A DNA stretch of 64,000 bases from Tethya wilhelma (Eukaryota > Porifera > Demospongiae > Tethyida > Tethyidae): contig CAXIPT010000005.1 in the NCBI GenBank assembly GCA_964030475.1, positions 62,001 to 126,000 on the forward strand, written 5' to 3'. Below are positions 1 through 64,000 of this stretch, piece after piece (positions within the stretch are counted from its first letter, which is position 1; each line of letters opens with the position of its first letter). The position numbers and the translations under genes were made by a program. The notes under the pieces are model-generated. The model worked only from the letters and a program-made list of their open reading frames with translations, was not told where the DNA came from and ran no database searches.

Positions 1-1370
1 AACAGTCACTTTGAGGTGAAGTTAGCAGACCAGTCTGACCTCCAGTAATACCTCAACCCTTTCTCTGCTTGTCACCAACCATATTTCACCTCAGCTGGCC
101 ACTCTGTAGCAGCTACCACAATCACAAAAGATTTCACTCTGATCTGCCACATGTACAAATTATCACCTACTTGCGTTCAATACTAAAACCGCATTGGCAG
201 ACAATCCACTTCAAAGGGGCAGCTTCTTTGATGTACCGCTTTTTCTAAAATCTCTCTTTGTGATCATTGCAAGAGTGCCAAATTTAGAACACAAGCTGCC
301 TGATGTCAGCTGTTTAGAAGTATGTATTCTTCCATTTATTCGTCCCTGGTTGGTTAGATCAGTGGGTGTGTCGAAAAAAATCGAACAAAGACAGTGGAAG
401 CAGCCAAGAAATGGCGATGTTTAGCAGCTAAAAATAAGTAGGTATACCTCCTTTTTGGTTCTTCGATCGTTCTTGCGATAGGCAGAAAACTGGAAGTCAG
501 TGAAAAAGCTGCTATTCAGAAAAAAAATTTTCTAGTGTGCTCAGTATAGCTAGATATCCATTAACGCTACCTGTTTGTGGACAGAAAAGTTGATATTTTG
601 TGTCTTTTGCAAGTTGGAAATTTCTCTAGCAATGCGGTGCATGACCGACCACCCTTAAAGTAAGCTTAGCGGGGAGTTTTATCTACTGCCTATTTCAATT
701 TTGCCGTTCAAGGTACCTGAAGAGATGAAGCCATATCTCTGCATGTAAATATGTTGGGTGGGGCTAGTATGATGTCATGTTCTTAGTAGGAGGTACTCTC
801 CATTATAAAAAAGGTTTGATGTGAATGAGTACTTTAGCTTTAGTGATAATGAGCCTTTAAAATATCACTCAAAATTGCTCGTTCCAGTCCTTAATGCACC
901 TGAAAAAGTGCTGCTATTGCTTTATAGCCTTATAATCCATGCACCTACGTAGCAAGTTTCAAGCATTTTTTTATAAAGAACTATGGAGAAAATGTCGTCC
1001 TGACGGATTCGAATATTGATATTTTGCCAAAATCAAATCTTTGCAAAAGTTTCTGGCTATATGGTCTAATAATAGTCAGATTATGAGTACACTAACATCA
1101 CAGTCAACGGAGTTCAGAGTCCAGTTTACAGTTCAATTCCTTACAAACGTCCTTACTAATATTGAACCTTATAGACCAGGCCTTCCCTGCTATGTTTATT
1201 GCTCTGTGACACATGCATGACATGCCTGCATAAGTTTACCAAATGAAATGACAGTAAAGCTCAAAAGTGAGGATTAATCTTTCAGCCCATTCTATTCTCA
1301 GTGCCCACATGCATGTGTGACTATATCCATATAGATAGTGTGATGAACTTAAAATTATATAATAATATTA
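1..1370. other. No gene recognised
   Basis: No open frame here has recognisable protein similarity, and I see no tandem repeat or clear hairpin. Short open frames such as the one at 194-424 look like chance frames in AT-rich spacer. Confidence 0.5.
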
Positions 1371-2345
1371 CGGCTTGCATTCCCAGTATGGTAGTACTGG
1401 GTACATAGGATGGCACGGATGACACATTAGCGCAATACAAATATTCACACGAATATCTTTGCAAAAACTCAGTGCTTGCCACTATGAGGCTTCTAGCTAT
1501 TTAGCTCATTCTCTTTCCAATGATCCTAAAAATAAGGCCTAATACCATCGGTAAAACAATAATTAATTTTCTCCATCTTCTTCTATGTTGGCAAGACATT
1601 TTTCAGAGACGGTTCACTTTCAGAAGGTGATTCTTGAACAAATATATGTGGTTTCTTTGTCTTCAGGTCCTTTTGGCATCTGTTTTTTGATACAAGAGAA
1701 AAAAAGCGGCTTCTCCGTATGGTAGCTATTCATTTCTATACTCATCAATAATTTATTAGCTACTTTGGAAATCAAGTTGACGACCCTTTTCCAGAGAGAC
1801 AAGTGGGCATTATTTGGAATCCCAAATTTCGCTGCCTGCCTGCTTTACCTGAAGATATCTGGTTGTGCTGAAGTGTCTGTAACCAGTTACCTTTGTATTT
1901 AGGAGGTGATGTAGACTTCTTTGTTACTAGTTGTCAGTATAAAGTAGGTTTTGTTAGATACAGCTCCAACCTTCTGAGATGCTTCACTTTTATGTTAGCA
2001 CAGATTATATTATAAGCTACAATATCCATGCTGATAGTGTACAAGTAACTACTATATACACACAAACTCAAATGTGATCAGTAGAATTAAGAAAAAATGA
2101 GAACAAATGAGTGAAAAAAGCATTGGAAATGTATATTGAGACATAGGAATGGCCAAATCCTAAAAGAAAAGCATGTCTTAGTGTGTAAAAAATTATCCCA
2201 TGAGGGACTCAACAGGGAAGAGAGCAGCCCACACAGGAAGAATTCTGCACACACTCAGACAGCTATTCCATCTTGTTTGTTTTCTTTGTACAATTTGGCC
2301 ATTCCTATGTCTCATTGCATTTCCGATGTTTTTTTTACTTGTGTA
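1371..2345. repeat. Dispersed ~1-kb repeat, copy 1
   Basis: This stretch aligns by eye, in the same orientation, with 8772-9845. Both begin near a 'cccagta..gtactgggtacatagga' block, share the 'cattagcgcaatacaa' and 'gagtgcttgccact' blocks, and end in the same foldback element. No coding capacity is evident. It is probably a non-autonomous transposable element or a duplicated segment. Confidence 0.6.
2104..2341. mobile_element. Foldback MITE-like element
   Basis: Terminal inverted repeats of about 50 bp include 'gacataggaatggcca' on the left and its complement 'tggccattcctatgtc' on the right, with complementary 'acattggaaatg' and 'catttccgatgt' further out. A second copy lies at 9556-9840. 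No open frame of interest is present. The arms explain the overlapping sense and antisense open frames here, which are artefacts. Confidence 0.7.
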
Positions 2346-2691
2346 CTTAGGAATAACATCTTTTCTATTATACAATACAGCTTGCACAGACGTTATGTAC
2401 TTAGGAATGACATGTTTTCTATACTTGTATACAACCACTATAGTGACAATGTTTACAACTTTAGTTCTTACTGCTTAGCCTTAGCTCTTTTTTCTTCATG
2501 TGCTCTCCTCAGTAGTTTTCAGCATCTATCAGTGGAATTACCTACTCATATTTTCTTTCTCTTTCTAGCTATTCACTTTCTTTCTTCTCTTACCGCTCCT
2601 GGCTTGTAACTTATGACTAACTTACTGCCTTTCTGCTTTGCATTTTGTTACTTTTATCCTCTTGTAGGAGGTGCATCTATATAAATGCATT

Positions 2692-2717
2692 TGTGTGTGT
2701 GTGTGTGTGTGTGTGTG
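2692..2717. repeat. (GT)n microsatellite
   Basis: Simple GT tract, with no gene context visible. Confidence 0.9.
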
Positions 2718-3394
2718 AGTGAGTGTGTATGTTTGTATGTGTGAATGCTTACATGTATTTAGGGGTGCTTGGACACTACCCACACAGCTAATTGCTATGG
2801 GCCAAATCTACAACTAATGACGGCGAGTGCTTGCGCACTTAGTACTAACTACTAGCAGCTCATAAATAAGAAAAGAGCCCTTCAAAAAAATCTCGCTTAG
2901 AAAAACAATGGCATAAATTTTTAAACCTTACAATTCATAAAATTCAGGCTACCAATTTTTTTTCTGAGCCATTCTTGCGTACTCTTGTTCAGAAGTATGA
3001 TTTTTCACTACCTTCCTTACCGTATCTCAATTTCTGAGCATTTGATTGGGAAAAGGCTCTGACAACATTCCTAAGTTCATGTACAGTACTTTGTGTTACT
3101 TTGCGCAGTCCTGCCAGATCTGTATCGAGTGTTCACAATAGTTTTCTGCTGCACATACACTGCAGAAGTCTTGATCTACTCACTAAAAGTAATTAACAAA
3201 GTTGTTAACTTTCACAGTGGGCAATAAATGGAAAGCAAAGAAGAGACACTTATGATGCAATTGCTTCTTTTGTGGCTGTTAATACGATGAAACAGAAGGA
3301 GAAAGGGGAACTATTCTAACCAGGTGTCCACAGCAAGGTGCTTAATTTCCACCAATAACTTCAAGAAATGCGACTGTCGGATCCAGATATCATA

Positions 3395-3690
3395 AAAATT
3401 TTATAGTGTAGGAATGGGTAGTACTGTAAAAAGCGATAAAGCAAGCCAAGACTCTGAATTTTGGCAGATGACTACTTCATTTTCATTCGGCTTCATACAT
3501 TATAGTATACAGGGTCCTTTGTCTCCAGATCTTGAGCCGATAAATGAAGTATATAAGCAATCATGCCGAAAAGCTATGTAAGATTGTACCTAAGTCTTAT
3601 GATACTAAAAAATGAAGTAGTCATGTGCCGAAATTCAGAGTCTTGGCTTACTGCCCATTACTACACTATTTTTTTAATAAAATTTTTACT
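3395..3690. mobile_element. Foldback element, 'GTGTAGGAATGGG' family
   Basis: The arms contain 'tagtgtaggaatgggtag' (left) and 'actgcccattactacacta' (right), with the internal mirror 'gactacttcatttt' / 'aaatgaagtagtc'. The family recurs at 7688-8098, 17105-17215, 29550-29640, 30100-30330, 31183-31413, 34085-34195 and 63552-63660. It is non-coding and looks like a MITE. Confidence 0.7.
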
Positions 3691-3860
3691 ACCTGTTCAC
3701 GCACTTTTTGCAACACTGGGGTGAATTTTGCATGAGACTGATCAGTCTCTACAAAATGTAGTAGTGCTGGATGTGTATGCACATGCAAACCACGTGGTCA
3801 AGTTCGCTATATAAATGTGACGACCTTTACCAATACAAAGATAGTGCAAATTCAGTTTTA

Positions 3861-3912
3861 ATTTGTATTGTGTCAATGGGGGCCACCAGGTGGCGACCCA
3901 TTCCTACTATAC
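3861..3912. repeat. Solo end of the 1.4-kb inverted-repeat element
   Basis: 'atttgtattgtgtcaatgg' followed by 'cccattcctactatac' matches the outer ends of the element at 7080-8500. It is an isolated terminus. Confidence 0.45.
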
Positions 3913-5419
3913 AGCTTACATGTAATGTTTAATTCATAAGTGGCACTACTTTAAATCAGAGGAGGTACGACATTAGGGTGCCTTTATTGAGCTGGCACAT
4001 GATCAACTCTCATTGTGAAGTATTGCAGTCACATGATCGGTATATAATTAACAGACTTGCCAGCTCAGCAAAGGCGCACTTGCACACGGATGATTAAACC
4101 ACACCCAATGATGTCCATGGATATAATTATGAGGAGGTATAGTATGAATCAGAATAGTATCAGAGAAAATGATGGGCTGACTGAATGAATCACAAGGATG
4201 AGCAATATAGATAGTAAGGCCCGGGGGCAAGTGAACTGATTATGATACCACTGAATAGTGGTGCTGGTGTGACGGCTGATGAAAAGCCTGATTAAGAGGG
4301 ATGACTTGAGAAGTAAAATTACGCCAAAAGTGGTGATAATATGAAATCAAATGGCTGATGAATAGATATGATATGAGCTACAAGGCAAGATTTAAATATG
4401 AAATCAAGTGACAATAATTTGGCTGATGTGACAAATGACAAGTTACTCAAGAGGCATAGCTTGAGCCTATAGAATGGTGGTAAATATGAAATCAAGTGAG
4501 TGATGAATTAAGTTGTGATGAAATATGAATCACTGTGAATGTGGAGTTCCGAAAAGACTTCCGCTTACTGATGGAATTGGAGCAATGCACCATTTGCATA
4601 CACTACCTAGAAGAATAATAAAGGAAGAAGAACATTTTAATTGTATATAGTACCAGAAATGAACGGTCCATTCACTTAGTATACGTAAGGCGTGACTCAG
4701 TGTACGAAACATTGAAAGTGGACATATACTCAGTGTAGTTAAGGATCAGCCTAATAATGTACATTTTGTAGTTTGTATATATCTCTACAGGAATTTTTTA
4801 CATTCACCAAATCTGTGTATGCTTGAACAATGATAGAAAATATTTTCAAGTGTGATTATCATGTGACCTGCAATGGCAAGACAGCTAGGAGGATGTCGTC
4901 TTTGTAAGACCTTAATGCAAAGATGCAGAGCTGCATGGATATTTATTTTCATAATGTCATATTTTGTCAGAATATTGTATTTATCATCAAGATTTTGAAT
5001 CTGCTTGGTCTCACAAACATTATACTAGGCAGAATTAGAGAGAAATATGCCTACTTCTTAAATATTACACAAAAGTATGTATTTTTTGTCTGTAGCTACG
5101 CACACCAATATTATTTCATTTTCATTTTCACAATTTATATTTTATATTCAATACATCAAAAATACGATCATTATCAAGTTTGGTATTCTAGTCACAAAGT
5201 ATAGTTAAAAAAAGGGTAAACCTTTAATTAAATCTAACTTCCTTAAAATTTGATGCATCCTTAACTTTACACCGAGTATACATGCATATAGAGGTTAGTA
5301 TAGAACTGAAGTTTGCTGTAAATAGGCATGCATGCAGTTGTTTTGAGCTTAAAACGTAATTTTAGCAATATACATGTTGGTAATATCAAGTTGGTTTGAT
5401 TAATGATAAAGCAACTTAC
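3913..5419. other. No gene recognised
   Basis: AT-rich spacer. Between about 4260 and 4520 there is a loose, degenerate repetition of 'gatgaa' and 'atatgaaatcaagtga' phrases, possibly the relic of a tandem array. No supported gene. Confidence 0.4.
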
Positions 5420-6120
5420 AATTTGTTTGCCTTGGTTTCGGCCCTGTAATGGCGCCACCTGATTGGTCCAGTTGGATTATCATCTTTAAGTGCTTTATGC
5501 TCCATCCCCATTTGCTCCGGATGGCCTTTGTACATCACTCCTTCCTTGTCTTGGTAGCCTACCACCAGCTGGTCCTCTTGGTCCATTACCAGTTGTTGCT
5601 GGTGATTGACTACGAATTTTTGGTGGTCTACTACTCTTGGTTGGTCCTGATTGCTGGCAGTCCACCCCCTGCTTGGTCCTGGCAGTGCACCTGCGCTTGG
5701 TCCATTAGCACTCGGTCCTGGCAGTTGACTGAATCCACTCAGTCCTGGCAATCCACTCACGTTTGGTTGTGTTTGTCCCATCAGTCCACTCCCACTAGGT
5801 CCACTATTTGTTGGTTGTCTAGGATCGGAAGGAATGGATCCTTTTGGTGATACTGGGATAGGGATTGGTGACCATTGGTTTGCACCACTGATGTAAGGTA
5901 TGTCTGAAATCAACGGAAGGAAATTAACCAGTAAATATTTATATTACTGCATTGAATTGTTTGTAGTGAGGAAGTTTGCAAGCATGCAAGTTAGTAATAA
6001 TGGTAACTGTTCAAGTGATATCAAAGATTGTGCAATAGTATTGAATATTACCTGGTAACTCGCTGCTGGCGATGGAGAGCATGTCAATGTCAGGAACTCC
6101 TATTGATGACAGTGGTGAAT
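5420..6120 (-). CDS. Partial gene with Pro/Gly/Ser-rich exon, unknown product
   Basis: Two exons on the minus strand join in frame: 6120-6052, preceded by a CAG acceptor and ended by CCAG|GTAATA, and 5903-5420, preceded by TTTCAG and ended by AATT|GTAAGT. The phase-1 junction is consistent. The first exon encodes a short acidic and hydrophobic stretch with VPDID. The second encodes about 160 residues rich in Pro, Gly, Ser and Gln, with repeated GPS and LPG phrases in its first half, then a charged, Gln/Asp-rich half with DQ and NHQ repeats. A further small exon near 6292-6263 with similar DIPG wording is possible. Neither start nor stop was found, so the gene is incomplete in both directions. 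I recognise no family. The composition fits a low-complexity tail or linker of a larger protein. Confidence 0.4.
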
Positions 6121-6579
6121 CTGGATTCGAGGAAGAGACACAATTTGAAAATTTGGTGCACAGGTAGTCTCTCTATAATACATGTTTTGAAGTTCAGTGC
6201 AAGCTGGCCACTTGTATAACAGATCAAGTTATAATTCTCTGGCATCACTGTGAGCTACATACCCTGGAATGTCAAAGGAGACTCCGAGAGCCTGGTACGA
6301 GGGTACATGCTCCATTAATTAGTCCATTAAAGATATAAGCGTAGCTAGCTAATCAGTTTAAGAATTCAGTGAAACCTGAGGTTTAGAATTAAAGGTTATG
6401 CAATTAGTACAGTGAAAAGAGTGACAAACAAAAAAACAGCACAATTTGAAGTACGATGAAAAACACACAACAACAGTCAAAACTGTCGAGTGTACATGTA
6501 CGCTCACTTGACTGCAACACTCAAGTTTAGCCTGAGGAAAGATCACGGCTCAACAAAAAGAGAACGCAAAGAGTTGACA

Positions 6580-6790
6580 CAAGACTGCCACTCGGGTTTA
6601 GCGTCACTCAGGAACGACTCTGCTCAACAAAAAACAGACTTGAACGCAAAGTCGGATTTAGTTGGCAAGACTGCCACTCAGGTTTAGTGCCACTCAGGAA
6701 CAATAACTCTGCTCAACAGACTTGAATGCAAAGTCGGATTCAGCTGATACTTGACGAGACTGCCACTCGAGTTTAGTGTCAGGAAAGATA
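6580..6790. repeat. ~87-bp tandem repeat, about 2.4 units
   Basis: Units start at about 6580, 6668 and 6754 with 'agactgccactc', followed by 'gtttag' and, in the first two units, 'cactcaggaac' and 'aaagtcggatt'. The third unit is truncated. Downstream, a 25-bp phrase with 'atgaccac.acctaaacctaaag' is repeated twice (6946-6995). Non-coding. Confidence 0.6.
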
Positions 6791-7079
6791 GATACAACTT
6801 CTCAACAAAAGAGAACCAATGATTTCCACCAAAAACTGCTTGATACTGGTCAACAAACGAGCAGATTTTAGAAGAATCCAGTCAAAACCAGTTCACGGTA
6901 CACGTGCACGCACTTGTACGTTGTTGACGTCATCACGTTGCACACAATGACCACGACCTAAACCTAAAGCAATGACCACAACCTAAACCTAAAGCAATGC
7001 CTACAGTCCTCGACGACGACCTTTACCGGAAGCCATGCATGTGGATTCATGCATGATCCATAAATAGTGTGCAAATTTA

Positions 7080-8500
7080 TCATACGTACGGTAGTACGTA
7101 TAGTAGGAATGGGCCGGCTGTCCCATAGACACAATACAAATGTTGGTCACCATAAAAATCTAGTTAAACAAAATCAAACTTTCAGAGTTGCTCAGAGGCT
7201 CTCACTAACAGATTACCAACTGCTTACAAGTCTTGAAACTCGCAAAAAGTTTCCTCAGCACTCGTAGAGAGCACTAGGGGGAAGCCACCATAGTGCCATT
7301 TTTGTTCCTCTAACTTACTTACGTACTTACGTACGTACGTACGTACTTCCTAACTGACTTACTTGAAAAGCATTTCCAGAGAACCAGAATGTGTTGAGCC
7401 AACTTTGACAGCACAAAGTAAGTTCTTTTCATAGGTACTACATTCCTTGATACTCGTTTTCATCACAAATAAGCCTAAACAAAAACTAGAAAGCTTTGAA
7501 ACTAAGAGTATAAATTCATGTACTTCAATGTAGCCATCTTCTTGTAGAGTTCGAAGGTCATTTTCCACGTGGCATTATTATGCGCATGCGCATTAGCCTC
7601 CTCCACTAGTAGTGCTGCTACTCAAGGTTTTTGTAAAGACTAACCAGTCTCTAATATTTTCCACACTGTAGTGTTGAAAAAAGTGAATGAACAAGTAGTA
7701 AAAATTTCAAAAAAATAAGTAGTGTAGGAATGGGCAGTGCAGTAAAAAGTATTGGAACAAGGAATGTCTCAATTTCGGCACATGACTACTTCATTTTTTA
7801 TACCCAACTCTTGGCTAATAGTCCAGTTTAAGTTACCTGTCTGTTATAGTTTGCTCCACTGCTTAGCCTACTGATTAGTAGGATTTTGAACCAATACAAT
7901 AATAAGCTACCGCACTATTGTACAGATCATTGCATTTACGACACTTAGCAGGATCCTAAGGAAGGATCAACTGACAAGAATAAAAATGAAGTAGTCATGT
8001 GCCGAAATTGAGACATTCCTTGTTCCAATACTTTTTACCGCACTGCCCATTCCTACACTACTTATTTTTTTGAAATTTTTACTACTTGTATATTGTGTTC
8101 TTGTTTACTAAATATCTAGTTCTTAGCTCTAGTTATGTAGCTAGCGAGTGTCAAGAATATACTACCTCCTATATACCCTGTATCAAAAACAGCGAGATGC
8201 TCTTTTGTTTTCTGGAAATTGTTTTTAAGTAAGTCAGTTAGGAAGTACATACGTACGGAAGTACGTTAGAGAACAATAAATTATGTCACTATTGTGGTAT
8301 CCCACTAGCACTCTCTACAAGTGCTGAGGAAAGTTTTTGTGAGCCTTACATGCAGTTGGTAATCTGTCAGAGAGCCTCTGAGTAACTTATAAGCTTTAAC
8401 TTTGTTTGGGTAGATTTTTGTAGTGACCAATATTTGTATTGTGTCTATGGGGTAGTCGGCCCATTCCTACTATACATACTACCATACATATGATAGTAAG
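7080..8500. mobile_element. 1.4-kb element with ~290-bp terminal inverted repeats
   Basis: The left end (7080-7370) and right end (8205-8497) are reverse complements over most of their length. Both carry 'agtaggaatgggcc' or its complement at the outside, a 'gtacgta'-rich stretch, and 'aagtaagtcagttaggaagtac' or its complement at the inside. No transposase frame is visible. The interior is largely a second foldback element (7688-8098), so this is a nested insertion. It is likely a non-autonomous DNA transposon. Confidence 0.65.
7688..8098. mobile_element. Nested foldback element, 'GTGTAGGAATGGG' family
   Basis: The left arm 7688-7800 and right arm 7986-8098 are near-perfect inverted copies, bounded by 'acaagtagtaaaaatttc' and 'gaaatttttactacttgt'. 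The interior (about 7810-7930) recurs inverted at 13096-13235, next to the assembly gap. This is the best-preserved member in the window. Confidence 0.75.
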
Positions 8501-8771
8501 TACGAATTTGATTGCTTGTCTATCATCTGAGGAATGTTGCTCTGTAGATGATATATAAAAATACTAGACTGGTCTTTAACTAGCGTGCAAAAAGAAATAG
8601 TTTCAGGCTAAAGTGCCCCTAGCACTGAAGATTAGCAATTACTCTCCAATTAATACCTAGACTGGAAATTGCTGCCTCACAAGCTTAGATATCTTTGTTA
8701 TATTATTTCTGTTTGGGCTGTTCAACTGTATGTGGAATATTGAGTGAAACATGTGAAGCTATCTACAGCGA

Positions 8772-9845
8772 TATATTCCCAGTACCGTAGGACTGGGTAC
8801 ATAGGAATGGCACGAATGGCCCATTAGCGCAATACAATTCACGGGAATAACTCTCCAAAAACCGAGTGCTTGCCACTAAAAGGCTTGTAAAGCTCATTCT
8901 CTTTCCAACTAGCCTAAAAACTTGGCCTAAAACCATCACTAAAATACCAAACTAAAACACGCCAAACCTCCAATTTCTCCATCTTCTTCTTCTATCATGT
9001 CTCAACTTTTCTCAAAGACTGTTCACTTTCAGAAGCTGATTCTTGAACGAATAAACTTAGTATCTTTGTCTTCACGTACTTTTGGCATCGGTTTTCTGTG
9101 TCTCTCATTGGGTGGCTAGATACAAGGCGAAAAGCGCCTTCTCCATATGGCAGCCATTTATTTCTATGCTCATGCATAATTCATTAGCTACTGGAACATT
9201 TCAAATTGACAACCCTTTTCCAGATATAAGTGTACATTATTTGGGATTCTGGAATATTCGCTGCCTGCCTGCTTAACCTGAAGATTCTGGTTGTGCTGAG
9301 CTCTTTCAGTCTTCAATATTTAGGAGGTGAATAGATTACACTTATTATGTAGTTGTCATTATTATTTAGAAAGCTACAAGTAAATTTTGTTAGATACAGC
9401 TCCAGCCCAGCTCCAGTGCTGAGTTGCTTCACTTTACTGATAGCATACTGGTAGATTATACAAGCTATAATATTCATGCTGATATATAGTGTACAAGTAA
9501 CTACTGTATATATATATACACACAAACTCGGGCTCAAATATGATTCATACAATTATAAAAAAATGAGAACAAGTAAAAAAAACATTGGAAATGTAATGAG
9601 ACATAGGAATGGCCTAATCATAAAAAGAAAGCAAACAAGATGGAATGGTTGTTGAGTGTGTAAAGAATTATTCCTATGGGCAACATGAGGGACTCAACAT
9701 GGAAAGAGAGTACTACATGCAGCCCACACAGGAAGAATTCTGCACACACTCAAACAGCCATTCCATCTTGTTCGCTTTCTTTTTACGATTTGGCCATTCC
9801 TATGTCTCATTACATCTCCATTGTTTTTTTTTACTTGTATGTTTA
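8772..9845. repeat. Dispersed ~1-kb repeat, copy 2
   Basis: Same-orientation partner of 1371-2345, sharing the start block, the 'gcctgcctgctta' block and the terminal foldback element. Small indels separate the copies, so the duplication is not very recent. Confidence 0.6.
9556..9840. mobile_element. Foldback MITE-like element, second copy
   Basis: Inverted arms include 'gagacataggaatggcc' and 'ggccattcctatgtctc', plus 'aagcaaacaagatggaatgg' and 'ccattccatcttgttcgctt'. It is a longer and cleaner foldback than the copy at 2104-2341. Confidence 0.75.
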
Positions 9846-10783
9846 GGCTTGGAACTTTCCTAGTCAATATTTTTTAACCTCTTAAAGGTAGTAATTGTAA
9901 GTGCAATTATGCTGGAGGGTTCACACAATCTTCTTTCGCACAAGCTTTGGACAGTGATGCTCCTAGTTTGCCAAGTGACAAACCACTTCCTGGTGAGCAA
10001 TATCTTGTGTTGACATGGTCAAAGGCAACATTATATCCAGCAAGCTGGGAACAAAAAAACCAACACTAGCCGCCAAAGACAAAAGAATAAAAAAACTTTT
10101 TGATTATAAGAGGCAAACTGTTATTATTCTGTCTAATGTTTTACATGTATTAATATTATACATGCATACTCAGGAAAGTTCAGGCAGCCTATCCTCATTA
10201 AGGAAAAAAATTAATTCATCAGGGTTCCAAAGTATAGTTCAGATTGACATCGAAATGCATGTGAAGATAGTTTGCAGAACATGCATCTCCGAGAACGGAA
10301 GTCATGTGACAAGTACGTATGACCTGAATATTAATAATCTCATAAATAATTAATTATGTGGCTACCAATTAAGGTTGCTATGGCAACCAAATTTGTCACC
10401 TAAATTGGACCAACATAAATTTGGGCGGAATGCATGTCCACGATATATGCACATAAAGATATTCTACATTTTCTACTTAATGCACAGCAAGCCGCCGGGT
10501 TTGGTGTGCTTTATATAGAAAGTTACAACCTTAATTGGTAGCCAAATAATTAATTCATAAACTAGATTATTAGTATTCAGGTTGTACTTGAAGATATAGC
10601 ACTGACAAATGTTTTTTTCCCGGATGAGTACATGACACATGCAGACTAATTATGCACTGTCAAGGAGATCATGTTTTCAAGAGCCTTTGATTTTGAGTAT
10701 ACCCTTCTTAAACGAGGAGGTCGTGTTTATAATGACTCAATTATTCACACGCGTTCGTTTTGAACCACTTCCGGGGTACGGGG

Positions 10784-10842
10784 TATAAATCTCCGGAAAC
10801 CACCTTTGACCTTTTGCGCAGACGTAAAAAATTGTTGTCATG
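10784..10842 (+). promoter_or_regulatory. Possible TATA promoter and start codon
   Basis: A TATAAAT at 10784-10790 in a locally GC-richer stretch lies about 50 bp before an ATG at 10840 that opens a frame of about 40 codons. No family is recognisable and no downstream exon could be tied to it. Speculative. Confidence 0.2.
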
Positions 10843-11205
10843 GCGCTTGCTGAGCTCCTTTTTTCTCTTTGCAACAACTACGCACTACGACGGTTACCTT
10901 CCACAAAACACTTGCACAGTTGTAGTGGTTACCAAATAAAAACTACCTGTTATGTCCTTTTGTAAACATTACAAAGAATTTGGTCTGTTTCTGTGGTCTT
11001 AGTATTCCATGGCAGCCATGGATTGCCAATATTATACAGCAAATACAGACAGTAACACTGCCAATACAGACTCACACTATTATTTTTACAAATTATTAAC
11101 AACAAGAGCACATCTTTGTATAAAACTATACAAAATTCTTGCACTAGTTTCTACCAGGACATCACTAAACACTGTACTGAGACAGTACACTATTCTACTC
11201 ACTGA

Positions 11206-11421
11206 GGTCTCTTTGAGTTTGTGAAGCAACATAGAGTGTGTACTTTCCAGAAAAGTCCTTTTCATCCTCTCGGCAACACCGTTCTGTTCAGGTGTCTTCG
11301 GCATTGTTTTTTCATGTCTGATGCCTTCCTTCTTCAGTAGCTCCTCAAACCAGTATATATACTCACCACTATTGTCGGTGCAAAGTGTCTTCAACTTAAT
11401 TCCTTCCAGTAGCATTTTCAA
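11206..11421 (-). pseudogene. Ty1/copia-type integrase fragment
   Basis: The minus-strand translation carries copia integrase core signatures: a CTDNSGEY segment (second catalytic Asp), then PKTPEQNGVAER followed by KRTFLE, with the Glu at the catalytic position. Only about 70 residues remain. The frame continues to 11086 but loses similarity after LLHKLKE. No LTRs, reverse transcriptase or gag were found nearby, so it is a dead scrap. The motif order is unambiguous for this family. Confidence 0.75.
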
Positions 11422-11429
11422 CTAGAGCC

Positions 11430-12995
11430 GGCTCATTCGACAAAGCAGTTAAAGACATTTTCAAATCTGCCATAATTGTTAATGTTTCTCAAAAATCATA
11501 TCAATTTAGTCAAAAGTTCACAAACTTGACACAATAGTTTTAGACGTCTTAAACTGATCACAAATTGAAAGTGATATCCTGACCTGTGCCCATAACCAAT
11601 TAAAAAAAATTAAGTCTTGTGAATGCTCAAGTTCTCAACTAGCTAAAATGCAAAAATTGTTCAAAGTTCAGTTCAGTTAGAGATTCAAAACAATATTATG
11701 TTTAGCTTAATACAGTGAAAGAGAACAATAGATGACACAAAGAAAACTGTATTCTAAGGTTTAACAAAAGGTGCATTGTATAACTACAGACAAAGAAACT
11801 GTGAAAATAGTGAGGCCTACAAAAACCATACAGAAACTAATAGTACAAAGTTACAGTCATTGCCAGAAATACGCGGACGGAAAATAATTTTACGTAATCT
11901 CTCCGTATACTACTTCCGCTCTTAAGTACTAGAGTGATAGGCGCTTACCTGGAATCAACCCTTTCCAAAGTAGTTTCTTGAAATGTATGGCCTGGTTTTA
12001 TATCTAGACATGATAGTTACTTCTTGCAAAAAAAACTTTCAAGTCTAACTATTACTCTCAGAAACAAAAGTTTGTTAAGGTTACGATGTACAGTTGGCAA
12101 TTTGGGTCATGAATATGATTATAGCCCAGTCATGAATATGATTATCAGTATAGGCCAGTTATTTTAGATACACGATATGGCAGTGTATTTTAGAACTCAA
12201 AATTTGAAGAACTGGCAAAACTTAGAACCACATATGCATGGGCTATTATCTAATTGTTCACTCTTCACTCCAGGGTCAGACACTGAGTTTTTCTAAGAAA
12301 AGAGCCACAAACAAATTGTGGCTGGCTCAGATGTCAGCAGGCAGCTGCCTTGTGCTCTTAGCTGAATGTTTTGTTGTGTTCTAGAATACTTTGTACACAC
12401 AGTAGAAAGAAAGTCTCAGTGTCTGCCCCTGCAGAACCAAAGTAAGTTTCTACTAACACTGACTTCTAGACAGTGTAACTTCTCTACTTGGCAAATTTTG
12501 AGTTCTAAATTTTATTTTANCAAAAGCACTTTGATGCTAGATATAGGGAGAACAAATTTCCTAATGAATTATTCATATTCAAACTGTGCATCCTAACCTT
12601 AAGTACAGTACTATAGCTTTTTTTTTTTTTTTTTTTTTTTTTCCTTTTCTTCAAGTTTTAGTTAATTCAGCATGTCTGACTGAGTTTTGATCGACTAAGG
12701 CATGAGATAGTCACCTGATCATATGAATTTGGTGTTTTGGATTGCCTAAAAGGAGGCGCTGCACGGACTAGTAGCCTAGCCCTGTACTGAGTTTGGCTGA
12801 GAGGGCAGATTGCACACTTTTCCTCACGCAATCGGCTGGGGAAGCACTCTAGTATACATTCTAAATGGTGCGGGTTTTTACTAGCAACTGTGACTGCCAC
12901 CAGCTGTGGCATTTAGGCTAGATATGCTCTTTCGAGTTACCGATCTATACTTTTCAGAGTGCTCTGCCTATAATTAACAGTCCTGAAAACAGATC
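11430..12995. other. No gene recognised
   Basis: AT-rich spacer with a poly-T run near 12619-12642 and one undetermined base at 12520. The open frames at 12366-12596 and 12667-12912 have no recognisable similarity. Confidence 0.4.
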
Positions 12996-13095
12996 NNNNN
13001 NNNNNNNNNNNNNNNNNNNNNNNNNNNNNNNNNNNNNNNNNNNNNNNNNNNNNNNNNNNNNNNNNNNNNNNNNNNNNNNNNNNNNNNNNNNNNNN
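12996..13095. other. Assembly gap of 100 N
   Basis: A run of exactly 100 N is the usual placeholder for a gap of unknown size. The flanks read agatc and gatct, so a GATC site lies on each side. The right flank enters a copy of the foldback-element interior. Confidence 0.95.
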
Positions 13096-13250
13096 GATCT
13101 GTACAATTATAATAATTATTACAATAGTGCAGTAGCTTATTATTGTATTGGTTCAAATTCCTACTAATTAGTAGGCTAAGCAGTGAAGCAAACTATAACA
13201 GGCAGGTAACTTAAACTGGACTGTTAGCCAAGAGTTTGGTAACCGAAGTT
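13096..13250. repeat. Foldback-element interior, inverted copy
   Basis: Reverse complement of about 7810-7930, sharing 'ttattgtattggttcaaa', 'taggctaagcagtg' and 'aacttaaactggact'. The rest of this element copy may lie in the gap. Confidence 0.55.
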
Positions 13251-13954
13251 ACAGAACGTCAGAAATCGATCTCTTAGTACGTGCAGGGCAGAAGTAAAAA
13301 TTGCAAGCAGAGATGGTGAACAATGGGAGCAAGAAATTTTAAAGCAAGGTGATCATAGAATACAAAAAATACTTCCTAAATGTGCAACAAATGCTATTTC
13401 CTATTTGAAAAAACAACAACCAAGGCTTCAAAATATGCACCAAGGCGTACTGGAGCAATCAGATAGGCTATAATAGAGAAGGTTGAGTTGAAAGAGACCA
13501 TTAAACATCTGGAAGCAAGGTTTAACCACAGGTATATGCTCCCTGTATGTTATGCTGCTGACGGTCTTAGTTATGGTTTTTATTATTCGACAAAACTCTT
13601 TTGGGGAGTTCAAGGAGCTGTGTCTGGTGTTGTGAGAGCTGTGTGGGGTGGTACTTCTGACGATAGGGCAAAACTTGATGATCGTAAAAGAAGGGAGAAG
13701 GAGATATAGATACAGATTGTCCGATTGTAAGGAATATGCTGAGAAATGTCTCGCGCGTTGAAGGCTGAATGTGAGAAGCTCTCTACAAAAATAGACACGT
13801 ACTGCAAAATCTTTTATGGAGTATGAATAATTATGAATAATAAAATTGTGTATAATTACTATAATTATTATTATTATTTTTACTACATATTGTAGTGATG
13901 AACTTTATAACAATTGAAATAACTGAAACAATTATATAAAATATAATCATAATA
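13251..13954. other. No gene recognised
   Basis: Several open frames cover 13488-13709 on both strands, but none resembles a known domain or has convincing splice signals. This could be a degenerate gene or transposon remnant. Confidence 0.3.
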
Positions 13955-16166
13955 TCAATCTGTCCACCTATACGATACATTCCTTGACATGCTAATCTCT
14001 TTGGTACCCTCCAGTTCTCTATTAGAGTGGTGTCCATCCACAAAATCGAGACTACTTGTGCCATAATCTTCAACATCCAACTCAGGCTCTCCCACTACAC
14101 TGTAATGATGATTGTCAGCATTTATATAATCATGTTCTTCTATACTGGTATAAGGGTCCTTAATATTGGTATAAGCAGCCCCGTCAACACTGGTATAAGA
14201 GAACGGACTCTCATAATCGCTACTGCTATTGCCTTCACTACTGAAACTGGTCTCGAGTGCTTGCAGTTGTTGTCCATATGCTGTGTTATATGCCAGGTCA
14301 TCTCTCTGATCATGGTTTGCTGCCTGGTTTGAACCCACAGCTGTATGGAGAAAGAAATAAGATGTTGGCCATCTTAACATTTGAAACACGTACCATCCAA
14401 TGCTATATATGAACAATGCATAATGCAATATCTCATGCACTGGTGCACATTAGTCGCATAGCATGTGACCTAGCTTGAATTGCTAACATTAAAATGAATG
14501 TACCAAGCTTAAGGCATGTTAGTCTATCGAGCTAGACCCTTTTCTCACCGCTGCCTAACGCCAGGGAGAGAAAGAGGCGTTAGGCAGCGGTGAGAAAAGG
14601 GTCTAGCTCGATAGACTAAAGGCATGCGCATACGGACCACTCAGTGCATGTCAATCATTGTAGTATGAGAATTATGTGTGTGAGGGTTAATAGCAATGCA
14701 TTTCAAGTTGTAATTTGAAGTTTATTGTTACCTTTCTTCCTGTTCTTCATTCTGACTATCAGTGCCATGACAACAACCATAGCTACTGTAACAGCAGCTG
14801 CCACAAGCACTGATAGAGAGGCTGCAATGGTTACTATAACAATGGTGGTTGGTGAGTCAGGCACATCTCTCCCCTCAGTAGTCGTCGAAGGTCCAACACT
14901 AGTCGTATTTTCTTTCTCTGTCCATATCAAGGTACTTGTTTGAGAAGGTCCACCATTTGTTGGGACAGTCTCTTCATTAGGCTCAGGAGTGGGTATCTGT
15001 GGGGTTGTGTTGGAGTCCACATTTATTTGCTCAGGTGTAGTTGTAGCTTGATTTACTGAAGGTGTTACCACTCCATTGGTAGTGAAGATCTGCCGAGGTG
15101 TGTTGGTTTCCTCATCTATTTGCTCAGGTGAAGTAGTAGCCTGGTTTACTGAAGGACCATTAAGGTTGTTGTTATCTGTTGTGGAGCTTGATGAACCAAA
15201 TTCAATTTCAGCTGGTAGACTGTCTCCAGCACAATTGCTTGCTACGACCCTGATGGTGTATCTGATGGCATTAATGTTTGGCAGTGAGAGGAGTACAACT
15301 GAAAGGGGAGTGATCTCTGTCGCTGTGGCAGGTACCGTGGTGATGGTGTAGCAATCTACTTCGGCAGAGAAGGTAGGAAGATCCCAGATCAGAGTTACAC
15401 GGACCGAGTTATCAAAATTTTGAATGATGCTCGAGATTATCAAATTCTCTGGAGGCGAGGGAAGACCTAAGGTAGTGTGTGTATACCATGTGTATGGATG
15501 CTTCTGAAACACAATATACACCATCATTTTATAAAGTGTGTTTGCGGATTCACCATAGAAATAACAGGAACTTAAGTTGGCAATATAATTTTCCTGTACA
15601 GTTCTAAGAACTAATCTTACGTACACATACATACATACATACAACTCACTGAATTCCTACTTACCAACAATCTTCATCGTTTCCAAGTCCCTCCGTGATG
15701 ATCCTACTCCATGGCTACACATGACATTGGCCTGGTTCAAAGGAGCAGATGCGGTGACAGTCAGAGTAGAGCGCAGAGATATCGGATCGATGAGAGTGAG
15801 GGTTGCCTCAAACACAGCATCAAGAATATTGAGCGTCTGAATCTGACCCTGACGACTCTCTTGCCTGCTAAATTCAGTGCCATTGGTCACACCATCTGGG
15901 AGGGTCACGCCTCAAAATAGCCTCTGGGCATTCGGACTAACATCGCAGCTGTATCTGATTCTCTGTCCCGGACAGCTTGCCCTGAGGCTACTTGGTGAAC
16001 TCAAAAGTACAAGTTGTGAATCTGAAAGTTAAAAACAAAAAAGAATAATTATTATGGTAAGCAGATTGATTTTTCGTGCTCTACACATGATGAAATTAAA
16101 GTTGAATTTCTCACCGGAAAATTTGGCACACTGTAGGATCAGTAGCACAAGTACTAATGCTAACAT
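13955..16166 (-). CDS. Ig/FN3 single-pass receptor with Tyr-rich tail; in-frame TGA
   Basis: Four phase-1 exons on the minus strand (16166-16115, 16021-15665, 15466-14732, 14340-13955) give 510 codons including the stop. Exon 1 encodes a signal peptide starting MLALVLVLLILQCAKFS. Exon 2 encodes an Ig-like domain with paired Cys (ASCPGQRIRYSC). Exon 3 encodes an FN3 domain (PSPPENL, IWDLP, YTIRVVASNCAG), a Ser/Thr/Pro stalk with the phrase PSVNQATT twice, a membrane helix rich in Val, Ala and Ile, and a basic stop-transfer RMKNRKKG. Exon 4 is the cytoplasmic tail with about ten tyrosines, including AYTNI, PYTSI, DYINA and HYSVV; YxN and Yxx-aliphatic are SH2-type contexts. A TGA at 15914-15912 interrupts the Ig exon, so this copy is either a young pseudogene, a polymorphism or an assembly error. 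Likely a cell-surface recognition or adhesion receptor; ligand unknown. Confidence 0.7.
14519..14618. mobile_element. 100-bp hairpin MITE with 8-bp target duplication
   Basis: Perfect inverted arms of 42 bp (14521-14562 and 14576-14617), extendable by 1-2 bp, surround a 13-bp loop. The direct repeat 'aaggcatg' flanks the element at 14511-14518 and 14619-14626. An 8-bp target duplication is typical of hAT-superfamily elements. It sits in the last intron of the receptor gene. Perfect arms suggest recent insertion. Confidence 0.75.
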
Positions 16167-17104
16167 TGTTTATACTATAATAACTTAATTGAGCATATGG
16201 CTGTCAAACTGTTAGGTGCCTATATATGAGCCAGAATCGAGTACACGGGTATGTGTATTGCTGGAGATATCAATTGCAAACCATTTTGCTTTTATACTAT
16301 TAATTGTCCAATTCATTTGTATGAGCTGAAGGAACTTGTATGGCATAATACAAGTTAACCAGAATTATTATGGTTATGTGTTTTGATTATTATTGATGCA
16401 TGAGCTTAAAATTGCTTTCCCACTTAATTTAAGAGGAACCTTGCAATATACTGCAGCCATTGCAGAAACACTCATATTTAGCAAGAAAGGGAAGGATGTT
16501 GATACCCAAACAATGTTATTGGAGTCACGATTTTTCTGTTCCCTTCCGGGTATAAAGGTCTTCAATGTTGAGTGGGAGTACAATGTCATGATTATTTCCA
16601 AAAGTGGTTATAATACACTAATACTTTGATCCACTTTTAAGGTTATTTTGTGGAAAGTATGCATATGCATCAAAGTTCATATTGTTGTGGTGCAACAAAT
16701 TGGCTATGAACATATAATTATTATGCTTAAGTTTGGTTTCCATGGCTACTGAGTATTGCATGCAGTGAGCTTGCAAACAAGGTGATACGTAGTGATGAAG
16801 AGGAAACTAAGCTAGATCAGTTGAAAGCAAACAGAAGTAAAATAATTAATGACTTAATATTAATAATTGTCAGATTGTGAGGTGTATATATGAGGAGTGT
16901 CTCTACCTGTCTGAGGACTGGATGTGGTATACCATTATAATAGGAAACTGCCAAGTCCTTTTTAGAATTAAAGTTACAAATTTTTATTTCTATATAATCA
17001 CGATTATGTAATTGTAATTGTATACAAAGTGTTCCCCTGACTGTTTCCTATATTATAGGCTCATAAAATTTTCCTCATAATAATTAATATCATTATCATC
17101 ATTA
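16167..17104. other. Receptor upstream spacer, no gene recognised
   Basis: AT-rich DNA upstream of the 13.9-16.2 kb receptor. Overlapping open frames at 16374-16629 on both strands have no recognisable similarity. Confidence 0.4.
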
Positions 17105-17215
17105 CTACCTACAAGTAGTAAAAAAATAAGCGGTGTAGGAATGGGCAGGGTGGTAAAAAGTATTGGAACAAGGCATGTCTCAATTTTGGCACATGACTAC
17201 TTCATTTTTTATTTA
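17105..17215. mobile_element. One end of a 'GTGTAGGAATGGG' foldback element
   Basis: Contains 'caagtagtaaaaaaataag', 'gtgtaggaatgggcag', 'aaaaagtattggaacaagg' and 'gcacatgactacttcatt'. The matching opposite arm is not seen downstream, where the minisatellite begins. Confidence 0.6.
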
Positions 17216-17425
17216 TTCTTGATCCCAGAATTGGGTCCCCAAGTATCATAAATGCAATCACCTGTACAATATAGTACCTGGCATAACTTGTTAAACAAGT
17301 TAAAGTATAAACTATATTCAATGAACCAGCACTCAGCTGCCAGCTATAGTGTCTCTGCCAGATTGCCACTGCATACTCTACTATGATCACTAGTGATTTC
17401 TGCATGAATTTGATACAGGGTTAAG

Positions 17426-17598
17426 CTACTTCTTGGGTTTTCATCAGGTGTGATGGTTTTAGGTTCTTGGGTTTTCATCATGCATGGGTATTCATCACAT
17501 GTGATGGTTTTAGGTTCTTGGGTTCTCATCAGGTGTGATGGTTTTAGGTTCTTGGGTTCTCATCAGGTGTGATGGTTTTAGGTTCTTGGGTTCTCATC
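17426..17598. repeat. Minisatellite, leading block
   Basis: About five units of the same ~34-bp repeat as 17838-20598, separated from the main array by GAGA/GTGA-rich DNA (17600-17710) and about 100 bp of unique sequence. Confidence 0.85.
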
Positions 17599-17837
17599 AC
17601 TGAGAGAGAGAGCAGAGTGAGAGAGTGAGCACTAAGTGCGTGAGAGAGAGAGTGAGCAGTGTGTAAGAGTGAGAGTGAGTAGTATGTGAACAAGCATGTG
17701 AGTGAGTGTATAGGCGAGTGAGTGATGTACCCGAAATATAGCTATCCTAGCTATTATCATTCAAATTTAGCCAACTTGATACTATAATTACATACAAATT
17801 CTGATAGTGTATACATATATGTAAGACGTAAGACTTG

Positions 17838-20598
17838 AGTGTGTGATGGTTTTAGGTTCTTGGGTTCTCATCACGTGTGATGGTTTTAGGTTCTTGGGTT
17901 CTCATCACCTGTGATGGTTTTAGGTTCTTGGGTTCTCATCACATGTGATGGTTTAAGGTTCTTGGTTTCAGGTTCTTGAGTTCTCATCACGTGTGATGGT
18001 TTTAGGTTCTTGGGTTCTCATCACGTGTGATGGTTTTAGGTTCTTGGGTTTTCATCACATGTGATGGTTTAGGTTCTTGGGTTTTCATCACGTGTGATGG
18101 TTTTAGGTTCTTGGGTTCTCATCACATGTGATCGTTTTAGGTTCTTGGTTTCTCATCACGTGTGATGGTTTTAGGTTCTTGGGTTTTCATGACGTGTGAT
18201 GGTTTTAGGTTCTTGGTTTCTCATCACGTGTGATGGTTTTAGGTTCTTGGTTTCTCATCACGTGTGATGGTTTTAGGTTCTTGGGTTTTCATCAGGTGTG
18301 ATGGTTTTAGGTTCTTGGTTTCTCATCACGTATGATGGTTTTAGGTTCTTGGGTTTTCATCACATGTGATGGTTTTAGGTTCTTGGGTTCTCATCACATG
18401 TGATAGTTTTAGGTTCTTGGTTTCTCATCACGTATGATGGTTTTAGGTTCTTGGATTTTCATCACGTGTGATGGTTTTAGCTAGGTTCTTGGTTTCTCAT
18501 CACGTGTGATGGTTTTAGGTTCTTGGTTTCTCATCACATGTGATGGTTTTAGATTCTTGGGTTTTCATCACATGTGATGGTTTTAGGTTCTTGGTTTCTC
18601 ATCATGTGTGATGGTTTTAGGTTCTTGGGTTTTCATCACATGTGATCGATGGTTTTATAGGTTCTTGGGTTCTCATCAGATGTGATGGTTTTAGGTTCTT
18701 GGTTTCTCATCACATATGATGGTTTTTAAGTTCTTGGGTTTTCATCACATGTGATGGTTTTAGGTTCTTGGATTTTCATCACGTGTGATAGTTTTAGGTT
18801 CTTGGGTTCTGATCATGTGTGATGGTTTTAGGTTATTGAGTTCTCATCACGTGTGATGGTTTTAGGTTCTTGGGTTCTCATCACCTGTGATGGTTTTAGG
18901 TTCTTGGGTTCTCATCACATGTGATGGTTTAAGGTTCTTGGTTTCAGGTTCTTGAGTTCTCATCACGTGTGATGGTTTTAGGTTCTTGGGTTCTCATCAC
19001 GTGTGATGGTTTTAGGTTCTTGGATTTTCATCAGGTGTGATGGTTTTAGGTTCTTGGTGTCTCATCACGTGTGATGGTTTTAGGTTCTTGGTTTCTCATC
19101 ACGTGTGATGGTTTTAGGTTCTTGGGTTTTCATCACATGTGATGGTTTAAGGTTCTTGGTTTATAAGGTTCTTGAGTTCTCATCACATGTGATGGTGTTA
19201 GATTCTTGGGTTCTCATCACATGTGATGGTGTTAGGTTCTTGGATTTTCATCACGTGTGATGGTGTTAGGTTCTTGGATTTTCATCACGTGTGATGGTGT
19301 TAGGTTCTTGGGTTCTGATCACGTGTGATGGTTTTAGGTTCTTGGATTTTCATCACGTGTGATGGTTTTAGGTTTTTGATTTCTCATCACTTGTGATGGT
19401 TTTAGGTTCTTGCATGGGTTCTCATCACGTGTGATGGTTTTAGCTTTTTGATTTCTCATCACTTGTGATGGTTTTAGGTTCTTGGGTTCTCATCACGTGT
19501 GATGGTTTTAGGTTCTTGGATTTTCATCACGTGTGATGGTTTTAGGTTCTTGGGTTCTCATCACGTGTGATGGTTTTAGGTTCTTGGGTTCTCATCACGT
19601 GTGATGGTTTAAGGTTCTTGGGTTCTCATCACGTGTGATGGTTTAAGGTTCTTGGGTTCTCATCACGTGTGATGGTTTTAGGTTCTTGGGTTTTCATCAT
19701 TTTCATCACGTGTGATGGTTTTAGGTTCTTGGGTTCTCATCACGTGTGATGGTTTTAGGTTCTTGGGTTCTCATCACGTGTGATGGTTTTAGGTTCTTGG
19801 GTTTTCGATCATCACATGTGATGGTTTTTTGGTTCTTGGATTTTCATCACGTGTGATGGTTTTAGGTTCTTGAGTTCTCATCACTTGTGATGGTTTTAGG
19901 TTCTTGGGTTCTCATCACATGTGATGGTTTTAGGTTCTTGGGTTCTCATCACATGTGATGGTTTTGAGTTCTCATCACGTGTGATGGTTTTAGGTTCTTG
20001 GGTTCTCACTCATCACGTGTGATGGTTTTAGGTTCTTGGGTTCTCATCACATGTGATGGTTTTAGGTTCTTGGGTTCTCATCACATGTGATGGTTTTAGG
20101 TTCTTAATTGGGTTCTCATCACATGTGATGGTTTTAGGTTCTTGGGTTTTCATCACCTGTGATGGTTTTATAATATAGGTTCTTGGGTTCTCATCACGTG
20201 TGATGGTGTTAGGTTCTTGGGTTCTCATCACGTGTGATGGTGTTAGGTTCTTGGATTTCCATCACGTGTGATGGTGTTAGGTTCTTGGATTTTCATCACG
20301 TGTGATTGGATTTTCATCACGTGTGATGGTTTTAGGTTCTTGGATTTTCATCACGTGAGTGTTAGATTCTTGGGTTCTCATCATGTGTGATGGTGTTAGG
20401 TTCTTGGATTTTCATCACATGTGATGGTGTTAGGTTCTTGGATTTTCATCACATGTGATGGTGTTAGGTTCTTGGGTTCTCATCATGTGTGATGGTTTTA
20501 GGTTCTTGTGTAATTCTCATCACATGTGATGGTTTTAGGTTTTTGAGTTCTCATTACGGTGTGATGGTTTTAGGTTCTAGGGTTTCTATCATGATATG
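17838..20598. repeat. ~34-bp minisatellite with a CACGTG/CACATG core
   Basis: Unit consensus 'ggttttaggttcttgg' plus 'gttctcatcacgtgtgat', in roughly 80 copies with variants. Each unit carries ATCACATGTGAT, a perfect 12-bp palindrome, or the near-palindrome ATCACGTGTGAT with a CACGTG E-box core. At the right edge the array runs within about 30 bp of the point where homology to the family-A gene begins, so it replaced the 5' part of that gene. The open frames inside are repeat artefacts. Confidence 0.92.
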
Positions 20599-20628
20599 AT
20601 GGTTTCATAGCTGGGCGGATTTTTCATA

Positions 20629-21315
20629 GGATTCCTAGCAGAAAAAGATAAACTACCACTGACCTGTAATCATGTGGTCACTAAAGCCAACTTGAGGACA
20701 TTGTTGAAGGACAGATGTAGAGAGTACTATCGTGGAGCTGAACTACGACAGCACGGGGAAGATAGAGACAACTGTTACAAATATGACAATGGCCGCTTTA
20801 CTCTTCTCTACAAAAACCAGCAGAGTTACCCTCTTCTTGGTCTCCAGCACACCAAGTCCGAGACTCCTCTCCAAGTTGTGCATGACGTTTCAAAGCCGTT
20901 CAATCTGGCAGATGGCTTGGATGTCTTGGAAGCCTATGTTGACAAAAATTTCATCGCAAAGTATCTTTTGTCAAAGAATAGGGACCAAAAGGGCTATGCC
21001 GTCAGTATGGTCTTAAGAGCTCAACAGCCAGAACCAGTGGCTACAAAGTTTGATGTGTATGTAGCTGCCGTTGTATATGAGGGAGAATTCGCAGCGTTTA
21101 CGGGCAAAAGAGAAGAAGATGTGAAATGTAGTTGGAAGCAGGAAGGTTCAGGCAGCACCCAAAAATCTGATACCAAGATTCATGATGACGTTTTTGTTGT
21201 TGAAGGATTGGTACCAAAATCATCTGAAATAGCCTCATATTGGTACTACATTAAAGCAAAGAAAGAGGAAAGGGAGGCGTTTCTAAAGTCTAGAAGACAA
21301 AATCGTGGCAGATGA
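20629..21315 (+). pseudogene. Family-A gene, 5'-truncated by minisatellite
   Basis: From GFLAEKDKLPLTCNH onward the translation is closely similar to the family-A copy at 36897-37932, including YYRGAELRQHGED, LGLQHTKSETPLQVVHD, YVAAVVYEGEF and SSEIASYWYYIKAKK, and it ends at TGA 21313-21315. The first third of the family, including the VRPTI and HIKAHLT blocks, is missing. An in-frame TAG lies just upstream and no ATG is available before the conserved part. The nominal start at 20674 is a GTG. The remaining frame is open for over 210 codons, so the truncation is fairly recent. It lies upstream of a family-B copy, as in the other modules. Confidence 0.85.
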
Positions 21316-22203
21316 AGTGGAATAATGCATGATCAAAAGTGTAACGTACTACATGTACAATTGAACTGGGTTTGAACAATTTACTACTATAGTTTCTTAT
21401 CAATTATTAATTAATGTCAGTCATGAAATTGTCCCTGAGCAATGACAATTAAATTAATTGTAGTTAGATTTAATTTTAGCAGTTTTAAATAATGGTGAAT
21501 GTAGTTATTATAAGACATCCTTGATCATTTGATTAACTACAAGTTGTCAACTTAATATTCCTCAAATAATGATAGATAAAGTGATCAGTATCATGGATTA
21601 CGTGTGGCCAGTCATTCTACGTATGCATTCGTCTAGACTTGTTGGAAATGTACATGTTTACACAAATAATTATCCCTAAGGATTGTCTCAATGAATATTG
21701 ATATATTATATGGTACAAATCACAAAGCACAAATTATGAGAATTATCAAAGGCATGTATAAATTCCTCTAAATCCTGTAATACCAGTTTGCATGGTATTT
21801 CCTCAAGCTCTGTGAATATGATTAACAGGATTATAATATTATACGTATGTGTGTAGATAGAGCTCTTGGGAAATATGGACACGATATACGGCCAACTTAC
21901 CAATAATCACATGACATGCAAGTATACCTGTAAGTACATGTATTGAGTTATCAAAACTTCAACAAGTGGTAAACAGAACCGAGCTAGTACACACCAGTTG
22001 TGGGCTACTAACCAACTAAATCAAGCCCTCTTATATCTCTGACTCATTGATATTAATTAAGGTATACCATTGACAGTTAATTGTGTGTACTTGTGTGTAC
22101 TTGCTACATGACTGATCAAGAAACATTAAAAGTCATTACTTAAGAATTTTAACTTTGTATATTAAAGAAAATAATAAAGAAAATATTATTGTAAGTCTAA
22201 AGC
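21316..22203. other. A-B intergenic spacer
   Basis: Shares blocks with the spacer at 37933-38865 and, inverted, with 58500-59400 and 63300-63500, for example the 'ggccagtcac', 'caaaggcatgt' and 'acatgacatgcaagta' phrases. It belongs to the duplicated module. No gene. Confidence 0.6.
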
Positions 22204-23052
22204 ATGGCAGTAAGATCAGGAAGATCAAGAAGTCCAAGAAGATCTAGAAACTCAATGGAGAGTGTTGACAAAGCATTTTGATCAGCATTACGGTGTTTGT
22301 GATGGTAAATTTTGCCTCTGGGTCGATCGTCAAATCCGACCCACAATCGGTGCCACTGTTAACAAAGATGTTGGGAAAGATTGCACAGCTGTAGGTGATG
22401 ATGTTTTCACTGCAATGCTACAGATCCTGGTTAGTGCCATTGACGATCTGATACCTCGACATCGGGGGGACGTGTACATCACTTTTTCCACAGGGACTTG
22501 GCAAAGATCGAAGGAATTTCACATCAAAGCTCACCTCACTACTGGAGCCTTTCTCTCTCTCCTCGATCAGCTATGCAGGTTGTATTCATTACATAAGCCA
22601 TTGGCAGATCGTCAGTCAAAACAAGAGTTACAGAAACGACAACGAAAGGACCATCATGGTGGACAGCTACTTGAGTTGGTTCAAAAAGAAAATCGTACAG
22701 ATTTGAAACACGAAAAAGGCTTCCACATTGCTACTGTACCTGAGCTAGATTATCCCCTTCTATGTCTCTATGCTACCTCAGCAGATGGAGAGACTATACC
22801 ACAGCCCTACCAGTTACCCAGCTACCAGAAGCTCTAACCATCCTTGAGACGTTTGTTGCTGAGGATTGGGAGCAGAAGGGGTTCTCTATCGCCATGGTCC
22901 CCGCAGCTGCAGCAGCTGGGTCGGAGGGGGTGCTGTGTTACCACGTGGTGGCAAACGTGGAGGAGGGGGAGTTTGCCCCTCGTGTCGGGAAAGACGTGGG
23001 AAGGGTGCAGAGGAGCTGGGGGTGGAGTGAGCCAGAGAGGAGATATCACTGA
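22204..23052 (+). pseudogene. Family-B gene with two frameshifts
   Basis: Starts ATGGCAGTAAGATC with an Arg/Ser-rich N-terminus and ends WGWSEPERRYH at 23052, like the intact B genes at 38866 and 58475. Relative to them, one extra T in the run AAAGCATTTTGATC (about 22277-22280) shifts the frame at residue ~25. A 2-bp insertion (TA) in GAGACTATACC near 22793 restores it about 170 codons later. Between these points the translation is intact and conserved (RQIRPTIGA, GDVYITFSTGTWQRS, HIKAHLTTGAF, DYPLLCLYATSADGE). The only initiator for the middle frame is a GTG. The two insertions sum to 3 bp, which could point to sequencing error or a compensated allele, but both are absent from the paralogues. 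Confidence 0.85.
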
Positions 23053-23664
23053 CTTTTTTTGAGAGAGTGAATAACTGTTTGAGCTCAGTGCATGTGCTTA
23101 CAAAACTGGTCACTATAACTAAAAAGTTTTTCATACTTTAAATTTTGTTACTAGCTCAGTAGTGCGAGATACACAAATTGTCAAGTTTCACAGTCAGTGC
23201 ACAGAAGTATAATTATTTCTATGCTACATACAACCATAAATTTTGCCATAAATACATGAGAGTCTTATTTATACATGGCCACAATGCACAGCCTGACGGT
23301 GACAAATTCATATTTTGGTAGAATTGCTGCCTTGTGTTGTGTTGTCTGTACTATGCTAGCTAGCATCAATAATAATTAGTAACTTACTTGTAACAACTTT
23401 CCACAGAATCTGCAACCCAGTCCGGCTCTTCATTCTTCCCACTAGTGCAGCACCATAGGCCAGGATTGAAATGTGGCCACCTCAGTACTGAAGCCATGAG
23501 TGGCAATTATTGCTGAGTAAGCAAACTTGAACACGTGATCATCTATCTGGCAAACCATTGCATTTCAGCAGAAATCAGAACTGGGCTATCAAGTATGGAA
23601 GAATAAAATACAGGTTTGTTGCATGTTAGCTAGTAGAACATGATACAAAATATATTCTTCACTG

Positions 23665-23703
<39 letters not shown>

Positions 23704-23783
23704 TTCTCCCTAACTGTGTAGATTTAGGTGATGAGAGAGTCTCCAGCTGCTCCAGTGTCCAAGCTGTGACCACCTCTGCTACC
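23053..23783. other. B-to-MFSD1 spacer, duplicated module
   Basis: Matches 39706-40533 and, inverted, 56990-57635 in blocks such as 'gtaacttacttgtaacaact', 'gtggcaattattgctgagta' and 'gcaaacttgaacacgtga'. Contains a (CT)n tract at about 23669-23700. No gene. Confidence 0.6.
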
Positions 23784-23850
23784 ATGAGCCAACATCCACT
23801 GATAGCTGACCCTGCCCAGGAGGAGCAGAGAGAAGGGAACTGTTGTGCAG
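23784..23850 (+). pseudogene. MFSD1 first coding exon, remnant copy
   Basis: ATG 23784 encodes [20 protein letters not shown], close to the first exon of the complete MFSD1 gene (56989-56923), and is followed by the same GTACAGGG donor. The downstream exons expected of an MFSD1 gene are absent except for pieces at 27775 and 28637. It is part of the decayed third module. Confidence 0.75.
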
Positions 23851-23944
23851 GTACAGGGGGTGATGAGTGATGAACCAAGATAGCTGAGAGGCCGTGGTAG
23901 ACACTAGCTAGTACAGAGCCTGTGAGGGGAACTAGTCTAGCCTA

Positions 23945-24135
23945 GCCTGAGGTTCAATAGAGCGGGTGCAATTACGTAAAATGAGTCACTTCCGTATGGC
24001 AAAAATGTACAGAGCAATACGGAGAAACCAGCAGCTGTCATTTACTTCCGTATGGCAAAAATAACTATTTCTAGTATCACTCAAAATACTTCCGGTTTTT
24101 GATGACGTTGATTGCACCCGCTCTATAGAGCAGGT
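23945..24135. mobile_element. ~190-bp MITE with GGGTGCAATTAC ends
   Basis: 'caatagagcgggtgcaatta' on the left and 'attgcacccgctctatag' on the right form inverted ends around a short non-coding interior with 'cttccgtatggcaaaaat'. Related copies lie at 40700-40895 and, inverted, at 56636-56825. Confidence 0.65.
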
Positions 24136-24378
24136 GCGATTACATCATTATTTTTTGCCATGTAGAAGTAAAATGACAGCTGCCCATTTCTCCATATCAC
24201 TCACCTCCTGTACATTTGCCGTACAGAAGTATTTGATTCTATTATGAGAAAGTGATACCTTGACAATCTGCAGACATTCGTTGCTCTAGCATTCTTCTCA
24301 TGACATGTCTGTACCATCCAAGAACCAAAATCAAGACTATTAACTGAAGTTTCAGTTATTATGTATATAGTAGCCTCG

Positions 24379-24447
24379 TTCCCAGGCTCCTAGCTCCCAA
24401 TATTGGCAAGGGAGGAAATATTGGCAAGGGAGCTAGGAGCCTGGGAA
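24379..24447. repeat. Hairpin with 20-bp perfect arms
   Basis: 24379-24398 is the exact reverse complement of 24428-24447. The loop holds part of a directly repeated 'atattggcaagggag'. The outer 'tagcctcgttccc' is shared with the hairpin at 46788-46851, so both may belong to one small foldback family. Confidence 0.75.
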
Positions 24448-24449
24448 AT

Positions 24450-25174
24450 GAAGCTATGATTACCTACCATATTTTTTGATCATAAAAAATTATACCTTGC
24501 ATTTGCAAACATTATGATCTCCTTCTCTGCAGTTGCTGTCACCTCTGTCATGAAGCCAGCTTCTCATTGAAGACCACCAGTGTGAGGATGTCCCTCTCAT
24601 TTCCTGCAGCTGCGCATGCTCCACCATGACATCATACTCTGGGGAGGTGGGCAGCCCCAGAAGGATCCATCTGGAGAAAGTTGGGTCATCACATAGAGCT
24701 CCAGGAGGTCGTGAGTGAGCATGCACTTATGAAGGACAGCAGCCAGTTCTTACCAGGCTGTATATACAGCGGCAGGATAGAGGTTTGACTCGTTCACTTG
24801 GTGTATCCCACTCTCATGCACCAGTCAGTGGAGGAGTTGGCTGGATGTGTCTGCATTTGTCAATATCTAGTATTGAAGACTGGATGAAACCAGAACCAGC
24901 AAATTAATAGTTACTGACAGGCATATACATACCCACCCACACATAACAGTTGCTTATTATGTCAGTTTCAATTCATGACTAATTCTCTTGCTTGCTTTCT
25001 TCCTTTTTCCACCCTCTTCAAAATAATAATCATTTTTGCACATTCAAGGATAATAACTTCCAGAACAGAATCTTATCTTGACAGCACATGTACTCTTGCA
25101 ATTAATTACAAGTGTTCTATTAAAATTTAAAGCTTTATATAATATTATACACACAAGTTATCAATATAAATTAT
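24450..25174. other. No gene recognised
   Basis: A minus-strand frame at 24490-24726 has a Trp-containing pattern faintly reminiscent of a death domain, but without conserved context. I do not call it a gene. Confidence 0.3.
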
Positions 25175-27040
25175 TTAGAGTTCTTCTTCTCTGAATGGAT
25201 CTTCACCAGAGTGCCAAGAAACAAACTCAGCCATTTTGATCGGCAGGTACTCACTGTACTCAATCTTGTAATCTACAATAGCACGTGCACTCAAACACTG
25301 AAGAGTGGGAGGGTTGGCTTCAAACGACTCTATCACTTTAAGTATTTCATAAATTACTTCACGATTGGTGGGGTAAATTATGTACGACTCCTCTTTAGCT
25401 GTCCTATTTTGAAAGTTGGCGGCATCAACATGAGCTCCACACTCTAGGAGGGTTCGAACACAGTCCACAGCCACATTGCCAGGGATTCGATGAAGTTGCA
25501 CGGCTAAATGAAGAGGAAAATCCCCATTCTCTCCAACATAGTAGCGACGCTGAAGTGGGCATCCACAATCTAAAAGTAGTGTTAAGAGTTTACAGAGAGA
25601 AAACTCTAACCCCTTATCTGAATCGTCCCACCAAAGTAAGTCATTGATGATTGTTGTATCGCACTCTTCTGTTGCAATAATCAGCTTTTGAACAGCCTTC
25701 TTGATGCGAGCCTGTTCTCTCTCTTGTTCAGTGCTGTCTGTGATATAGTCATCAGCTACTTTGATCCACAGTGCAATCAGTCTTAAAACGGAAGTGACTA
25801 TCGATGCTCTGCAATAAGTGTCATCTTCTTCTTCAACACCTTTCAAGCCATACTGAAAGAAAAGCTGCATACTAGGAACATGCCCATTCTGTAACATCTG
25901 AGCAACAAATTTGACTACTTCTAGAAAACGCTCAGCATATGCATAAAAAATTGTGGAATTTAGTGCAAACTGCAAGTATCTTCCACAGAATTGAACACTC
26001 TTCTTAAAATTTCCATCTATTAAAGTGATTTTAGTGCAATCACGTATCGCATTCATCGTGTGATCATGGCTTTTCCCCAGAATACGCTCCCAGTATATGG
26101 AACGGAGGTAGAATAACCATATCTCATTCTGTGCAATGGACATACACTCCTCCATTGTTGCTGGCTCCTGAACACCATCGTAGATTCGATTTGCTGGAGG
26201 AAGATTGGAAAACAGATCGGGATGAGATGAGCGAACTTGAACAGCCTTATGCATGAAAAGAGTTACCAATTTAGCAGTAGGCCTTCCATATTGACCCTGC
26301 AATGTCATTGCAGTCTGCATACAGTAGACATCATAGAGCTCTCTTGGTCCACATTGGAAGGCCTCGATGAGATATTTCACTAGAGCATTGCTATGGCATT
26401 CCAATGTACCATGTAGTACTACAGACAGACCACTATTATTGAGACTATTCTTAGCACCAGCACTCACTAGAGTCTTGGCTACTTCTAGAGAAGTGGTCAA
26501 ATGAAGTGGAGTATTGCCGGAAGCATCATCATTAGTACAGTTGACATTGGCACCTTTGTCGATCAATAACTGAGTCAAATCTTCGTTCACGATAGCATAA
26601 AACAACATTTGGTCCACTTCTAGGTCAGCACGGTGCACGTGATTAATGAGGTAGAGGGCAACTTCGAATTTACCGCGAAAGAGTGCTTCCCATAATGGAG
26701 AGATGAATTCGTCCTCAATATTAGCTCCTCCTTCCACTAATACTTTCGCACACTCCAAATTTCCACGCCTAGAGGCCAACCACAACGGAGTAATCCGTGG
26801 GTAATACTGTGAATCTTCGTCTCGTGCCTCTTGCTCAATATTCACATTAAAATTGTTCAAGATATACCTGAGGATGTCTGGACGATTTTTCTCAACTGCT
26901 GCTACTAATGGAGACTGTCCTTTGGGCACTTCTTTCATTAGTAGTCGTTCCTTGAAGAGCCGCAGGGAAAGGCCTTTATCATCTAGCAGATCTTTGAATT
27001 CGGCAATTTGGGTCAAACGAGACAGAGTCGAAGCAGACAT
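25175..27040 (-). CDS. FEM1-like ankyrin-repeat CUL2 E3 substrate receptor
   Basis: A single uninterrupted 621-codon frame starting at ATG 27040-27038. The N-terminal half has ankyrin repeats, recognisable at about residues 43-70, 83-110, 114-140 and 150-215 (TPLWLASRRGNLECAKVLVEGGANIE is split over one repeat; TPLHL follows later). The middle has the FEM1-type helical segment around WERILGKSHDHT. Another ankyrin unit (FPLHLAVQ, LLECGAHVDAANFQNRT) precedes a C-terminus TLQCLSARAI..EYLPIKMAEFVSWH, which is the FEM1 VHL-box region that recruits elongin B/C and CUL2. Known FEM1 proteins recognise C-terminal degrons. Length matches FEM1B (about 627). It has no introns, unlike its neighbours, and lies antisense between MFSD1 exon remnants, so a retrocopy origin is possible. 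The ankyrin part is divergent. Confidence 0.85.
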   Translation of the reverse strand: MSASTLSRLTQIAEFKDLLDDKGLSLRLFKERLLMKEVPKGQSPLVAAVEKNRPDILRYILNNFNVNIEQEARDEDSQYYPRITPLWLASRRGNLECAKVLVEGGANIEDEFISPLWEALFRGKFEVALYLINHVHRADLEVDQMLFYAIVNEDLTQLLIDKGANVNCTNDDASGNTPLHLTTSLEVAKTLVSAGAKNSLNNSGLSVVLHGTLECHSNALVKYLIEAFQCGPRELYDVYCMQTAMTLQGQYGRPTAKLVTLFMHKAVQVRSSHPDLFSNLPPANRIYDGVQEPATMEECMSIAQNEIWLFYLRSIYWERILGKSHDHTMNAIRDCTKITLIDGNFKKSVQFCGRYLQFALNSTIFYAYAERFLEVVKFVAQMLQNGHVPSMQLFFQYGLKGVEEEDDTYCRASIVTSVLRLIALWIKVADDYITDSTEQEREQARIKKAVQKLIIATEECDTTIINDLLWWDDSDKGLEFSLCKLLTLLLDCGCPLQRRYYVGENGDFPLHLAVQLHRIPGNVAVDCVRTLLECGAHVDAANFQNRTAKEESYIIYPTNREVIYEILKVIESFEANPPTLQCLSARAIVDYKIEYSEYLPIKMAEFVSWHSGEDPFREEEL

Positions 27041-27774
27041 GTCGAGTAGCAGCTCAGTAGCTTCAAGTGTATTCGAAGACCAGGAGATTGAGTCACTTGC
27101 AGGAGCTGCAGAATCTTAGGACTATGTTGGCTGTCTGATTTTTTTTTTTTTTTCAAACACGTGGGTGAAGCTATGCGTGGCAAATATTGCTGAGTAGGCA
27201 AACTTGAACGCGCGTGATTTCTCATCATGAGGACCCTTACCATGCGTGTTGTAATCCTGTACGAATGCTGTGTTCCTGCTGGTCTTTTTCTGTTTCACAG
27301 AGCAATAACACTGAGATAGGTCACTGAGTGGAGACAGAAGAAGAGAATAGAGGTCTGTTGGAGTTGATGAATGTAGGGGGTCTTGGTTGAATTATTTGCC
27401 TAAACATAAAGGACCCTCAGACTTCACCAATAAAATTTATATAATCAAGTATTGTTTTTTTTTTTGTAAAGGATACTAGTTGTGTCTCATTGTAGGACTC
27501 CTGTGAACACAGCAGAAAAGAAAAAAAGTGTGTCGGAGTTACTAGGAGGTGAAAACTCTTGAGGGTCCTTGTTGAACTGTACCGTAACATCAAGGACCCT
27601 TCATCAATATCCACTGTAACTTGTGTTGTCAAATATTCAGGTTTATTGTGGTTGTGTGTCATTATGGGACTCCTGGGAACACAGCAGAAGAGAAGAAAAG
27701 TACATCAGAGTTACTAGGAGGGTACTCCAGCTGCCCAGAGGCCCAGTGTCCAAGCTGTGACCACCTCTGCCACC

Positions 27775-27841
27775 ATGAACCAACATCCACTGATAGCTGA
27801 CCCCACCTAGGAGGAGCAGAGAGAAGGGAACTGTTGTGCAG
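27775..27841 (+). pseudogene. MFSD1 first exon, second remnant with stop
   Basis: ATG 27775 begins MNQHPLIADPT and hits an in-frame TAG, while the following bases still match the exon at 23784 down to the GTACAGGG donor. The flanking sequence ('ctgcccagaggcccagtgtc') also matches the upstream region of the other copies. It is a local duplication of exon 1 on the far side of the FEM1-like gene. Confidence 0.75.
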
Positions 27842-28068
27842 GTACAGGGTGTGATGAGTGATGACTTCTTAGGGCAAAATGAATATTACTATCATTCATA
27901 TGCATGTGCACTTTTTGTTCGCCAATTCAGCAGAAATAAAAAGTCATGTGACTATCATGAACCAGGTTTAATAGCCGAGAGACACTGGCGCTTTTCATGA
28001 CCTGTGAGGGACCCACTCCATGTGAGTATCTGCAGGCATTCATTGTTGTAACATTCTCGTCATGACTG

Positions 28069-28103
<35 letters not shown>

Positions 28104-28636
28104 GAAAAATTTCAGTTAGTTTCTCAGATTCTGTAAAATTAATGTAATAGGGTACATCATGTGACTTAAGCTACAGTAAAGAAATGCATGTGTGAAGGCT
28201 GTGTGTGCCTGTGTATGTGTTTCGAAAAAATATTGGTTAGTTTTTTCTGTAATTGTAATAACATGCATAATGCGACTTAAACGTGTGTACAGTAATGTAT
28301 TGTGTATTAGCATTGAGGATGTCTGGAGCTTTTGTATTTCATTCTGCAATATATACCGTATAGCGGGAAATTTTCGCATGTCCAAATTTTCGCGATAAAG
28401 CATGTAGGAACGCTAGTTCGTTTTTTCGCGGTTCAAATTTTTGCGGTTTCTACATCTAGCAATGACGTATGTGCGCATCGCGCAAGCGCTATTCGAGTCA
28501 CATGTTCAGATTATTGTGGTTCTTTTTTTCGCGGTCAGATCGCCACCACGAAAATCGCGAAAATTTCCTGCTATACGGTATGTTTACTTCATCTCTCTTT
28601 TCTCCAACCTTCCACACATGCTTACTCTATCTGTAG
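27842..28636. other. MFSD1 intron remnant with (TG)n
   Basis: Contains a (TG)n tract at about 28071-28101. The stretch 28110-28350 corresponds inverted to 55200-55480, the intron before MFSD1 exon 4 ('gacttaagctacagtaaaga', 'gatgtctggagcttttgtat'). No gene. Confidence 0.6.
28353..28581. mobile_element. ~229-bp MITE with 'ATACCGTATAGC' inverted ends
   Basis: Outer ends 28353-28364 and 28570-28581 are reverse complements, continuing as 'gggaaattttcgc' and 'gcgaaaatttcctg'. The interior is rich in TTTCGCG. The paralogous intron at about 55221-55228 lacks the element and reads continuously, so the empty site is preserved in the window. Confidence 0.75.
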
Positions 28637-28741
28637 AGTTGGAGGTGAGATGTTGGCCTTTGCTCAAGTTGCCTACACTGTGATCTGGTTCAGTGGAAAG
28701 AGACTGCCAATGTTTCTTGGCTACCTTCTCTCATTTGCTAG
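28637..28741 (+). pseudogene. MFSD1 exon 4, remnant
   Basis: After a CTGTAG acceptor, the frame encodes [20 protein letters not shown] and continues [15 protein letters not shown], nearly identical to exon 4 of the complete gene (55172-55064). The match stops at TTTGCTAGA. The expected ACA|GTAAG donor is replaced by unrelated coding sequence, so this is a breakpoint. In the MFSD family this exon spans the helix 4-5 region. Confidence 0.8.
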
Positions 28742-28875
28742 ATGATGTGGCAGAAGCACAGAGTAAACCAAGTGAAGCTGTCTACGATGAAATAAACCTC
28801 ACCTCTCAGCCAACAAAAACAGTTACCATGGAGATGGAGACCTGTCCAGCTTATGAGGTCACAAAAACAAAATGA
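28742..28875 (+). pseudogene. Orphan receptor cytoplasmic-tail exon
   Basis: Immediately after the MFSD1 breakpoint the sequence encodes DDVAEAQSKPSEAVYDEINL, then a Thr/Pro stretch, then PAYEVTKTK and a TGA at 28873-28875. AVYDEI and PAYEV are spaced like phosphotyrosine SH2 sites and resemble the VYEEV tail of the receptor at 49827-52178. No extracellular or membrane exon precedes it on this strand. It looks like the last exon of a lost receptor from this decayed module, or the end of one whose upstream exons were replaced. Confidence 0.5.
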
Positions 28876-29150
28876 AACTCTCAACAGACTGATACTGTGA
28901 AGTAGTATCAGATACCTATAGATTGTGTGGAACTAACTATTAGTAAAATTTATTGTCTTACATTCCAAGTGGTTGGCATTGATTATTGTATGGTAATGGT
29001 CATCTCCTGAACTCATGCAGCCTAGTGCGCATGCGCTAATACTAATCATATGGACAGGAAGCTAGTGGGAAAATTTCTTTGTATTGCCACACCCACAAAC
29101 CAAGTAAAGGCAGCCTATATAAACCCACTGCCAGTACATGGTTTCTATAG

Positions 29151-29640
29151 TTACAGAGTCAAACCACGACTGTGCACAATGTATATGATTATGTTTGTGA
29201 GTGTTGAATTGACCAGCCCACCCTGTTGAGGTGTTTCCATGGGAGACACGCTAGTCATGTGACACTTGGTGTTCGGTCTTGTGTCAGTAGCTCTTTCGGC
29301 CATTGTGAGCACATGGTTTGTAGTTGAGGGATCAAATCTCCCCTGTGTGCTCACTGTGATGTGTGTGATCATGGTAGTGGGTGGAGTTGATGGGCTGACC
29401 CTGTGCTAGGTCTAATCCTTCCCAACACATACAAAACTTGTTAAGGTAATGATATTCAATATGCATGTTTGAATACAAGCTATAGCTTGTAGAGTTACAA
29501 CATTGGTTTGTTCAATGGTTGAGTCACAGTCATGAGGGATCAAACATAAAAATAAAGTAGTCATGTGCCGAAATTGAGACATGCCTTGTTCCAATACTTT
29601 TTCTGGACTGCCCATTCCTACACTACTTATTTTTTGACTA
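29151..29640. repeat. Repeat, inverted copy at window end
   Basis: Reverse complement of about 63552-64000. Both share the 'gtgctcacaatggccgaaag' block, the 'aacattggtttgttcaatgg' block and the foldback-element end. It contains one arm of the 'GTGTAGGAATGGG' element. The partner runs off the window, so the full length is unknown. Confidence 0.7.
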
Positions 29641-29951
29641 CTTGTCTCTTACGTAATGAAAGCACCAAGGTGCATAAGCCTCGGCGCACCCAACTAGCAT
29701 GCACAACTAAACATGTGGCCTATGACCAGCACGGTCCACTGAGAGGTGTCAGCTAGCCTAGCAAATTCTAGCCTGCTGCAACTACAGATGTATTGAGCTG
29801 TGGTCAGCCTAGTTAGAATATTCAAACCTCTGTTTAGAAATATACTTTTGATGCTAAGGCTTGTAGTACTTGCAAATTGAATGCTCTCAGCTGTAGCTAG
29901 TATGAGGCTATGCCAGTCAACCTGGGAGCATTGATACAAAACACACAACAG

Positions 29952-32117
29952 TAACCTACTACTAGAGTGCTCAGCTAGTGTGGGAACAAAATCAGTACTG
30001 GGAGCACACTGTGCTCAGTGCTGAGTAGCTAGTGTGACCATACAGCCTATAGCCAGCCACACTGAAATATCTATACATGACAATATAATTATTATGCTTA
30101 TAGGAATGGGCAGTGCAGGAAAAAGTAATGAAACAAGGAATGTCTCAATTTTGGCACATGACTACTTCATTTTTTTGCCCTATTGTAACAGTTCTATAGA
30201 ATAGTTTTACAATTTAACGTTAACCCTAATTATTATTAGCAGGTTGTCCAACTATGATACTTTAAAGTCAATGACATCACTACTTTTTCCCGCACTGCCC
30301 ATTCCTACACTCTTTATTTTTTTGAAATTTTTATAGAAGAATAAGCTTTGCCATTGATCCGGATTCAACATTGATAAGTTTTAGCATCAATCAAAATTCA
30401 ACATTGATTATTTTGACATAACATCCATAAAAATTTGACATCGATAAGTTTGGACACTGATAAGTTTGGACACTGATCAGAATTCAACTTGACATCGATC
30501 AAAGTTTCAACATTGATAAGAATTCAACATCGATAGGTTTGGTCATCTATCAGAATTTGACATCAATAAGTTTTGACATTGATTAAAATTTGACGTCGAT
30601 AAATTTTGACATCGATCAGATTTTTACATTGATATATTTTGACATCGATCAGAATTTTACATTGATCAGAATTCGACTAAAATTTGGCATCGATCAGAAT
30701 TTTACATCGTTAAAAATTTGACATCGATAAGTTTGACGTCGAGAATTTGACATCCATTAAAATATGACATCGATCAGAATTTGATGTCGATCAGATTTTT
30801 ACATCAATATGTTTTGACATCGATCAGATTTTTCATCGATATATTTTGACATTGATCAGATTTTTACATTGATATAATTATTTTGACATCGATCAAATTT
30901 TGTACATTGATTTGACATGATAAAAATTTGACATCGATAAGTTTTGACATCGATCAGATTTTTACATCGATAAATTTTGACATTGATCGGAATTTGACTT
31001 CGATAAACTTTTGATATCGATATATTTTGTCATAAAACCTACTACTAGAGTGCTCAGCTAGTGTGGGAACAAAATCAGTACTGGGAGCACACTGTGCTCA
31101 GTGCTGAGTAGCTAGTGTGACCATACAGCCTATAGCCAGCCACACTGAAATATCTATACATGACAATATAATTATTATGCTTATAGGAATGGGCAGTGCA
31201 GGAAAAAGTAATGAAACAAGGAATGTCTCAATTTTGGCACATGACTACTTCATTTTTTTGCCCTATTGTAACAGTTCTATAGAATAGTTTTACAATTTAA
31301 CGTTAACCCTAATTATTATTAGCAGGTTGTCCAACTATGATACTTTAAAGTCAATGACATCACTACTTTTTCCCGCACTGCCCATTCCTACACTCTTTAT
31401 TTTTTTGAAATTTTTATAGAAGAATAAGCTTTGCCATTGATCCGGATTCAACATTGATAAGTTTTAGCATCAATCAAAATTCAACATTGATTATTTTGAC
31501 ATAACATCCATAAAAATTTGACATCGATAAGTTTGGACACTGATAAGTTTGGACACTGATCAGAATTCAACTTGACATCGATCAAAGTTTCAACATTGAT
31601 AAGAATTCAACATCGATAGGTTTGGTCATCTATCAGAATTTGACATCAATAAGTTTTGACATTGATTAAAATTTGACGTCGATAAATTTTGACATCGATC
31701 AGATTTTTACATTGATATATTTTGACATCGATCAGAATTTTACATTGATCAGAATTCGACTAAAATTTGGCATCGATCAGAATTTTACATCGTTAAAAAT
31801 TTGACATCGATAAGTTTGACGTCGAGAATTTGACATCCATTAAAATATGACATCGATCAGAATTTGATGTCGATCAGATTTTTACATCAATATGTTTTGA
31901 CATCGATCAGATTTTTCATCGATATATTTTGACATTGATCAGATTTTTACATTGATATAATTATTTTGACATCGATCAAATTTTGTACATTGATTTGACA
32001 TGATAAAAATTTGACATCGATAAGTTTTGACATCGATCAGATTTTTACATCGATAAATTTTGACATTGATCGGAATTTGACTTCGATAAACTTTTGATAT
32101 CGATATATTTTGTCATA
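29952..32117. repeat. 1,083-bp tandem duplication
   Basis: 29952-31034 and 31035-32117 are successive copies at a fixed offset of 1,083 bp. Every anchor checked (aacctactactagag, taggaatgggcag, cattgatccgg) keeps this offset, and I saw no difference by eye. Each copy contains a foldback element plus the first part of the ATCGAT satellite. Either very recent or an assembly duplication. Confidence 0.85.
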
Positions 32118-33575
32118 GATAAGTTTGACATCGATCGATTGATCAGAATTTGACATTGATATATTTTGACATCGATCAGATTTATACATCGATAAATTTT
32201 GACATTGATCAGAATTTGACATCAATAAGTTTAATTAATTGACATCGATAAGTGTGACATCCATCAGAATTTGACATCAATATAATATTATTTTGACAAC
32301 GATCAGATTTTTACATCAATAAATTTTGACATCGATCAGAATTTTACATCGATTAAAATTTGACATTGAGCAGAATTTTACATCAACATATTTTGACATT
32401 GATCAGATTTTTCATTGATATATTTTGACATCGATCAGAATGTTACATTGATCAGATTAATTTTGACATCAATTAAAACTTGACATCGATCAGAATTTGA
32501 CATCAGTTAAAATTTGACATATTTTGACATTGATCAGATTTTTACATTGTTAAAATTTGGCATTGATCAGAATTTGACATTGATTAAAATTTGACATCGA
32601 TAAGTTTTAATCAAATTTTGTACATTGTTTAAAATTTGACATCGATAAAAATTTGATGTCGATCAGAATTTGACTTCAATAAATTTTTGACATTGAAAAG
32701 TTTGACATCGATCAGAATTTGACATCGATTAAAATTTGACATCGATAAGTTTTGACATCGATCAGATTTTGACATTGATATATTTTGACATCAATAGGTT
32801 TGACATCGATATGTTTTGACATCGATCAGATTCAGTATACATCGATCAGATTTTTCATCGATATATTCTGACATCGATCAGATTTTTACATCAATATAAT
32901 TATTTAGACATTGATCAGATATTTACATCGATATATTTTGACAACGACCAGATTTTTACATCGATAAATTTTGACATCGATCAGAATTTTACATCGGTAT
33001 AATTTATTATTTTGACATCGATTAAAATTTGAATCGATCAGATTTATGCATCGATCAGATTTTTCATCGATATACTCTGACATCAATCAGATTTATGCAT
33101 CGATATATTTTGACATCGATCAGATTTTTACATTGATATTATTTTGACATCGATCAGAATGTTACATTGATCAGATTAATTTTGATATCGATTAATTTTT
33201 TTTCGCATTGATCAGAATTTGACATCGATTAAAATTTGACATTGATCAGAATTTGACATTGATAAGTTTTGACATTGATAGGTTTTGACATCGATCAGAA
33301 TTTGACATCGATATGTTTTGATATCGACCAGATTTATACATTGATCAGATTTTTCGTCGATATATTTTGACATCGACCAGATTTTTACATCAATATATTT
33401 TGACATTGATCAGATTTTTACATTGATATAATATTATTTGGACAACGATCAGATTTTTACATCGATAAATTTTGACATCGATCAGAATTTTACATTAATA
33501 TAATTTATTATTTGACATTAATTAAATTTGACATTGATCAAAATTTATACATCGATATATATTTTGACATTGAAG
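30340..33575. repeat. ATCGAT-rich (ClaI-type) satellite
   Basis: Degenerate array of a unit of about 17 bp, 'attttgacatcgatcag' alternating with 'atttttacatcgatat', often paired into a ~34-bp higher-order unit. Most units contain the palindrome ATCGAT or a one-base variant (ATTGAT, ATCAAT). No gene. The open frames in it (for example 32037-32225 minus) are repeat artefacts. Confidence 0.9.
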
Positions 33576-33671
33576 CTAAGCGCCCAAAGAAGCACAAGAA
33601 TCTCAAATCTCAGGAACCACAGCGTTTTGGACAGCAGAAAATGTACTTTTACAAGATCATTCTGTTTTATG
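33576..33671 (+). other. Possible orphan exon beside the satellite
   Basis: At the satellite edge a frame encodes a Lys-rich AKRPKKHKNLKSQEPQRFG and then QQKMYFYKIILFYE, followed by GAAC|GTAAGT, a good donor. No acceptor, start or downstream exon could be found and no family is recognised. It could be the remnant of a gene cut by the satellite. Confidence 0.25.
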
Positions 33672-34721
33672 AACGTAAGTATCATCCATTTTTTCACTAG
33701 AGCTGTCTTTCTTGAGATTTCGATGGGACAGACGGATAATATAAAACGACTACCATAATCCTCTGCACGTGCTACACACGCGCCGAGGCTTAATCAGAAG
33801 ACCTGTGTTGAAATTTCCGAATTACAGTGGGTATTGTCATGCAGATTTACGATTTGATCTATGTCTAGAAAACTTTGTCCAAACCGTAACAAAGTGGCTA
33901 ATGTTTTAAAACTCTCATTCCATTGTTTACTACACTATTTGCATACTACATTACTCCAATGTTAACCAACTGATTGCATGGTACGAATTTGAATTAACCA
34001 AAAATTACGAATTGTACAGATCATCATTCGAACTATTTACAACACTGAGTATACCATAATATTATAAGGGATAAAAAACAATTAAAAATAAAAGTAGTCA
34101 TGCATGTACCAAAATTAAGGTATGCCTTAGGTGGTTCCAATACTTTTTCCCGCACTGCCCATTTCTATACTCATTATTTTTACTACTTGTATTCTAATAT
34201 AGAGGTCCATGGAAGTAAGTCAGTAGCACTATATGTATTATATTATATACAACTATGAAAGCAAATATATTTACTGCTATAATGTATACCTATAGACAGC
34301 AGACTATATTATATTTTTTTAAAAGAGGATTAAGTGGTGCCACGTTGACAGAGCATGCATATACCCACATACATGTAATTGAAACAGCCTAGATTTCAGT
34401 GTGGATGCTGAGACCATTCATATTACACTCATGCACATCAATGTCCTTTGAGACAGTTTGCTTCATCTGCATAAGGAAAAGAAAGTTAAAGGAAAACTTC
34501 TTTTGGGAGGGGGGATCTTAAGGAGGGCCAATTTCCTCAGGTCTAATTACATCAGAAAGGAGGAATTAGACTTCATGACTTTTGTAGGTGAAGCCTTGGC
34601 TTTGTATAAATAAGCATGCCAAGTTAGTGAGTGCAGGCATATTATATAGCTATATACGTAGCTCGCCAAGTGAAGACTTTCCCAGCAAAAAGAAAAAGTG
34701 ATCATCAACTCAATTAGTAAA
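33672..34721. other. Spacer with one foldback end, no gene recognised
   Basis: Contains part of a 'GTGTAGGAATGGG' family element at about 34085-34195 ('aaagtagtcatgcatgtacc', 'ttttcccgcactgcccattt'). Otherwise AT-rich DNA upstream of the family-C gene. Confidence 0.5.
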
Positions 34722-35708
34722 ATGGAAGCATCTGCACATGAAGGGCCAATCAATGAGGCGTTTAACACTCACTATAATACTGGTGAATGCCGTCAGTATT
34801 TCAAACTAACCATTGATCGTAAAGTCCGACCAACAGTTCTCGCTGTTGCTGAAAATCCTAAAAGCATATACAAACAAAGTCGTCAAGATCTCAACCATCT
34901 CAACTCAGATCTGCCACAACATTCTGTGTTTAAAGCAATGCTGAAGACTCTCATTGATGCCATCCGTGCTTTAATCCCTGCAGTACATCTGAAAGATGTC
35001 TACCTCACCTTCTCCTGGGGAAATTGGCAGCGGTCAGGTCCTTTCCACATCAAAGCTCACCTCACAACTGATGCTTTTCTCGTCCTTATTAATCAGTTGT
35101 GTGCTAATCATAGCTGCGAAAAGGCTGGTCCGCTTAAGATTGATGCACATAAGAGTGAAGAAAATTTGAAGAAATTGTTGGAAGAAGAATATAAAATTGA
35201 CCACTTTGGAGGAAAGTTACGGCGTCTTGAAGAGCAAAATTTTGCTGAATTGGAGAGCAGTGGGGAATTTCTTATTGGGGTTTGTGAGCTAGACTATCCT
35301 TTGGTCAGTGTTTATAAGCAAAGCAATCAAGCTATCCCCATCGAAAAAATGCCAGCTGCTTTGAATGCCCTCGAGAGGTATGTACAAAATCCTAATACGT
35401 GGAATCAGAAAGGAGGGTCTTTCAGCATGGTTCTAACTGATTCAGGAGTACCCACATGTGTAGCAGCTGTTATCTCGGAAAAAGAGTTTGTTTGCAAAGT
35501 TAACGACACACTTGCTATACTCTCACCTCCAAATTGGAACAAAGTATTCCAAACAGATCAAGTGAAGGAAGATTGGGATTGGAAAAAAGGTTCACACAAA
35601 TGGACAAATCCACCATTTCTTGTGCCTGGTGGAACCTCATCCTCATCCTACCTATTTGCCTATAGCCATGGCCTTGAGGGGAAAGTTGAGGATTTGGTAC
35701 TGAAGTAA
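34722..35708 (+). CDS. Family-C protein (HIKAHLT family), unknown function
   Basis: Intronless 328-codon frame. I chose ATG 34722 (MEASAHEGPINEAF) because the longer frame from 34698 begins with a GTG. It shares the order of conserved blocks with families A and B: a short acidic N-terminus, DRKVRPTVLAVAE at about residue 33, a helical segment VFKAMLKTLIDAI.ALIP, DVYLTFSWGNWQRS, HIKAHLTTDAFLVLINQLC, FGGKLRRLE, ELDYPLVSVYK, GGSFSMVLTD, a VAAVISEKEF block and a Trp-containing C-terminus (EDWDWKKGSHKW). Lengths between blocks differ from A and B, so it is a separate subfamily. No signal peptide or membrane helix is seen, implying a cytosolic or nuclear protein. I recognise no described domain. 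It lies just upstream of the A-B pair. Confidence 0.75.
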   Translation: MEASAHEGPINEAFNTHYNTGECRQYFKLTIDRKVRPTVLAVAENPKSIYKQSRQDLNHLNSDLPQHSVFKAMLKTLIDAIRALIPAVHLKDVYLTFSWGNWQRSGPFHIKAHLTTDAFLVLINQLCANHSCEKAGPLKIDAHKSEENLKKLLEEEYKIDHFGGKLRRLEEQNFAELESSGEFLIGVCELDYPLVSVYKQSNQAIPIEKMPAALNALERYVQNPNTWNQKGGSFSMVLTDSGVPTCVAAVISEKEFVCKVNDTLAILSPPNWNKVFQTDQVKEDWDWKKGSHKWTNPPFLVPGGTSSSSYLFAYSHGLEGKVEDLVLK

Positions 35709-36896
35709 CCTAAGAACTTGGACTGAACACTGTTATAGTAGATAAAATTCAATAAGAAAAGGAACATTAAATTATTATAATTTATTATTGTAAGGCTGTA
35801 GTAAAATTTGAACTGCTAGATTTTCATTTATCTTGGAGTGTATGGTAGTTTGTGTACGGTGTGTATGTAGGTAGACAATAAATGGTTGTTTCTGTGTACG
35901 TGGGTAGAGTTTCTTTGATTTTTTTGATTGATTTTCAGAATCTGGTCTTAATGAATTTGATTTACAAGTAGTAGTACATGTTTAGAATCACTCGTAAATG
36001 ATTTCTATATAAACAAGATGATTATAATTAGTATTATTATAACATAAAACCAAATAAGCACAAAAACTACAGTACATATATTTATAGAGCAGAGAAAAAG
36101 AATGATATATATGCGTTATATCTTGCAACACTATTATTATTACTGAGATTTTCCAATTGTGACAACAATTATCATATTATTGCATGAATAAGGTAGAGCT
36201 AATTGGCACAACAAGGTCATTGTATATTGTATTGTAGAGTGACAATTTTAAAATATGACTGATCTAATATGGACATCCTATAAATAATATTATGCTAAAT
36301 TGCCACATGCAAAGGAAATTGTAATAATTCAAGCTGACTATGGGTAATCATGCAGTAGAAAGCAGTCTCTTGACCATGCATCAACACCCTGAAACGTACT
36401 AATTCCAACCAACAATTTATAAGGATATCCTTGTTCTTCTTGGGGCTGTCCCACAACTAGCTGGGTTGAAATTATTGGACCTGCTCTCACTGTACAACCA
36501 AGATGTATGGCACCTAGCTTGCAGCTAATTCCATGAAAATTGTGGTGTACTTGGAGACAGCAGGCTATGTCTATCTTAAGGAAGATGAAGGCAAAAGCAG
36601 CTATAGCTCCTCTGAATGGACCATCATACCACATAATAATATCACCTAGAAGAAGGAATATTAACTTCACATTCAGTGCCATTCCCTGTGTGAAAGGAGG
36701 AAACATAATATAGTTTAAGATTTTGATGCATGGCTTCTATAGATCTGAACATGATAGTCCTGGTTATAAAAATGCACTGAGCTGGGTTGTCAGTGCACAA
36801 AAACAGCTTTGTACCAGATTATTCTACAGCTCACCAATTTGAAGCAAACAAAATAATCAAGTGTTCTCAATCTTTCTCAAGTAAACGGCATTAGCA
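35709..36896. other. Spacer with duplicated upstream flank of family A
   Basis: 36340-36710 is the inverted counterpart of about 62060-62410, sharing 'ggtatgatggtccattcag', 'gctgcttttgccttcatctt' and 'aggatatc'. It marks the outer end of the mirrored arms. The open frame at 36338-36706 (minus) is not conserved as a protein in the partner, so I do not call it a gene. Confidence 0.55.
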
Positions 36897-37932
36897 ATGG
36901 AGAAACCTTCAAACAACAAATTAGCAATATGTGAAGTACTAAATGAGATCTACAACAAAGAACAAAAGGCTTTCACCCTCACACTCGATCGTACGTAAAG
37001 TACGCCCCACGATAGTTGCTGTCGCCAACGATAGCACAAACCACACGGATCGGGATAAAGTGGGACCTGTCCTCTTCACTCAAATGGTACAGTCTCTTAT
37101 TAACACCGTCGATAAGCTCATACCTGGTCATCGAAGGGATGTCTATACATCACGTACTCCAAAGGGACGTGGCAGCAAACTGCATGGTGCATTGCACATC
37201 AAGGCACATCTTACTGCCGATGCCTTTCTTGAGCTGCTAAAGAAGCTCTACGGATTCCTAGCAGAAAAAGATAAACTACCACTGACCTGTAATCACGTGG
37301 TCACTGAAGCCAACTTGAGGACATTGCTGATGGAAAGGTGTAGAAAATACTATCGTGGAGCTGAACTACGACAGCACGGTGAAGATGAAGACAACTGTTA
37401 CAAATACGATGATGCCCGCTTTACTCTTCTCTACAAAAACCAGCAGAGTTATCCTCCTCTAGGCCTCCAGCACACCAAGTCTGAGACTCCTCTTCAAGTT
37501 GTGCATGACGATAAAAAGCCGTTCAATCTGATAGATGGCTTGCAGGTCTTGGAGACTTATGTTGACAAAAAATTTATCAATACTTGTTCATCACCGAACA
37601 GGGACACTGAGGGCTATGCTATTAGTATGGTCTTAAGAGCTCAAAATCCAGAACCTGCTACAAAGTTTAACATGTATGTAGCTGCCGTTGTATATGAAGG
37701 AGCATTTGCTACATTTACGGACAAAAATGAAAAAGATGTGACAAGCAGTTGGAAGCAGGAAGGTTCAGGCAGTACACAACCATTTGATACCAAAATTCAC
37801 GATGACATTTTTGTTGTCGAAGGATCAGAGACAAAATCATCCGAAATAGCCTCATATTGGCATTACATTAAAGCAAAGAAAGACGAAAGGGAGGCGTACA
37901 TAAGGTCTAGAAGACAACATCGTGGCAAATGA
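36897..37932 (+). pseudogene. Family-A gene, frameshifted near the N-terminus
   Basis: ATG 36897 encodes MEKPSNNKLAICEVLNEIYN and continues to TLTLDR, matching the intact A gene at 61956 (MAESSKPKLEICEALNKMCN). A 4-bp ACGT duplication in CGTACGTAAAGTACG then breaks the frame and would terminate it at TAA. The remaining frame (from 36943 if an internal ATG is used, 329 codons) resumes exactly at KVRPTIVAVAN. Two further insertions, TA near 37145 and CATG near 37183, shift about 14 codons out of frame and back, so VYITYSKG is lost but GALHIKAHLTADAFLELL is kept. The rest is conserved to the stop at 37932. The protein could still be made from the internal ATG with an altered N-terminus. Calling it dead is an inference. 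Confidence 0.75.
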
Positions 37933-38865
37933 AGTGCAACGCTGATCCGAAAGTGTAACATATACCATGTATATGTACAACTGAACTGAGTTTGAACAAT
38001 TTACTATTACAGTTTCGTATCTATTATTAGTCTGACAGTCAATTGTCCCTGAGCAATGACAAGTTGTAATTAGATCACTAATAATCATTAATTTTAGCAG
38101 TTTTTCATAATAATGAATGTAATTATAACAGAACCTTAATCGTTTGATTAACTACAACTTAATATTCCTTGGAAAATAATGGTTAAAGTGATCAGTATTA
38201 TAGGTCACATGTGGCCAGTCACTCTATGCATGCATTCACCTGTGAACGTCTTAATGAGCTAGCTGTGCAATATGAGGCTTGTTGGAAATGCATGCTTACA
38301 TAAATTAATAATTATCCTAAAACATTGGAAGATCACTTGATTGCTGTGTGCTAAGGGATTGGAAGATTAATAGATTGATGTGTGCTAATGTTTACACAGA
38401 TAAGAATTGCCTCAATGAATATTGATATATAATATGGTATAAATCACAGAGTACAGATTAGGAGAATTATCAAAGGCATGTGAAAATTCCTCTAAACCCT
38501 GTAATACCAGTTGGTAATTCCTTGAGCTCTATGAATATGATTAAAAAGACCATATACGTGTGTAGATAAAGTTCTTGGGAAATATGGTCACGATATTATA
38601 TGTACGATGGACTAACTAAAAATCACATGACATGCAAGTATGCACGTGTAAGTATAATGTATTGAGTTGTCAAAACTTCAAGAATTTAAGTGGTACACAG
38701 AACTGAGCTATTAAATCAAGCTTAATTATATCTCTGACTCATTGGTATTAAGGTATACCATTGACAGCTAGTTGTGTGTACTTACTACAAGATTGATCAA
38801 GAATCATTGCAAATCATTACTTTTTAACTCCATACATTAAAAATTTATATTGTAAGCCTAAACCC
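37933..38865. other. A-B intergenic spacer
   Basis: Module spacer shared with 21316-22203 and, inverted, with 58476-59400. About 45 bp before the B start codon lies 'tttttaactccatacattaa', conserved in all three modules; it may be core promoter or 5' UTR. No gene. Confidence 0.5.
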
Positions 38866-39705
38866 ATGGCAGGAAGATCAAGGAGTCCAAGAAGATCTAG
38901 AAACCCAATGGAGAGCATCGACAAAGCATTTGATCAACACTACGGTGTTCGTGATGGAAAATTTTACCTCTGGGTTGATCATCAAATCCGACCCACAATT
39001 GGTGCTTCAGCTAAGAGGGGTGTTGGGAGAGATCGCACAGCTGTAGGTGATGCTGTTTTCACTGCCATGCTACAGACCCTGGTTAGTGCCATTGATAAGC
39101 TGATACCTCAACATCGTGGGGACGTGTACATCACTTTCTCCACTGGAAGCTGGCAACGTTCGAGAGAGTTCCACATCAAAGCTCACCTCACTACTGAAGC
39201 CTTTCTTTCTCTCGTCGATCAGCTATGCAGGTTGCATTCGTTGGGACGTAATCCGTTGGCAGATCTTCAGTCAAAAGAAGAGTTGGAGAAGCGACAACAA
39301 AAGGACCATCATGGTGGACAGCTACTTGCGTTGGTTCGAAACGAAAACCGCACTGATTTGAAACGTGAAAAAGGCTTCCACATTGCCACTGTAGCAGATC
39401 TAGACTATCCCCTTCTTTGTCTCTATGCTACCTCAGCAGATGGAAATACTACCACAGCAATACCAGCTTCCCAGCTACCAGCAGCGCTAACCATCCTTGA
39501 GACATTTGTTGCTAAGGATTGGGAGCAGAAGGGGTTCTCTATTGCCATGGTCCCCGCGGCTGCAACAGCTGGGTCAGAGGGAGTGACCTGTTACCATGTG
39601 GTGGCAAACGTGGAGGAGGGGGAGTTTGCCTCTCGTGTCGGGAAAGACGTGGGAAGGGTGCAGAGGAGCTGGGGGTGGAGTGAGCCAGAGAGGAGATATC
39701 ACTGA
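38866..39705 (+). CDS. Family-B protein (HIKAHLT family), intact
   Basis: Intronless 279-codon frame from ATG 38866. The N-terminus GRSRSPRRSRNP is a short Arg/Ser stretch like an RS-type or nuclear-targeting segment. Blocks in order: DHQIRPTIGASAK (about residue 38), VFTAMLQTLVSAIDKLIPQH, GDVYITFSTGSWQRS, HIKAHLTTEAFLSLVDQLC, DHHGGQLLALV, FHIATVADLDYPLLCLYAT, a PAALTILETFV helix, GFSIAMVPAAA, and the C-terminal VVANVEEGEFASRVGKDVG..WGWSEPERRYH. It differs from the inverted copy at 57636-58475 by eight residues by eye. No transmembrane or secretion signal. Function unknown. The Arg/Ser N-terminus makes a nuclear or RNA-associated role possible, but that is a guess. It follows an A gene, as in every module. 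Confidence 0.8.
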   Translation: MAGRSRSPRRSRNPMESIDKAFDQHYGVRDGKFYLWVDHQIRPTIGASAKRGVGRDRTAVGDAVFTAMLQTLVSAIDKLIPQHRGDVYITFSTGSWQRSREFHIKAHLTTEAFLSLVDQLCRLHSLGRNPLADLQSKEELEKRQQKDHHGGQLLALVRNENRTDLKREKGFHIATVADLDYPLLCLYATSADGNTTTAIPASQLPAALTILETFVAKDWEQKGFSIAMVPAAATAGSEGVTCYHVVANVEEGEFASRVGKDVGRVQRSWGWSEPERRYH

Positions 39706-40380
39706 CTTTTTTGAGAGAGTGAAAATTAAACATGGCAGCTAGTGCCTGATAAGACGTGACTGTTTGAGCTCAGTGGATGTGCTTATGAAATTTATTTAAT
39801 TAAAATTTGGTCAGCACAACTAATAATTAACTTAATAATTATTTAGTTCAAGTGTGCAGTCTTTCATACCTCAAAATTAATTGTTACTAGTCTACAAGAT
39901 ACACAATATGTCAAGTTTTATAGTTAGTGCACAGAAGTAAAATTATTTCTATAGCTACAACCATAAATTTTGCCATAAATACATGAAAGTCCTTTTAATT
40001 GTAGCATGGATATACATGGCTGCAATGTACAGGGACAAATTAAGTTTAGTAGAATTGCTGCATGCCCTACAATGTCTGTAGTAAGCTAGCATCAATAATG
40101 ATTAGTAACTTACTTGTAACAACTTTCCACAGAAACTGCAACCCCGTCTGTCTCTTCATTCTTCCCAGTAGAGCAGCACCATATAGCCCATGATTGTAAT
40201 GTGGTCAGTGGCTGTGGTCACCTTGTTCCATGAAGCCATGTGTGGCAATTATTGCTGAGTAAGCAAACTTGAACACGTGATTTCTCATAATTTTGGCCAA
40301 ATTTCAGAAAACAGTTATGGAAGACAAAAGCACGGGTTTGTTGCATACCAGCTAGTAGAACACGATTCAGAATATATTCT

Positions 40381-40458
<78 letters not shown>

Positions 40459-40533
40459 CATGTAGATTTAGATGATGAAAGTACTCCAGCTGCCCAGAGG
40501 CCCAGTGTTCAAGCTGTGGCCACCACTGCCACC
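39706..40533. other. Spacer with long (CT)n tract
   Basis: Module spacer between B and the MFSD1 exon 1 copy. Contains a (CT)n microsatellite at about 40383-40453, absent from the inverted partner at 57060, where the flanks join directly. No gene. Confidence 0.7.
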
Positions 40534-40956
40534 ATGAGCCAACATCCACTGATAGCAGACACTGCTGAGGGGGAGGAGAGAGTGGGGAACTGCTGTGTAG
40601 GTACAGGGTGTGATGAGTGATGAACCAAGTTTAATAATAGCTGAGAGACACTAGTACCTTTCTTTGCCTGTGAGGGACTAGTCTAGCCTCTATCCCGAGG
40701 CTCAATAGAGTGGGTGCAATTACATATCAACAAGAAAATTAAAACCAGGAATATTTTGTGCAGTGATACTGTATGTAAATGGTCATTATTTGCTATACAG
40801 AAGTAAATGATCGACAGCTGCCCATTTCTCTGTACCACTGCTGTACATTTGCCATACATACAGAAGCTATTTGATTGCACCCACTCTTGTCTATTATGAG
40901 TGATAAAAATTTGAGTATCTCCAGATATCCATCTCTAGCATTCTCCTTATGACACT

Positions 40957-41015
<59 letters not shown>

Positions 41016-41134
41016 TAGATCCGAGGGCAGGCTGTTGTTATCGTGCCCAGATGTACCTGCTGATCGGTCTCCTCAGTGTGGGTACCTACTACGTCTACGC
41101 CATTCCAGCTTCACTGCAGAAGACCATCATTACT
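40534..41134 (+). pseudogene. MFSD1 exons 1 and 2, left-arm pseudogene
   Basis: Exon 1 (40534-40600, [20 protein letters not shown]) and exon 2 (41019-41134, [20 protein letters not shown] then [19 protein letters not shown]) have the same sizes, phases and splice sites as in the complete gene at 56989-56393. Exons 3-5 and 7-10 are missing from this arm, and exon 6 reappears at 44341. It is therefore a broken copy, although these two exons are undamaged. Confidence 0.85.
40700..40895. mobile_element. ~190-bp MITE with GGGTGCAATTAC ends, left-arm copy
   Basis: 'tcaatagagtgggtgcaatt' and 'attgcacccactcttgtct' form the ends. The same element is in the same intron of the complete MFSD1 gene (56636-56825), so it predates the inverted duplication. 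Confidence 0.65.
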
Positions 41135-41223
41135 GTGAGTTGATTGGAGGGGCTGATGTAATCATGTGATCGCCATACTAGGTTTCATTTGGGGGAAGAG
41201 GGAGGGGGCACAGGAAGGCATTT

Positions 41224-41632
41224 GGATACAGTTCACAGTTCATGGTACACAGTATACAGTTCACAGTATGCAGTATGCAGTACGCAGTATACAGTACGCA
41301 GTACGCAGTATGCAGTACGCAGTACGCAGTACGCAGTTCACAGTTCGCAGTATGCAGTTCGCAGTATGCAGTTCACAGTACGTAGTATGCAGTTCACAGT
41401 TCACAGTATGCAGTACGCAGTATGCAGTTCGCAGTACGCAGTATGCAGTTCGCAGTATGCAGTTCACAGTACGTAGTATGCAGTTCACAGTTCACAGTAT
41501 GCAGTACGCAGTATACAGTTCACAGTACGCAGTATACAGTACGCAGTACGCAGTATGCAGTATGCAGTACGCAGTACGCAGTATACAGTAATACAGTAAT
41601 ACTGTATACAGTGTACAGTGCACAGTTCCGGT
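41224..41632. repeat. Heptamer VNTR (CAGTAYG/CAGTTCA), left arm
   Basis: Tandem 7-bp units CAGTATG, CAGTACG, CAGTTCA and CAGTATA. Because 7 is not a multiple of 3 and the unit has no stop in any register, all three frames stay open, giving spurious 'protein' repeats. It lies in MFSD1 intron 2 and is followed by a ~100-bp unique block and a (CA)n tract (41706-41778). It has an apparently identical inverted copy at 55893-56303. Confidence 0.92.
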
Positions 41633-41709
41633 ATATTAAAACTATTACTGTTATTACATTGCAAAGACTAGCCTTACTTCCTGCTAATTTAGAAAATCCG
41701 GTCCAAACA

Positions 41710-41778
<69 letters not shown>

Positions 41779-41945
41779 NGACCTCACATTGAGTATGCAT
41801 ATTTCAATTGAATGACTTGCACTGATGGATATCTAGTGCTTCTGTCTTGTTTGGCATAGTCAGACAGGACAATGTTCCAAGAACTGCATGAGGTTACCCA
41901 CAACACCCTTCTGTAGGGAACCGATTTCAATAGAGGCTTACAAAT

Positions 41946-43694
41946 TATTGGGCGAGCCGGAGCGAGCCCACCCTAGTGTGTTGAACGGCAATTTTGTCTG
42001 TCGTGTCGTTCGTTCTTCTAATTGTTCGTATGGCACATTACGTAGAATAAAAATTTAAACTTACGGTATGTTATGAGTGCCACCACGTGTTGCAATATGC
42101 ATGCGCCTAAGGATTCGTTTCAGTCGAATTTCCCTGAGGAGACGTCAATGTCCTTGGCTACAAAAGTTTTTGCTTGCATTGAAATGGATAGTTCTCATGA
42201 AAGAAGGCTCCAACGTCGAAGAGAACTCTACAGGGAGCATATGGAGCGAGAAATATATAACAGCTGTTCAGAAGCAGGTATAGTTATGACCTAAGAAGGT
42301 AGTTGAGGTTGTCAGATTCAGTATAATATTATTAAACCCACAGAAAGAGAAAGAAGATCAAGAGAGAGAATTGAAAGAAGATCCAAGAGAGACAGCCCCT
42401 CAGAGAGAACACAGGCTTGAGCAAGATAGGTGTCAGGCTAATGATAGAAGATTGAGAGAGACAGCCTCTGAGAGACGTGACAACACAGACGTGAGCAAGA
42501 TAGGTCTCGGGCTTGTGCAAGGAGGTCTGATACAGCACCAGCTGCATTATTTGGGCAACCAGCTGTGATCCAGAAGATGAAAAACTTTCACCAGACAATA
42601 TCAGAAATCGCTTATCCTACTTATGATACGTGTTTGGAATGTTTCCCAAACCTGTCTGTGTCAGCTCAGCCCAATGGTTCTGTTGAGTGTAGGAGGTGTT
42701 CCATGGACAAGAAGGTTCCAAAGTTACATGCGTAGGAGGCGTGTAGAGCAAGCTTTGACCTGGTTGCTTGAGAATAATGTCTACTACCGGCCGGTGGAAT
42801 CAGATTGAACACACAGGCCTTATCTAACCAACCAGAAGATGGTGACCTCTCTGACCTTGTACTTATCCAACCTCAAGAATCAGAGGTCACTCAAGCAGCA
42901 CAGGCCTCACAGGAAGATCCTTATGAAGTCCACCTGCTTACCTCCTTCATTCCAAATGCTGCACACCAAAGCACTGAGAGGGAAACCATCTGTCGTGCAG
43001 TCCATAGCTTGGAGCAGCCAAGTTCACAGTCATCTACTCTTATGTGGCCTACCATTGGAGGAACCCCCATCAATGAGTTCACAACAGAGGGGTACTTCTC
43101 AATGGCCTTTCCAACGTTATTTCCAACAGGTGCAGCAGATTCCGTGCACCACGTTGCAATGAAGTTACCATTGGCAATTACTTCAAGCAATGCACAAATT
43201 TAATTCTCCGTCACCACCAACACGTGTAACTTTACTACTATACGCATGCGTCTAACATCTCATGGCAAGTGAAGCTACTGTTTTCTACAAAAGGCTTGCC
43301 TCGTGCCTAGCTATGAAGTGGGACCACTCTTACTCATCTACCATGTCCTGGCTTCGCTGTCGCCTGACATTCTCTCTTCTCCGATCAGCCATCCAGTGTA
43401 TCAGGGGTGCCCGCTCAAGCTGTGGTCATGCTACCGAGTCACAACCTCCCATCGACCTTGCCATCTCTGAACTACACTGTATTTGAACTAACTCCTTATA
43501 ATTTTTATTTATTTTTTTAACCTACTCTGTCATGCTATTCATCTCTATATCACATTGCCACCATTGTAAAGTACTGCAGTCACATGTTTTGGTGTTTTGT
43601 TAAAAAAAAAAAAAAAAAAAAAACATTTGCCCAACATTAATTATCGTCGCGATCGCTCCGGCTCGCCCTTCAATGCACGGTGCATTCCCCTAGT
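41946..43694 (+). mobile_element. Degenerate Helitron/Helentron-like element
   Basis: Broken coding matches the region upstream of the Rep domain in Helitron proteins: an Arg-rich segment (RRLRETASER, 42440-42475), VEQALTWLLENNVYYRP (about 42745-42792), and MWPTIGGTPINEFTTEGYFS followed by MAFPTLFPTGAAD (43041-43140). Rep (HUH) and helicase motifs are absent. The ends carry an exact 16-bp inverted repeat (41950-41965 and 43653-43668), a 3' hairpin with 6-bp arms (43673-43685) and a terminal CTAGT (43690-43694), the CTRRT expected of Helitrons. Inverted repeats at both ends fit the Helentron/Helitron2 variety. Stops and frame changes show it is inactive. It lies in the left-arm MFSD1 pseudogene. 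Confidence 0.7.
43262..43486 (+). pseudogene. Retroelement-type C-terminal fragment
   Basis: The translation contains FYKRLASCLAMKWDHSY, then SWLRCRLTFSLLRSAIQCIR and GARSS, a tail I associate with invertebrate retrotransposon polyproteins (recollection of the family, not a search). It sits inside the Helitron-like element, so it was probably captured or is a nested insertion remnant. No start or other domain remains. Confidence 0.45.
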
Positions 43695-43854
43695 ATAGCT
43701 GCATACATGCATGTAAAGCTATCCCCTATACAGACCTGACAGGCAGACAGTGTAAGCTTGCTATCCGTATCTCATGGCTTCAAAAGTTCACTAATAAGCA
43801 CTTATAGTACAAGGTTAATTGAGTAGAGGGTTGGCTTTGTGGCTGCACTGTTTG

Positions 43855-44015
43855 CTGTTGCGCAATTTGACATGCGCAAATTAAACACTACGCAGTTTGC
43901 AAATTGCGCGGTGCTCTTGCGCATTTTAGGAATAATTCAAAATGCGTGCGCATTTTAAAAAATTCCAAAATGCGCTGCGCAATTTGCAAATTGCGCAAAT
44001 TCTCAAAATGCGTGG
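43855..44015. repeat. Cluster of TGCGCA-type palindromes
   Basis: Repeated 'ttgcgcaattt', 'atgcgcaaatt', 'gtgcgcatttt' and 'aatttgcaaattgcgcaaat' phrases, most of them self-complementary around GCGC. Dense short palindromes could form cruciforms or represent decayed repeat DNA. Confidence 0.6.
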
Positions 44016-44021
44016 AACATA

Positions 44022-44274
44022 TACAGTTCACAGTTTATGGTACAGTACACAGTACACAGTATACAGTATACGGTATACAGTATACGGTATACAGTATATG
44101 GTACCCAGTATACAGTACACAGTATACGGTACAGTATACAGTATACGGTATACAGTATATGGTATACAGTATACAGTATACAGTGTACAGTTCACGGTAT
44201 ATTAAAACTATTACTGTTATTATAGTGCAAAGACTATAGCCTTTCTTCCTGCTAATTTAGAAAATCCGGTCCAT

Positions 44275-44325
<51 letters not shown>

Positions 44326-44340
44326 TACACACACACACAG
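44022..44340. repeat. Second heptamer VNTR joined to (CA)n
   Basis: CAGTATA/CGGTATA heptamers (44022-44195), then 'tattaaaactattactgtta' and 'cctgctaatttagaaaatcc', then (CA)n (44280-44340). The order and unique block match MFSD1 intron 2 at 41600-41778, but the CA tract here abuts exon 6. Confidence 0.85.
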
Positions 44341-44554
44341 CTCTGTTGATCTGTGTCTTGTCTCTGGTGGCGGCCATTGTTCTGGTTCTGCTCGACAAGA
44401 GAGCTACAAGGATCCTCAAAAAGAAAGGAGAAATGAAACCAGTCGAGATCTTCAGCTTCAAATACCTCACTGTTTTCCCTCTCCGTCTTTGGCTGGTCAT
44501 CTTACTGTGTGCTCTCTACTACATGGCAATATTTCCATTCATAGCACAAGCTCA
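44341..44554 (+). pseudogene. MFSD1 exon 6, left-arm pseudogene
   Basis: A 214-bp exon preceded by (CA)n-CAG and followed by CTCA|GTAAGT, the same length and phase as exon 6 of the complete gene (54527-54314). It encodes [20 protein letters not shown], then [18 protein letters not shown], and ends [15 protein letters not shown]. It is undamaged, but exons 3-5 and 7-10 are missing around it. Confidence 0.85.
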
Positions 44555-44639
44555 GTAAGTTGGGTATGTAATATTTATTGTAATTTATCTACTCTAACAT
44601 TGTTAGAAACAATGTAGGTGGGATTGTGTAGGCCTGTGA

Positions 44640-44641
44640 GC

Positions 44642-44680
<39 letters not shown>

Positions 44681-45823
44681 TTTCCACGCCACCATAGGCG
44701 CAATGGGGGAAAGGGGGAACAACACACACACACAAACAATCGTCACAAAAATAAGCAAATAAAAATGAGGAGAGAGAGAGAGATCAGAATCAAGTTCCAG
44801 GTTTTGATTTAACTTTGCTGCGTAGCCGTGTCCTGTGAGCAACCGGAGCCCAGAATACATCATCGTGGGATTCGATAACAAATCCAGGTACACCATATCT
44901 TTGCTGGTAGTCGAGACTGATGCAATCATCACTGTCAAGGTCACTAGTGCTCACACAGTCACTAGAGTGGACGGCACCAATCTTGACACTTGACCTGCTG
45001 ACCTTCACAGGAGACCAACTGAAACTACCATCGCCCCGATCAACACAGACTCCAGAGGTATCATTTGCTTCATAGAAAACATTGGAGGATCCACTTCAGC
45101 TGGGCTCAGGTCCGACTCAGGGATGACAAGTTCAGGACTCTGATGGCACAATGTGATGTCAAGAGATTGTTCCACACTGAGAGAGATTGAGGACTCACCA
45201 CTACCCACAGACAGGGGAGAAACACAATGAGCTTCATGTCTCAGAGAGGCTGAAGACTCGCTACTGCACTGAGGCAGAAGAGAAGCACTACAGGCTTCAG
45301 GAGAGCAGGTCGAATGACTCAGAGACTCACCACTGCACTGAGGCATGGGAGAAACAATACGAGAGGTCGAACGTCTCTGAGACTCACCACTGCACTGAGG
45401 CAGGTGAGACACACTATGAGCATCAGGAGAGGGACATCTCTGAGAGGCCAAGGCCTCACCACTGCACTGAGACAGCTGAGAACAAGCCTCAGGAGAATGA
45501 CTCAGAGCATCAGGAACATCACGGCTCACAAGCACAGGACTGGTATTCACTGCTGCAGCAGCAGGTGGTTCAGTTAACTTGTTCTTCTTCTGTCTTCTCA
45601 TCCTCCTCTTCTTGGACTTGCTAACCTGAGAGTACTTGGCCTCAGCTGAGCCAGAAGAAGTCTCAGAGGGCCAAAAGAGACTGACAGACAGTCCAGTAGC
45701 AGTCTTTCTGATAGTCCAGGAAGCCTCTGTCAGTGATACACCAGCCTCTTGTATTGAGGCAAGGGCTGGCAGAGGAAAACCAAGCCTCTGGAGGGCATTA
45801 AGAGGCCCATCCATCACAAGCAC
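44640..45823 (-). pseudogene. ORF1-like frame with (AAT)n 3' tail, possible LINE derivative
   Basis: A 272-codon minus-strand frame (45823-45005) starts in MLVMDGPLNALQRLGFPLPA, has SWTIRKTATGLSVSLFWPSE, a basic KSKKRRMRRQKKNK patch, and a Ser/Cys-rich part with QCSGES repeated about six times. A second frame (to 44807) probably continues it after a frameshift, with YGVPGFVIESHDDVFWAPV and a basic end. Downstream on the same strand comes an (AAT)n tract (44678-44642), like the microsatellite tails of some non-LTR retrotransposons. No reverse transcriptase or endonuclease is present. The upstream side runs into the N gap. A non-autonomous ORF1-only retroelement is my best guess; a unique low-complexity gene is the alternative. 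Confidence 0.4.
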
Positions 45824-45852
45824 AGAGATCCCGCTTTCAGGGCCAACCGCCA

Positions 45853-45909
45853 NNNNNNNNNNNNNNNNNNNNNNNNNNNNNNNNNNNNNNNNNNNNNNNN
45901 NNNNNNNNN

Positions 45910-45957
<48 letters not shown>
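45853..45957. other. 57-N gap followed by (GT)n
   Basis: N at 45853-45909, then (GT)n to about 45957. The gap probably arose within the microsatellite. Confidence 0.95.
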
Positions 45958-45958
<1 letters not shown>

Positions 45959-47136
45959 TATTGACAGTATAATTGCACGTAGTATGCATGGCTATACTAT
46001 AATTATTGAATTATAAGGTATGTGATGAGGTACAAATATAACAATTGAAGCATGCATCAAAAAAATTAAGAGCAATTAGAATTTCACTCTATAAAAAGTA
46101 CAGTAAATCAATAATTAGGTTAATGAGTATTATGGTAAACACATAAAAATTCATTTGAAAAAATGTACATGCACCTGCATACACTGACATGTACATTTGG
46201 GCAGTCATGCTATATAGCTACTTTTTAGCACTCCCTCTCATCGATATAACTACTCACCAACATACAATCGAGATGCAGATGTGTCTGAGAGCTCTATAGA
46301 TGAGCTGGTGATGTGTGCTTACCATAACACTATCAACCCAACCATATGGACTCTAGGTAGTTTTCAGTGAATCATGCATGTATACTTAAGAAGTTAAAAT
46401 GATGGGGATTGTAGATCTAGATCTCTAATTCTTATGTCAGTGTACTTCAAAATACTTCTCATGAATCTATACAATCTCTTCCATTGTTGATACTTCCCCC
46501 CAAAACTATCAAGAGATTAAAGAATTCAAAACCCCTTTTATGTCAGACTGTGCTCTAAAGGGACTTAGGTATATTATTGAACTGTAAAATAAGCACTTGG
46601 ATAGCAAATATGGGCTATCATACCGGGGTTGATAGCAAAATGAAAAGACAAACAAGCAATAAAGTTTGAACAACATTGACTGAGTTGTTCATAGTTTCTT
46701 GGGATATCAACATGCATCATTCAATATCATGCAGAAGAAGCAACACCCAAGGAACATATGCTATATGACATGTGTTATTGCATACATTAGCCTCGTTCCC
46801 TCCCTGTGAATTTAACAATATTCACAGAGAGAGAATCAGGGAACGAGGCTAGCATGCATGGCTTAACATTGTTTCAGTAACCATTGCTGCATCCCAACAC
46901 ACCAAGTTGCTAATAATTATTCATGATATGAGATGAGAGGATATTCATGACAATCAATGTATTCATAAAGACTTCCTACATTCTTATGAGTATAGAGAAT
47001 TCTATAAACATGACCATTAATACCATTAACATTAATGATTTTACTCTCTTTGAGACACACCCTTATTATGATGAGTTGTTTACCACTATAGAAATGCTCA
47101 ACTGAGAGCAAGGTTATTTGATCATGTCTACGTACA
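45958..47136. other. No gene recognised; one small hairpin
   Basis: AT-rich spacer. An inverted repeat with 14-bp arms 'tagcctcgttccct' / 'agggaacgaggcta' lies at 46788-46801 and 46838-46851, with an inner 'ctgtgaat' / 'attcacag' stem; it resembles the hairpin at 24379-24447. A minus-strand frame at 46917-47150 could be an alternative 3' exon of the receptor upstream, since AAAAAG|GTAAAT could act as a donor. Confidence 0.45.
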
Positions 47137-49692
47137 TTATGCTCTGACATTTACCTTTTTTTGACCTTCATTTTGCTCAGTCTTTTTCTTGGATTTGGCA
47201 GAGCTATCACTCACCCCTCTCTTGGGATCTTTTCTGTCAAAAATAAATAAACACGAATATATAAAATATGTATCAATATTGCAAATCAACACATTAACTT
47301 ACTTGAGTTCAAAATTACTATTGTCATCTTTGTGGTGTGTCTGTGAATCTATAAGTGCATATATAATCAGTCAATGCTAGTTGATAGTAACATAGGCAAT
47401 AAGTTTACGGTTGCCACACATACTTTTCAGAGCCCTCTTTCTCTTCACTACAACAATGATCACAACAATGATGCTCGGTGCACTGGGCGATGCAAGAGCT
47501 CCAGCCACAATAACTATGATGATCCATGGCTTAACTGTGGGATATTGACAGGTGAAGAACATTAAAGTCTAATAATAATAATACAGAAGAGTACATGCAT
47601 GCATGTGTACTAGCTATAATTGATTTTACAGTACCTCTTGAAGTGGGAGCTTCACCCCACCCTTTATTTGTGACATTGCAAGTTCGTATGTTGCTTCCAA
47701 CTAGTTCAAAAATCTCACTACATGTGTAGATGACAGTGGTGCCAAAGCCAGTATAGTTATGTGCACAGCCTGTAGGAGCTATTGGTGGATCACCTGTGAT
47801 GAAGGAAATCAATAGCTATAAGTAAAATCTAATGTACACATGTAACAATTACTATACCACATGTTGTGAAATTTCCTTCAACAGTAGCTTCAATGGAGTT
47901 ATCAAAAGTTACGACTGCCTTGTAAAAATATTCAGTGTAAACTGTTACATTTCCTCCAAGGTCAGGAGTATAACTCATAGTCAAGTTCTCTTGATCAGTT
48001 CCATACATTATAGCACAGTCATTTATAGCATCTCCAGTATCAAAAGAATAGCAGGTGAAATTTACAACAGTGTTCTTCGATTCCAGTGAATAATCCACAA
48101 TAAAAAAATATTTTGTCCCATCTACAATAATTATAGTTAACGAATATACAATAATTATAGCACTAGAAATATAAACAGGGAGAAAAATAGTATCCGACTT
48201 ACTGATAAAGAAAACCGTTTCACTTCCAGCTCCTACATCATTAACAGCTCTCAAGGTTACATTGTATTCACTGTCACTGCTACTCAAGGGAATTATTGTG
48301 AAAGTATGATTGCAACAGGGAACATTTTCAAAAATTTTCTGCATAGCATTTTTGTTTGACAGATTTGCTTGGTAGCTTATACTGTTGACTCCATAGACTG
48401 TACTATCATCACAAGTAATATTCCCTCCAGCTGATTCCTGCATAAAAAAAAGAAGTAATTAATCTTTGTCCTTACAATGTCATGCTATAAAATATGATAG
48501 TCTTACTAGTGGATTCCAGGAAAGTAAAATTCCCTTTAAAATTTTATATTTATACTCCAGAGACATCATAACCCTGTCTATACCACCTATAGGAACTGGA
48601 AGAATAAAATATAAATAAATAAATAAATAAGAAAGGAAATAGAAAGCAGTACCTACAAAGGTATAATTATGCATAATATTATGTACTGATCAGTATTCTA
48701 CTATTTACCATTCAGTCCATTCACACTAGTATTAAACAGCCTTGGTTCACCCAGTTGACCATCACAGCCCATGGCAGACACTGAGATATCATATTGAGTG
48801 GATAGACTGAAGGGAAACTGAAGTGAAGTGACATCTGAGGAGACATTACAAGGGTTGGTCCCTCTACACTCAGAGGGGTAGGAAGAGAGAGGTGGGGAGA
48901 TGAGGATAGAGTAGCCAGTGATCATGACAGGACCCTCACTAAGAGGGGCACTCCATCTGAGAGTGACGAGGGTGGAGGTAGGGTCATCAATGCTCTCAAT
49001 GTCAGCATCAGTCAGTGGAACACATCCAGGAGGATCAGGGGGGTCTGAAGATTTTTTAATCCAAGTCAAATTAATAAATCATTTAGATTGCAAACTGTAT
49101 TCTTACTTGAAACCACACTGAGGACACATTCTTGAACCAAATTGTCTGGTGAAAAGTAGAAACACTGTATTAATGCTCCATCCATCATCAGTGATGGAGC
49201 AACACTGAGGGTAGTGGCGTAGCTGTTATCATTTCTGGACACCAGTCTTGCAGTAGCTGGTAAACAAGTACTTGTACCACCAAAACCAGGACTGAGAGAG
49301 ATATGACCATCGCTACAGTTGAACACATTACTGTCTCCTCTCCACACAGTGCTTAGGCCAAGAGTATCGTTAACAGCACATGTTGAAACCACAGTTGGTT
49401 GACTTGAGGGACAGATAGGATCAGTAGTACACTGTGGAACTACATCAGTATGACAAAATTAACTGGTGATATCTTAAAATGGTATTAATAATACCTTGAG
49501 CGAAAGCTGTATTTTTTCTAAGCTGGAAACTTGCAAGAAGAATATAAATTGCAATAGATCTACAATAGCAAGAGTATCTCACCTGTATAAATACATTGTC
49601 ATTGAGGATCAGCTACATGCAGGTATATAGATCTATATAACATTAAAGTTTATGCAGCAAATTCTTACAGACTCGCGGCTGTTTCTCTCCAT
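47137..49692 (-). CDS. Ig/FN3/sushi single-pass receptor (left of centre)
   Basis: Eleven exons with consistent phases: 49692-49669, 49582-49495, 49439-49107, 49044-48709, 48595-48507, 48437-48203, 48121-47858, 47793-47635, 47534-47424, 47348-47303 and 47233-47137, totalling 594 codons. The start MERNSRES is followed by a short hydrophobic stretch (IAIYILLASF) acting as signal or anchor. The ectodomain has an Ig-like domain (CTTDPICPS, WRGDSNVFNCSDGHISLSPG), an FN3 domain (DPPDPPGCVPL, LRWSAP, YSILISPPL), a further FN3-type unit (CCNHTF, VTLRAVNDVGAGS), an Ig/FN3-like unit and a sushi (CCP) domain (YTCSEIFELVGSNIRTC..GWG). A membrane helix (PWIIIVIVAGALA to VVIIVVV) and a Lys-rich tail without tyrosine motifs follow. 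Its first two domains are nearly identical to the divergent gene at 49827; the rest is not. The first two small exons and the last exon are least certain. Confidence 0.7.
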
Positions 49693-49826
49693 TTTAATTT
49701 CTTCTCGTATAACCATAGATAATATAGACTACGTGACCTATGTTATCTATGGTATAACGTAGCTCAATAGTTAAATAACCACTAATAATAATAATAATTA
49801 ATTATTCAAGCATTTAAAATTCAACC
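49693..49826. promoter_or_regulatory. 134-bp divergent promoter with central inverted repeat
   Basis: The two receptor start codons point away from each other across 134 bp. Within it, ACCATAGATAA (49712-49722) and TTATCTATGGT (49743-49753) form an exact 11-bp inverted repeat around a 20-bp spacer containing TACGTGACC. This is also the centre of the large mirrored arms. It probably drives both genes; the palindrome could bind a dimeric factor or be the scar of the inversion junction. Confidence 0.55.
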
Positions 49827-52178
49827 ATGTTGCTCTTTGCTATGAGCTTAGTGTGGAACTTTGTAGTCACAACCCAGCAAGGTAATTTGATCAGGCTAAA
49901 AAAATTACAGTTTTGCGCATGCTAGCTCATCTCATGAGTTGGCAGCAAACTTAGTAGACTCTAAAAAAAACTCTATCATAATATTATAGATTATATATAA
50001 TATCTAAACTCTATCATAATATTATAGATTTATTATAAATAGTAGATCTAGCTACATAACGAGTTTTGCATTCATGGTCAGTTCCACAGTGTACTACTGA
50101 TCCTATCTGTCCCTCAAGTCAACCAACTGTGATTTCAACATGTACTGTTAACGATACTCTTGGTCTTAACACTGTGTGGAGAGGAGACAGCAATGTGTTC
50201 AACTGTAGCGATGGTCATATCTCTCTCAGTCCTGGTTTTGGTGGTACAAGTACTTGTTTACCAGCTACTGCAAGACTGGTGTCCAGAAATGATAACAGCT
50301 ACACCTCTACCCTCAGTGTTGCTCCATCACTGATGATGGATGGGGCATTAATACAGTGTTTCTACTTTTCACCAGACAATTTGATTCAAGAATGCGTCCT
50401 CAATGTTTTAAGTAAGAATACATTAAGTTTGCAATCTAAAATTAATGATTTCTTCAGATCCCCCTGATCCTCCTGGATGTGTTCCACTGACTGATGCTGA
50501 CATTGAGAGCATTGATGATCCTACCTCCACCCTGGTCACCCTCAGGTGGAGTGCCCCTCCTAGTGAGGGTCCTGTCACTGGCTACTCTATTCTCATCTCC
50601 CCACCTCTCTCTAGCTACCCCTCTGAGTGTAGAGCCTCGGGGACAACCAACCCTTGCAACGTCTCTCCAAATATCACCTCACTTCAGTTTCTCTTTAACC
50701 AATCCACCCAATACGCCATCTCTGTGTCCACCAACGGTGATAGTCAGTCGAGTAAACCAAGTCAGTTTGATGTAAACATTGAAGGTATACATAATTATGT
50801 CAAGCTATAATTATCTAAAATTAACATGCAGTGTAACTTTATAATAATACAACCTACTTGCATGTTATAATATTCTTACTTTGATTCCAGTTCCAGAAGA
50901 CTTAAATCTTATCTTAGTGACAGTGACTTATGATCAAGTCAGCTATATACTGAGAACTCTACACATCTCATGGACTCAGCCCACTGTAAGGATCTGACTG
51001 CTTAAAATTAACACTGATTCCAGAAACAAATATCATACCAGTACCCCCTACTGTATGATTAATTCATACAGCGACCCAATATCAGGATTACAGGCTGTGG
51101 TGATACACTGCTCACAGAATTTGAATTAGACATATACACAGTGGAAGTGACTGAAACAGGCTTCTCTTTAGCAAACTATTCAGCCCAGGTTCCTTGCTGT
51201 AACTATACCTACAATCCGTTATCCTCTCAACAAGTCTCCCAAGATAACTACTACAGTATTGCAGTGGCAGCTGTGAATGCAGTCGGACGAGGAAGAAGCA
51301 TTCAAACACCCTCAGTCAGTATGTACAACAACTATAGCTAAATGAGTATTGATCTCATGCGCAAGACCTTATGATATCTACATGGATCAATAATTATGGG
51401 CACTGATAAAAATTTTGTTTCTATATAGAGAGCAGCAGTGACATTCTAACTGTGGCACAAGAAGTTATTGACGGACAAGATGGTGAAAGTAATGTATTTC
51501 TGACCTGCAACTTTTTGTCTGATCGTTTTCGAGGGTCCATGTGTGAAATAACTTTGAGAACAACAGCTGTGCAGAATGGATTTATCTCAGCACTGCAAGG
51601 ATTTGATGGAGTACCAGTTCTGTTAGATGTCGAACTAAATTGTAACTACATTTACACAGCTACTTTCAGCTACAATGAATCTGGTGTCAATGTTGTCATA
51701 CTGATTGAAGGACAAATCACAGCATTTGGTATGATACCCTCTCAATTCCTATGCTGACTCTGTACTGAGTTATGTATATACCTAAGATGGCCGGAGTTTT
51801 ATGTTTGTTTGTTTCTCCAGATTGCACAGAATGCCAAGTACCTGACACATCAATATCAAGTGGGTAACTGTTACAAACAGCAAATCAAAAATGTCCCATA
51901 TTGGCACGAGCTATGCATGCAATTTCTTTTGTAAAACTTAAAATTATTGTTATCATCATTACAACATACACACACCTATTGGAGGCTCCTGCAGTGGTGG
52001 AGTGATAGCTATTTCAGTTCTCATTCCCTCCACCTTCATGTTCCTCACTGGTCTTCTTCTTGGTCTACTGATCATGTACTGCTTGATGAGAAGAGATAGG
52101 ATCAAGACTACTAGAGGTGATGGTGATGTTCAGCAGAAGCCTGCAGCTCCTCGTCCAGTGTATGAAGAAGTCTCTTGA
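49827..52178 (+). CDS. Ig/FN3 single-pass receptor with VYEEV tail (right of centre)
   Basis: Eight exons with consistent phases: 49827-49881, 50082-50411, 50458-50784, 50891-50985, 51072-51318, 51429-51728, 51821-51863 and 51995-52178, totalling 527 codons with the stop. Exon 1 is a signal peptide, MLLFAMSLVWNFVVTTQQ. Exon 2 is the Ig-like domain and exon 3 the FN3 domain, both almost identical to the divergent partner. Exons 4-5 form another FN3 unit (CCNYTY, IAVAAVNAVGRGRS). Exon 6 is an Ig/FN3-like unit (FLTCNFLSD, CNYIYTATFSYN). Exon 7 is a short Cys linker. Exon 8 holds a membrane helix (VIAISVLIPSTFMFLTGLLL) and a tail ending VYEEVS. The TGA at 52176-52178 is followed in frame by 28 more codons (KDEFEMGRNMAYGPTG) to TAA 52263, which read like a normal receptor tail. 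Either this allele is truncated or the stop is read through. Confidence 0.75.
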
Positions 52179-52664
52179 GCTCCATCCTCTGTGAATCAGA
52201 AAGATGAGTTTGAAATGGGGAGGAATATGGCATATGGACCAACTGGAGTGAGCCGAGTTAACTAAAACATAGGTGTATGCATAATCAGAAATATAGTGCA
52301 TGCACATGTTTATAGACTATAGCTTGTTTACCAGTACATTTTGTAATAGAATGCTAGGCAGCTGTTTAAATTTTTGTTTTGTTTTAGCACTGAAAAACAA
52401 ACAATAATTATAGGGTATAAAAACAACACACTCATACATACTGTACATGTATCACTTTCATAGCAATTCAATATAGTACAACAGTGTCATGATACTTATA
52501 TTGTCATATTAAATGAGTACTTTCTATTGATGATTATTTTAACACTCCTATGTGGGTACAAGCCCGGGTCAAAGGTTGTATGTGATAAGGTACCTGTGAA
52601 GAAAAGTGGTAATGATGATACATGTATATTTCATTGTGATGTGCCATGTGCACAGCCACAAAGA

Positions 52665-53394
52665 CTACATGCAATGTTGTACCTCTATTAAAGAGCTGGC
52701 TGTCCTTGTCAGTGGCTTACTCTCTCCCTCTTCCTCATTCTCACTCTCCTCCCCTTTGTTCTTTGATCGTTGCCGTGACGATGTGTTTAGTTTGCCATCA
52801 GAACCAGCATCCAGCACATGGAGAGTAACACCTGACAATAATGGTAGCAACAGAACAGAGAGGTAGGTATAGATACAGGCATGTGTTACAGTAACTGAAA
52901 AGGGTACATACACGCATAAGGTGTACACACACATGGGTATGTGGTGTGGGTATGTGATAAGGATAAAGGTACAATAGAAATGGTGACACATACACCACAT
53001 ACCTGTGCTGAGAGCTGCACACACACATAAAGAGAAGAACACCTCCATCACAAAGAACCCCTTCGTATCAACAATAGCTCCACCCACAAGGAACACAACA
53101 GCCACACCCACATGCTGGAGAGCCTGCATTCTAAAACACAAAAAGCAAATTGAAAGTCACAACATTTCATTGAGACAACCCCAAACTAAGCCAGCTGTCC
53201 TTACATGCCATATGCAGTGGTCAGTTGGCTGTTAGGTACAATGCGAGCCACTAGAGGCCAGACAGCACATGAGACAAAGGTGTAGCCAAACCCCATAAGG
53301 AGGAGAGAGATGACCAGGATGGCCAGAGAGTTGCTTAGGAATGCCAACAGAGCATGACCAATGAGAGTCAACACCACACCAGCAGATACTAGGA

Positions 53395-53426
<32 letters not shown>

Positions 53427-53427
53427 N

Positions 53428-53478
<51 letters not shown>

Positions 53479-54527
53479 GAGATTATCAAATTGCACACAA
53501 TTACACACATTCTCAGTATGTGTAGAAAGTTACAAAGAAACTTGATTGATTTATCCATAATATGCAAGTTTGAATTCATTTCTTCATTCAGTGAAATTCA
53601 TTCTAAGTCCCAAACATCCATACCCCATGTCAGGTGGTAGCCACTCCACTCCATGACACTGCCCATGGTCTGTGTGAAGAATGAGGCCACCAGGTAGATG
53701 ACATTGATGAGGATACACACCACAAATATGGAGGAGATTTCATATTTCTCCAGGAAGAACAACCTAGGCGGACAGAATTTAACACATCAGTGGTTGGTAC
53801 AATCTGTATATAAATCACATCCTTTGAAAGATCTCTTTATGCTGATTGTAATGGGGCAAGTCAAAACTCTGTACCACCTTCCTAGACAGAGCTGTGCTAA
53901 GACGATGTTAGGATCTTGGTTTCTCATCACTTTTTGATGGTCTAGGTTCTTTAGTTCTTGTCACAATATCTCATCAGTCTATAGATCAAGGAAGCTCGCC
54001 AGAGGCTGGGACTTGTACCAGTAGGGAAAGGAGCTACAAACTGGTATCATTTAATTGAGAAAATTAATTTGAAATAGGTTATTTTCATCAAAAAAATTGC
54101 AACTCAGCAAAACAATTTGGGTCAAAAAATAAAATCCGTCAATAAACCATAATAATTACTTGAAAGTTCTCTTCTAGCTGCTTAAAATAGTACCAATCCC
54201 AGCTTCTTACGACCTTTCTACAAGCAGCTACAATAAAAAGCTGACAGACTTACACTCCACCAATATTGTTTCAAATTATGTCAGATCGAGCTGATAAGCA
54301 ACACCCAACTTACTGAGCTTGTGCTATGAATGGAAAGATTGCCATGTAGTAGAGAGCACACAGCAAGATGACCAGCCAGAGACGGAAAGGGAAAACAGTG
54401 ATGTACTTGAAACTGAAGATCTCGACAGGCTTCATTTCTTCTTTCTTTTTGAGGATCCTTGTAGCTCTCTTGTCGAGCAGAACCAGCACAATGGCCGCCA
54501 CCAGAGACAAGATACAGATCAACAGAG

Positions 54528-54574
<47 letters not shown>

Positions 54575-55480
54575 ATTCTTGAATTACGCTGATGAACTAT
54601 ATATAATGCCGCAACAGAACTATCACAAGAGATATTGGCACAAAAGTAATATACATTATTTCTCCTACCAAATACTTGCACAGCTCCAAGTCGGGCATAA
54701 GGAGAAGACATACCAGCAAAGGCATGATCATAGAGGTTTTGATTGGCACCCAAACTGACACCACTTCCCTACATAAAATGAATGAGTGAATGAATGTGTG
54801 CGCCAAACCCACTAAAGTCCATCTGGTTTGAGAATGCCTTTAGGAAGAATTGAACCAAAATTTCAAGCACCAGTGAAAAACGTTGCTTTTCCAGCTTCGT
54901 TCGCCCTACCGGTCAAAAGTTAGCTATTTTGTCTCATAAGAAAAGTATTGCTGACAGGCTAACCTCTGGATAGACCATGTATATATAACACTATAGTCCA
55001 TCTGGTTTGAGAATGCCGCTGGAAGTGAAAATTAATAATGAGTGAACTAACTAACTAACTTACTGTTCTAGCAAATGAGAGAAGGTAGCCAAGAAACATT
55101 GGCAGTCTCTTTCCACTGAACCAGACCACAGTGTAGGCAACTTGAGCAAATGCCAACATCTCCCCTCCAACTCTACAGATAGAGTAAGCATGTGTGGAAG
55201 GTTGGAGAAAGAGAGATGAAGTATACATAGTGCAGAATGAAATACAAAAGCTCCAGACACCCTCAATGCTAATACACAATGCATTACTGTAGTCATAAGT
55301 GCATCACAAGTCACATCATGTATGCTATTACAGAAAAAAAATAACCAACATTTCTCTGTAAACACATACACAGGCACACACAGCCTTCACACATGCATTT
55401 CTTTACTGTAGCTTAAGTCACATGATGCACCCTACTACATTTATTTTACAGAATCTGAGAAACTAACTGAAATTTTTCTA

Positions 55481-55522
<42 letters not shown>

Positions 55523-55760
55523 CACCCAATGACAAACCTCCCTAGGACCATCACTGTGAAGTTGCCAAAGAAAGCTCCAAGGACAAACAAGAACTGGCCC
55601 CCACAGACAAAGGAGCTGGAGATGATGGTGGTGGACCTGAGGCCAAAGACTCTGTTGAGGAGGTAGGAGCCACAGAGAGAGAGGATGACGTTGGGCCACG
55701 AGTAGGAGGAATAGAGGAGGCTGTAGGTGGTGACGTTGATGTCTAGGAGCTGCACAATAG

Positions 55761-55817
<57 letters not shown>

Positions 55818-56511
55818 TGTTTGGACCGGATTTTCTAAATTAGCAGGAAGTAAGGCTAGTCTTTGCAATGTAATAACAGTAATAGTTTTAATATACCGGA
55901 ACTGTGCACTGTACACTGTATACAGTATTACTGTATTACTGTATACTGCGTACTGCGTACTGCATACTGCATACTGCGTACTGCGTACTGTATACTGCGT
56001 ACTGTGAACTGTATACTGCGTACTGCATACTGTGAACTGTGAACTGCATACTACGTACTGTGAACTGCATACTGCGAACTGCATACTGCGTACTGCGAAC
56101 TGCATACTGCGTACTGCATACTGTGAACTGTGAACTGCATACTACGTACTGTGAACTGCATACTGCGAACTGCATACTGCGAACTGTGAACTGCGTACTG
56201 CGTACTGCGTACTGCATACTGCGTACTGCGTACTGTATACTGCGTACTGCATACTGCATACTGTGAACTGTATACTGTGTACCATGAACTGTGAACTGTA
56301 TCCAAATGCCTTCCTGTGCCCCCTCCCTCTTCCCCCAAATGAAACCTAGTATGGCGATCACATGATTACATCAGCCCCTCCAATCAACTCACAGTAATGA
56401 TGGTCTTCTGCAGTGAAGCTGGAATGGCGTAGACGTAGTAGGTACCCACACTGAGGAGACCGATCAGCAGGTACATCTGGGCACGATAACAACAGCCTGC
56501 CCTCGGATCTA

Positions 56512-56563
<52 letters not shown>

Positions 56564-56989
56564 GAGAGTGTCATAAGGAGAATGCTAGAGATGGATATCT
56601 GGAGATACTCAAATTTTTATCACTCATAATAGACAAGAGTGGGTGCAATCAAATAGCTTCTGTATGTATGGCAAATGTACAGCAGTGGTACAGAGAAATG
56701 GGCAGCTGTCGATCATTTACTTCTGTATAGCAAATAATGACCATTTACATACAGTATCACTGCACAAAATATTCCTGGTTTTAATTTTCTTGTTGATATG
56801 TAATTGCACCCACTCTATTGAGCCTCGGGATAGAGGCTAGACTAGTCCCTCACAGGCAAAGAAAGGTACTAGTGTCTCTCAGCTATTATTAAACTTGGTT
56901 CATCACTCATCACACCCTGTACCTACACAGCAGTTCCCCACTCTCTCCTCCCCCTCAGCAGTGTCTGCTATCAGTGGATGTTGGCTCAT
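52665..56989 (-). CDS. MFSD1: MFSD1-type lysosomal MFS transporter, complete
   Basis: Ten coding exons (56989-56923, 56508-56393, 55749-55526, 55172-55064, 54768-54669, 54527-54314, 53763-53624, 53388-53205, 53130-53003, 52831-52665) join in frame to 483 codons with stop, close to animal MFSD1 (about 465 residues). Family landmarks in order: [115 protein letters not shown] and [12 protein letters not shown]. About twelve membrane segments are expected. Known MFSD1 works with GLMP in lysosomes and exports dipeptides. A short cytosolic N-terminus has Leu-Ile at residues 6-7, a weak sorting candidate lacking the usual upstream acid. Introns hold microsatellites, the heptamer VNTR and degenerate minisatellite units. 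Two or more broken copies lie elsewhere in the window. Confidence 0.9.
53399..53474. repeat. (GA)n microsatellite in MFSD1 intron 7
   Basis: Simple GA tract with one undetermined base at 53427, directly next to the acceptor of exon 8. Other MFSD1 introns carry (GT)n at 54531-54570, (CA)n at 55484-55519, (GT)n at 55761-55814 and (CA)n at 56515-56562. Confidence 0.95.
53905..53970. repeat. Degenerate minisatellite units in MFSD1 intron 6
   Basis: 'gatgttaggatcttggtttc' followed by 'tcatcactttttgatggt' and 'ctaggttctttagttcttg' resembles two worn units of the 17.8-20.6 kb minisatellite. The core palindrome is mutated. Confidence 0.6.
55893..56303. repeat. Heptamer VNTR, right arm
   Basis: Inverted counterpart of 41224-41632 in intron 2 of the complete MFSD1 gene. 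The translated repeats of the two arrays agree over about 140 codons, so the arrays have the same number and order of unit variants. The accompanying unique block and CA tract are also shared. Confidence 0.92.
56636..56825. mobile_element. ~190-bp MITE with GGGTGCAATTAC ends, right-arm copy
   Basis: Inverted copy of 40700-40895 in MFSD1 intron 1. Shared insertion in both arms. Confidence 0.65.
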
Positions 56990-57635
56990 GGTGGCAGTGG
57001 TGGCCACAGCTTGAACACTGGGCCTCTGGGCAGCTGGAGTACTTTCATCATCTAAATCTACATGTACTAAATCACGTGTTCAAGTTTGCTTACTCAGCAA
57101 TAATTGCCACACATGGCTTCATGGAAATTATAAGGTGACCACATTACAATCATGGGCTATATATGGTGCTGCTCTACTGGGAAGAATGAAGAGCCAGACT
57201 GGGTAGCAGTTTCTGTGGAAAGTTGTTACAAGTAAGTTACTAATCATTATTGATGCTAGCATACTACAGACATTGTAGGGCATGCAGCAATTCTACTAAA
57301 CTTTGTCCCTGTACATTGCAGCCATGTATATCCATGCTACAATTAAAAGGACTTTCATGTATTTATGGCAAAATTTATGGTTGTAGCTATAGAAATAATT
57401 TTACTTCTGTGCACTAACTGTAAAACTTGACAAGTTGTGCATCTTGTAGACTAGTAACAATTAATTTTGAGGTAAGAAAGACTGCAAACTTGAACTAAAT
57501 TATTAAGTTAATTATTTTAGTTATGCTGACCAAACTTTAATTAAATAAATTTCATAAGCACATCCACTGAGCTCAAACAGTCACGTCTTATCAGGCACTA
57601 GCTGCCATGTTTAATTTTCACTCTCTCAAAAAAAG

Positions 57636-58475
57636 TCAGTGATACCTCCTCTCTGGTTCACTCCACCCCCAGCTCCTCTGCACCCTTCCCACGTCTTTCC
57701 CGACACGAGAGGCAAACTCCCCCTCCTCCACATTTGCCACCACGTGGTAACACAGTACCCCCTCCGACCCAGCTGTTGCTGCCGCGGGGACCATTGCAAT
57801 AGAGAACCCCTTCTGCTCCCAATCCTCAGCAACAAACGTCTCAAGGATGGTTAGCGCTGCTGGTAGCTGGGAAGCTGGTATGGCTGTGGTAGTCTCTCCA
57901 TCTGCTGAGGTAGCATAGAGACATAGAAGGGGATAGTCTAGATCTGCTACAGTGGCAATGTGGAAGCCTTTTTCGCGTTTCAAATCAGTGCGGTTTTCGT
58001 TTCGAACCAACGCAAGTAGCTGTCCACCATGATGGTCCTTTCGTTGTCGCTTCTCCAACTCTTGTTTTGACTGAAGATCTGCCAATGGGTTACGTCCCAA
58101 CGAATGCAACCTGCATAGCTGATCGAGGAGGGAGAGAAAGGCTTCAGTGGTGAGGTGAGCTTTGATGTGGAACTCTCTCGAACGTTGCCAGCTTCCAGTG
58201 GAGAAAGTGATGTACACGTCACCGCGATGTTGAGGTATCAGCTTATCAATGGCACTAACCAGGGTCTGTAGCATGGCAGTGAAAACAGCATCACCTACAG
58301 CTGTGCGATCTCTCCCAATGCCCCTCTTAGCTGAAGCACCAATTGTGGGTCGGATTTGACGATCAACCCAGAGGTAAAATTTTCCATCACGAACACCGTA
58401 GTGTTGATCAAATGCTTTGTCGATACTCTCCATTGGGTTTCTAGATCTTCTCGGACTCCTTGATCTTCCTGCCAT
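57636..58475 (-). CDS. Family-B protein (HIKAHLT family), intact inverted copy
   Basis: Intronless 279-codon frame from ATG 58475-58473, the same length as the copy at 38866-39705. By eye eight residues differ: His/Arg and Val/Ile in the VRPTI region, Val/Leu in the HIKAHLT helix, Glu/Gln and Gln/Arg in the charged linker, Asn/Glu, Lys/Glu and Thr/Leu in the C-terminal half. Several of these are radical changes despite very similar DNA, which is unusual for a gene under strong constraint and would suit diversifying selection or relaxed constraint. The Arg/Ser N-terminus, GSWQRS and the C-terminal WGWSEPERRYH are identical. It lies between MFSD1 and family A on the same strand, mirroring the left arm. 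Confidence 0.8.
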   Translation of the reverse strand: MAGRSRSPRRSRNPMESIDKAFDQHYGVRDGKFYLWVDRQIRPTIGASAKRGIGRDRTAVGDAVFTAMLQTLVSAIDKLIPQHRGDVYITFSTGSWQRSREFHIKAHLTTEAFLSLLDQLCRLHSLGRNPLADLQSKQELEKRQRKDHHGGQLLALVRNENRTDLKREKGFHIATVADLDYPLLCLYATSADGETTTAIPASQLPAALTILETFVAEDWEQKGFSIAMVPAAATAGSEGVLCYHVVANVEEGEFASRVGKDVGRVQRSWGWSEPERRYH

Positions 58476-60559
58476 GGGTTTAGGCTTACAATATACTTTT
58501 TTAATGTATGAAGTTAAAAAGTAATGATTTGCAATGATTCTTGATCAATCTTGTAGTAAGTACACACAACTAGCTGTCAATGGTATACCTTGATATCAAT
58601 GAGTCTGAGATATAATTAAGCTTGATTTAGTTGGTTAATAGCTCAGTTCTAGCTGTGTACCACTTCTTGAAGTTTTGATAACTCAATACATTATACTTAC
58701 ACGTGCATACTTGCATGTCATGTGATTTTTAGTTAGTCCGTCATACGTATAATAAAAATATAGATATCTATATAGATATCTATATAGATATCGTGACCAT
58801 ATTTCCCAAGAACCTTATCTACACACATATGTGGTCCCGTTAATCATATTCATAGAGCTCAAGGAATTACCAACTGGTATTACAGGATTTAGAGAATTTT
58901 CACATGCCTTTGATAATTCTCCTAATCTGTACTCTGTGATTGATACCATATTATATATCAATATTCATTGAGACAGGATAATTATTGTGTAAATATTTCC
59001 GACAAGTCATGACTGGTCACATGTTACCTATAATACTAATCACTTCATTCATCATTTTCAGAGGAACATTAAGTTGTAATTACATTCACCATTATAAAAA
59101 AGCTGCTAACATTTTTGGTGGTGTCCCTATCAAAAATTTTGGACAATTGATTTGGAATTCCTTAGGCTTAGTCTTTGTACACCAAAATGATCCTTTCACT
59201 GAGATATGTTCAAAAATCATACTTTAAAAAACAAATGGGTTTAATTTCTGATTTTATATTCCTTCTTGAGTCCCCTTTCAGTCTATTTATCTTTCAATCT
59301 TTTATATAGCACACAGCAATCAATTAATCTTTCATCTCTTAGGATAATTATTTAAGTCTCATATTGCATAGCTAGCTCGTTAAGACGTTAACATGTGAAT
59401 TTATGCATAGGGTGACTGGCCACATGCAACCTATCTCTCCTTTGACCTTTCAGTTGTACCCACACCTCTAGATCTTCTTCCTTATCCTTTGAAGAGGGAG
59501 GGGCCTGGGGATGAAGCTAGTATAATTACACCACTGTGAAAAACTGCTTAAGTTAATTAATGATTATTAGTAATCCCCTCATGGTTCATAGACAATTAAA
59601 CCACAAAACTATACTGTAATTATTCAAACTTGGTTCAGTTGTGCAGTACTATTATATAGATTATTGTGAAGTGGAAAACCACTATAATACCATGTGGGGT
59701 TTCATCTAGGCCTTGATAGATTGTGCCAGCATATAATTTCGAGCATATAGTAGGTACTCTTGAGCATCAAGAATTATGCTAGCATAATAGGCTGAATTTT
59801 GTGACCATTCCAGCATAATAGGCTGGTATTTTGTTGGAATAACAGCACCTAACTGGAGTGAATGCCTGCCACAGTAGACAGTCTCAGCAGTCACAGTATT
59901 GTCTGTTACACATTCTTTAGTGTTCTTTTGATGAAGCAGGTTAACTCACAAAGTGTGAATTAACTAGTATAACTACAGAAACGCATAACTATTATAATGG
60001 TCTTTCAATTTGTTCCTACTTCCGCTCATTAAAAATAATAATTTCTGCGACATATTATTTGGTAGTAATAAGCATAATAGACAACTTGAGAATCATAACA
60101 GGCAGATTTTGGAACATAATTGGGCCATTCTTTGAGCGTAAAGAAAGAAAAACAGGCAGAGTCTTTTGATCATAAAAGAAAAGAAAAAATAGGCAGAGTC
60201 TTGAGCATAATCCATCAAGGCCTAATATCATATGTTGTATGTCGTATGTTGCATGTCGCATGTCGTATGTTGTATGTCGCATGTTGTATGTTGTATGCCG
60301 TATGTCGCATGTCGTATGTCGCATGTCACATGTCGCATGTCGCATGTCGCATGTCGCATGTCGCATGTCGCATGTTGCATGTTGGTAGGTATTTGGTAGA
60401 AATAAGCATAATAGTCAACTTGAGAAGCATAATAGGCAGATTTTGGAGCATAATTGGGCCATTCTTTGAGCATATATAAAAGAAAAGAAAAATAGGCAGA
60501 GTCTTGAGCATAATCTATAGCTATCAAGGCCTAGTTTCATCTGCCAGGATTTTGCGTGC
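58476..60559. other. B-A spacer with heptamer array and flanking repeat
   Basis: Contains a 'tagatatctata' tandem palindrome at about 58759-58790, module-shared blocks to about 59400, and a ~120-bp direct repeat (60058-60232 and 60391-60535, with 'tgggccattctttgagc') flanking a 7-bp VNTR. The open frame at 58985-59227 has no recognisable similarity. Confidence 0.55.
60232..60385. repeat. Heptamer VNTR (ATGTCGC/ATGTTGT)
   Basis: About 22 units of 7 bp, 'atgtcgc', 'atgttgt', 'atgtcgt' and 'atgttgc'. Stop-free in all frames, giving spurious RHATCDM-type open frames on both strands. Unrelated in sequence to the CAGTAYG heptamers but with the same unit length. Confidence 0.9.
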
Positions 60560-60566
60560 AGATCAT

Positions 60567-60680
60567 CCTATTCCTTTTTTTTTACTTCAATGTAATACCA
60601 ATATGAGGCTACTGCATGCAGATGATTTCTCTGGGCCTTTAACAAGAAATTATATGAATTTTGGTATCAAATATAGGCAC
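60567..60680 (-). pseudogene. Family-A C-terminal fragment
   Basis: 'cttcaatgtaataccaatat' followed by 'gaggctactgca' and 'gatgatttctctgggccttt' repeats, with mutations and small insertions, the part of the adjacent A gene at about 60963-61065 that encodes IASYWYYIEAK and its upstream block. It is a short local duplicate, non-functional. Confidence 0.7.
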
Positions 60681-60879
60681 ATGTGATTTCTATTGCTGAC
60701 AGTGTACATTATCTTTATTTAATTAATTTCTGAGTATAATGGATCGAAAATAAACTAACACAATCAGAAACAACTATGCTAATAATCTGCTTGTAACATT
60801 ACTTCACGGCTTATACACAATTAACTGATTATCAGACTATAAAATTAATCACAAAGCTATTGTTCAAACTCGATCAGTT

Positions 60880-61956
60880 CTAACGTTTGAGTGGTCCTCT
60901 GCTAAAACTCGTCTGGTACTTGGCCTTCTTGGACAGCCATGCTTCTCTTTCCTTTTTCTTTGCTTCAATGTAATACCAATATGAGGCTATTGCAGATGAT
61001 TTTGTCTCTGAGCCTTTGACACGAAAATCGTCATCATGAATTTTGGTCTCAAATTTTTGTGTACTTTTTGAGCTTTCTTGCTTCCAGCTGCTTCTCACTT
61101 TATCTTCGTCCTTACCTGAAAATGTTGCAAATTCTCCCTCGTATACAACGGCAGCTACATACACATTAAACTTTGTAGTGATGTCGGGTTTCGGAGTTTC
61201 ATCTCTAAGAACCATACTAATGGCAAAACCCTTTTTCTCCTTATTCTGCTTTGTATCTGGCAGACCAGCATATTTTTTAACAAAGTTGTCGTAAACGTAC
61301 GTTTCCAAGAGATGCAAACCATCTGCCAGATTAATCGGCTTCTTTGAAGTATCAAAGTCATGCAGAACTTTGAGAGGATTCTCAGACTTAGTATGCTGGA
61401 GGCCTAGAAGAGGGTAACTCAGCTTTGTTTTGTAGAAAAGGGAAAAGTGGCTGTCATCAAATTTGTAACAGTTGTCTTTCTCCTTCCCGTGCTCTCGTAG
61501 TTCAGCTCCACGATAATACTCTCCAGATCTTGTAGTCAACAATGCCTTCACATTATCTTCAGTTTTATCATGATCACATGTCAGTTCGAATCTTTCCTCA
61601 GGTTTTAGAGATCTGTAGAGCCCCTTAAGCAGCTCAATAAAGGCATCGGCAGTAAGATGAGCTTTGATGTGCAATGCACCAGTTTGCTGCCATCCTCCTT
61701 TAGAGTACGTGATGTAGACGTTCCCTCGATGCTCAGGTATGAGCATATCGACAGTGTTAATAAGAGTCTGTACCATTTCAGTGAAGAGTGCAGGTCCCAC
61801 GTCTTGACGATCTTGCTTTTGACTATTGTTAGCAACAGCAACTATTGTGGGTCGTACTTTACGATCGAGTGCAAGGGTGAAATCCTCCTGGTTTTTGTTG
61901 CACATCTTGTTTAGTGCTTCACAGATTTCCAGCTTGGGTTTTGAAGATTCGGCCAT
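60880..61956 (-). CDS. Family-A protein (HIKAHLT family), intact
   Basis: Intronless 358-codon frame from ATG 61956-61954, the only undamaged A gene in the window. Order of blocks: acidic N-terminus with KLEICEALNKMCN, LALDRKVRPTIVAVANN (about residue 30), ALFTEMVQTLINTVDMLIPEH, GNVYITYSKGGWQQTG, ALHIKAHLTADAFIELLKGL, a charged linker, EYYRGAELREHGKEKDNCYK, SYPLLGLQHTKSENPLKVLH, a helix DGLHLLETYV, GFAISMVLRDE, FNVYVAAVVYEGEFATFSG, a SSWKQE motif, IHDDDF, and a C-terminus ASYWYYIEAKKKEREAW with a basic end. It aligns throughout with B and C but carries an extra YYRGAEL/LGLQHTK section. No signal peptide or membrane helix. No recognised domain. It shares its upstream flank with the A copy at 36897. 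Confidence 0.8.
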   Translation of the reverse strand: MAESSKPKLEICEALNKMCNKNQEDFTLALDRKVRPTIVAVANNSQKQDRQDVGPALFTEMVQTLINTVDMLIPEHRGNVYITYSKGGWQQTGALHIKAHLTADAFIELLKGLYRSLKPEERFELTCDHDKTEDNVKALLTTRSGEYYRGAELREHGKEKDNCYKFDDSHFSLFYKTKLSYPLLGLQHTKSENPLKVLHDFDTSKKPINLADGLHLLETYVYDNFVKKYAGLPDTKQNKEKKGFAISMVLRDETPKPDITTKFNVYVAAVVYEGEFATFSGKDEDKVRSSWKQESSKSTQKFETKIHDDDFRVKGSETKSSAIASYWYYIEAKKKEREAWLSKKAKYQTSFSRGPLKR

Positions 61957-63551
61957 TGTTAACGTCAGTTGCTGGAGAAGAATACTTGCTTGTGTCGTTT
62001 GCTTCGAACCGATGATCGATCTGTATATTCTGGCAAGCTGCAGCTACATGTGTGCTCTGACAATCCACCTTGCATTTTTTATAACTGGATTGATATGCTC
62101 AGAAGCCATGCATCAGAATCTTGCATTGTGTTTCCTCCTTTCATACAGGAACCTGTACAAGTATATTCCTTCATACTATAGGTGGTATGATGGTCCATTC
62201 AGAGGAGCTGCTTTTGCCTTCATCTTCCTTACATAGCTAGCTGTCTCCAACTACACCACAACTTTCATGGAATTGGCATGCAGCATGGAGTCATACATCC
62301 TGGTTGTGTTGTGTGAACAAGACCATCTAGACATTAATGCTTGTGCTGGTACAGGCAAGAGTGTTAATTTGTCTCAGATTAAGAACAAGGATATCATATA
62401 TTGGTCCATTTAAATTAGTTTTAACATCCTTTTAGAATTAAGTGCCAGTATGCTTCTACTAGCCTTCTAAAGCTGTCAAAAAGTCGGAAACTATACAGCC
62501 GGCATAGAACTCAATTAACATTCTCTATCAGCTAGTGCGCATAATTATAGCCTCACATCTGTTGCATAGAATACAAGTAGCATTACATTCCATTGTGTGT
62601 ACACTGAACATTCCATTGTGTGTGCAGCTGCAGTGTATGTACGTAGAAACTAATATTAAGATCTTATAATTTTTTCACAAAATAAGTCTTATTGCTAGTA
62701 GATTTAATTTCCAGGAAACCTAGAACCTAATGCTCGTAGATTCACAATTAAGGAAACCTACCAAAAATACCATACTCCTCTCATGGTCTGGGAGCTGTGT
62801 AAGGTAATTCTCCTCCCCGGTGAATGCCTCGCTAGCTTGAGATCCATTTATTTGCAGAACCTATAGCTATATGCCTGTCAAGCGTCTTCGTGGTTGGCAT
62901 ACAGTGTACGGGGTGGTGGGACTAATGGGTGCATGGAAGGTAGGATTATAAGCTTCGACTCCCTCAACTGTGCAGCGTTAGCACATTGTCACAGTGACAA
63001 AGATCAAGGCTAGTGCTACCACCTGCATGGAAACCCTGCTCAAGCATTCTTTTTGTCACAAACCCAAATTAAGCATTCTTAAATAAGTATAATTTACACA
63101 AATTTAATCAATAACTCAATCCAGGTTAGTTAAAATTACTAGATAATTATCTATGTAAGTGTTTTAGTACCTATAAGTAGCTATACTATATACATGGCAT
63201 TCAAGTTTCTTTTCTCTTTTCAGTCTAAGTTGCTTAGCTACTATATGTACTACACTAGTACCATAATAATCAGATTCATTTTCAACTTCAAGGCAATTTG
63301 TGCTTTGATATAATATCAACATTCATTGAGACAATCTTTTAGGATAATTATTTGTGTAAACATTTCCAACAAGTCTCATATTGCACAGCCAGCTAGCTCG
63401 TTAAGACATTGACAGGTGAATATATGCATTGAGTGACTGGTCATGTGTGACCTATAATACTAATGACTTTATCCATCATTTTCTGAAGAACATTAAATCA
63501 ATTAAATTAATTTTGAAATGTCAAGGTCTTCTAATTAAGACAATTAGTTAA
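61957..63551. other. Mirrored flank and spacer, no gene recognised
   Basis: 62060-62410 is the inverted partner of 36340-36710. 63300-63500 repeats, inverted, the downstream flank of family A near 38200-38300 ('gctagctcgttaagaca', 'gagtgactgg'). Short open frames at 61969-62236 are not conserved between the flank copies. Confidence 0.5.
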
Positions 63552-64000
63552 AAAAAAAGGAGTGTAGGAATGGAAAGTGCAGTAAAAAGTGTTGGAATAA
63601 GTGTCTCAATTTCAGCACATGGCTATAATAATAAATTATTACACTTCATTTTTATTTTTGATCCTCATGACTGTGACTCAACCATTGAACAAAACCAATG
63701 TTGTAACTCTACAAGCTTTAGCTTGTACTCTAACATGCATATTGAATATCATTACCTTAACGAGTTTTGTGTGTGTTGGGAAGGATTAGACCTAGCACAG
63801 GGTCAGCCCATCAACTCCACCCACTACCATGATCACACACATCACAGTGAGCACACAGGGGAGATTTGATCCCTCAACTACAAACCATGTGCTCACAATG
63901 GCCGAAAGAGCTACTGACACAAGACCTAACACCAAATGTCACATGACTAGCGTGTCTCCCATGGAAACACCTCAACAGGGTGGGCTGGTCAATTCAACAC
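63552..64000. repeat. Repeat, inverted copy of 29151-29640
   Basis: Foldback-element end, then the blocks described at 29151-29640 in reverse order, continuing off the window edge. Confidence 0.7.

Follow-up and report, generated by a model that had tools for sequence, protein, structure and literature searches.

Gene copies at the locus

The window, by which we mean the whole 64,000-nucleotide stretch analysed here (C5:62001-126000), belongs to an assembly of 124.6 Mb in 204 contigs. Searches of this genome with five protein queries uncovered nine loci of one gene family; three of the queries recovered all nine and two recovered eight of the nine. Eight loci, three of them decayed, are clustered within about 45 kb of contig C5, and the ninth lies on contig C6. 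Six of the nine are intact in the genome (A, B1, B2, C, C2 and C6). The copies are listed below, with window coordinates unless stated otherwise.

20629..21315, + strand: A-type fragment of module 1, without the first ~104 residues, adjoining a satellite (protein and self-comparison searches)
22204..23052, + strand: B-type pseudogene of module 1, with at least two frame breaks
34722..35708, + strand: C gene of module 2, intact, 328 aa (ORF from ATG)
36897..37932, + strand: broken A-type gene of module 2, with three frame-changing insertions
38866..39705, + strand: B1 gene of module 2, intact, 279 aa (ORF from ATG)
57636..58475, - strand: B2 gene of module 3, intact, 279 aa (ORF from ATG)
60553..60651, - strand: remnant of an A C-terminus, about 33 codons, a tenth scrap (protein match, E 0.071)
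60880..61956, - strand: A gene of module 3, intact, 358 aa (ORF from ATG)
65152-66093 (window-equivalent), - strand: C2, the second C gene, module 3, intact, 1.2-2.1 kb past the window end
contig C6:6232847-6233758, - strand: lone B-like gene, intact, 304 aa

An earlier note on this DNA had counted seven members and a fragment in the window. All eight pieces are present; four are intact, three are degraded and one is a remnant. The intact ORFs in the window measure 279-358 aa, as compared with 188 aa for the longest chance ORF (mean 123 aa) in 50 simulated 64-kb windows (first-order Markov). The reported absence of introns is supported by the uninterrupted ORFs and, for the A and C genes, also by a TATA box lying 113-132 bp upstream of the ATG.

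The sequence blocks that had been described as common to all pieces are kept in the intact genes and are lost or scrambled in the copies at 20629 and 36897. The piece at 20629 matches A from residue 105 onward only, and thus lacks VRPTI, GxWQ and HIKAHLT. Compared with A at 61956, the copy at 36897 carries insertions of 4, 2 and 4 bp and an in-frame insertion of 3 bp, no more than about 290 bp from the ATG; the A protein query gave a separate out-of-frame match here, and the insertions leave the GxWQ block scrambled. The B pseudogene at 22204 reads MAVRSGRSRSPRRSRNSMESVDKAF and then meets a stop, with the remainder in two other open pieces.

The C-A-B block was copied as DNA segments

A precedes B in all three modules, as had been claimed for an A-B cassette, but the unit is larger than that cassette. 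Since the C gene of the third module (C2) lies beyond the window end, the unit is C-A-B and not A-B. All three genes are intact in module 3, module 2 has an intact C and B with a broken A, and module 1 is decayed.

A self-comparison of the array covered 92.5 kb. Modules 1 and 2 were aligned at 83% identity (20629-21630 vs. 37252-38237 and 21677-23071 vs. 38401-39723) and at 77% identity (23125-23975 vs. 39858-40723). The inverted matches between modules 2 and 3 showed identities of 75% (36494-37895 vs. 62307-60941), 94% (38594-40283 vs. 58754-57069) and 99.6% (40456-41766 vs. 57067-55761). The following pair of segments includes the last two.

38387..41766, + strand: module 2 segment reaching into an MFS-like gene; inverted copy at 55761-58997, 92-99.6% identity
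55761..58997, - strand: module 3 counterpart of the module 2 segment

The identity changes in a step within module 2, at 38.2-38.4 kb. Module 2 was nearer to module 1 in all five 200-bp bins of 37200-38000 (82-84% vs. 57-78%) and nearer to module 3 in 12 of the 12 comparable 200-bp bins of 38400-40600 (85-100% vs. 74-97%). Gene conversion, or a further round of partial copying, is the probable source of this step. A single N at 41779, in a CA repeat, lies 13 bp beyond the copied segment of module 2, and another single N (window-equivalent 81872) stands where a further near-identical copy starts. Because these Ns stand at copy boundaries, an assembly join could explain part of the inverted near-identity or of the identity step.

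Copying took place at the level of DNA segments, and the intergenic DNA of the block went with them. A retrogene family, the copies of which come without the source flanks, was ruled out because the similarity spans intergenic DNA and promoters. The birth-and-death evolution proposed in the earlier note agrees with what we found, namely tandem duplication with decayed copies.

The neighbouring genes were also compared. The exon MSQHPLIAD lies downstream of B in all three modules. Downstream of this exon in module 3 lie open frames with sub-cut-off matches to MFS_1 (E 3e-7 and 0.004). One of the MFS-like frames is confined to module 3 within the 92.5 kb, and 54 residues of the other recur at 44394-44555 and at window-equivalent 82132-82293. 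The C-A-B block precedes the first exon of this MFS-like transporter gene. A membrane-protein-like gene lies at 14.7-16.0 kb by module 1, and its inverted copy, at 81-86% DNA identity, lies at 67.2-68.4 kb by C2 and module 3. Co-duplication with receptors had been suggested; a membrane-protein-like gene was indeed copied by modules 1 and 3, but the receptor label was given by eye and the sole Pfam match is sub-threshold. An integrase-core fragment, with a match below the cut-off, was seen at 11.1-11.4 kb. In a separate search of the genome for the cysteine-protease family, 89 matches were obtained, and among the 30 loci read, one (L059) carried QGDCGASYAFSAMGALEGA, a silicatein-type active site, which makes it likely that the genome is that of a siliceous demosponge.

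The upstream regions of the genes share a short motif. The 92.5 kb contain exactly four copies of GAAAGGAGGAAW, each on the gene strand, upstream of C, the broken A, A and C2 (167, 205, 186 and 140 bp from the ATG, respectively). A TATA box follows at the positions given here, and at -113 for C2.

34555..34566, + strand: GAAAGGAGGAAT upstream of C, TATA box at -117
36692..36703, + strand: GAAAGGAGGAAA upstream of the broken A, TATA box at -132
62131..62142, - strand: GAAAGGAGGAAA upstream of A, TATA box at -127

When one mismatch is tolerated, GAAAGGAGGAAW has four matches in the window against 0.56 expected, and none of 100 shuffles reached four; the fourth of these matches, at 44423, is without a family gene. 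Within 300 bp upstream of B1, B2, the B pseudogene and the C6 gene, neither the GAAAGGAGGAAW motif nor the TATA pattern of A and C was found. The exact GAAAGGAGGAAW-TATA arrangement is a putative promoter common to the A and C genes and not to B. The shared flanks are consistent with A and C having arisen by duplication of one gene together with its promoter.

Selection, protein motifs and relatives

Selection was assessed by Nei-Gojobori counts, the Fisher test and bins of 55 codons. Between B1 and B2, there were 23.8 synonymous differences over 204 sites and 10.2 non-synonymous differences over 634 sites (dN/dS 0.13, p 8e-9). The corresponding counts for C and C2 were 83.9 over 202 and 214.1 over 724 (dN/dS 0.62, p 0.0017). 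No bin had dN above dS (0/6 for C/C2 and 0/5 for B1/B2). Comparisons with degraded copies gave ratios of 0.46 (A vs. the broken A), 0.42 (A vs. the A fragment), and 0.37 and 0.62 (B1 vs. two pieces of the B pseudogene). A selection signal in the copies had been set as a test beforehand, and both the B1/B2 and the C/C2 pairs carry a signal of purifying selection, the ratio of 0.62 for the latter being a sign of modest constraint only. The intact copies have the look of genuine genes under selection.

The conserved motifs were counted in eight proteins, comprising the products of the genome's six intact members and two database relatives. G.WQ, H[IL]KAHLT and [SD]YPL are each present in 8/8, and [IV]RPT[IV] is present in all seven proteins that are long enough to cover its position. 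The Arg/Ser stretch noted at the start of B is seen in B1, B2 and the B pseudogene, but not in the B-like gene on C6. No hydrophobic segment was found in the eight proteins (maximum 19-residue Kyte-Doolittle mean of 1.54), indicating that they are not surface receptors themselves. Judging by sequence, the family proteins, of about 280-360 aa, look soluble and intracellular, and the conserved RPT, GxWQ and HxKAHLT are most easily read as a ligand site or an active site.

Two relatives were found in a set of 5.8 billion proteins. A 5-member profile retrieved both P0001 and P0002, and a 10-member profile retrieved P0002 alone; neither search found an A-type relative. The ENA contigs that encode them are 1.29 and 2.08 Mb long. 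An 11-row tree places P0001 with B (support 97/96, 73% identity) and P0002 with C, though the support of 81/83 is not strong (45% identity). The C6 gene attaches to B by a long branch (88/89), and A forms a group of its own (100/100). Given these positions, at least the B and C lines are older than the divergence from whichever organism or organisms those contigs belong to. IMG/VR, phage records and GTDB genomes held no viral, phage or prokaryotic homologue. A lineage-specific distribution is plausible from these searches.

The earlier note named no described domain with these blocks, and it had set a strong match to a known domain family or a transposon protein as counter-evidence. Nothing exceeded the cut-off in Pfam (five window proteins, then ten members) or in NCBIfam and PADLOC (four proteins each), and no strong match of either kind appeared among these profiles. 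Among the PHROGs, five families were hit by one member each out of the ten; we took the best match, to a phage tail-assembly-chaperone profile (E 6.6e-4), as chance. PDB sequence searches with family queries gave four weak titles, none of which recurred across queries. The string HIKAHLT turned up in none of the papers searched, and the titles and abstract openings of work on sponge and orphan genes pointed to none that dealt with such a family.

Possible functions and comparison with known systems

We lean slightly toward reading A/B/C as a narrow single-exon family of soluble intracellular proteins, the C-A-B block of which was copied as DNA segments and partly decayed. The block beside the MFS-like transporter gene was duplicated in segments to give three modules, and conversion or partial recopying may then have left the step in module 2. 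The proteins would act in the cytosol or the nucleus. Judging from conservation, RPT, GxWQ and HxKAHLT may form one polar cluster for the binding or processing of a small ligand, probably a phosphorylated one. A, B and C would be paralogues with related jobs and not halves of one machine. The two-component A+B system put forward in the earlier note was not upheld, as A is intact in one of the three modules, contig C6 has a B-like gene by itself, and C is part of the unit.

A family of immune or recognition effectors, retained together with the adjoining membrane-protein gene, would fit the co-duplication of the block and the membrane-protein-like gene that flanks modules 1 and 3, the birth and death of the copies, and the promoter common to A and C. 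However, PADLOC matched 0/4 proteins, dN exceeded dS in none of the six C/C2 and five B1/B2 bins, and no membrane gene of this type came up at the C6 locus, the family gene being the sole item shared there. We consider this explanation unlikely. Even more doubtful is the idea of a protein from a mobile element or an integrated virus, which has in its favor the intronless ORFs, the satellites nearby, the sub-cut-off integrase-core fragment at 11.1-11.4 kb and the one member in ten that matches the tail-assembly-chaperone profile (E 6.6e-4). Nine loci in 124.6 Mb, eight of them in one array, are not what this idea predicts; moreover, the copied segments include the MFS-like exon and intergenic DNA, and no relative was present in IMG/VR, phage records or GTDB genomes. 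We regard it as highly improbable.

The proteins could also be divergent histidine-triad (HIT) nucleotide hydrolases or transferases, in which the second triad His has become Lys (HxKxH) and the HIT layout reads as a DRKxRP strand, a helix, a strand, GxWQ and HxKAHLT. The order of elements is HIT-like by eye, and in the best profile alignment they line up with the HIT layout. The HIT motif is HxHxHxx with hydrophobic x (PMC7157772), whereas all eight proteins read H[IL]KAHLT, with Lys at the second position in place of the defining His. Comparison with a profile of 120 HIT proteins (of 160 found) gave E 0.21 for the N-terminal part and 0.39 for the whole, but a reversed HIT alignment used as a decoy did better (E 0.064 and 0.13). 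When compared singly with the family, two HIT proteins of the sponge gave E 0.76 and 0.61, and Pfam PF11969 and PF01230 matched none of ten members. We rejected membership of the HIT superfamily, the triad being incomplete and the profile support worse than that of the reversed decoy; a divergent HIT origin is in our judgment quite unlikely. A bolder proposal, which we rate as a long shot, is a new demosponge enzyme family with an HxKAHLT/RPT/GxWQ site, possibly HIT-like with Lys, in which a GAAAGGAGGAA-TATA element switches A and C together. With a membrane-protein gene and a transporter retained next to the C-A-B block, the locus would then sense, import and process one class of small molecules.

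The narrow soluble family that we favor adds a selected protein family without a recognised domain to the unexplained gene content of sponges. It also offers a compact example in which a block was duplicated and partly decayed, identity changes in a step from one copy to another, and two subfamilies have a promoter in common. If the conserved cluster is an active site, this would be an enzyme family absent from the current profile libraries; at present, it stands as a well-documented orphan family.

HINT, FHIT and aprataxin likewise have a His-x-(x)-x-His strand and elements in a loosely similar order, but they carry HxHxH, whereas the family here carries HxKxH and is without profile support. 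Lineage-restricted tandem families with birth and death are a general known kind. The present family differs from them in its lack of a recognised domain, its single exon and the promoter common to two of its three subfamilies, and it shares with them clustered paralogues, segmental copies, pseudogenes and uneven identity between copies.

Tandem arrays beside the gene modules

The long satellite lies immediately upstream of module 1's truncated A copy (module 1 is the first of three copies of the C-A-B gene block), and an ankyrin-repeat gene lies between modules 1 and 2.

17430-20605: long satellite, unit TTAGGTTCTTGGGTTCTCATCACATGTGATGG
25175-27040, minus strand: ankyrin-repeat protein, 621 aa, single exon
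29953-33573: AT-rich tandem array

Within the AT-rich array, a 1082-bp unit occurs in head-to-tail copies: DNA self-comparison showed 100% identity between 29953-31034 and 31036-32117. This repeat is either a very recent duplication or an assembly duplicate.

Assembly gaps and a near-identical copy

12996-13095: assembly gap, 100 Ns
45853-45909: assembly gap, 57 Ns
12520, 41779, 53427: single Ns

In the self-comparison, 44123-45262 matched 81873-83000 (window numbering continued past the window end on the same contig) with 98.9% identity; a single N at 81872 immediately precedes this copy.

Receptor-like exons and a further open frame

The receptor-like exons at 48777-50728 form an inverted pair, 88% identical to each other by DNA self-comparison, and one neighbouring frame gave a below-cut-off fn3 match in Pfam. 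The open frame at 42778-43200 had no Pfam match. By eye, this frame resembles the N-terminal region of a Helitron-type helicase.
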